This document shows, piece by piece, positions 1 through 33,874 of a stretch of DNA of 33,874 bases (positions are counted from its first letter, which is position 1; each line of letters opens with the position of its first letter). The stretch is from NCBI GenBank assembly GCA_937967805.1, contig CALBTC010000432.1, positions 1 through 33,874 of the forward strand, in the 5' to 3' direction. Both the position numbers and the translations under genes were made by a program. The stretch is from an uncultured Anaerolineaceae bacterium. GTDB taxonomy: Bacteria > Chloroflexota > Anaerolineae > Promineifilales > Promineifilaceae. Under the pieces are notes generated by a model that did not search any database, was not told the DNA's origin, and saw only the letters and a program-made list of their open reading frames with translations.

Positions 1-728
1 AGCTTGGTTATCTGCCGGACACGGTGCCGCTTTACCCGGAGATGAACGTAGAAGGGTATCTGCAGTTCATGGGCAGGGTGCGGCGGCTGGAAAACGTTTG
101 GGACCGGGTTGATGACGTGCTGGAAGCGGTCGATCTGCTGGATCGAGCCGAAAGCTTCATCGGCAGCCTGTCCAAAGGGATGCGCCAGCGGGTTGGCATT
201 GCCCAGGCGCTGCTGCACGACCCGGACGTGCTTATCCTCGACGAGCCGACGATTGGCCTGGACCCGGCACAAATTGTGGAGATACGCCAGATCATCGCCG
301 ACGTTGGCCGCCGGCGCACCGTACTGCTGAGCACCCACATTTTGGCCGAGGTGGAACAAATTTGCAGCCGGGTGATCATGATTATGAACGGCCGTATCTA
401 CGCCGATCTCCCCATGAGCCAGATCAAACAGAGCGGCAACCAGCTCACTTTGCAGTTAGCCCAACCAACCGAACAAACCGCTGAACTCTTGGGCAAAATT
501 GAGGGAGTAACGGCCGTTTCCAACAGTAGTCCCAATCAATACTTACTCTCTGTCGATGGTAATGATGAAACGAGGATGTTGGTGGCGGAAACGGCCGTTA
601 ATCAAGGCTGGGGTCTGCTCGAACTCACCCCGCACCGTCTCAGCCTGGAAACCCTTTTCCTCGACAAGCTCAAAGAAGCCCAATCCACCGCCCCCGAACC
701 CGAAGAACTGGAAGAACCCTATGCATAA
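1..728 (+). CDS. ABC exporter ATP-binding subunit, GldA-like (5' partial)
   Basis: ATPase subunit of an ABC-2 type exporter, working at the inner face of the membrane. The reading frame (codons from base 3) is open to the window edge, so the N-terminus and Walker A lie outside. A GTG at 24 is internal: the preceding residues GYLPDT belong to the conserved block after Walker A. Visible motifs are the signature LSKGMRQR, Walker B LILDEPTIGLDP and the H-loop in LLSTHIL. The C-terminal part (from about base 440) is a divergent accessory region typical of gliding-type (GldA) and CcmA-like ATPases. The gene overlaps the next one by 8 bp, which implies translational coupling with the permease. The family is clear; the exported substrate is unknown. 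The GldA label rests on the neighbouring GldF/GldG-like genes and does not mean that the organism glides. Confidence 0.93.
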   Translation, partial: LGYLPDTVPLYPEMNVEGYLQFMGRVRRLENVWDRVDDVLEAVDLLDRAESFIGSLSKGMRQRVGIAQALLHDPDVLILDEPTIGLDPAQIVEIRQIIADVGRRRTVLLSTHILAEVEQICSRVIMIMNGRIYADLPMSQIKQSGNQLTLQLAQPTEQTAELLGKIEGVTAVSNSSPNQYLLSVDGNDETRMLVAETAVNQGWGLLELTPHRLSLETLFLDKLKEAQSTAPEPEELEEPYA

Positions 729-1455
729 CATCTGGCAAATCGCCCGGCGCGAACTGGGCGCGATTTTTGTCCAGCCGCTGGCCTATATCTTTGGCGTCAT
801 CATCATTGCCCTCACCGGCTACATTTTTGCCTCTGAACTGTTTTTCCTGGCCAGCCAGCCCGGCTCGCTGCCCATCAACGTACAAAGCGTGCTGGGCCTC
901 TACACCTTCCTTTACCTGTTTGCCATGCCCGCCCTGACGATGCGCCTGTTGTCTGAAGAGCAGCGCAGCGGCACGATGGAACTGCTTATGACCCTGCCCA
1001 TCCGCGACGGCGAAGTGGTGCTGGGCAAGTTCCTGGCGGGTTTCATCTTTTACCTGGCCACCACAGGGCTGACGCTCGTATTCCCGGCCATTTTATTTGT
1101 GTTTGGCAACCCCGATCCCGGCCCCATTTGGACCGCCTACCTGGGCGTCATTTTGTACGGTGCAGCGCTGCTGGGGATTGGCATTTTGGCTTCGGCGCTG
1201 TCCGAAAACCAGATGGTGGCCTTTATTTTGGCCCTGGGGCTGACGCTGGTGCTGTACCTGCTGGTGATTCCGGCGCAGTCGTTTTCATTGGGCGATACGG
1301 CCGTCACCATCCTCAACGAGCTCTCCCTGGCCAACCACCAAGACAATTTTTTCCGCGGCCTGATTGTGGCCAAAGACGTGGTTTACTACCTGGCGGTGAC
1401 GGCCGTCACCCTCTTCGCCGCCACCCGCGTCCTGGAAAGCCGCCGCTGGCGTTGA
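721..1455 (+). CDS. ABC-2 type permease, GldF-like
   Basis: Membrane subunit of the ABC exporter, 244 aa. The start ATG at 721 lies inside the last codons of the ATPase gene; the in-frame ORF extends upstream, but only as out-of-frame overlap with the ATPase. The N-terminus MHNIWQIARRELGAIF, a long first hydrophobic segment, the cytoplasmic motif RLLSEEQRSGTMELLMTLP and five further hydrophobic segments are characteristic of the ABC-2 membrane family, GldF branch. The RSGTMELL coupling motif contacts the ATPase in this family. The protein ends with a basic tail (ESRRWR). It is co-transcribed with the ATPase and followed after a 9-bp-unit repeat array by the GldG-like gene. Substrate unknown. 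Confidence 0.92.
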   Translation: MHNIWQIARRELGAIFVQPLAYIFGVIIIALTGYIFASELFFLASQPGSLPINVQSVLGLYTFLYLFAMPALTMRLLSEEQRSGTMELLMTLPIRDGEVVLGKFLAGFIFYLATTGLTLVFPAILFVFGNPDPGPIWTAYLGVILYGAALLGIGILASALSENQMVAFILALGLTLVLYLLVIPAQSFSLGDTAVTILNELSLANHQDNFFRGLIVAKDVVYYLAVTAVTLFAATRVLESRRWR

Positions 1456-1462
1456 TTTGAAC

Positions 1463-1529
1463 CACAAAGGACGCGATGAACGCAAAGAGAAAACAGGAAA
1501 TACTTTGCGCGCTTTGCGTCCTTTGCGGT
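1463..1529. repeat. Nonamer inverted tandem array A
   Basis: Three 9-bp units (CACAAAGGA, CGCGATGAA, CGCAAAGAG) at 1463-1489, a 13-base spacer, then three units of the complementary type (CTTTGCGCG, CTTTGCGTC, CTTTGCGGT) at 1503-1529. The outer arms 1461-1474 and 1516-1529 pair at 13 of 14 positions, so the RNA could fold into a long hairpin. It fills the whole gap between the permease and the GldG-like gene, and its last bases include a GTG that opens the downstream ORF artificially. Confidence 0.8.
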
Positions 1530-1542
1530 GAGTAAAAAATCT

Positions 1543-3108
1543 ATGAAGCAGAAACTTGATCGAATTGCACCCATTTTTCCGATTTTGGCCCTGCTCCTGC
1601 TGGTTGGCGGGGGCGTAGTTTATTTTGTCACCCGGCGCTGGGATTGGCTGCCCAATTTACTGCTGGCCGGCAGCGGGCTGCTCCTGGTCCTGTTTGCTGT
1701 GCTGTGGCCTGACGATGTGCGCGCCCGGCTGGGCGGCCGCGGCGGGCGCTACGGCGGCACGCTGCTCATCAGCTTGTTATTTACGGCCGTCTTCGCCCTG
1801 CTCTATTACGTCGCTTACCAAAACAGCGATTGGCGCTACGATGCCACCGCCGACAACGCCTTCACCCCCCTGCCCGAAACCATCGGCCTGCTGCAATCGC
1901 TCGACGAGCCAATTCACGTTCTGGGCTTTTACACCGCCGACACCGCCTTCCAGCGCAGCGAGGCGGAAGCCAGCCTGCAAGCCATGCAGGCGTACACCGA
2001 CCAGCTCAGCTACGCGTTTGTTGATCCCAACGAAAATCCGCTGCAAGCTGAAGAATATGACCTCTCCTTTGCCGGGACGCTGGTTTTTACCCGCGAAGAT
2101 GGCACCTTTGCCAAAGCGTCCACCCTCACCGACCGGGATTTGCACACCGCACTGGTGCGTACCATTAACCCCACCGTCAAAACCGCCTACTTTTTAACCG
2201 GCCACGGCGAGCGGGATTGGGAAGATTTTGGCGTGGACGGGATTAGTACGGCCGTGACCCTCATGGAAGAATCCGGCTTTACCGTGCAACCGCTCAATTT
2301 GTTCGTCAGCGGCACGGTGCCGGACGATGCCGGCGCCGTTTTTCTGATTGACCAGCAAGCCCCACTGGCCGCCGAAGAAGTGGAGGCTCTCGCCAGCTAC
2401 GTGGGCAATGGCGGCTCGCTCTTCATCGCTCGCGACGCGGTGGACACCGAAGGCCGCGCCGCTGCCGAAACCGACGGCCTGCTGCCCTGGCTGCAAGAAA
2501 ACTGGGGCATCACCCTGCGCAACGACCTCATCATCGACGCTTCGCTGGCCCAGGCAGGGCAAACGATTGGCCTCACGTTTGTGGGGGCAGATTACGGCAG
2601 CAGTCCCATCACCCAGGGATTAGCGCAGTTTGGCACGATTTTTAACGTGGCGCGATCGATTGAGACGGAACTGCCGCCGGAGGTGACGGCCGTCAACCTC
2701 ATCACCACCAGCGAACTGGCCTGGGGCGAAACCAACTTCGAGCGCATGGCCACCGCCGGCGAAGTGGCCCCCGACGAAGGAGAAGACGCCACCGGCAGCC
2801 TCACCGTCGCTCTGAGCGCCCTGAATACCATCAGCGGCGCCCGCCTCGTTGTCTTTGGCGACACCGATTTCCTCACCAATTCGTTCATCCAGCAGGGCGG
2901 CAACAGCTTCCTCTTCGAGAACGCTGCCAATTGGTTGGTGGATGACGTCATCTCCATTGAACTCTCCGCTCGCGAATCGGTGCCGCGCCAGGTCACCATC
3001 ACCCAGAGCCAGCTCAGCCTGCTGCAATTTGTCAGCATCTGCTTTGCCCCCGGCTTGCTGGCGCTGGTGGGCATCGGCGTCTGGTACTCACGCCGCCAAC
3101 GGCAGTAG
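1543..3108 (+). CDS. GldG-like ABC transporter auxiliary membrane protein
   Basis: Membrane-anchored auxiliary subunit of the GldA/F-type exporter, about 521 aa. ATG 1543 is chosen because the in-frame GTG at 1528 is part of a repeat array; GGTGAG at 1527-1532 can serve as ribosome binding site. Three hydrophobic segments lie in the first 100 residues. A large extracytoplasmic domain follows, with the pattern of the ABC-type uncharacterized transport family (PF09822): a phase like FLTGHGERDW, a VFLIDQQAPL block and a GGSLFIARD block. A C-terminal anchor (LLALVGIGVWYSRR) ends the protein. GldG-like proteins accompany GldA/GldF ATPase-permease pairs, which matches this order. The role in export is not known in detail. 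Length and topology are as usual for the family. Confidence 0.85.
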   Translation: MKQKLDRIAPIFPILALLLLVGGGVVYFVTRRWDWLPNLLLAGSGLLLVLFAVLWPDDVRARLGGRGGRYGGTLLISLLFTAVFALLYYVAYQNSDWRYDATADNAFTPLPETIGLLQSLDEPIHVLGFYTADTAFQRSEAEASLQAMQAYTDQLSYAFVDPNENPLQAEEYDLSFAGTLVFTREDGTFAKASTLTDRDLHTALVRTINPTVKTAYFLTGHGERDWEDFGVDGISTAVTLMEESGFTVQPLNLFVSGTVPDDAGAVFLIDQQAPLAAEEVEALASYVGNGGSLFIARDAVDTEGRAAAETDGLLPWLQENWGITLRNDLIIDASLAQAGQTIGLTFVGADYGSSPITQGLAQFGTIFNVARSIETELPPEVTAVNLITTSELAWGETNFERMATAGEVAPDEGEDATGSLTVALSALNTISGARLVVFGDTDFLTNSFIQQGGNSFLFENAANWLVDDVISIELSARESVPRQVTITQSQLSLLQFVSICFAPGLLALVGIGVWYSRRQRQ

Positions 3109-3118
3109 GGTAACGGGG

Positions 3119-3142
3119 TGACAGGATGACAAGGTGACAAAA
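3119..3142. repeat. Octamer direct array B
   Basis: Three 8-bp units, GTGACAGG, ATGACAAG and GTGACAAA, follow each other 10 bases after the stop of the GldG-like gene. No complementary half is seen. It belongs to the same class of short-unit arrays found at most gene boundaries of this window. Confidence 0.65.
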
Positions 3143-3347
3143 CACCTCCATTTTTATCCTGCTTCTTCTCCTCAATACAGGTGCAAGCCGGGCCAAGGCC
3201 GGCAAGTCGGTTAAAGAGTGGCAGCCAAACCGAATTCCGATTAATATTCAGCTGCGGCGCTACCTGGCACGGGCCAAATTCTGGCCCGCCAAACCAACCG
3301 TCACTGATTTGGCCTCCCCGGCCAATCTCAATTTCTTTCCAGACTAA
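3138..3347 (+). pseudogene. Possible gene remnant without start codon
   Basis: The 314-base gap 3109-3422 holds one protein-like frame. Codons 3138-3344 are open and end at TAA 3345. They give 69 residues with a hydrophobic stretch (IFILLLLL) and a basic, Trp-containing tail with the segments KEWQPNRIPINIQLRRYL and FWPAKPTV. There is no ATG, GTG or TTG upstream in frame; the frame begins directly inside the octamer array. It could be the 3' end of a gene whose 5' part was lost, or a chance frame. No family is recognised. The rest of the gap is the octamer array and the hairpin at 3352-3407. Confidence 0.25.
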
Positions 3348-3351
3348 CCAC

Positions 3352-3407
3352 AACCTCCCGCAGGTTTCATTTATGAGTCTCGCCTTGGAGTAAACCTGCG
3401 GGAGGTT
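3352..3407. repeat. Perfect 16-bp inverted repeat before the mutarotase-like gene
   Basis: AACCTCCCGCAGGTTT at 3352-3367 is the exact reverse complement of 3392-3407, with a 24-base loop. The right arm ends seven bases before the GGAG ribosome binding site (3414-3417) of the gene starting at 3423. There is no T-tract, so a simple terminator is unlikely. It may be a dispersed repeat or a leader hairpin near the ribosome site. Confidence 0.8.
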
Positions 3408-3422
3408 TACTATGGAGACAAC

Positions 3423-4322
3423 ATGAAACAGATACCATTTCTCGGCTGGGAAAACTGCATCCAGCTCAGCAACTCACAAATCGAACTCATCGTCACGGCC
3501 GATGTCGGCCCGCGCATCATCCACTTTGGCTTCATGGGCGATGAAAACGTCTTTGCTACCTTTCCCAACCAATTGGGGCGTACCGGCGACGCCGAATGGC
3601 GCAACTACGGCGGCCACCGCTTCTGGCTGGCCCCGGAACAGATGCCGCGCACCTACTACCCGGACAACAACCCGGTCACTGTAGAAGACCACGGCGCGTT
3701 TGTCCGCTTTATCGCCCCGGTAGAGACGACGACACGAATGCAGAAAAGCATCGACATCGCCCTCGATCCCGATGCGGCCAAAGTGACGGTGATGCACACG
3801 GTACAAAACTTAAATCCATGGACGGTGGAACTGGCTCCCTGGGCGCTTTCGGTGATGGCTCCGGGCGGAACGGCCGTCCTCCCCCTTCCCCCCCGTGGCA
3901 GCCACACTGAAAATCTCCTGCCCACCGGCCGCCTGATCACCTGGGCTTACACCAACATGAGCGACCCGCGCTGGACCTGGGGCGAGCAGTACATCTTGCT
4001 GCGCCAGGATCCCGACGCCACTTACCCGCAAAAGATTGGCAGTAACAACACGGCCGGCTGGTTGGGGTATGTAAAAGACGGCCGTTTCTTCCTCAAGCAG
4101 TTTCCGTCCCATGATCCCCAAGCCATTTATCCCGATTTCAACAGCTCTGCCGAACTGTTCACCAACCAGCATATGCTGGAAGTGGAAAGCGTGGCGCCGC
4201 TGGTGCAGCTAGAACCCAACGCCAGCGCCAGCCACACAGAAACGTGGCATCTCTTTGCCAACGTGCCCGCACCGCAAAACGATGCCGACGTAGCGGCCCA
4301 TCTGCTGCCCCTTTTCAGCTAA
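3423..4322 (+). CDS. Mutarotase-fold protein, DUF4380-like
   Basis: Predicted 299-aa soluble protein with the pattern of the galactose-mutarotase-like beta-sandwich superfamily. The N-terminal strand block LIVTADVGPRIIHFGF, the following GGHRFWLAPE block and the pair LNPWTVELAPWALSVMAPGG resemble DUF4380-type and aldose-epimerase-like proteins, which bind carbohydrates through conserved His and acidic residues. No signal peptide is visible, so a cytoplasmic role on a sugar or sugar conjugate is inferred. Start ATG 3423 has GGAG at 3414. It is a single gene: the GldG-like gene is 314 bases upstream, and the feoC-like gene converges from the other strand 25 bases downstream. A secreted protein of a similar fold type occurs at 28324-29883. 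Substrate and activity cannot be named. Confidence 0.65.
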   Translation: MKQIPFLGWENCIQLSNSQIELIVTADVGPRIIHFGFMGDENVFATFPNQLGRTGDAEWRNYGGHRFWLAPEQMPRTYYPDNNPVTVEDHGAFVRFIAPVETTTRMQKSIDIALDPDAAKVTVMHTVQNLNPWTVELAPWALSVMAPGGTAVLPLPPRGSHTENLLPTGRLITWAYTNMSDPRWTWGEQYILLRQDPDATYPQKIGSNNTAGWLGYVKDGRFFLKQFPSHDPQAIYPDFNSSAELFTNQHMLEVESVAPLVQLEPNASASHTETWHLFANVPAPQNDADVAAHLLPLFS

Positions 4323-4347
4323 CGCTGCTGGCAGGGGCCAGGCTGAC

Positions 4348-4656
4348 TTAATCCTTTTCCAGGGATGGCGGGCAGGTGATGCCGACGGCCGTAAGCGGAA
4401 TGGTTGTGTCGCCGCTGACCAGTTCATACGTGCGCGGTAGGGCCAGCACAAAGGGACAGGCGCTGCCGTGGCCGCAGCTGCCGCACTCCGTCAGCGCGCT
4501 GCTTTGGCGGATTTTGCCCTTGCGCACCCAATGCTGGATCATGCCGTCCAGCTGTGCTTGCGAAATGCCCAGTTCGCGGGCAATTTTAGGCAGGGGCACG
4601 GGGGATGCGGCCGTTTCAAAAATGGTTAAAACCTGACGTAGTATACTTTGTGTCAT
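4348..4656 (-). CDS. feoC: FeoC-like winged-helix protein with four cysteines
   Basis: Small 102-aa protein at the end of the feo operon. The start is the ATG at 4656 (MTQSILRQ); the frame continues upstream into a heptamer repeat array, which gives an artificial 26-residue extension. Residues 1-50 form a helix-turn-helix pattern (LPKIARELGISQAQLDGMIQHWVRKGKI), as in FeoC (PF09012). Cysteines lie at 58, 61, 67 and 95 (C-x2-C-x5-C then a distant C), a plausible iron-sulfur or metal site like that of enterobacterial FeoC. FeoC proteins are proposed to control FeoB stability or feo transcription; its position directly after feoB fits. The sequence is divergent, so FeoC-like is safer than FeoC. 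Confidence 0.7.
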   Translation of the reverse strand: MTQSILRQVLTIFETAASPVPLPKIARELGISQAQLDGMIQHWVRKGKIRQSSALTECGSCGHGSACPFVLALPRTYELVSGDTTIPLTAVGITCPPSLEKD

Positions 4657-4665
4657 GATTTTCCG

Positions 4666-4721
4666 TAATCGGTAATCGGTAGTCGGTAATCCGTTATCGG
4701 TAAACGGATTACCGATTACCA
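4666..4721. repeat. Heptamer inverted array C (8 units)
   Basis: Eight contiguous 7-bp units: TAATCGG, TAATCGG, TAGTCGG, TAATCCG, TTATCGG, TAAACGG, then the complementary-type ATTACCG and ATTACCA. The reverse-complement half stays in the same 7-bp phase. Eleven-base arms (4685-4695 and 4703-4713) pair perfectly around a 7-base loop. The array separates feoB from the feoC-like gene and lies just upstream of the latter's start. Confidence 0.85.
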
Positions 4722-4734
4722 TCCCTCTTCCCAT

Positions 4735-6990
4735 TTAAACAAACAGCTTGCCAACCTGGAAGACAACAACGGCCGCAGCCCAGGCCAAAGCCAGCGTATA
4801 CCCTATCTGCGCCCAGGTCCAGCGGCTGCCAAACTCATGGCGCATGGCGGCGACGGCCACCATGCAGGGCACGTACAGCAGCACGAAGACGTTAAACGCC
4901 ACCGCCGCCAGCGCGCCAAGTTCAGGTGATCCCGCCGACCGGCTAAACGAGCCGATCAGCGCCGCTTCCAGGCGGGTATTGTCTTCAACCTCTTCCTCCG
5001 TGCCAAAGAAATTGAACTCACCAATTTCTACACCCGGCAGCAGGTTCACGGTGCGCGGGGCGATGTTAAGGATTTCTTGCACGGTGAGAACGGCCGCTTC
5101 GCCAAACCCAAGCAGCACGCTCCCTACTTCTTGCCCAAACGTTGTCGGGGCTTCTACTTCATCTGCGCCTTCTTCACCAACGTAAATCTGGTTCATCGTG
5201 CCCACTACCACTTCTTTGGCCAAAAAACCTGTCAGCAGCGAGCCGGTTGCTTCCCAACTGCCAAAGCCCGCCGGCTGGAAGATGGGAGCAATACCGCCGC
5301 TGACCACGGAAAAGAGGCTGTCTTCCGCAGCCACATCGTTAAATGACCCCACGTTGGCCCGTCCCGGAATGGCCATGAGCAGCCATAAAACGGTGGACAC
5401 TGCCAAAATAACAGTGCTTGCTTTGATCATAAAACCCCGCACCCGTTCCCACATTTGCCGCCAGACGTCCCGCGGACGCGGCGCGCGGTACGGCGGCAGC
5501 TCCATCACAAACGGAGCTGGCGGCTGGCTTCTGTACACCGTGTGCTTCAGGGCAAATCCGGTGGCCAGCGCCACGCCGATACCCAGTAAATACATAGCAA
5601 AGATGAGATTGCCGGAAGCTGTACCAAAAAAAGCCGCGCCAAACACCACGTACACGGGAAGGCGCGCCCCGCAGCTCATGAAGGTGGCCAAAAAGCCGGT
5701 AAGCTTGCGGTCTTTTTCATTTTCCAGGGTGCGCGTGGCATACACCGCCGGCACCGTGCAGCCAAAACCCACAATCAGCGGCAGGAAGCTCTTGCCGTGT
5801 AGTCCCATCCAGCGCATGACGCGGTCCATTACAAAGGCGGCGCGGGCCATGTAGCCAGAATCTTCCAGCACGGCCAGGGCAAAATAGAGGAAGAGCAGCA
5901 CCGGCACAAAGACCAGCACGCCGCCCACGCCGGCAATGATGCCATCGGTGAGCAGGGCGGCCAGCCAGGTGTCGCCCAGGCCCAAAGCGGCCATAAGCGC
6001 CCCGCCCCAGCCGTAAACGCCCTCATTCATCAATACATCGACCCAATCTAGAAACGGGGCGCTGACGTTGGCTGTAAATTGGAAGACCAGCCACATCATG
6101 GTCAGAAAGATAGGCAGGCCCCAGATGCGGTGGGTGACAATTTCGTCAATTTTGTCTGAGGTGGTTAAGATCGATTGCGACGGCCGTTCCAACACCGACT
6201 CCACCAGCGTGCCGATAAACGTGTAGCGGTGGTCGGCAATCAAGGTTTCAGCGTCTTCGCCGGTGGCTATTTCGATGCGCTCCTGAGCAGCGGCTGCCGC
6301 TTCCAGCAGGCCGGTTTCGCCCTGCGCTTCGAGCGCCTCAAGGACGGCTTCGTCATCTTCCAACAGCTTGGTCGCCAGCCAGTTTGGTTGGTAGCGATTG
6401 GTCAGCGCCGGATTGGCGGTGATTTGCGCAGCCAGGGCTGTCAATTCCTCACCCAAGACGCCTTCATACTGCGCCTGTGGCAGCGCCTGCGGCGGATGCT
6501 CGCTCACCTGGGTGATGGCCTGCTTGAGCTGGTCCAGCCCCAGGCTGCGGTTGCCCACCGTCTCTACCACCGGAATGCCGCCCATGCGCTGCGACAATCG
6601 TTTGGCGTCGATCTTCAGGCCGCGGCTGCTGGCCACGTCGGTCATGTTCAGGGCGATGATGACCGGCGTTTCCAGCTCCAACACCTGGGCCACCAGGTAC
6701 AGGTTGCGCTCCAGGTTTGAGGCGTCGACGACGGCGACAACGGCCGTTGGCCGTTCGTGAATAATAAAGTCGCGGGTAATAATTTCTTCAATAGAATACG
6801 CCGTCAGGCTGTAAGCGCCGGGCAGATCGACGATGAGAATTTCTTCATTGCCGACGCGCAGGCGACCTTCTTTCTTTTCTACTGTTTTGCCCGGCCAGTT
6901 GCCCACGTGCTGGCGGGAGCCTGTGAGAGCGTTAAAAATAGTGCTTTTGCCGACATTGGGATTGCCGGCCAGGGCAATCATGACAGTCAT
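4735..6990 (-). CDS. feoB: Ferrous iron transporter FeoB
   Basis: GTP-dependent Fe2+ permease of the cytoplasmic membrane, 751 aa, the usual length. The N-terminal G domain is complete: G1 GNPNVGKS at 9-16, G2 Thr36 in [10 protein letters not shown]3 DLPG at 55-58 and G4 NMTD at 115-118. A cytosolic helical domain follows. The membrane part carries two gate regions with conserved GFGCTVPAV and [14 protein letters not shown] segments, whose cysteines belong to the proposed iron path. The start ATG at 6990 has AGAGAGG seven bases upstream. The gene lies 28 bases after a feoA gene in a dtxR-feoA-feoA-feoB-feoC-like order and is probably iron-regulated by the adjacent DtxR-family protein. Nothing is truncated. 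Confidence 0.97.
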
Positions 6991-7018
6991 GTGAAACCTC
7001 TCTTCAAAATTGCTTTGT

Positions 7019-7312
7019 TCATTTGCCGTTGGGAACGGCCGTTACCAACACCCGGTGTGTCATGGTCCGGTCCAGAGCGAGACGGCCGTCTCCCTTCACG
7101 GCCACAATCAGCGGACCCGATGACTCATTTTTCAAGACCTGAATCTTTGCCCCTGGATTTAACCCCAGATCGATTAACCGCTGGCGCACAGTATCGCACC
7201 CTTTAACTTTCCGCACGATCGCTGCCTCACCCCGGTTTACCAGCGTCAGGGGCATCATCGGTCCGGTGGGCGGTTCTTTCACTTGCAACGGAATGTTTAG
7301 TCTGGTTCCCAT
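7019..7312 (-). CDS. feoA: FeoA domain protein (second copy)
   Basis: 97-aa SH3-like FeoA protein. FeoA partners are needed for FeoB function and are thought to bind its cytoplasmic side. Typical signs are [19 protein letters not shown], the [18 protein letters not shown] block and the DGRLALDR turn near the end. It has an N-terminal extension of about 18 residues compared with most FeoA proteins. The ATG lies 2 bases after the stop of the upstream feoA gene, so the two are translationally linked, and feoB follows after 28 bases. Two separate FeoA proteins in one operon may act as a pair on FeoB. Confidence 0.93.
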
Positions 7313-7314
7313 GT

Positions 7315-7551
7315 TTAAATGACAACCTCAATCATTTGGGCTTCGGCCTTGAGCAGCGACAGATGATAGCCGCGTACCAAATAATCCACCGGGTCACCCA
7401 GCGGTGACGCTTTGACCACGGCAATTTCTATACCGCTGGTAATGCCCATATCCATCAGGCGACGGCGCACGGCGCCCTTGCCGCCCACTTTCTTCACCTT
7501 CGCCGACTGGCCCGGTATCAATTGGTCTAATGTGGTTTTGTCATTGTTCAT
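7315..7551 (-). CDS. feoA: FeoA domain protein (first copy)
   Basis: 78-aa FeoA-like protein, standard length. Conserved features are LDQLIPGQSAKVKKVGG, the RRRLMDMGITSGIEIAVV block and a C-terminal strand ending AQMIEVVI. Basic residues are abundant in the first half. Start ATG 7551 with GGAG about ten bases upstream. The upstream neighbour on the same strand is the DtxR-family regulator, 94 bases away across a 9-bp-unit repeat array. Whether the feo genes share the regulator's promoter or use one inside the gap cannot be decided; no clear promoter is seen in the gap. Confidence 0.93.
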   Translation of the reverse strand: MNNDKTTLDQLIPGQSAKVKKVGGKGAVRRRLMDMGITSGIEIAVVKASPLGDPVDYLVRGYHLSLLKAEAQMIEVVI

Positions 7552-7576
7552 CCTTTTGCCGCTCCTTTAAAACATC

Positions 7577-7637
7577 CACAGATTATGCCGATTTCGCAGA
7601 TTATTTTTCATCTGTGTAATCTGCGTAATCTGTGGAT
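7577..7637. repeat. Nonamer inverted array D between dtxR and feoA
   Basis: Three 9-bp units, CACAGATTA, TGCCGATTT and CGCAGATTA (7577-7603), a 7-base spacer, then TCTGTGTAA, TCTGCGTAA and TCTGTGGAT (7611-7637). Nested perfect arms exist: 7574-7585 with 7626-7637 (12 bp) and 7595-7603 with 7617-7625 (9 bp). The transcript could form a strong hairpin between the regulator and the transporter genes. Confidence 0.85.
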
Positions 7638-7645
7638 ACTTACTT

Positions 7646-8314
7646 TTAGCTGCTTACCCAGACCAGTTCGGCCATGGGCCGGCCCAGGGCCACCTTGCCG
7701 CCGGCCATGTTGAGCGTGATGGGCCCTTCCATCGGGGCAATTTCGGTTACGGTAAAATCCCGGTTGGGCAAAACCTGGTGCCGGTTCAGGTAGGCATAAA
7801 TGTCGGTGGTGGTGGGCTGGATGCTGTGGATAAACCCTTTTTCACCAACGCGCAGCGCGGTGAGCGGCCGGGTGGTGATAACGGGCAGCGAGCCATCGCT
7901 GTTGGGGATGGGGCTGCCGTGCGGGCACACGGTGGGATGTCCCAGGTAAGCTGACAATGCTTCGGCCAACACGTTAGATGTGGCGTGCTCCAGACGGCAG
8001 GCCATCTCGTACACACCGGACCATTCCAGCTTGAGGTGGTCGACCAGGAAGCGCTCCCACAGCCGCTGCCGCCGCATAACGTTGTGGGCAATGTAACGGC
8101 CGTTTTCCGTCAACGTCACCCCTTTGTAGCGCACATGCTCCACCAACCCCTGCTCACCCAGACGCTTCATCATCTCGTTAGCCGACACGGGCGAAATACC
8201 CAGTCGTTCCGCAATCCGGGCAATGATCACCGGGGCACCGCCGTCGCTTAGCTCGGCGATGGTTTTGAGATACATTTCAATCGTTTCATTGCTGGTGGAT
8301 TGGGTACGCATCAT
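7646..8314 (-). CDS. DtxR/MntR-family metal-dependent regulator
   Basis: 222-aa repressor of the DtxR/IdeR type, which binds DNA when loaded with Fe2+ or Mn2+. The N-terminal winged helix (VIIARIAERLGISPVSANEMMKRL) is followed by the metal-binding dimerisation domain with the family hallmark CRLEHATSNVLAEALSAYLGHPTVCPHGSPIP (residues about 95-130, given here in shortened reading: CRLEH, then LGHPTVCPHG). A C-terminal SH3/FeoA-like domain ends the protein. Adjacent feo genes on the same strand imply control of iron uptake. Two ATG codons lie in tandem at the start; AGGTGA precedes them. Its promoter carries two palindromes (8334-8368), which suggests autoregulation. Confidence 0.92.
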   Translation of the reverse strand: MMRTQSTSNETIEMYLKTIAELSDGGAPVIIARIAERLGISPVSANEMMKRLGEQGLVEHVRYKGVTLTENGRYIAHNVMRRQRLWERFLVDHLKLEWSGVYEMACRLEHATSNVLAEALSAYLGHPTVCPHGSPIPNSDGSLPVITTRPLTALRVGEKGFIHSIQPTTTDIYAYLNRHQVLPNRDFTVTEIAPMEGPITLNMAGGKVALGRPMAELVWVSS

Positions 8315-8333
8315 GGTTCACCTATCCTTAGAA

Positions 8334-8374
8334 ATAAGGGTTACCTTATAAATAATGGTAGCCTTACCTGTAAA
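8334..8374 (-). promoter_or_regulatory. Promoter and two putative metal-regulator operators before the dtxR-family gene
   Basis: On the minus strand, TTTACA (8369-8374) and TATAAG (8345-8350) are separated by 18 bases and form a sigma-70-like promoter. A palindrome with arms ATAAGG/CCTTAT (8334-8339, 8344-8349) overlaps the -10 box. A second, GGTA-GCCT-TACC (8357-8368), fills the spacer. Both resemble DtxR-family boxes only loosely (AGG...CCT arms). Their position is what an autorepressor would need. The link is inferred. Confidence 0.55.
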
Positions 8375-8406
8375 AAAAACAGTACGAGCAATGTTAGGCA
8401 ACTATC

Positions 8407-8420
8407 GTGACAAATGTCAC
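8407..8420. promoter_or_regulatory. Putative CRP/FNR-family site GTGA-N6-TCAC
   Basis: GTGACAAATGTCAC is a 14-bp palindrome with perfect GTGACA/TGTCAC arms and matches the GTGA-N6-TCAC core recognised by many CRP/FNR-family proteins. It lies in the divergent region between the DtxR-family gene and tex, about 40 bases upstream of the minus-strand promoter. No CRP-family gene is in the window. Confidence 0.4.
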
Positions 8421-8454
8421 AAAATGAAATGGGCCTCAAAACTCTTAAGATTTT

Positions 8455-8503
8455 GCGTGATGCGTGAAACGTGATTTCCTCCTCACGCATCACGTTTCAC
8501 GCA
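8455..8503. repeat. Heptamer inverted array E (7 units)
   Basis: Seven contiguous 7-bp units: GCGTGAT, GCGTGAA, ACGTGAT, a non-matching TTCCTCC, then TCACGCA, TCACGTT and TCACGCA. Arms 8459-8474 and 8490-8505 are perfect 16-bp complements around a 15-base loop. It lies upstream of tex. Confidence 0.85.
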
Positions 8504-8575
8504 TCTTCCCAGCGCTTTTTCACCTTTCGCCCCAAATCATGCTAAGATCGTGAGAAAAACAGGTGGAATCATTCA

Positions 8576-10696
8576 ATGAATTACGACAAGCGTATCGCTC
8601 AAGATTTAAACGTGAAGCCGTCGCAGGTAACGGCCGTTATCACCCTGCTCGACAACGGCAATACGATTCCCTTCATTGCCCGCTATCGCAAAGAGGCCAC
8701 CGGCAGCCTGGATGAAGAGCAGATTCGCCAGATTGAAGACCAGTTGAACAAGCTCCGCGCTCTGGACGAACGGCGCAGCACAATCTTGGAATCCATCGCC
8801 GGCCAGGAAAAGCTGACGCCGGAATTAGAAGCAGCCATTAACGCGGCCAGCACGATCACTGAACTGGATGATTTGTACCAACCGTACAAACCGAAGCGGC
8901 GCACACGGGCAACGATGGCCCGCGAAAAAGGGCTGGAGCCGTTGGCGGAACTCATTTTGGGACAGTTGGTAAGCCGGCAAACGGCCGATCAAATTGCTTC
9001 CCCCTTCATCAACGAAGAAGTGCCCACAGCCGAGGACGCCCTGGCCGGCGCGCGCGACATTGTGGCCGAAACCATCAGCGACACGCCCCAGGTGCGCCAG
9101 ACCCTGCGTGATAAAGCAATGCGGTTTGGCCTGCTGCGCAGCCAAAAAATCGACGATGCCGTTGATGAAAGGGCTGTTTATAAGCTGTACTATGATTTTG
9201 AGCTGCGGATTGATCGGATACGGCCGCATCAAATCCTGGCCATCAACCGAGGTGAAGCTGAGAAAATTTTGCGCGTCAACGTAGACATTGCCGAGCGAGA
9301 TTGGATTTTGGCCATCCGTACCAGTTACCGCACAGACCGACGTTCACTGCTGGCCGAACACCTCCAGTTGGCAATGGAAGACGCCGCCAAGCGGCTGCTT
9401 GTACCTGCCATCGAGCGAGACGTACGGCGCACGCTTACCGAACAGGCTGAAGCCCACGCCATCCAGGTGTTTGCCGAAAATATGCGTGGCTTGCTTACCC
9501 AACCGCCGCTGGCCGGGCACACTGTCATGGGCATCGATCCGGCTTACCGCACCGGCTGTAAGGTGGCGGTCGTTGATACCACCAGCAAGGTGCTGGAAAC
9601 CACAACAATTTATCCCCACCAGCCACAAAACCGGCGCGAAGAGTCGCTAAAAACGTTGTCCGCCCTGGTGCAAAAACACAACATCAGCCTGATCACCATT
9701 GGCAACGGCACCGCCTCGCGGGAAACGGAACAGTTGGTAGCCGAACTCACGCGGCAGATGGACAGCGTCCATTACCTCATCGTCAACGAGGCGGGGGCCA
9801 GTGTATACAGCGCCAGCCCATTGGCCAAAGCGGAGCTGCCCGACCTGGACGTAACGCTGCGCGGCGCGGTGTCTATTGCCCGCCGGGCGCAGGACCCGCT
9901 GGCCGAACTGGTGAATATCGATCCCAAGTCGATTGGCGTAGGGCTGTACCAGCACGACGTGAACCAGAAACAGCTTTCGGAATCGCTGGACGACGTGGTG
10001 GAGTCGGTGGTGAACCAGGTGGGCGTGGACGTGAATACCGCCTCGCCTGCGCTGCTGACACACGTGGCCGGGATTGGCCCCAGGCTGGCGGAAAATATTG
10101 TGGCGTATCGGGAGTCAAACGGCCGTTTCCCCAACCGCACTACCCTCAAAGAAGTGTCTGGCCTGGGACCCAAAGCATTTGAGCAGTCGGCCGGCTTTTT
10201 GCGCGTGCGGGACGGGGACAATCCGCTGGATGCCAGCGCCATTCATCCTGAGAGCTACGGAGTGGCAACGGCCGTTCTCAAAAAGGCCAACCTCAAGCCC
10301 AGCATCCCACCCAGTAAACGATCCGTCGCCCTCAGTCAACTGCCGCCGGTGGATGCACTGGCTCAGCAGCTCAATACTGGGGTGCCCACTCTCAACGACA
10401 TTTTGGAACAGTTGGTACGTCCTGGCCGCGACCCCCGCGAAGATTTACCCAAACCCATTCTGCGCAGCGATGTGCTCTCTCTGGCCGACCTCAAGCCGGG
10501 AATGCAGCTCAAAGGCACCGTACGCAACGTCGTCGATTTTGGTGCCTTCATCGATATCGGTGTCAAGCAAGACGGCCTGCTGCACCGCAGCCAGATTCCC
10601 CGCGATGAAGCACTTAATGTAGGCGATATTCTTACCGTCGCCATTCAATCCATCGATGCTAAGCGCGGCCGAATTGGGTTGGCCTGGGTGAAATAG
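8576..10696 (+). CDS. tex: Tex-family RNA-binding transcription accessory protein
   Basis: 706-aa Tex protein, close to normal size. Tex is a conserved bacterial nucleic-acid-binding protein implicated in transcription and stress tolerance. Order of domains: Tex N-terminal helical region (1-190), with the hallmark VITLLDNGNTIPFIARYRKEATG split over residues 22-44; a YqgF/RNase H-like domain starting near 321 (MGIDPAYRTGCKVAV); helix-hairpin-helix repeats near 485-545 (HVAGIGPRLAENIV and VSGLGPKAFEQ); and a C-terminal S1 domain from about 638 (GMQLKGTVRNVVDFGAFIDIG). Start ATG 8576 has AGGTGG at 8561. It is a single gene with long non-coding flanks on both sides. Confidence 0.96.
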   Translation: MNYDKRIAQDLNVKPSQVTAVITLLDNGNTIPFIARYRKEATGSLDEEQIRQIEDQLNKLRALDERRSTILESIAGQEKLTPELEAAINAASTITELDDLYQPYKPKRRTRATMAREKGLEPLAELILGQLVSRQTADQIASPFINEEVPTAEDALAGARDIVAETISDTPQVRQTLRDKAMRFGLLRSQKIDDAVDERAVYKLYYDFELRIDRIRPHQILAINRGEAEKILRVNVDIAERDWILAIRTSYRTDRRSLLAEHLQLAMEDAAKRLLVPAIERDVRRTLTEQAEAHAIQVFAENMRGLLTQPPLAGHTVMGIDPAYRTGCKVAVVDTTSKVLETTTIYPHQPQNRREESLKTLSALVQKHNISLITIGNGTASRETEQLVAELTRQMDSVHYLIVNEAGASVYSASPLAKAELPDLDVTLRGAVSIARRAQDPLAELVNIDPKSIGVGLYQHDVNQKQLSESLDDVVESVVNQVGVDVNTASPALLTHVAGIGPRLAENIVAYRESNGRFPNRTTLKEVSGLGPKAFEQSAGFLRVRDGDNPLDASAIHPESYGVATAVLKKANLKPSIPPSKRSVALSQLPPVDALAQQLNTGVPTLNDILEQLVRPGRDPREDLPKPILRSDVLSLADLKPGMQLKGTVRNVVDFGAFIDIGVKQDGLLHRSQIPRDEALNVGDILTVAIQSIDAKRGRIGLAWVK

Positions 10697-10804
10697 ACGC
10701 TACCGAGTTATCTACAAAACCTGTTCAAACATAAAAATCGCACAGTTAATTCACCGTCTTTGGTTAAATTCGTAACAAAATCTTCGCAAAATATAAACAA
10801 TATC

Positions 10805-10833
10805 TTGACAAAATCATTTTAATCCGTTAAGAT
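10805..10833 (+). promoter_or_regulatory. Strong sigma-70-type promoter of crtB
   Basis: Consensus -35 TTGACA (10805-10810), a 17-base spacer and -10 TAAGAT (10828-10833), in an AT-rich stretch (about 10720-10900) unlike the GC-rich surroundings. The leader would be about 80 bases and ends with the consensus ribosome site AGGAGG at 10909-10914, five bases before the crtB ATG. It probably drives the whole carotenoid cluster. Confidence 0.75.
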
Positions 10834-10919
10834 TCTACCCATCTACTGCAACCAAAATCCTATCAAGTGCAGATTTGGCACAATTCTATTCTTGGATTTT
10901 GAAGATTTAGGAGGAAAAG

Positions 10920-11978
10920 ATGGCGTTGGAATCATTCGAATCACCACTTTGGGAAACCCGCCTGCTGCGCCTGGCTCACCACGCACTTGATCATCACAGC
11001 CACAATGAACCAATTCATAACGGCCGTGAACACCTGGTTCAGGCATACGAGCATTGTGCTACTATCACCAAACAGCACAGCCGCACCTTCTACCTGGCAT
11101 CTGGCCTTCTGCCCCAAGCGCAGCGCAGGGCGGCACGGGCGCTATACGCTTTTTGTCGCGTCAGTGACGATCTGGTCGACAAAGAGGAGGATAACCAGCA
11201 CCAACGTGTTTTGCAGTGGCGGCAAGAAAGCCTGGCCAATCATCCCCCCATCTACAATCTGGTCGCCCTCGCCTGGGCTGACACGCGGGCCAACTTCAAC
11301 ATCCCGCGCCGCTACGCTGAACAGCTTTTGGATGGCGTTACTTCTGATTTAATGCATACGCGCTATGAAACGTTTGGCGAGCTGGCGCAATATTGTTACG
11401 GGGTGGCTTCTACGGTGGGGCTGATGGCCATGCACATTGTGGGTTACGAAGGGCACAAAGCGATTCCATACGCTATCAAGCTGGGCGTGGCTTTGCAGCT
11501 CACCAATATTTTGCGAGATGTGCGCGAAGATTGGGAAAACGGCCGTCTCTACCTCCCCCTCGAAGAACTGCGCCTGTTCAATTTGGATGAATCTGACATT
11601 GCCCGGGGTGAGGTTGACAATCGCTGGCGCGCCTTCATGCGCTTCCAGATTCGGCGGGCGCGGCAGCTTTATGCCGAGGCGCTGCCGGGTGTGGCCATGT
11701 TGGGTAAAAGCGGCCGTTTTGCCATCGCCGCCGCCGCTGAACTGTATCGCGCCATCCTGGATGACATCGAAGAACATGATTACGACGTGTTCAGCCGGCG
11801 GGCTCACACAACTAAACGAGAAAAGTTCGTGAGTCTCCCAGGCATCTGGTGGCGTTCAAAAACGAACGAGTACATCCACCTGGTTGATGAACCCGTTCAC
11901 ACCCAGCCGGCTTTGGTTGCCCGCACACAGGAATCTCCTATTGAAGCAGACAATTTTTATGCAGTGTCGCAAGGGTAA
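10920..11978 (+). CDS. crtB: Phytoene synthase
   Basis: Condenses two geranylgeranyl diphosphates to phytoene, the first committed step of C40 carotenoid synthesis. 352 aa; the core fits the trans-isoprenyl diphosphate synthase fold. The two aspartate-rich Mg2+-diphosphate motifs are present: DDLVD at 83-87 and DVRED at 200-204 within LTNILRDVREDWENGR. Other hallmarks are KQHSRTFYLAS and ALYAFCRVSDD. Compared with the usual length of about 300 aa it has an N-terminal extension of roughly 35 residues, rich in His, and a C-terminal tail of about 40 residues. The start is fixed by AGGAGG five bases before the ATG. It is the first gene of the carotenoid cluster. Squalene synthase is a distant alternative, but the neighbouring crtI and cyclase genes decide for CrtB. 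Confidence 0.94.
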   Translation: MALESFESPLWETRLLRLAHHALDHHSHNEPIHNGREHLVQAYEHCATITKQHSRTFYLASGLLPQAQRRAARALYAFCRVSDDLVDKEEDNQHQRVLQWRQESLANHPPIYNLVALAWADTRANFNIPRRYAEQLLDGVTSDLMHTRYETFGELAQYCYGVASTVGLMAMHIVGYEGHKAIPYAIKLGVALQLTNILRDVREDWENGRLYLPLEELRLFNLDESDIARGEVDNRWRAFMRFQIRRARQLYAEALPGVAMLGKSGRFAIAAAAELYRAILDDIEEHDYDVFSRRAHTTKREKFVSLPGIWWRSKTNEYIHLVDEPVHTQPALVARTQESPIEADNFYAVSQG

Positions 11979-11993
11979 GCCACAACCTTTGCT

Positions 11994-12053
11994 TGTCACT
12001 CCCGTGCAGGCGGGAGTCCAAACGTGTGGATTCCCGCTTTCGCGGGAATGACA
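11994..12053. repeat. Dispersed double-hairpin element (TGTCA...TGACA ends)
   Basis: Two hairpins, ACTCCCG/CGGGAGT (11998-12004, 12011-12017) and ATTCCCGC/GCGGGAAT (12030-12037, 12042-12049), are bounded by TGTCA and TGACA. The second resembles the hairpin at 31444-31471, so this is a dispersed element. It lies between crtB and crtI and has no T-tract. Confidence 0.7.
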
Positions 12054-12120
12054 GGTTAATTTTTACATCAATACCGAAAAATTATTTGGCCTGGGACTTC
12101 AACCCCGGAAATGAGAAAAG

Positions 12121-13632
12121 ATGAAAGAAAAAGTAATTATCATTGGTAGTGGTTTTGGCGGCCTGGGTGCCGCCGCCCGTCTGGCGGCTCAGGGCTACCA
12201 GGTAGATATTTTTGAGAAGTTAGACCAGCCTGGCGGCCGAGCTTACGTATTTGAGCAGGACGGTTTTAAATTTGACGCCGGCCCCACAGTCATCACCGCC
12301 CCGTTTATGTTTGACGATATTTTTGAGCTGGCCGGGCGCAAGCGGGAAGATTATGTGGAATTTGTCGCCTGCGATCCCTTTTACCGCATCTTCGACCACA
12401 ACGGCCGTTTCCTCGACTACAACAGCGACGAACAGTTCATCCTCAACCAGATTGAGCAGTGGAGCCAGGCTGATTGTGAAGGCTACCAGCGGTTTATAGC
12501 CACCACCAAAGCGATTTTCGAGAAAGGGTTCGTAGAACTGGCCGATAAGCCTTTCCTGTCCGTGTCGGACATGATTCGCGTGGTGCCGGACCTGATCCGC
12601 CTGCAGTCGCACAAAACAGTGTACAAATATGCTTCTCAATTCATCGAAAACGAATTTTTGCGCCGCTGCTTCTCATTCCATCCACTGCTCGTCGGCGGCA
12701 ATCCGTTTGATACCACCTCCATTTACGCCATGATCCATTATCTGGAGCGGGAATGGGGCGTGCATTACGTGATGGGCGGCACCGGGGCGCTGGTGCGGGC
12801 GCTGGGTCGATTGATTGAAGAATTAGGCGGCCGTTTCCATCTCAACGCAGAAGTGGATGAAATTCTAGCAGAAAACAGGCGCGCCACCGGCATCCGCCTG
12901 AAAGACGGCACGGTGCACCAGGCCGATCATGTGATCTCCAACGCAGACGTGGCGTTCACCTACACTCAACTCATCGACAGCAAAAACCGCAGCTTGCGCA
13001 ACTCGGATTTCCGCTACAAAAACCTGACGCGGTACAGCATGTCTCTGTTTGTCATCTACTTTGGCACGAAAAAGCGTTACAGCGACGGCAAGTTGGCCCA
13101 TCACAACATCATCCTCAGCGAGCGGTACAAAGGGCTGCTTCAAGACATCTTCAAAAACAAGCAGCTTGCCGACGACTTTTCCCTCTACCTGCACATGCCC
13201 ACCCTCACCGACCCCAGCATTGCGCCCGACGGGCACGAAGGTTTCTATGTCCTCTCACCGGTGCCGCATCTGGGTTCGGGCATCAATTGGGAAAAAACAG
13301 CCAGGCCTTACCGCGACGCCATCATGCAGTTTCTGGAGGACAATTACCTGCCCGATTTGCAGGCCAACCTGGTCACCGAGCATTTTATCGACCCCCGCCA
13401 TTTTAAAGGCGTGCTTAACAGCCACCTGGGTTCCGCTTTTTCCGTGGAACCGATTCTGACCCAATCTGCCTGGTTCCGGCCCCACAACCGGTCTGAAGAT
13501 ATTGGCAATCTCTACTTTGTGGGCGCAGGCACCCATCCCGGCGCAGGCTTGCCCGGCGTGCTTTCCTCCAGCAAGATTGCTGAGGATTTGATTATGAGTG
13601 CACCTGTGGCGGGGGTAATCGGTAAACGGTAA
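12121..13632 (+). CDS. crtI: CrtI-type phytoene desaturase
   Basis: FAD-dependent desaturase converting phytoene to lycopene (inferred product). 503 aa, normal for CrtI. The N-terminal dinucleotide-binding motif [17 protein letters not shown] starts at residue 9, followed by [21 protein letters not shown] in two conserved blocks and [16 protein letters not shown]. The C-terminal FAD signature [19 protein letters not shown] is intact. The stop codon and the last residues (VIGKR) lie inside a heptamer repeat array, so the original C-terminus may have differed slightly. It is 142 bases downstream of crtB and 63 bases upstream of the cyclase. It is more like phytoene desaturases than the second desaturase at 17153, which looks like the CrtD branch. 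Confidence 0.93.
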
Positions 13633-13692
13633 TCGTTGATCAGTAAACAGACTAACCGATTACCGTTTACCGGCCACCGATAACGGATAACA
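13616..13692. repeat. Heptamer inverted array F (11 units) across the crtI stop
   Basis: Eleven contiguous 7-bp units fill the crtI-cyclase junction: TAATCGG, TAAACGG, TAATCGT, TGATCAG, TAAACAG, ACTAACC, GATTACC, GTTTACC, GGCCACC, GATAACG and GATAACA. The second half is of complementary type and in the same phase. Perfect 15-bp arms lie at 13621-13635 and 13657-13671. The crtI TAA (13630-13632) is inside; the next ATG is three bases after the last unit. Confidence 0.88.
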
Positions 13693-13695
13693 GCC

Positions 13696-14523
13696 ATGAC
13701 CTACTTCAGCTTCCTCGGCCTTTTTCTAGGCATTCCAATTATAATCATGCTGGGTGTGACCTGGTGGGATAAGCAGCAAGGCCGCCGGCTGCCGCGCCGC
13801 TTTGCCAGCTATTCACCGTGGATTATTTTGCTGCTGCATCTGGCGCTGGCGCTGGTATACACGACGCCATGGGACAATTATCTGGTGGCCAACTCCGTCT
13901 GGTGGTACGATCCTGGTAAAGTGACCGGCATCGTGCTGGGTTATGTGCCTATCGAGGAATACACCTTCTTTCTGGTGCAGCCGATTTTAGCCGGGCTGTG
14001 GCTGCTGTTTTGGCTGCGGCGCGTGCCGGAGGACGTGGAGACGGGATGGGAAAACGGCCGTTTCCGCACCACCCCGCTTATCATTCTGGGGCTCCTCTGG
14101 CTGAGCATGGTCATCATCCTGGCCGCAAGCTGGGCGCCCGGCACCTACCTCGCCTTAATTCTGGCCTGGGCGCTGCCGCCCATCATGCTGCAAATCGGCT
14201 TTGGCGGCGACATTTTGTGGCGACATCGCCGCGTGGTGCTGCTAGGGTTAATCCCCACCACCCTCTTCCTGGCCACCGCCGATGCCCTGGCCATCTACGA
14301 CGGCATCTGGACCATCGACCCGGCCCAAACGCTTAACTGGCTGCTTGGTGGCATTTTGCCGTTTGAAGAGTTCCTCTTCTTCCTCATTACCAACACCCTG
14401 GTGGTTTTCGGCATGACACTCTTTTTGGCCACAGAAAGCCAGGAGCGATTGGAACAGGTGAAGGCTGTTTTAGCCCGATGGCGCGCGGGAAAGTTACAGT
14501 TAAAGCTAGAGAGTGAGAAGTAA
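13696..14523 (+). CDS. Fused CrtYc/CrtYd-type lycopene cyclase
   Basis: Integral membrane lycopene beta-cyclase of the heterodimeric type with both halves in one chain, as in archaeal and some Bacteroidetes and Chloroflexota enzymes. 275 aa with about six or seven hydrophobic segments. The duplicated motif is clear: PIEEYTFF at 85-92 in the first half and PFEEFLFF at 222-229 in the second; a PWDN motif at 58-61 and IWTIDP in the second half correspond. The paired glutamates are conserved in the family. One cyclised end gives gamma-carotene, two give beta-carotene; the neighbouring CruF favours a monocyclic product. Its stop codon TAA at 14521 lies in a heptamer array shared with the start of cruF. 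No strong ribosome site precedes ATG 13696. Confidence 0.88.
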   Translation: MTYFSFLGLFLGIPIIIMLGVTWWDKQQGRRLPRRFASYSPWIILLLHLALALVYTTPWDNYLVANSVWWYDPGKVTGIVLGYVPIEEYTFFLVQPILAGLWLLFWLRRVPEDVETGWENGRFRTTPLIILGLLWLSMVIILAASWAPGTYLALILAWALPPIMLQIGFGGDILWRHRRVVLLGLIPTTLFLATADALAIYDGIWTIDPAQTLNWLLGGILPFEEFLFFLITNTLVVFGMTLFLATESQERLEQVKAVLARWRAGKLQLKLESEK

Positions 14524-14540
14524 AAAGTGAAAAGTGAAAG
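14513..14540. repeat. Heptamer array G1 over the cyclase stop and cruF start
   Basis: Four 7-bp units GTGAGAA, GTAAAAA, GTGAAAA and GTGAAAG. They contain the cyclase stop (14521-14523) and the GTG start proposed for cruF (14527). Confidence 0.75.
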
Positions 14541-15354
14541 AGTAAAAAGTCGGGTTTTTAATCTAGAACCTCCTTTACCAGTTACAGTCTACCAATTACT
14601 GAATACCAATTCACTGACCACGCTCCTCGTCTTCAGCTGGGTGCTATCGATGATTGCGCTGCCGATCATGAACTGGATTTGGGGATTAGAGACTCTGCCG
14701 CTAGGATTGACGGTGAGCGTGCTGCTGCAAGCTGCGGCCGTCCTACTCATTCTGCGCGGTGGATGGGGCTGGCAAAAAACGGGAGGAACGGCCGTTCTCA
14801 TCGCCGCACTGACCCTGTTTGTCGAATGGCTTGGCTCCACCACCGGCTTCCCCTTTGGCAGCTACCATTACACTGAGTTGATGCAGCCACAAATTGGCGG
14901 CGTGCCCGTGCTCATTCCCGCCGCCTGGTTTATGATGCTGCCCTGCGCCTGGGCCGTCGCCGGCCAGATTCAGAAGCAGTTACCGCCGCGCCTGGCGGCA
15001 AAGCGCTGGTTTTTTCCGCTCATAGCCGGGCTGGTCTTCACCGCCTGGGACCTTTTTCTCGACCCGCAAATGGTGGCGTGGGGATTGTGGACATGGGACA
15101 ATCCCGGCGGTTATTTTGGTATTCCCTGGAGTAATTATGTTGGATGGTGGGGAACGGCCGTGCTGCTCACTATCTTTGTCCGGCCCAAAGAGTTACCCAC
15201 CAAACCGCTGTTCATGATCTATGCCATCACCTGGTTCTTGGAAACGTTCGGCCTTCTCTTTTTCTGGGATTTGGCCGGTCCGGCCCTTGTTGGCGGCGTG
15301 GTGATGGGACTATTTGTCTGGTTGGGCTGGCGATCGGTGGTCAGTATTCAGTAA
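14527..15354 (+). CDS. cruF: CruF-like carotenoid 1',2'-hydratase (DUF422)
   Basis: Membrane protein of the CruF/DUF422 family, which adds water across the 1',2' double bond of the open end of gamma-carotene-type or related carotenoids. 275 aa as read. Hydrophobic segments begin at about residue 32. Family hallmarks are VEWLGSTTGFPFGSYHYTE, VPVLIPAAWFMM, AWDLFLDPQMVAWGLWTW and GGYFGIPWSNYVGWW, including acidic residues in the membrane. In the true CruF family these support hydratase function; substrate here is inferred. The start is uncertain: GTG 14527 lies in a heptamer array, no ribosome site is seen, and residues of about 17-30 come from another heptamer array (14575-14616). The stop is also inside an array (15341-15375). 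A later start is possible. Confidence 0.85.
   Translation: MKSERVKSRVFNLEPPLPVTVYQLLNTNSLTTLLVFSWVLSMIALPIMNWIWGLETLPLGLTVSVLLQAAAVLLILRGGWGWQKTGGTAVLIAALTLFVEWLGSTTGFPFGSYHYTELMQPQIGGVPVLIPAAWFMMLPCAWAVAGQIQKQLPPRLAAKRWFFPLIAGLVFTAWDLFLDPQMVAWGLWTWDNPGGYFGIPWSNYVGWWGTAVLLTIFVRPKELPTKPLFMIYAITWFLETFGLLFFWDLAGPALVGGVVMGLFVWLGWRSVVSIQ
14575..14616. repeat. Heptamer array G2 inside the 5' end of cruF
   Basis: Six degenerate 7-bp units, TTACCAG, TTACAGT, CTACCAA, TTACTGA, ATACCAA and TTCACTG, encode about residues 17-30 of the cruF frame, ahead of the first membrane segment. Confidence 0.65.
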
Positions 15355-15375
15355 TCAGTAGTCAGTAGTCAGTTC
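15341..15375. repeat. Heptamer array H across the cruF stop (5 units)
   Basis: Direct 7-bp units TCAGTAT, TCAGTAA, TCAGTAG, TCAGTAG and TCAGTTC. The cruF stop TAA (15352-15354) lies in the second unit, so the last residues (SIQ) are array-encoded. Confidence 0.85.
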
Positions 15376-15409
15376 ACGGGCACAATCGAACACCTGCCAA
15401 TTCTTACTT

Positions 15410-16009
15410 ATGAACCAATTCCTACTCATTCTTCTCTGGACCCTTTTGGGTTTTTTTCTCGGCGCGCTGCCGTTATCGGTTTGGGTTGGCAAGCTGCTGC
15501 TGGGCAAAGACATTCGCCAATTCGGCGACAAAAATCCAGGGGCAACCAACGTGCTGCGAGCCGGCGGGCCACTGCCGTTTGTTTTAGCGCTGATGCTGGA
15601 CATCAGCAAAGGGGCCTTGCCGCTGGGATTGGCGGTACATATTTTTGGCATTGAGGGTTGGAGTATCGCGCCAATTTCGTTGGGACCACCGCTGGGCCAT
15701 ACATTTTCACCATTCCTCAACTGGCAGGGCGGCAAAGCAATTGCCGCCGCCTTTGGCGTGTGGATTGGCATCACTATCTGGACAATGCCGCTCATTTCGC
15801 TCATGCTGCTGGTTGGGTTTACCCTGCTAATCACCCCATCCGGCTGGGCAGTGATGGCTGCGCTGGCGGGCATGATGCTGGCGCTGCTGTTCTGGTTTAA
15901 TGACCCCGTTTTATGGGGTGTGTGGACTGGGCAGGTACTGCTGCTGGCCTGGACACACCGGGCGGATTTGGCGCAACGGCCGTCGCTCCGCCACAAGAAA
16001 GTCGGTTGA
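15410..16009 (+). CDS. plsY: PlsY-like glycerol-3-phosphate acyltransferase within the carotenoid cluster
   Basis: Member of the PlsY/DUF205 membrane family, which transfers an acyl group from acyl-phosphate to glycerol-3-phosphate. 199 aa with several hydrophobic segments, the normal size. Motif 1 is GALPLSVWVGK (18-28) with DIRQFGDKNPGATNVLR (34-50); motif 2 has DISKG at 64-68; motif 3 is GHTFSPFLNWQGGKAIA (96-112). Relative to canonical PlsY the motifs are slightly unusual: GDKNPGATN where GSGNIGATN is common, GGKAIA where GGKGVA is common, and Ser where the Pro of GHxxP is usual. It lies 55 bases after cruF and overlaps the glycosyltransferase by one base (TGATG), so it is translationally coupled to carotenoid tailoring. 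It could be the housekeeping enzyme or a specialised acyltransferase for carotenoid glycosides. Confidence 0.85.
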   Translation: MNQFLLILLWTLLGFFLGALPLSVWVGKLLLGKDIRQFGDKNPGATNVLRAGGPLPFVLALMLDISKGALPLGLAVHIFGIEGWSIAPISLGPPLGHTFSPFLNWQGGKAIAAAFGVWIGITIWTMPLISLMLLVGFTLLITPSGWAVMAALAGMMLALLFWFNDPVLWGVWTGQVLLLAWTHRADLAQRPSLRHKKVG

Positions 16010-17115
16010 TGACAGGAATTGGCATCTTCATTTCGTTGGCCTTGGGGATTTTGGCGATTACGGCCGTTTCCAACTTCATCTTTTTCCTCCACCTGAAAGC
16101 CCGGCAGCCAGCCCAGGAGCCCAAACTTTCCATTTTGATACCGGCCCGGAATGAAGCGGCCGTTATCGGCGAGACGGTCCGCGATTTGTTGGCCCAGACC
16201 TGCCTTAATTTCGAGCTCATCCTCCTCGACGACCAATCCGACGACGGCACTGGCCGTATCGCTGCCCAAGCCGCTGGCGACGATGTGCGCTTCCGGCTTG
16301 TGACGGGTGCGCCACTGCCACCCGGCTGGCTAGGCAAAAATTGGGCCTGCCACCAGCTGAGCCAGGCGGCCGGCGGCCAATGGCTGCTCTTTGCCGATGC
16401 CGACGTTCGTTGGGCGCCCAATGCGCTGGTGGCGCTGCTCTCTTTGGCCCAAACCGAGCAGGCCGAGCTGCTTACCGTCTGGCCCACGCAGCAGACCGAA
16501 AGCTGGGCCGAGCGGCTGGTAGTGCCGCTGATGAGCTTTGCCATCCTGTGTTACCTGCCCATTTTGCCAGTACATTTCACCCACTGGCCTGCCTTTGCCG
16601 CGGCCAACGGCCAATGCCTGTTATTTCGTCGCGAGGCGTATGACAAAGTTGGCGGGCATACGGCCGTCCGCAACAACGTCATTGAGGATGTGGCGCTGGC
16701 GAGGTTAATTAAAGCAAACCGGCTGCGCCTGCGCATGGCCGACGGCAACCGGTTGGTGAGCTGCCGCATGTACCAGAGCTGGCCAGAAGTCAAGGCAGGT
16801 TTTGCCAAAAACATCCTGGCCGGGCACGGCGGCAGCGTTCCGTTTTTGCTGCTATCCACTCTGTTTCACTGGCTGGTTTTTCTATTTCCCTGGCTCTGGT
16901 TTGCCGCCTCGCTAGACCTCTGGCCAATGGCTTTGGGGCTGGGGGGCATGTTGCTGCGGGCGGGCACGGCCGTTTTCACTGGCCAACGCCCACTTGATGC
17001 CATCTTCATGCCCGTGTCCGTCCTGCTCATGACCCGTATCGCCTTTCAATCGATCCGGTGGCAGCGGCGCGGAACGGCCGTGTGGAAAGGAAGGAGGTTG
17101 GAGAGTGGAGATTAG
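16009..17115 (+). CDS. Family 2 glycosyltransferase, CruG-like
   Basis: Membrane-associated GT2 enzyme, 368 aa. The ATG 16009 overlaps the preceding stop (TGATG); a longer in-frame reading is only the shadow of the plsY-like gene. The first hydrophobic segment spans residues 5-28. The GT-A core has SILIPARNEAAVIGET (41-56), LLDDQSDDGT (72-81), the DXD-type metal site DAD at 130-132 and a later NNVIEDVALARLIK block that holds the likely catalytic acid. Two to four hydrophobic segments close the chain. CruG in cyanobacteria is a GT2 enzyme encoded with CruF that glycosylates the 2'-hydroxyl of myxol; the position here after cruF argues for a carotenoid glycosyltransferase. The sugar and the exact hydroxyl cannot be read from sequence. 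Confidence 0.85.
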   Translation: MTGIGIFISLALGILAITAVSNFIFFLHLKARQPAQEPKLSILIPARNEAAVIGETVRDLLAQTCLNFELILLDDQSDDGTGRIAAQAAGDDVRFRLVTGAPLPPGWLGKNWACHQLSQAAGGQWLLFADADVRWAPNALVALLSLAQTEQAELLTVWPTQQTESWAERLVVPLMSFAILCYLPILPVHFTHWPAFAAANGQCLLFRREAYDKVGGHTAVRNNVIEDVALARLIKANRLRLRMADGNRLVSCRMYQSWPEVKAGFAKNILAGHGGSVPFLLLSTLFHWLVFLFPWLWFAASLDLWPMALGLGGMLLRAGTAVFTGQRPLDAIFMPVSVLLMTRIAFQSIRWQRRGTAVWKGRRLESGD

Positions 17116-17152
17116 TTCAATCGCCAATCTCTACTCTGAAGAGCTTTTGTTT

Positions 17153-18700
17153 ATGAACGACATTTTAATCATCGGCGCGGGCATTGGCGGGCTCAGCACA
17201 GCCATCCGGCTGGCCGCCGCCGGGCAGCGCGTGACGATCTATGAAAAGAACCCGCAGGTTGGCGGTAAGATGAGCCAGGTCCGGGCCGGCGGCTTCCGCT
17301 GGGATATCGGCCCCTCGGTGATTACGATGCGGCACGTTTTTGAGGAACTGTTCGCTGCCGCCGGACGCCGCCTGGAAGATTATTTGACGCTGCAACCGGT
17401 TGAGCCGCTGACGCGCTATTTTTATCCAAACGGCACCATCCTCAACGCCACACAGGACCGTAAGCAGATGGCCCGGCAGATTGAGCAAATTGAGCCAGGC
17501 GATGTAGATCGCTATCTGGCCTACCTGGATTACGCCGAACAAATTCACCGCATCACCGGCCCGGTGTTCATCTACGACAGGCCGCCCACGTGGCGCAGCT
17601 TTTTGCGCGTGCCGTTGGCCGACTGGTTTAAGATCGACGGCTTGCGCACCATGCAGGCTGCCATTGAGGATCATGTGCAGTCGCCGGAACTGCGGCAGCT
17701 TTTGGGCCGCTTTGCCACCTACGTGGGCGGCAGCCCATACCTGGCCCCGGCCACGCTCAACGTCATTGCCCACGTGGAGCTGTCCGGCGGCGTCTGGTAT
17801 CCACGGGGTGGCATCTACAAGATCGCCGAAGCAATGGCCCGACTGGCCCGCGAGCTGGGGGTAGAAATTCATACTAATTGCGGCGTGCAAGAAATTGTGG
17901 TGGAGAACGGCCGTTTCCATCACCTGCTTTTGGATAACGGTGACACTGTTGAGGGAACGGCCGTTGTCAGCAACCTTGACATCACCACAACGCGAAAATA
18001 TTTGTTGAAAAACGTTAACGCAAAGGCGCAGAGGCGCAGAGGTTTTCGTGGTTGGTTATCAAAACTTCGTCCGCAGCCCGAATCCTCATCCAGCCCCAGC
18101 CCCATTCACAATTCACAATTCGAACCGTCTTGCTCCGGTTTCATTCTACTCCTCGGCCTCGACAGGCAGTTTCCGGAGCTGGCTCACCACAACATCCTCT
18201 TTTCGCCCGACTACCCGGCCGAATTCAAGGCAATCTTTGAGCAAGGCCGCCCACCTGACGACCCAACCATCTACATCGCCATTACCAGCAAAACCGATCC
18301 CCAACATGCCCTCGCCGGCGGCGAAAACTGGTTTGTGCTGGTCAACGCCCCGCCCCTGGATGACGCTTACGATTGGCAAGCCAACCAACAACGATACCGC
18401 GATCTGGTATTGCAAAAAATTGCCGATTTCGGCATTGACGCGCGCGACCACATCGTCACCGAGCAGATAGTGACACCTCACGACCTGGCAAAAGGCAGCG
18501 GGGCGTGGCGTGGCGTGCTGTACGGGGCGTCGCCGAACTCACGCTGGGCGGCATTTAAACGGCCACACAACCGCTCAGACATCCCCGGACTGTATTTTGT
18601 GGGCGGCACCACACACCCCGGCGGCGGCGTGCCGATGGTCACACTCTCCGGCAAGGTGGCAGCGGAGTTGTTATTGGAGGATTTGGAAAAAAAATTGTAA
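17153..18700 (+). CDS. CrtD-like carotenoid desaturase with repeat-derived insertion
   Basis: Second CrtI-superfamily oxidoreductase, 515 aa. ATG 17153 is preferred over an in-frame start at 17105 because it places the FAD motif GAGIGG at residues 8-13. Other marks: EKNPQVGGKMSQV, DIGPSVITM, the SCSGFILLLGLDRQFPELAHHNILFS region and the C-terminal GLYFVGGTTHPGGGVPMV. The SCSGF/LGLDR block is typical of 1-hydroxycarotenoid 3,4-desaturases (CrtD), which fits the preceding CruF hydratase. Residues of about 287-325, between KYLLK and SCSGF, are low in homology and encoded by three octamers (18019-18042), linker DNA and three heptamers (18104-18124): repeats have expanded a surface loop without breaking the frame. 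Whether the enzyme is still active is unknown. Confidence 0.87.
   Translation: MNDILIIGAGIGGLSTAIRLAAAGQRVTIYEKNPQVGGKMSQVRAGGFRWDIGPSVITMRHVFEELFAAAGRRLEDYLTLQPVEPLTRYFYPNGTILNATQDRKQMARQIEQIEPGDVDRYLAYLDYAEQIHRITGPVFIYDRPPTWRSFLRVPLADWFKIDGLRTMQAAIEDHVQSPELRQLLGRFATYVGGSPYLAPATLNVIAHVELSGGVWYPRGGIYKIAEAMARLARELGVEIHTNCGVQEIVVENGRFHHLLLDNGDTVEGTAVVSNLDITTTRKYLLKNVNAKAQRRRGFRGWLSKLRPQPESSSSPSPIHNSQFEPSCSGFILLLGLDRQFPELAHHNILFSPDYPAEFKAIFEQGRPPDDPTIYIAITSKTDPQHALAGGENWFVLVNAPPLDDAYDWQANQQRYRDLVLQKIADFGIDARDHIVTEQIVTPHDLAKGSGAWRGVLYGASPNSRWAAFKRPHNRSDIPGLYFVGGTTHPGGGVPMVTLSGKVAAELLLEDLEKKL
18019..18042. repeat. Octamer array I1 inside the CrtD-like gene
   Basis: CGCAAAGG, CGCAGAGG and CGCAGAGG in direct order, in frame within the desaturase. 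Same unit type as the intergenic array at 1463-1529. Confidence 0.85.
18104..18124. repeat. Heptamer array I2 inside the CrtD-like gene
   Basis: ATTCACA, ATTCACA and ATTCGAA encode the residues IHNSQFE just before the conserved SCSGF block. Confidence 0.8.
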
Positions 18701-19254
18701 CGCGCCAATCTCTCGCCGTACCGTAACGGTCGACCTGGCTACCGAAAATTTTCGCTCTGTGCAGACGCCCCACCATCATGAGTGATTGAATAAGCGCGAC
18801 ACGTGAGAATTGTCAAACGGCCGTTCACAGCTAAAATGTGCAGCATGAGCTGGTCACTAAAAACTGCCGCCAGGCATGGTACTCTTTTCCAAACCATCGC
18901 TTTGCTAGGCTTGCTGCTTACCCTCTTTTTTGCTAATGAGCAGGTTGGGTCGCTGTTTGGCAAACACACCCCCGCCGCCGGCAGCCGATCCAGGCACACC
19001 GGCTATTACCTAATTGATTGTGCGCACGACATGGAATGGTTGGGAATACGTTAATTGGCCTGCACCCATGCGGCTGAACCCGCTGCCCAGCAGCCAGTCA
19101 ACCTGGATTTTTGATTCGGAAGAAACATGGTACCTGCGATAGACTTCAGCAGCGATTACCGACCACATGCATGAAAATTTCACGCCAAGCCGCCAGATGC
19201 GCCAAACAAGCTTTGCGACTTTGCGTGAGGTTATTTATATACAAGGAGAAAGCT
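18701..19254. other. 554-base gap with possible decayed gene
   Basis: No convincing gene. A plus-strand frame at 18803-19054 (83 codons) has one hydrophobic segment (TIALLGLLLTLFFA) but no ribosome site. Its frame is followed, one base shifted, by an open stretch 19014-19142 ending in the segments GWEYVNWPAP and [14 protein letters not shown], which reads like a real C-terminus. The two may be parts of one frame-shifted, decayed gene; no family is recognised. The right end holds an octamer array (19183-19226) and the ribosome site of the next gene. Confidence 0.4.
19183..19226. repeat. Octamer inverted array J before the ThDP enzyme gene
   Basis: CGCCAAGC, CGCCAGAT and GCGCCAAA, a 4-base spacer, then CTTTGCGA and CTTTGCGT. 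The left half is degenerate. The array ends 16 bases before the ribosome site of the gene starting at 19255. Confidence 0.6.
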
Positions 19255-20994
19255 ATGGCAGCGGAGATGAACGGCGGCGTGTTGGTGGGTGAGGTGCTGC
19301 AAAAGCAGGGCGTGCAATTTTTGTACACGCTGTGCGGCGGGCATATTTCGCCTATTTTGGTGGGGGCTGAACAACAAGGAGTCCGGGTGATTGACGTGCG
19401 GCATGAGGCAACGGCCGTTTTTGCCGCCGACGCCACTGCCCGTTTAACCGGGATACCCGGCGTGGCGGCCGTCACGGCTGGCCCCGGCGTCACCAACACC
19501 ATTACTGCCCTCAAAAATGCGCAAATGGCCCAATCCCCCCTGGTGCTCATTGGCGGCTCGGCAGCCACGCTGCTAAAGGGGCGCGGCGCGCTGCAAGATA
19601 TTGACCAGCTTGCCCTGGTAAAACCCATTGTGAAGTGGGCTCGCGTCGCTAAAAAAGTGCGTGACATTGTGCCCCTGTTGGAAGAGGCGTTTCAGGTTTG
19701 CCAGCAGGGCGTGCCCGGCACTGTCTTCCTGGAAATTCCCATCGATTTGCTCTATCCGGAAGCGCTGGTGCGGAGTTGGACGATGGAGTCAAGCGGCAAA
19801 GGGCTGCTGGGCAAAGCGATGACGCTCTATTTTAGCGGGCATCTACGGCGCACCTTTGGCCGCGCCTGGGAACAGCGGGCCGGCGATCCCCAGCCGGTCA
19901 TTCCGCCGCTGCCCGATGCCAATGAAATAAAAAAGGTGGCTCAGACGCTGCTGGAAGCAAAACGGCCGTTACTCATCATCGGCAGCCAGACATTGGTTGA
20001 CGCCCAAAAAAGTACCGCGCTGCAACAAGCCGTTAAAAAGCTGGGCGTTCCCACCTACCTTTCCGGCATGGCGCGCGGCCTGCTGGGGCACAACCCGCTG
20101 CATCTGCGGCACAAGCGCAGCAAAGCGTTGCGCGAAGCGGATGTGATCATTTTGGCGGGCGTGCCGGTGGATTTTCGATTGGGTTACGGCCGTACCATTC
20201 CTCGAAGCACCACCTACATCTCAATCAATCGCAGCAAGGAAGATTTAACTAAAAACCGCCGTCCTACCGTTGGCGTGCTGGCCGATCCGGGCGCTTTTCT
20301 GCGCATGTTGGCCGAAAACTGGAACCCGGAGCTTACGCCGGCCACCTGGGAAGATTGGCATACCAACCTGGCCGCACGAGATGCCGCCCGCGATGCGGAA
20401 ATCGGCCAAACGGCGCAAGAAGCCACTGATTTGGTGAATCCCGTTTGGTTGTGCCGGCAGTTGGAAACGGCCGTGGCCGAAAACAGCGTTCTCATTGGCG
20501 ACGGCGGTGATTTTGTGGCCACGGCCAGCTACATCGTGCGGCCGCGTGGACCGCTGAGCTGGCTGGACCCCGGCGCGTTTGGCACGCTGGGGGCCGGCGG
20601 CGGCTTTGCCCTGGCCGCCAAGCTGTGCCGCCCGGAAGCCGAGGTGTGGCTGCTGTACGGCGATGGCTCCGCCGGCTACTCCCTGGCTGAATTTGACACC
20701 TTTGTCCGGCACGGCGTGGCTGTCATCGCCGTTATTGGCAATGATGCCTCATGGGCCCAAATTGCCCGAGACCAGGTGGAGATTTTGGGCACGCCGCTGG
20801 GCACAGAGCTGGCCCAAACCAATTATCATGTGGTGGCACAAGGCTACGGTGGCGAGGGTTTTTGTGTAGATGATCCGGCGCAGGTGAACGAGATTTTAGT
20901 AAAGGGGAAACAGGTGGCGGGGAACGGCCGTCCCGTGCTGATTAACGCGATGATTGGCAAAACCGATTTCCGCAAGGGGTCAATTTCAATGTGA
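19255..20994 (+). CDS. ThDP-dependent enzyme resembling ILVBL/2-hydroxyacyl-CoA lyase 2
   Basis: Thiamine diphosphate enzyme of the acetolactate synthase superfamily, 579 aa. Start ATG 19255 has AAGGAG six bases upstream; an in-frame extension to 19111 is array-derived. The N-terminal domain carries [15 protein letters not shown] and the catalytic Glu51 in [18 protein letters not shown], then [23 protein letters not shown]. The ThDP/Mg2+ motif is GDG at 469-471 with Asn496 (GDG-X24-N). These blocks, plus LQDIDQL and the FGRAWEQ segment of the middle region, resemble the animal ILVBL (HACL2) protein, which cleaves 2-hydroxyacyl-CoA, more than true IlvB. No small regulatory subunit gene is adjacent, which also argues against acetolactate synthase. 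The bacterial substrate is unknown; lysis of a hydroxylated acyl-CoA is inferred. Confidence 0.82.
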
Positions 20995-21023
20995 GGCCCC
21001 TTATCTCACCAAATCACTGCGAA

Positions 21024-21123
21024 TTGTCATTTCGACCGAAGGGAGAAATCCTTCTAAGCTAGCAGGGAAACTGCCTGGACTGGCCTAGAAGGATTTCTCG
21101 CCAAAAGCGGCTCAAAATGACAA
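21024..21123. repeat. Dispersed inverted-repeat element, copy 1
   Basis: About 100 bases bounded by TTGTCATTT (21024-21032) and AAATGACAA (21115-21123). Inner perfect 14-bp arms at 21043-21056 and 21086-21099 include GAGAAATCC/GGATTTCTC. The sequence next to the left end (CGACCGAAGGGAGAAATC) matches the right end of the element at 31111-31209 in reverse complement. It lies between convergent genes and contains no ORF, so it is a MITE-like or REP-like element. Confidence 0.8.
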
Positions 21124-21189
21124 GTTAAGGTACTTCGCAGAGAATGTCTGGTTATCGTTTACGATCCACTAAGGAATCTGAAGGCGAGC

Positions 21190-22230
21190 TTAATCTTCGT
21201 CTAAATGCTCGCCGGTTTGGTCCAGCCAGCGGGGCAGGTAGTTGTGCCGGTAGTAGAGCATAGCGGCGAAGCATAGACCAAAAGCCAGGGTTGCGATGAT
21301 GGTGACTTGCCACATAACGGCCGTAAACGGCACCAGCCACAACGTCGTAATCAACTCCAGCCCAATGAGGGAAAGCAAGAAGATGATAATCGCCTCCCGG
21401 CTGACCTTGGAGCCAACAAACGCTCCCAACGGTGCACCAACCACCACGATGGGCACCGCCACCAGCGAATACCGCCAGACGTCTGGTGAAATATCCTGGG
21501 CCACTAACCCGTGGAAGAGAAAGCCCACAATCGAATTCAACCCCATGATAATCACCGTGGTCGGGGTGCTTATCTTTTCATTGACGCCAAACATCAAAGT
21601 CAGCACGATAAACGTCACCACGTCAATACCGGAGCCGACGTTGGCGGCAAACATGCCGCCAAAAACCCCCAGCAGCACAAAAATCAGGCGATGCCGGCGC
21701 GTCCACTGCGGCAAATCGTGCTGCGGCGTCCAGTGCAGCCCCCAGCGAGAAATAATCAAGGCTACGCCAAATGCGGTGGTAACAAAAGTGAAGAAGATTT
21801 TGGGATAAGGCGCGGGCAGTGGAAACCAGAATAAGCCCAGCATATGGCCAAAAATCCCACCCAATGAGACAAAAAAGATAACTCTAGGCAGTACCTTAAT
21901 GCCGCGCGATACAATAAAAATACTGGCCATACCCATGCCAAAAGTTTGGATCATCAGGCTGAAGGTCCGGGCATCGGTGGCAGCGATGTGCAGCACTTTG
22001 GTAAAAACGGGAAAGGCAACAGCGCCACCGCCTTCGGCCGTAATTCCGGCCACAAAGGAGCCTAGCACCATTGTAAGGGAGGCAGGCCAATATGAATAAA
22101 ACAGTGCCCAGTTTTGTGAGAGGGTCATATAGATGACCCAAATAGTGTAAATCGTTGCCAAAACGGCAGGGTAAATGAGGTGGCGAACTCGCCGGGATTG
22201 ACGCAGGGTTAACAAAGCTTGCTGTTGCAT
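21190..22230 (-). CDS. TauE/SafE-family permease
   Basis: Integral membrane protein of the TauE/SafE (DUF81) family, 346 aa, eight or nine hydrophobic segments. Members export or import sulfite, sulfoacetate and other organic anions. Marks are the duplicated glycine-rich segments GSFVAGITAEGGGAVAFPVF and GGMFAANVGSGIDVVTFIVL, and GAPLGAFVGSKVSREAIIIF. The ATG at 22230 is chosen because AAGGAGG lies 11 bases upstream; a GTG at 22263 would place this ribosome site inside the coding region. It is divergent from the Ca2+ ATPase gene and convergent with the ThDP enzyme gene. Substrate unknown; sulfonate or sulfite is the family default, not shown here. Confidence 0.88.
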   Translation of the reverse strand: MQQQALLTLRQSRRVRHLIYPAVLATIYTIWVIYMTLSQNWALFYSYWPASLTMVLGSFVAGITAEGGGAVAFPVFTKVLHIAATDARTFSLMIQTFGMGMASIFIVSRGIKVLPRVIFFVSLGGIFGHMLGLFWFPLPAPYPKIFFTFVTTAFGVALIISRWGLHWTPQHDLPQWTRRHRLIFVLLGVFGGMFAANVGSGIDVVTFIVLTLMFGVNEKISTPTTVIIMGLNSIVGFLFHGLVAQDISPDVWRYSLVAVPIVVVGAPLGAFVGSKVSREAIIIFLLSLIGLELITTLWLVPFTAVMWQVTIIATLAFGLCFAAMLYYRHNYLPRWLDQTGEHLDED

Positions 22231-22342
22231 ACCATTGCTGGCCTCCTTGCCTGTTGCAGGCACTTCGAAGTAGGATGTTTACGAATCTGGAGATCGTAAG
22301 GAGTCAAGCTTACGGAGATTCTTGCTGCTAAATGTACGTTTT

Positions 22343-22372
22343 TTGCGACTTTTTGTGGAACTTGGGTATAAA
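22343..22372 (+). promoter_or_regulatory. Putative promoter of the P-type ATPase operon
   Basis: TTGCGA (22343-22348), an 18-base spacer and TATAAA (22367-22372) on the plus strand. The transcript would carry the nonamer array K in its leader before GAGGAG (22465-22470) and ATG 22475. Confidence 0.5.
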
Positions 22373-22388
22373 TACATGAATGAAAATC

Positions 22389-22456
22389 CGCAGATTTCGC
22401 AGATTTCGCAGATTATTTTTCTCTTTTCCTCTGCGTTCTCCGCGCTCTCCGCGGTT
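22389..22456. repeat. Nonamer inverted array K in the ATPase leader
   Basis: CGCAGATTT, CGCAGATTT and CGCAGATTA (22389-22415), a 14-base spacer, then TCTGCGTTC, TCCGCGCTC and TCCGCGGTT (22430-22456). The left units are nearly those of array D before feoA. Confidence 0.85.
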
Positions 22457-22474
22457 TATTTTTAGAGGAGAAGA

Positions 22475-25210
22475 ATGGAACAGAAATCCTGGCACACAAT
22501 AGCATCTGATGAACTATTTCAAACCTTAAATGTAGATTTTGAATCCGGGCTCAGCGAGCCGGAAGCCGCTGCTAGAAAGACACAATACGGGCCCAATGAA
22601 CTGACGGAAAGCGGTGGTGTGTCCCCGATTCGGCTGTTGGTGGCCCAGTTTACCAACACGATGGTGCTTATTCTCATTGCCGCCGCGCTTGTTTCTGGGT
22701 TTCTGGGCAAAGTGACGGAAACGGCCGCAATCGCCGCCATCGTCATTTTGTTTGCCCTGCTGGGGTTCTTCCAGGAATACCGGGCCGAACAGGCGATGGC
22801 TGCCCTGAAGCGGCTGGCGGTGCCGCTGGTGCGCGTGCGTCGCGGCGGGCAGCTGAAGGAACTTTCGGCCAAGGAACTGGTGCCGGGCGACGTGGTGCTG
22901 CTGGAAGCCGGCAACGCCATCCCTGCCGATTTGCGCCTGGTAGAGAGCGTCAATTTGCGCATTCAGGAAGCGGCCCTAACCGGCGAATCGGAGCCGGTGG
23001 AAAAGCAGGATGAGCCGCTGCCGCGGGAAGATGTGGCTTTAGGCGACCGAGTTAATATGGCGTATATGGGCACCGTTGTGACCTATGGGCGGGGAACGGC
23101 CGTTGTCACCGGCACCGGCATGAATACAGAATTGGGCAAGATTGCCACCCTGCTGCAAAGCGTGGAATCTGGCCTGACGCCGCTGCAGCAGCGACTGGAC
23201 CAGGTGGGCAAGCAGTTGGCCATCGGCGGCGTCATTGTGGCCATTTTGGTGATGCTCATTGGCCTGCTGCGCGGCGAAACGGTAGAGGAGATGTTCTTGA
23301 CGGCCGTTTCCGTCGCCGTCGCCGTCGTGCCGGAAGGTCTGCCCGCCGTGGTCACCGTCACCCTGGCCCTGGGGGCTCAGCGAATGCTGCGCCGCCGCGC
23401 CCTCATCCGCAAGCTGCCCGCTGTAGAAACGCTGGGCTCCGTCACCACCATCTGCTCAGACAAAACCGGCACGCTCACCGAAAACCGCATGACCGTCACC
23501 GTCATCGACGTGGCCGGCCACTTTTTAGAGCTGCAAGGCACCGCCCGGCATCCGGCTTCCTCGCTGCGGCTGCCGGAAACCGGAGTGGACTTTTTAACCA
23601 ACCAGCCGCCGGAAATTGGTCTGGCGCTGGCCGCCGGCGCGCTGTGCAACGACGCCTCCTTGCGCCCCGACCCCGAAACAGGCCGCTTTTTGGCCCTGGG
23701 CGATCCCACCGAAGGGGCGCTGCTGGTGGCTGCTTCACAGGTGAAGATGCGCAAAAGCGAGCTGGAAACCATCGTGCCGCGCGTGGCCGAACTGCCTTTT
23801 GATGCTGACCGCAAGCGCATGACCACGGTGCATCGCCTGCCGGAGGATTTGACCCAACTGCCGGCGGCGCTGCGCGGCCTGGCCGACGCGCCCACCCCTT
23901 TTGTCTCCTTTACCAAGGGGGCGGTGGATGGGCTACTGCCGCTCTGCCCGCAAATCTGGCTGAACGGGACGGCCGTTCCTCTGGACGACCAATGGCTGGC
24001 CCGCATTGAAGCCGCCAATACGGAAATGGCCCAAAACGGTATGCGTGTGCTGGGGCTGGCAATGCATTGGCAGCCGGATGAAAAGCCGGAAGAAAACAAT
24101 CTCATTTTCATTGGCCTGACGGGGATGATTGATCCGCCGCGGCCGGAGGTGAAAGAGGCTGTGGCTACCTGCAAATCGGCCGGAATCCGCCCCATGATGA
24201 TCACCGGCGACCATCCTCTGACTGCCCGCTTCATTGCTCATGATTTAGGCATCACAGAAAACATGCGGGTAAAAACAGGACAGGACCTCAGCCAAATGTC
24301 GCCGGAGGAACTGGCAGAAGTAGTGAATGAGGTATCAGTTTATGCCAGGGTCACACCGGAGCACAAGCTGCGCATTGTGGAGGCGCTGCAAAATCAGGGG
24401 CAGGTGGTGGCCATGACCGGCGACGGCGTCAACGATTCGCCCGCACTGCGTAAAGCCGACATCGGCATTGCTATGGGCATCACCGGTACAGACGTGTCTA
24501 AAGAGGCGTCGGAAATGGTACTGCTGGACGACAATTTTGCCACCATCGTTTCTTCAGTGGAGGAGGGGCGATCTATCTATGACAATATTCGCCGCTTCGT
24601 CAAGTTCTCAATTGCCGGTAACGTGGGCAAGGTGTTGGTGATGCTGCTGGCGCCGTTTGTGGGCATCAACGTGGCGCTGCTGCCGCTGCAGCTGCTCTGG
24701 CTCAATTTGCTCACCGACGGCCTGCTGGGGTTGGGTCTGGGCGTGGAACCGGCCGAACCCAACACCATGAAACGGCCGCCGCGCAGCCCGCAAGAAAGTT
24801 TGTTTAGCGGCGGGCTCACCCGGCACGTGATCTGGGTGGGTTTGGTCATAGGCTTGGTAGCCCTGAGCGTGGGGGTCTGGTATCACAACCCGGCGAATCC
24901 GGCCAACACCCGCTGGCAAACGATGATCTTTACAGCGCTGGCGTTTATGCAGATGGGCCAGGCGCTGGCGTCTCGCTCCACGCAAGAATCGATCCTCACG
25001 TTAGGATTGGGGACGAATCGGGTATTGTTGGGGCTGGTGATGGTAACGGCCGTTCTCCAGCTCCTCGTCATTTACACCCCGGCCCTGGACCAATTCTTCC
25101 AGGTGACGCCGCTAAGCGCGCTGGAACTGCTGTTTTGCGTGGGGCTGGGATTGGCAGTGCTGCTGCTGATTGAGTTGGAAAAGGCGTGGCTGCGCCGCCG
25201 GGAGGTGTGA
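22475..25210 (+). CDS. P2-type (calcium-like) cation-transporting ATPase
   Basis: Membrane cation pump, 911 aa, complete. GAGGAG four bases before ATG. Domains: N-terminal cation ATPase domain (1-75), actuator with TGES at 169-172, phosphorylation motif DKTGT at 329-333, nucleotide domain, and MTGDGVNDSPAL hinge. The ion-site residues match SERCA site II: PEGLP at 286-290 in M4, Asn744 and Asp748 in M6 (WLNLLTDG). In M5 the segment GNVGK has Asn716 and Lys719 where SERCA has Asn768 and Glu771, so site I appears disabled and a single Ca2+ per ATP is likely, with the lysine as built-in counter-charge. Transport of Ca2+ is inferred; Mn2+ or another cation is possible. The AI-2E family gene overlaps by one base. 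Confidence 0.92.
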   Translation: MEQKSWHTIASDELFQTLNVDFESGLSEPEAAARKTQYGPNELTESGGVSPIRLLVAQFTNTMVLILIAAALVSGFLGKVTETAAIAAIVILFALLGFFQEYRAEQAMAALKRLAVPLVRVRRGGQLKELSAKELVPGDVVLLEAGNAIPADLRLVESVNLRIQEAALTGESEPVEKQDEPLPREDVALGDRVNMAYMGTVVTYGRGTAVVTGTGMNTELGKIATLLQSVESGLTPLQQRLDQVGKQLAIGGVIVAILVMLIGLLRGETVEEMFLTAVSVAVAVVPEGLPAVVTVTLALGAQRMLRRRALIRKLPAVETLGSVTTICSDKTGTLTENRMTVTVIDVAGHFLELQGTARHPASSLRLPETGVDFLTNQPPEIGLALAAGALCNDASLRPDPETGRFLALGDPTEGALLVAASQVKMRKSELETIVPRVAELPFDADRKRMTTVHRLPEDLTQLPAALRGLADAPTPFVSFTKGAVDGLLPLCPQIWLNGTAVPLDDQWLARIEAANTEMAQNGMRVLGLAMHWQPDEKPEENNLIFIGLTGMIDPPRPEVKEAVATCKSAGIRPMMITGDHPLTARFIAHDLGITENMRVKTGQDLSQMSPEELAEVVNEVSVYARVTPEHKLRIVEALQNQGQVVAMTGDGVNDSPALRKADIGIAMGITGTDVSKEASEMVLLDDNFATIVSSVEEGRSIYDNIRRFVKFSIAGNVGKVLVMLLAPFVGINVALLPLQLLWLNLLTDGLLGLGLGVEPAEPNTMKRPPRSPQESLFSGGLTRHVIWVGLVIGLVALSVGVWYHNPANPANTRWQTMIFTALAFMQMGQALASRSTQESILTLGLGTNRVLLGLVMVTAVLQLLVIYTPALDQFFQVTPLSALELLFCVGLGLAVLLLIELEKAWLRRREV

Positions 25211-26352
25211 TGGCCCTTTCAACCAAAAACGTTTTTCTGCTCCTGGCGGGCCTGGCAGGACTGGCCCTGCTGGCCTGGCTGCTGATCGCTTTGCAGCCTC
25301 TGCTGGTGGCCCTGACCATCTCGGCGCTAACAGCGTACTTGCTGAATCCGCCGGTGGCGAGATTGGCATACCGGTTGAAAAACAACCGGCCGCTGGCCGC
25401 CGCATTGATCTACCTGGCGATGCTGGCCCTGTTTACCGGGCTGTTTGTGCTGTTGGGGGCTTTGGCGCTGGACCAATGGCCACGCATCCAGCAGGAGCTG
25501 AGCGACGCGCTGGCAGTGATGCAGGGGTGGTTGTCACGACCGTTTCCCATCTTTGGTTTTCAGATTAATCCCACCACCGTCTTGGAAAGCTTAAACACCG
25601 CCTGGAGCAATGCCCTGTCTACCCTGACCATTGGCGAGAATGGCGTTTTGGCCGGTCTGACGCAGAATTTGCTTTGGACGCTGGTGGTGCTGGTCAGCTT
25701 CTTTTACTTTTTGAAGGACGGGCCGCGCATTCAGCCGTGGTTGATTGACCATCTACCGCCCGATTTTCGCCCAGATGCGCGCCAATTGCTGCAAGAAATC
25801 GATGCCGTATGGAGCGTCTTTTTGCGGGTGCAGCTTTTTATCTTTGCCGTGCTGGCCGTGCTCATTATCAGCAGCACCACGCTGATCATCTGGCTGTTTC
25901 GCCAGGGTTGGCTGCCACTGTCGCCGATTGGCCTGGCCCTGCTGCTGGTGGGCGTTTACGCCGCCATCCAGCAGGTAGACAACCTGTGGCTGCGGCCGCA
26001 GCTGATGGGGCACGCCCTCAAGCTGCATCCGGGGGTTATTTTTGTGGGTTTGATTGCCGGTCTGGCGCTGGGCGGCCTGCTGGGCGCGCTGTTGGTGGTA
26101 CCGCTTTTGGCCACGGTGAAGGTCTTAAGCCGCTTTGTTTTCACCCGACTGGGATTTACTGAAGCTGAAGCAAATACACAGACGCCGGAGCCAGCACTAT
26201 CTGAACCGGCTTTACCGAGCCCGTCGCCAGAAGAAGAGCCGGACGCCTCGACCGCAGAAAATAGAAATGACGCTCGGGGCTCGAAAGACGATCAAACGCA
26301 AAATGGTTTTGATCACTCGGTAAAAGAGCAGGACAACTTAACTGATTTTTAG
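25210..26352 (+). CDS. AI-2E family membrane permease
   Basis: Membrane protein of the AI-2E (PerM/TqsA) family, 380 aa. The ATG 25210 overlaps the ATPase stop (TGATG), with GGAGG at 25201-25205 inside the ATPase end; an earlier in-frame start is excluded by this. Features: N-terminal pair of hydrophobic segments (FLLLAGLAGLALLAWLLIAL), the extracytoplasmic helical part, VVLVSFFYFLKDGPRI and the C-terminal QQVDNLWLRPQLMG and GLALGGLLGALLVVPLLA blocks. The C-terminal 60 residues (from about TEAEANTQTPEP) are acidic, Pro- and Ser-rich and unstructured. Family members export small molecules or work as ion antiporters; co-translation with a cation pump favours an ion-related role (inferred). Confidence 0.88.
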   Translation: MALSTKNVFLLLAGLAGLALLAWLLIALQPLLVALTISALTAYLLNPPVARLAYRLKNNRPLAAALIYLAMLALFTGLFVLLGALALDQWPRIQQELSDALAVMQGWLSRPFPIFGFQINPTTVLESLNTAWSNALSTLTIGENGVLAGLTQNLLWTLVVLVSFFYFLKDGPRIQPWLIDHLPPDFRPDARQLLQEIDAVWSVFLRVQLFIFAVLAVLIISSTTLIIWLFRQGWLPLSPIGLALLLVGVYAAIQQVDNLWLRPQLMGHALKLHPGVIFVGLIAGLALGGLLGALLVVPLLATVKVLSRFVFTRLGFTEAEANTQTPEPALSEPALPSPSPEEEPDASTAENRNDARGSKDDQTQNGFDHSVKEQDNLTDF

Positions 26353-26476
26353 CAGGATCGTTCTGGCGCCGGGCCTGATCCTCATGTGATGATGGACTTC
26401 GGTTATGGCGTTTTTTTTGTTGTTGATCGGCTTATAAGGCATCTCGCTTCAGAGCTGAAAAGGTAATTTTGGGGTA

Positions 26477-27463
26477 ATGCGAATTCTGTATTTTGATGAC
26501 AGCGGCCGGGTGCAAATCTTGACAGAAATGCCGCCTGGCTGGCGCAAAGATTCCTTGCAAAAGTCGGAACTTTTGTGGATTGATTTGAGCCAGGTGGAAG
26601 ATACGGCCGTTATCGAGCAATTCCTTAACCAGCAGTTTGGCTTTCATCCACTGGCGATTGACGATGCACTCCACGAAAAACATTTGCCCAAGGTAGATGA
26701 TTGGGAGACCTACCTGTATATCGCCCTGCAAGATTTGACCTATAACGCCGCGTCGGCCACGATGGCCATGCCGGAGCTGGATTTATTTTTGGGCAAGCAA
26801 TATTTGGTGACGTATCATCCAGAGCGGGTAACGGCGGTTGACCGGGTATGGCAGCTTTGCCAGCGCAACAATCGCTGGCTGCAGCACGGGGCGGACCATC
26901 TGGTGTACCGGCTGATTGATGAGGTTGTGAATAATTATACGGCCGTTCTCGACCAGCTAGAAAGCCACATCATGCAGCTAGAACATCAGATATTTACCCA
27001 GCCTTCCGCTTCCCTGCTGGAAAGCATGACCCATTACAAGCGCAACGTGCTGCAAATTCGGCGGGTGTTGGCGCCGCAGCGCGAGGTAGTCAATAAGCTG
27101 GCGCGAGATACGTTTCTCGTGGTGGGGGAGAAGGACCAGGTCTACTTTCGTGACGTGTACGACCACATGGTGCGGCTGACCAACGACAGTGACAGCGTGC
27201 GCGATTTGTTGACGGGAAATATGGAACTGTATCTGTCGGTAGTCAACAATCGGATGAACGACATCATGAAAACGCTCACGATCATCACCACGCTGTTTAT
27301 GCCCCTGACGTTTATCACCGGCTTTTTTGGCATGAACTTTTTCCAGGCGGTGCTGCCCTCCCAATTTTGGACGGGTCCGGTGATGCTAACACTGGCACTG
27401 GTGATTATGGTGCTGCTGCCGCTGGGAATGTTCACCTGGATGCGACGGCGGGCGTGGATGTAA
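26477..27463 (+). CDS. corA: CorA-family Mg2+/divalent cation transporter
   Basis: Pentameric channel for Mg2+ (also Co2+, Ni2+), 328 aa. The large cytoplasmic funnel domain occupies residues 1-265; the long stalk helix is followed by two membrane segments. The pore signature GMN is at 285-287 (FFGMNF). MPLTFITGFFGMNF and a basic C-terminus (WMRRRAWM) are typical. It is 124 bases after the AI-2E family gene and converges on the methyltransferase gene with 6 bases between stops. With the P-type ATPase it makes a divalent-cation transport cluster. No strong ribosome site is visible before ATG 26477. Confidence 0.94.
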   Translation: MRILYFDDSGRVQILTEMPPGWRKDSLQKSELLWIDLSQVEDTAVIEQFLNQQFGFHPLAIDDALHEKHLPKVDDWETYLYIALQDLTYNAASATMAMPELDLFLGKQYLVTYHPERVTAVDRVWQLCQRNNRWLQHGADHLVYRLIDEVVNNYTAVLDQLESHIMQLEHQIFTQPSASLLESMTHYKRNVLQIRRVLAPQREVVNKLARDTFLVVGEKDQVYFRDVYDHMVRLTNDSDSVRDLLTGNMELYLSVVNNRMNDIMKTLTIITTLFMPLTFITGFFGMNFFQAVLPSQFWTGPVMLTLALVIMVLLPLGMFTWMRRRAWM

Positions 27464-27469
27464 GTTTGA

Positions 27470-28114
27470 CTAATCTGCCGGTTTTTGGGCGAGCAGCCAG
27501 AGGTAGGGTATCTCTTCGTTGCCTTCTGTTTGGGTTTCAACGGCCGTTTCCAAAATCTCAAACCCCGTTTCCTGCACCATTTGTTTCAATGTTTCCGGAT
27601 CAAAGCAGCTAAAATACATCGGCACGCCTAACCACTCGCTCACAATCTCTTCAACCTCACCCGCTTCCGTGCTGATCAGGAAGTAGCCACCGCCGCGCAG
27701 CCACTGGTAAATGCGCTGGAGGATGGTGCCGTGCTCTGTTCGGGGCAGATGTTCCAGGGTATAGAAGGTGATCACCGCATCAAAAGAAGCCTCTGGAAAA
27801 GTTACCGAACCAACATCAGCCTGGAGAAAACGGCCAGAAGAAACCTTCTGACGCGCCAGCTCAATTTGCGCCTGAGAGATGTCGACGCCGGTTACCGCAT
27901 GGGTTTTGGCAATTTCCACATCGGCCGGGTCGCCGGAGCCGCAGCCCAGGTCCAATACGGCCGAACCTGGCCGTAATTTTGGCAACAGCTTCTTCAGCCA
28001 GCGCATTCGCGGCCAGGGAGCCTCACTTTCCAGCTCAGCGTAAGCCTGGGCCACCTGATCATACCCGTGGGCCACAACTTGCTTGGCATCACTTTTGTTA
28101 GACATTTCGTTCAT
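27470..28114 (-). CDS. Class I SAM-dependent methyltransferase
   Basis: 214-aa soluble methyltransferase. The SAM-binding motif I is VLDLGCGSGDP (DLGCGSG at 55-61), motif II VTGVDISQAQIELAR, and a motif near 110 reads FDAVITFYTLEHLPR. The ATG at 28114 has GAGGAGGT about ten bases upstream. Its target cannot be told: the pattern is that of general small-molecule methyltransferases of the UbiE/Methyltransf_11/25 type. A minus-strand TATAAT (28264-28269) could be its -10 box. It stands alone on the minus strand between convergent corA and the DUF5107-like gene. Confidence 0.9.
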   Translation of the reverse strand: MNEMSNKSDAKQVVAHGYDQVAQAYAELESEAPWPRMRWLKKLLPKLRPGSAVLDLGCGSGDPADVEIAKTHAVTGVDISQAQIELARQKVSSGRFLQADVGSVTFPEASFDAVITFYTLEHLPRTEHGTILQRIYQWLRGGGYFLISTEAGEVEEIVSEWLGVPMYFSCFDPETLKQMVQETGFEILETAVETQTEGNEEIPYLWLLAQKPAD

Positions 28115-28263
28115 GAGATGTTTACCTCCTCAAGCTGCGGCGGATCACGACGGATCACTTCAACTCCTGCACCGATGCCCAGGGTGAGACGGCCGTTGCT
28201 CAACCTATAGGCGGGTAAAATCGTTTGTCATGGTGCCACAGCCTGTACGTTTACGGCCCCGTA

Positions 28264-28269
28264 ATTATA
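28264..28269 (-). promoter_or_regulatory. Possible -10 box of the methyltransferase gene
   Basis: Perfect TATAAT on the minus strand about 150 bases before the methyltransferase ATG. No good -35 is found at 16-18 bases, so this is weak. Confidence 0.3.
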
Positions 28270-28323
28270 CGGCCCAAGACGTGCGTAACCAGATTTTTTC
28301 TCATACATCACGCTCAAGTTTGA

Positions 28324-29883
28324 TCATGGGGGAAATTGCAGCAGAACCTGATTTTGTTCATCCAGCAGTTGGATGCCGATTGGACCTTCGACACCAGCCG
28401 GCCCCTGCGGCAAGCGCGACACAGTTGAGCCGCTCATGGCTGGCCGTTCCCAAACCAAATCCAGCGGCTGCTCGGGCAGAAACGGGCCGGGCCAGCTGGC
28501 GGTGGGGATGCCGTCTACCAGCAAGGAGAGGGTGCCGGAGGTAACGGCCGTTACCTGCAACCCTATCTCCGCCCCGCCAGACGTCTCATCCAGCCGCAGC
28601 GCGCCAGATTCATTGGCCACGTCAATAGTACCCAGACTGCTGACGGGATACCAGCGCTCCGTCCACGTTTTGCTTTGCCCGGCGGCCAGCGGCACGTAGG
28701 TCCAGAAGTCGGGCGTCACGCCGCTGCTCCACATTTCCACGTAGACGCTGTCGTCGTTGGTCCACAGGCCGGAGCCGAGGTTGGCCGGGCCAAAATATTT
28801 GCTGCCGGGCATTTGTGCCTGGTCAAAAACGCGCACGATGCCCTGCTGCGCCGTGTGGTCATAAACGCCGGTGAACCCGGCATTGAGCGTGGGGGCAAAG
28901 AAGCCCAGGTAATGGTCCCAGGTGCCGTAGATGTTGAAGAAACGGCCGTTATGTTCCGGCCAGTTCATCCACTGCCCCGCTTCCGGCAGGTAGGTGGCCC
29001 CAGCGTCGCGGGAATGCACCTGCACCTGCGTGGCGGGCACGATGAATTCGGTCTGGTCGTTGGTTGTGTTGTCGCCGAGGGCGATCATGGCGTTGAGCCA
29101 GTATTGGTAATTGTGGGAAACGGCCGTGTTGTTCAGCACAAACGGGTCCAGCGTCATAAACGTGTGGTCGGCGTCCAGCGTAATCGTCACGCCCACCGTC
29201 ATCCCCGTTTTATCCTCCACGTCGCTCACGGTGATAGATACCGTGTCGCTCAGCACCTCCATTGTGTGATCCCAGGGACGGTACTCGTTCAGGCCGTGCT
29301 CATCGGTGGGGAAGGCCCACTCGATGCCGCCGCTGGCCAGCCACCAGCCGCGCCAGCCCCAGGCCGTCGGCTTCAGCACCGGATTGGCATACAGCAGTTG
29401 GCGGCCCGTCACCTTGTCCTGCCAGCGGTAAAGTCGCCCGCCCAGCGCCGGCAACACGGTCACCGCTACGTAGCTGTTGTGCAGCGTGACGGCATTAAAC
29501 GAGCGGTCAATCATCGGTTTTTGAAAAACACAGTCGTGGTTAATGCCGGGATAGGGGTAAGCAATGTGGTCCGAGGGTAACGTCACCAGGCAGTCGGGGT
29601 GGTCGTACTGGTACGAGGGAATTGTAATTGTGCCCTGCTCAATCCACGGTGCGCCCGGTTCTACCGGCGGCGGTGTAGGGGTGACGGGCGTCGGCGTCAC
29701 CGGCGGCTTCTGGTCCTGGCGCAGGATGAGGGGCAGATAAGCCACCGGTTCCGGCGTCCCCCCCACCTGCAAAGCCGCCGACCGCTCCGAGGGAGCTTGC
29801 GCCACCAGCAGCAAAAGCACAAATAAACTTAAACCAAGCACAAACGGGAATAATAATTGGGATTTGCCTCGCAAAGTAAACAT
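28324..29883 (-). CDS. Secreted DUF5107-like protein of mutarotase-like fold
   Basis: 519-aa exported protein. The ATG at 29883 is chosen: it has AGGAG eight bases upstream and opens with a signal peptide (FPFVLGLSLFVLLLLVAQA) after a short basic start; the longer frame upstream has no such context. After the signal come YLPLILR, a short motif common in exported Chloroflexota proteins, and a Thr-Pro linker (PVTPTPVTPTPPPVEPG). The large domain resembles DUF5107 with the blocks VTVLPALGGRLYRWQD, GGIEWAFPTDEHGLNEYRPWDHTMEV and CVFQKPMIDRSFNAVTLHN. Such domains have a beta-sandwich related to galactose mutarotase and are often fused to sugar-handling proteins. It is probably an extracellular carbohydrate-binding or processing protein; activity unknown. 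Confidence 0.75.
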   Translation of the reverse strand: MFTLRGKSQLLFPFVLGLSLFVLLLLVAQAPSERSAALQVGGTPEPVAYLPLILRQDQKPPVTPTPVTPTPPPVEPGAPWIEQGTITIPSYQYDHPDCLVTLPSDHIAYPYPGINHDCVFQKPMIDRSFNAVTLHNSYVAVTVLPALGGRLYRWQDKVTGRQLLYANPVLKPTAWGWRGWWLASGGIEWAFPTDEHGLNEYRPWDHTMEVLSDTVSITVSDVEDKTGMTVGVTITLDADHTFMTLDPFVLNNTAVSHNYQYWLNAMIALGDNTTNDQTEFIVPATQVQVHSRDAGATYLPEAGQWMNWPEHNGRFFNIYGTWDHYLGFFAPTLNAGFTGVYDHTAQQGIVRVFDQAQMPGSKYFGPANLGSGLWTNDDSVYVEMWSSGVTPDFWTYVPLAAGQSKTWTERWYPVSSLGTIDVANESGALRLDETSGGAEIGLQVTAVTSGTLSLLVDGIPTASWPGPFLPEQPLDLVWERPAMSGSTVSRLPQGPAGVEGPIGIQLLDEQNQVLLQFPP

Positions 29884-30076
29884 TTGACACACTCCTGTGT
29901 GTAGCACTCCTCCCTGTGTACACACCAAGATAACATATCCAGGTGGGCACACCTCATTCGGCCAACGAAGCACACCCCACAGTATCAACGCACCGCGTCA
30001 AAATGTCTATGAACAATCCGATAAATCAACGTCTGCCTCAGCAAAATTCATGCTGTTTATGAGCCACGGAAGGCCA

Positions 30077-30085
30077 TGCTATAAT
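30077..30085 (+). promoter_or_regulatory. Extended -10 promoter of the lipoprotein gene
   Basis: TGCTATAAT is a perfect TGn-TATAAT extended -10; -35 (TTATGA, 17 bases upstream) is weak. Transcription would begin near 30092, about 87 bases before the ATG. The 295-base gap 29884-30178 between divergent genes otherwise shows nothing recognisable. Confidence 0.55.
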
Positions 30086-30178
30086 TATGCAAAACGCCAC
30101 GTATTGAGGAAAACACATGGAAATATTCGCCGCCTAGTAGAGTGGAAGATCCCGACGCTTTGGCATGATAGGTCAGTT

Positions 30179-30862
30179 ATGATGAAAAATAGAGCTATAC
30201 ACCTGGGAATATTGTCAACAGCATTATTATTTTTACTGGCTGCCTGTTCCGTACCGGCGACGATGCAGCCTGAAACCCAAGAGATAATTGTCATCCGCGA
30301 TGAGCGCGATCTTCCCCAAGGGTGTAGTCCGCGTGAGGTAGCCCAACTCATGATGCGCCTTCTCAACGCGTTTAATAGTGGCGACCAGGAGCAGTTTATC
30401 CAGTTTTTCCCCTCCACCTTCCAATGGTACTCAGACGGATGGCGCACGGTTGCTGATGGAGTTGATATAGACCCCGACCATCTTTTTCTGTCCCGTCCCG
30501 GTAACCGCGAAGACCTCCCCAACTACCTTGCCGAACGACACCAACAGGGCGATCATCTGCAACTGATCATGGCCAATGTTGCTGAAGATGGCCAACGCCG
30601 TGCCCTGGTTAACTTTCGGTTTATGCGAGAGGCAGATGATGTAGAACCGGGGGTTGGGGGCAATAAGCGGTACGTCCATGGGGTAGCCGTCATCATCTGC
30701 GAGAACCAGACATTTTTTAGTTTGAGTATGGGAATAGCGCCGCCTGACATTCAAGAATCCGACCTGGCTCGAACGTTGTGTCCGGAGCCGCCTGCTGGCG
30801 CGCCGGAGAATGCAGCCTTTGTTTGCTCCGAGGCGATATTTGTGCCTGAGGAAGGAGAGTAG
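30179..30862 (+). CDS. Putative lipoprotein with NTF2-like domain
   Basis: 227 aa. ATG 30179 starts a lipoprotein signal: basic start, hydrophobic core and lipobox LLAAC with Cys23. A longer frame from 29897 has no signal and crosses the promoter. The mature part has the pattern of an NTF2/SnoaL-like fold (REVAQLMMRLLNAFNSGDQEQFIQFF, then FQWYSDG, later LVNFRF), a frequent extracytoplasmic module in Chloroflexota; function not known. Four cysteines remain in the mature chain. The stop is followed after seven bases by a second exported protein gene, so the two probably form an operon. Confidence 0.7.
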   Translation: MMKNRAIHLGILSTALLFLLAACSVPATMQPETQEIIVIRDERDLPQGCSPREVAQLMMRLLNAFNSGDQEQFIQFFPSTFQWYSDGWRTVADGVDIDPDHLFLSRPGNREDLPNYLAERHQQGDHLQLIMANVAEDGQRRALVNFRFMREADDVEPGVGGNKRYVHGVAVIICENQTFFSLSMGIAPPDIQESDLARTLCPEPPAGAPENAAFVCSEAIFVPEEGE

Positions 30863-30869
30863 AAACGCG

Positions 30870-31085
30870 ATGAGAAAGACCGTGATTGCTCTGGTTGCAG
30901 GGCTGTTGGCCCTAGTTTGGCTAACGGCGGGCACTGCCCGGGCCAAAGGCATCACAACGGCAAGGATCACTATCAGCGGTCCCGAAATGACCAGAACCCT
31001 GGCTCCAGCGCGTCTTGGGATAACGCGAAACCTCAATGGCCGTGGCACGGCGTCCCCGCCGCGCCGCCTTCTTTGCTATTGTTGA
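30870..31085 (+). pseudogene. Truncated exported protein
   Basis: 71 codons, ATG 30870 with AAGGAGAG upstream and only 7 bases after the lipoprotein stop. A clear signal peptide (VIALVAGLLALVWLTAGTARA) is followed by ITTARITISGPEMTRTLAPARLGI, which looks like the beginning of a secreted-domain family. The rest of the frame (from about 31010) has unrelated, Arg/Pro-rich composition and ends at 31085, just before the repeat element at 31111. The gene was probably cut by insertion or deletion. Alternatively it is a small secreted peptide. Confidence 0.55.
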
Positions 31086-31110
31086 ATTCAGGCAAAACAC
31101 GCAACCCTCA

Positions 31111-31209
31111 CTTGTCATTCCGAGCCGCTTTTTGGCGAGAAATCTTTCAACTTCACCCCCTAAGAGCCTACCACGTTCAAAGATTTCTCCCTTTGGTCGA
31201 AATGACAAG
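31111..31209. repeat. Dispersed inverted-repeat element, copy 2
   Basis: CTTGTCATT (31111-31119) and AATGACAAG (31201-31209) bound about 100 bases with inner arms GAGAAATCTTT and AAAGATTTCTC (31137-31147, 31179-31189). It corresponds to the element at 21024-21123 in the opposite orientation. It contains no ORF and lies next to a truncated gene. Confidence 0.8.
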
Positions 31210-31220
31210 GCCAGGGTGTT

Positions 31221-31433
31221 TTGCTGCGCTGCTTACTTTGTTGGTGTGAGGACGGCCGTTTCCCCAACCCATCCCCAGCACACAAAAGAAATTTACAGAA
31301 CAACAACATCTTAAGCGAGGCAATCTATCATGTCTTTGCTCCCATTGAAGCCTCTGCTTTTACGCCAGAAGAATGGCAAGAAGACAAATCGCTCCTGGTT
31401 GATTATGCGAAAAACGGGGTTTTGATTACCTGA
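31221..31433 (+). pseudogene. Gene remnant with conserved-looking C-terminus
   Basis: Open frame without ATG (only a TTG at 31221). The last 40 codons, 31311-31430, read like a real protein: LSEAIYHVFAPIEASAF then TPEEWQEDKSLLVDYAKNGVLIT. There is no family I can name. It lies between copy 2 of the dispersed element and the hairpin 31444-31471, so the 31086-31477 gap seems to hold debris of one or two former genes and mobile repeats. Confidence 0.3.
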
Positions 31434-31443
31434 CCGCCTTATG

Positions 31444-31471
31444 TGTCATTCCCGCCTTCGCGGGAATGACA
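31444..31471. terminator. Hairpin after the ABC-F gene (dispersed type)
   Basis: TGTCATTCCCGC (31444-31455) and GCGGGAATGACA (31460-31471) pair perfectly over 12 bp with a 4-base loop, seven bases past the stop of the minus-strand ABC-F gene. No T-tract follows, so factor-independent termination is uncertain. The sequence is related to the second hairpin at 12030-12053, so it is a dispersed element that may have been recruited. Confidence 0.5.
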
Positions 31472-31477
31472 GGTAGA

Positions 31478-33520
31478 TTAGGCCATCAGCTCGTCTAATT
31501 CAGTGGAGAGGGAATCAAGTTCGCTTTGGGCAACGGCTAATTCTCTCTCCACCGCTTCTTTTTGTTCCCCCTCAGCCCGCGCCAGGTCAAAGTTTAGCTG
31601 ATCCAGCCATACCTCGGTCTCCTCGATTTGCTCGGTGAGCTCGCGGATGCGGCGGCTGCGCGTACGGCGGTCTTCTTCGGTGAATTGCAGCGGGTCCACG
31701 ACGTCCTCAATCCAGTCCAAGTTGACTGGCGGCAGCTCTTTTTCTTTGGTGGGTAAGGCCACTTTAGACGAAATGGTGGTGATGGCCGACTCGCCCCCTT
31801 CTTTGGTTGCCAGGAATTCCTGGTAGGTGCCGTCGAAGATGTGCAAACGGCCGTTTTCCTCACCATCCCCCATCCGCAGCTCCCAAATCTGGGTGGCCAG
31901 GCGGTCCACAAGGTAGCGGTCATGGCTCACCAGCACAATCGTGCCGTCAAACTGCTCCAGCACCGCCTGCAGCGCCTCCTGCGACGGGATATCCAGATGA
32001 TTGGTCGGCTCGTCCAGCAGCAAGAAGTTGGCCTCGTCCAGCGCCAGCAGCGCCAGCGCCAGACGGCCGCGCTCACCGCCACTGAGATCGCCCACCAGCT
32101 TAAACACCTCGTCCCCACGGAACAGGTATTGCCCCAAATAGTTGCGTGCTTCTTCCGGCGACATCGGTTTGTGGGCCAGCACCTCATCCAGCACGCGCCG
32201 GTCTACGTCTAGCTGTTCATGCCCCTGGGCAAAGTAGCCCAGGATCAGCCCGTCGCCCAGACGAATTTTGCCCCGCAGCGGTGGAATCTCCCCCATAAGC
32301 GTGCGCAAAAAGGTGCTCTTGCCGCTGCCGTTGGGGCCAATGAGCGCCACGCAGTCCAGCCGCTCCAGGTTGATGTCTTCGCAGTTAAACAGGGGATTGT
32401 CCGGATAGCCGATACGCAGCTTTTTGGTCCGCAGCACAAAGCGGCTGCCGCGCTGCTCCGGCTTGAGCTTGATTTTGAGTTTAGGCATCCGGCTGGTGGG
32501 CGTTGGCAGCTCTTTGAGACGCTGAGCCGCTTCGTTGACGGTGAAGGTGCGCACCCGCTCGCCAATTTGCAGCCAGTTTTTTCCCTGCATCCCCAGCAGT
32601 CCTACCTCTTCAATGAGCACGATGTCGCGGGTGAGCCGCTTCAGCTTGCCTTTGGCGATGTCGCTTTTGCCCCCGGCGATATTTTTGCGGATGAATTCCA
32701 GCTCCGCTTCCATGCGAGCCATTTCGTTATTGAACACGGTTTCTTCGTGCTGCCACTCGATTTCGCGCTGCTGGACGTAGGTGCTGTAGTTGCCTTTGTA
32801 GCTCTTGACGCCGTGCCGACTCATCGACCACACCTGGTTCACCACAGTGTCCAAAAAATAACGGTCGTGGCTGACGATGATGAGGGAGCCTTCCCAGGTG
32901 CGCAGCGTTTTTTCCAGCCATTCGATGGCGCTGGTGTCCAGGTGGTTGGTCGGCTCATCGAGGATGAGCAGGTCCGGCTTTTCCAGGAGTAATCGCCCCA
33001 GCAAGACGCGCGTTTTCTGACCGCCGCTGAGGTGCTCCAGGGGCACGTCCCACTGCTCCGGCTCAAAGCCCAGACCGTGCAAAACGCGCTTGATGTCATG
33101 CTGGTAATCGTAGCCGCCGCCGTGCTCGTAGAGGGTTTGGATACGGCCGTACTCATCCAAGACCGCCTCTCCCATCTCCCCTGCTTCCATTTTGGCCTCT
33201 AACTCCCGCAGCCGTGCCTCTTGCCCGCGCAAATCGGCGAAGACAGACAACATCTCCTCATAAACCGTGTTCTCTTGCCCGGCAAAGGTCAGCACCGCTT
33301 CCTGCCGCAGATAGCCCAGCGTCAGGTCATCTTCACGCTTGACGGTACCGCCGGTTGGCTCCAAAAGCCCGGCCAAAATGAGCAGCAGCGTCGTCTTGCC
33401 CACGCCATTAGGACCCACCAGACCGACCCGGTCTTTGGCGTGCAGCATCACCGAGACATCCTCAAACAGATCGTCCGCGCCAAAGGAGTGGGCCAGTTGG
33501 TTTGCTTGCAAAATGATCAT
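31478..33520 (-). CDS. ABC-F ATPase, Uup-like
   Basis: Cytoplasmic ABC-F protein, 680 aa, two ATPase cassettes and no membrane part. ABC-F proteins act on ribosomes (translation factor or antibiotic protection). Start ATG 33520 (MIILQANQLAHSFG) is the usual N-terminus; an extension to 33721 has no family match. Cassette 1: Walker A GPNGVGKT at 36-43, signature LSGGQKTRVLLGR, Walker B LLILDEPTNHLD. Linker with the charged ABC-F arm region. Cassette 2: GPNGSGKST, LSGGERGRLALALL, LLLDEPTNHLD. The C-terminal 80 residues (RRTRSRRIRELTEQIEETEV onward) form a coiled coil like the Uup C-terminal domain, which binds DNA or RNA. No strong ribosome site is seen; a hairpin lies in the leader. Confidence 0.93.
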   Translation of the reverse strand: MIILQANQLAHSFGADDLFEDVSVMLHAKDRVGLVGPNGVGKTTLLLILAGLLEPTGGTVKREDDLTLGYLRQEAVLTFAGQENTVYEEMLSVFADLRGQEARLRELEAKMEAGEMGEAVLDEYGRIQTLYEHGGGYDYQHDIKRVLHGLGFEPEQWDVPLEHLSGGQKTRVLLGRLLLEKPDLLILDEPTNHLDTSAIEWLEKTLRTWEGSLIIVSHDRYFLDTVVNQVWSMSRHGVKSYKGNYSTYVQQREIEWQHEETVFNNEMARMEAELEFIRKNIAGGKSDIAKGKLKRLTRDIVLIEEVGLLGMQGKNWLQIGERVRTFTVNEAAQRLKELPTPTSRMPKLKIKLKPEQRGSRFVLRTKKLRIGYPDNPLFNCEDINLERLDCVALIGPNGSGKSTFLRTLMGEIPPLRGKIRLGDGLILGYFAQGHEQLDVDRRVLDEVLAHKPMSPEEARNYLGQYLFRGDEVFKLVGDLSGGERGRLALALLALDEANFLLLDEPTNHLDIPSQEALQAVLEQFDGTIVLVSHDRYLVDRLATQIWELRMGDGEENGRLHIFDGTYQEFLATKEGGESAITTISSKVALPTKEKELPPVNLDWIEDVVDPLQFTEEDRRTRSRRIRELTEQIEETEVWLDQLNFDLARAEGEQKEAVERELAVAQSELDSLSTELDELMA

Positions 33521-33571
33521 GCGGGAATGATAGTTGGGGGCGGCCATCCGGGCAAACTGTTTCCTGGATTT

Positions 33572-33620
33572 CCCCAGAAACTGACAGCTAAATGAACGCG
33601 CATGAAAGCAGTTTCCGGGG
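33572..33620 (-). promoter_or_regulatory. Leader hairpin upstream of the ABC-F gene
   Basis: In the minus-strand RNA two 12-base arms (33609-33620 and 33572-33583) pair with a single G-U wobble around a 25-base loop, about 50 bases before the start codon. ABC-F genes are often controlled by leader structures; control here is inferred. The rest of the region to the window end (33721-33874) shows nothing recognisable. Confidence 0.4.
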
Positions 33621-33874
33621 AAACGCAGCCAGTTCGAAGTGGTGATTTTTATCATCTCGTTTTGATTCCCTTTGTTACTTCTGTTTTCCCTTAAAGAACT
33701 TATCATTGAGCGTAATATCACATAAAATTATGCGGCCGTGGTAAATGCTGCCTGGTCGAAGCAACTGTTTTGGCGACTGTCATGGTGTCACTGATAACGG
33801 GCAAACGTGATCGATAAAATTTTGTAACTATACAGGGGTGAGGTCAGGCACAAGAATATCGCCAGACCAGACAG

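What the first reader, a model, noticed from the sequence alone, without database searches (positions are those of the whole stretch)
1463..22456. Family of 7-, 8- and 9-bp tandem arrays with in-phase inverted halves at gene boundaries
At least eleven arrays lie at 1463, 3119, 4666, 7577, 8455, 13616, 14513/14575, 15341, 18019/18104, 19183 and 22389. Units differ from array to array, but the unit length is fixed. In arrays C (4666-4721), E (8455-8503) and F (13616-13692) the complementary half keeps exactly the 7-bp phase, so the array length is 56, 49 and 77 bases. That points to a replication or template-switch mechanism acting on hairpins, not to ordinary transposition. The nearest analogue I know is the STRR family of cyanobacteria.
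Basis: partly seen in the sequence, partly recalled or inferred. Interest (0 to 1): 0.78.

Follow-up and report, generated by a model that had tools for sequence, protein, structure and literature searches.

The report
Head-to-head short-repeat arrays between genes
Many gene boundaries in this bacterium and its relatives carry small arrays of 7- to 10-letter DNA repeats that face each other in one fixed orientation, are swapped for other repeats in relatives, and have no known maker.

Summary
The arrays are real. The window is Anaerolineae-like Chloroflexota (closest relatives found: 89% and 86% identical in one protein). In about 1.2 Mb from each of two relatives, gene boundaries show an excess of tandem periods 7 to 10, strongest at 7. 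Arrays often form two inverted halves. The 'exact 7-bp phase' does not generalise. What does is polarity: one strand of the unit, usually the G-richer, comes first. Same-family pairs: 72 concordant, 0 discordant in nine families; mixed-family pairs: 6 in that order, 0 reversed, 2 parallel, of 8 scorable among 52. Over 201 Chloroflexota genomes GTGA-type pairs number 168 against 6, AGTG-type 216 against 0. Halves are not mirror copies, loops mostly differ, and orthologous junctions carry the same family, another, or none (13/13/32 of 58). That disfavours hairpin template switching and copying of one hairpin. Best model, barely ahead of selection for gene-end signals: strand-specific repeat addition on both sides of a break, then joining, as in head-to-head telomere repeats. 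No enzyme was found, and conserved gene order at arrays counts against it. Closest published case: convergent GGGAATC pairs of Xanthomonas (PMC4692102).

The parts
1463..1527 (.). Element A: 9-bp units, left half 1463-1487 (CACAAAGGA/ACGCAAAGA type), right half 1503-1527 (reverse complement type); between ABC-transporter-type genes
   Evidence: fold -34.2 kcal/mol; related sequence in L002, below the array threshold
3117..3140 (+). Element B: single 8-bp array, GTGACAAG type, one half only
   Evidence: L002 has longer 8-bp arrays plus a GTGAAAC pair in this gap
4664..4721 (.). Element C: 7-bp GTAATCG units then inverted half; between feoC-like and feoB genes
   Evidence: -31.9 kcal/mol; same family in L001
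7575..7636 (.). Element D: 9-bp CACAGATTA/CGCAGATTN units, inverted halves; between the feo genes and a dtxR-like gene
   Evidence: -35.1 kcal/mol
8454..8505 (.). Element E: 7-bp GTGATGC/GTGAAAC units, left 8454-8475, right 8483-8505; between divergent dtxR-like and tex genes
   Evidence: -26.9 kcal/mol; no array at the orthologous place in L001
13614..13690 (.). Element F: 7-bp GTAATCG units, inverted halves; between carotenoid-type genes
   Evidence: -32.6 kcal/mol; L002 carries other families here, 7-bp left and 8-bp right
14511..14617 (.). Element G: left half GTGAAAA/GTAAAAA, right half reverse complement of a GTAATTG/GTATTCA type (unlike halves, by eye)
15340..15374 (+). Element H: single 7-bp GTCAGTA array overlapping the stop codon of a carotenoid-synthesis-type gene
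   Evidence: L001 and L002 hold GTGAAAA-type arrays at this place
18019..18122 (.). Element I: left half 8-bp CGCAGAGG 18019-18042, right half 7-bp ATTCACA 18104-18121; in-frame insert in a CrtI-like gene (17105-18700)
19177..19230 (.). Element J: degenerate 9-bp CGCCAAGNN / CGCAAAGNN units, inverted halves; dispersed element
   Evidence: by eye; about 19162-19251 matched at 80-89% in five G001 contigs
22386..22456 (.). Element K: 9-bp CGCAGATTT left half 22386-22414, CTCCGCGCT right half 22429-22453; upstream of a cation ATPase gene
   Evidence: 98% over 85 bp at G001:C151 and many other places in G001 and G002 at 74-100% over shorter or equal lengths

Best explanation
These are dispersed head-to-head tandem-repeat elements. 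Shown: a left half of 7- to 10-bp units on one strand, a short and mostly unconserved junction, and a right half of units on the other strand, in that order, with the G-richer strand usually first. Shown: the two halves may belong to different unit families and lengths; the same site may hold another family in a relative; element I is an in-frame addition to a protein gene. Inferred: an activity adds short units of one strand to the 3' ends on both sides of a break or nick, each side on its own, and the ends are then joined. This would be like two telomere ends fused head to head. Sites are re-made from time to time with whichever unit is then active. The enzyme and its template are not identified.
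For: Polarity within families: 72 concordant, 0 discordant; at another setting 82 inverted, 0 direct of 103 neighbour pairs, the other 21 mixed or unclassed. Mixed-family pairs with known polarity: 6 forward-reverse, 0 reverse-forward, 1 FF, 1 RR; 44 of 52 could not be scored; two of the 6 join closely related units (GTGAAAC and GTGATGC types), two differ in period, one is window element K. Phylum scale, 201 genomes: GTGA..TCAC 168 sites in 17 genomes against 6 in 5 for the opposite order; AGTG..CACT 216 in 16 genomes against 0 (overlapping matches count more than once, and the two patterns overlap). Forward unit has G>C in 12 of 16 families, 2 ties, 2 opposite (my count; p=0.013; families not independent). 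Halves are not mirror images. Loops of 21 GTGA-type elements are on average no more alike than shuffled ones (0.403 against 0.401). Same site, other family: 13 of 58 directed comparisons, e.g. window F and H. Element I: query residues 18-307 and 331-525 match residues 2-292 and 290-485 of CrtI-type chain 4rep_A, so about 23 residues are extra there; they cover most of the left half and the middle, while the right half falls in the aligned part. Vertebrate precedent: head-to-head telomere repeats explained by a second telomerase on the other side of a break (PMC8537989, passages seen).
Against: No machinery: reverse transcriptase PF00078 in 14 of 27 array-rich and 58 of 174 other genomes, Ku PF02735 in 2 of 27 against 6 of 26. 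Arrays prefer junctions whose gene order is kept (G002 29 of 77 kept against 10 of 79 broken, p=0.0004; G001 17 of 81 against 7 of 76, p=0.047), which sloppy break repair would not predict. Loop lengths cluster at 5-7 and 10-12 in GTGA elements and a few loops resemble each other (best pair 0.91). Single arrays are oriented by the nearer gene (86 of 132, p=0.0006). The 9-bp class has near-whole-element matches. Six opposite-order sites exist, and 5 of 84 same-family pairs were direct. No clean empty site with close flanks was found.
Confidence: 0.32

Rival explanations
1. Arrays arise by polymerase slippage and are kept by selection as gene-end signals: the units are recognised in RNA or DNA (mRNA end, termination, translation), and orientation relative to the gene is selected.
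For: Excess at gene boundaries; orientation of single arrays relative to the nearer gene 86 of 132; kept gene order; 119 of 254 clusters hold a stem scoring 14 or more against 14 of 254 control places; units keep some positions and vary at others (GTANACAN, [GA]GAGATT); orthologous sites hold an array in 26 of 58 against 225 of 1310 background junctions. Similar placement is reported for GGGAATC heptamers (PMC4692102).
Against: Elements with unlike halves cannot pair well; halves show no extra complementarity to their own partner; families differ in half of the sites that hold arrays in both; the order also holds inside a coding sequence (element I, by eye).
Confidence: 0.3
2. They are REPIN-like palindromic mobile elements moved by a Y1 transposase (RAYT).
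For: Inverted pairs with a less conserved spacer are typical of REPINs (PMC3116915, passages seen); Y1_Tnp PF01797 in 16 of 27 array-rich against 41 of 174 other genomes, p=0.0004, genome size and kinship not controlled; near-whole copies in the 9-bp class.
Against: 11 of 27 array-rich genomes gave no Y1_Tnp hit. The one Y1_Tnp gene viewed in context (one of three in G001) is flanked on both sides by a different hairpin of the CCTCCCGCAGG..CCTGCGGGAGG type, and the nearest array is 2.6 kb away. At least nine unit families with inverted pairs, unlike halves and mostly unshared loops.
Confidence: 0.15
3. Template switching on hairpins during replication copies one half into the other.
For: Inverted halves; stem scores of 18 or more in 51 of 254 clusters; window elements fold well.
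Against: Both orders expected, one seen almost always; halves not mirror images; mixed families; phase not fixed in two of three families.
Confidence: 0.07

Closest known systems
GGGNATC heptameric repeats of Xanthomonas and Nostoc (Rehm et al. 2015, PMC4692102; abstract, sections 13, 14, 16 and further passages seen)
   Same: 7-bp intergenic units; 70 and 75 close pairs 'with convergent orientation' in two Xanthomonas genomes; unit strand depends on nearness to start or stop; gene order around repeats more conserved than in controls; divergent gaps under-represented; length variation between relatives.
   Different: One G-rich family able to form G-quadruplexes; here many families, periods 7-10, mixed-family elements, and another family at the same site. 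Few pairs were found in Nostoc.
TAACTGA direct repeats of Beggiatoaceae, Cyanobacteria, Bacteroidetes (MacGregor 2015, PMC4679880; abstract, sections 3 and 10 read)
   Same: Intergenic heptamer arrays with patchy spread across phyla; no mechanism known.
   Different: One family; 169 direct sets and one indirect repeat in the main genome, so paired halves are rare there.
STRR heptanucleotides of cyanobacteria (recalled; a Calothrix report is cited in PMC4692102)
   Same: Short tandem 7-bp intergenic arrays.
   Different: Host phylum; unit sequences not compared; I do not recall a head-to-head rule for them.
REPINs and RAYTs (PMC3116915, passages seen)
   Same: Dispersed inverted pairs between genes.
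   Different: REPINs have a conserved 16-mer end per group and a RAYT near by; not tandem units.
Interstitial telomeric sequences, head-to-head type (PMC8537989, passages seen)
   Same: Tandem units in forward then reverse order inside chromosomes.
   Different: Eukaryotic, one hexamer, known enzyme; a works-like comparison only.

Membership tests
Cyanobacterial STRR | Tandem 7-bp units in intergenic DNA (definition recalled) | tested here: met
Cyanobacterial STRR | Cyanobacterial genome | tested here: not met
   closest relatives found are Anaerolineae MAGs
Cyanobacterial STRR | Published STRR unit sequences | not tested
   no cyanobacterial genome set was searched
Heptameric convergent repeats (Rehm 2015) | Close pairs in convergent orientation | tested here: met
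   5 of 84 same-family pairs were direct
Heptameric convergent repeats (Rehm 2015) | GGGNATC or GGGGAYT units | tested here: not met
   0 of 357 7-bp arrays in the window and the fetched parts of G001, G002, G122, G066
Heptameric convergent repeats (Rehm 2015) | Gene order around repeats more conserved | tested here: met
   p=0.0004 and 0.047
REPIN | Inverted pair of one conserved end sequence, spacer less conserved | tested here: inconclusive
   inverted pairs yes; ends are tandem units of many families
REPIN | Copies next to a RAYT gene | tested here: inconclusive
   one Y1_Tnp gene viewed, flanked by another hairpin and not by arrays; the other Y1 genes were not viewed
Head-to-head telomeric repeats | G-richer strand first on both strands | tested here: met
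   12 of 16 families G>C, 2 ties, 2 opposite (own count)
Head-to-head telomeric repeats | Telomerase-like reverse transcriptase and template RNA | tested here: inconclusive
   PF00078 in 14 of 27 array-rich genomes; a template was not sought

The most novel reading that the evidence does not exclude
Some bacteria own a telomerase-like, strand-specific activity with interchangeable 7- to 10-nt templates that caps both 3' ends of chromosome breaks with repeats before they are joined, leaving head-to-head arrays as scars that are re-broken and re-written with new units.
Probability: 0.17. Interest if true: 0.92.

Novelty: new variant of a known kind. Interest (0 to 1): 0.62.

Why it matters
Heptamer arrays have been noted in bacteria without a mechanism (PMC4679880, PMC4692102). 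The polarity rule, the mixed-family elements and the change of unit family at fixed sites turn the question into testable predictions, and they disfavour the two easiest answers (hairpin copying, one copied palindrome). If unit addition is templated, bacteria would have a counterpart of telomere addition.

Tried and rejected
Rejected: exact 7-bp phase as a general feature. Mirror copying of halves; one search kept only elements with a stem score of 10 or more; one search had no such filter and tested the four genome-family groups with four or more pairs; its one positive group was split and lost the effect. Arrays as rearrangement scars (one search shows the reverse). RAYT as the mover of 7-bp arrays: a statistical association, but contrary context at the one gene viewed. 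Ku end joining. Reverse transcriptase as a shared factor (p=0.08). Known RNA family: none over threshold in the window. Plasmid searches with a GTGAAAC pair and with element K gave only partial matches, at most 45% of the query. Literature: eight searches; I saw no description of these arrays in Chloroflexota in their listings, and any statement that the rule across families is not in print rests on those searches only.

Limits: gene calls are greedy open reading frames, not curated. Period 9 is also frequent in coding DNA (20 coding against 32 boundary segments in G001, 47 against 21 in G002). In one search the reversed control pattern outnumbers the GTRANNN pattern in some genomes counted as array-rich (G015, G063, G074, G146, G171); I read this as other heptamer families that fit the reversed pattern (such as AGTG), which one search supports for G063 and G171. 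The counts include overlapping matches. The 'no array' class includes some degenerate arrays, and its 58 comparisons include reciprocal ones. G066 elements (8-bp left, C-rich 7-bp right) were read by eye and are not in the polarity count; two of them have GTAACTT-type right halves, which by the GTRA naming would be parallel, not inverted.
Full report
What is there. The window is a Chloroflexota genome piece: its phytoene-synthase-like protein is 89% and 86% identical to two Anaerolineae MAG contigs, L001 and L002, which lie in genomes G001 and G002. Large parts of the window align to both at 76-89% DNA identity. Pfam names the neighbours as ABC transporter, FeoABC, DtxR-like, Tex, carotenoid, glycosyltransferase, TPP enzyme and ion transport genes. 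The eleven listed arrays exist, ten of them reported by Tandem Repeats Finder, the eleventh seen by eye.

More than chance. In 1.19 Mb of G001 and 1.20 Mb of G002, boundary and intergenic DNA (about a fifth of the bases) holds 39 and 153 segments of period 7, 13 and 57 of period 8, 32 and 21 of period 9, and 9 and 14 of period 10, at 12 of 14 matches; one second-order Markov simulation of all bases gives 2-7 for these periods, and boundary counts for periods 4, 5, 11 and 13 stay at 0-6. Period 9 is also common inside genes (20 and 47). The word GTAATCGGTAATCGG with up to two mismatches occurs 540 times in G001 and 372 times in G002 over both strands, against 25 and 24 for the reversed word. 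In 151 Chloroflexota genomes 37 have a match with up to one mismatch, but only G001 is rich in it. The looser heptamer pattern GTRANNN x3.5 occurs in 43 of 201 genomes, often in other unit families; in several of these its reversed control is as frequent or more so.

Architecture. Arrays cluster into elements of two inverted halves: 119 of 254 clusters hold a stem scoring 14 or more, against 14 of 254 control places; the median span of such stems is 56 bp. Window elements A, C, D, E and F fold to -27 to -35 kcal/mol; G, H and I fold weakly for their length. The order of the halves is fixed. Same-family pairs within 40 bp are 79 inverted and 5 direct; in the nine families with two or more inverted pairs, 72 are concordant and 0 discordant. 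By my reading all nine paired elements of the window obey the order. Across 201 genomes the GTGA pattern gives 168 sites in the rule's order and 6 in the other, the AGTG pattern 216 and 0. In G001 alone the GTGA pattern is 78 to 0.

Unlike halves. G002 has 8-bp GTGAAGGG with 7-bp GTAAACG, 7-bp GTGGCAA with an 8-bp family, 8-bp CGCAGAGA with 9-bp CACAGATTN, 8-bp GTAATTGG with 7-bp GTGAAAA, and nested sets. Of 52 mixed neighbour pairs, 8 had polarity known from same-family pairs: 6 in the rule's order, 0 reversed, 1 FF, 1 RR. Of the 6, two join closely related units, one two different 7-bp families, two differ in period and one is window K. G066 shows long examples, an 8-bp GTASACAS array followed by C-rich 7-bp arrays (by eye).

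Halves and loops. With partners permuted within a family, own pairs score no better in GGAGATT (17.2 against 17.3, n=23, P=0.55), GTACACAG (n=6, P=0.41) and AATTACCC (n=4, P=0.72). They scored better in the pooled GTGAAAC family (17.7 against 14.4, n=25, P<0.0002). All 25 of those pairs have both halves in one sub-family, and within the sub-families the effect is gone (n=19, P=0.10; n=6, P=0.99). So halves share a family but are not copies of each other. Loops of 21 GTGA-type elements average 0.403 identity against 0.401 shuffled; the best pair reaches 0.91; lengths are 5-7 and 10-15. Units vary mainly at certain positions: [GA]GAGATT, GTANACAN, GTGA[AT][AG]C.

Change over time. Of 58 directed comparisons of orthologous junctions (some reciprocal), 13 carry the same family, 13 another family and 32 no array at the setting used; the background at junctions of 0-300 bp is 225 of 1310. 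So sites are shared above background (26 of 58) while the unit often differs. Window F is GTAATCG in the window and L001 but 7-bp GTGAAAA plus an 8-bp family in L002; window H is GTCAGTA but GTGAAAA type in both relatives; E has no array in L001; L002 has a GTGAAAA-type pair where the window has the Feo cluster. Element I is an insert in a CrtI-like protein: residues 18-307 and 331-525 align to residues 2-292 and 290-485 of PDB chain 4rep_A, and L001 and L002 have 8 residues more and 11 fewer there, in frame.

Place in the genome. Arrays are found at 29 of 77 conserved and 10 of 79 broken gene neighbourhoods in G002, 17 of 81 and 7 of 76 in G001. Single arrays have the 3' end of the forward strand pointing away from the nearer gene in 86 of 132 cases, and divergent junctions have the fewest arrays per base. 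All three facts agree with what Rehm et al. report for GGGAATC heptamers (PMC4692102, sections read), although no GGGNATC or GGGGAYT array is among the 357 7-bp arrays here.

Machinery. In the 201 genomes, 27 have five or more GTRANNN hits. Y1_Tnp is found in 16 of these 27 and in 41 of the other 174; RVT_1 in 14 of 27 and 58 of 174. Ku is found in 2 of 27 (these 27 without G108 and with G002) and in 6 of 26 chosen genomes without hits and of at least 3 Mb. The Y1_Tnp gene at G001:C70:3621-4196 is flanked by hairpins of the CCTCCCGCAGG..CCTGCGGGAGG type, which also occurs once in the window (3354-3405) and in 6 exact paired copies in the fetched part of G001. So this RAYT-like gene seems to serve that hairpin.

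Mechanism. Hairpin template switching predicts both orders and mirror halves; a copied palindrome predicts shared loops and like halves. Both fit poorly, apart from the 9-bp class, where element K has a 98% match over 85 bp at G001:C151 (whether that place is its ortholog was not checked) and many weaker ones. Slippage with selection explains place and gene-order conservation but not unlike halves. Strand-specific addition at both 3' ends explains order, unlike halves, unshared loops and replacement, but lacks an enzyme and does not predict conserved gene order. I put it first with confidence 0.32, hardly above the selection rival; both may be true, one for origin and one for retention.

Spread. 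In 393 Pseudomonadota genomes the GTGA type has 35 sites in 18 genomes against 8 in 6, and the AGTG type 4 against 2; four genomes (G258, G331, G422, G579) hold three to six GTGA sites each and none of the opposite order. Single hits may be chance. The rule may therefore hold outside Chloroflexota, on thin evidence.

Noticed in passing
window 21015-21140 and 31095-31215: Two copies, in opposite orientation, of a dispersed hairpin of about 110 bp (TTGTCATTTCGACC...; folds to -58 and -33 kcal/mol) with matches in many G001 contigs. A separate MITE-like family.
   Followed up: partly
window 3354-3405: REP-like hairpin CCTCCCGCAGG..CCTGCGGGAGG; hairpins of this type flank both sides of a Y1_Tnp (RAYT-like) gene at G001:C70:3621-4196.
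   Followed up: partly
window 8326-8366: Period-18 palindromic repeat (CCTTAGAAATAAGGGTAA) just upstream of the DtxR-like gene, almost unchanged in L001: probably iron-repressor operator sites (motif judged from memory).
   Followed up: no
Chloroflexota genomes (e.g. G066:C8:21503, G082:C11:97903, G030:C41:57741): A group of long Y1_Tnp frames (430-576 aa) occurs in 12 genomes, 10 of which have at least two heptamer hits. Shared ancestry may explain it.
   Followed up: no
Klebsiella plasmid records: 23-25 bases of GTGAAAC repeats, exact, at two to four places in four plasmids of 104-114 kb; meaning unknown.
   Followed up: no
G002 GTGAAAC elements: Loop lengths cluster at 5-7 and 10-12 bases although loop sequence is mostly not shared; a few loops end in CTCTGG-like letters. 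Unexplained.
   Followed up: partly
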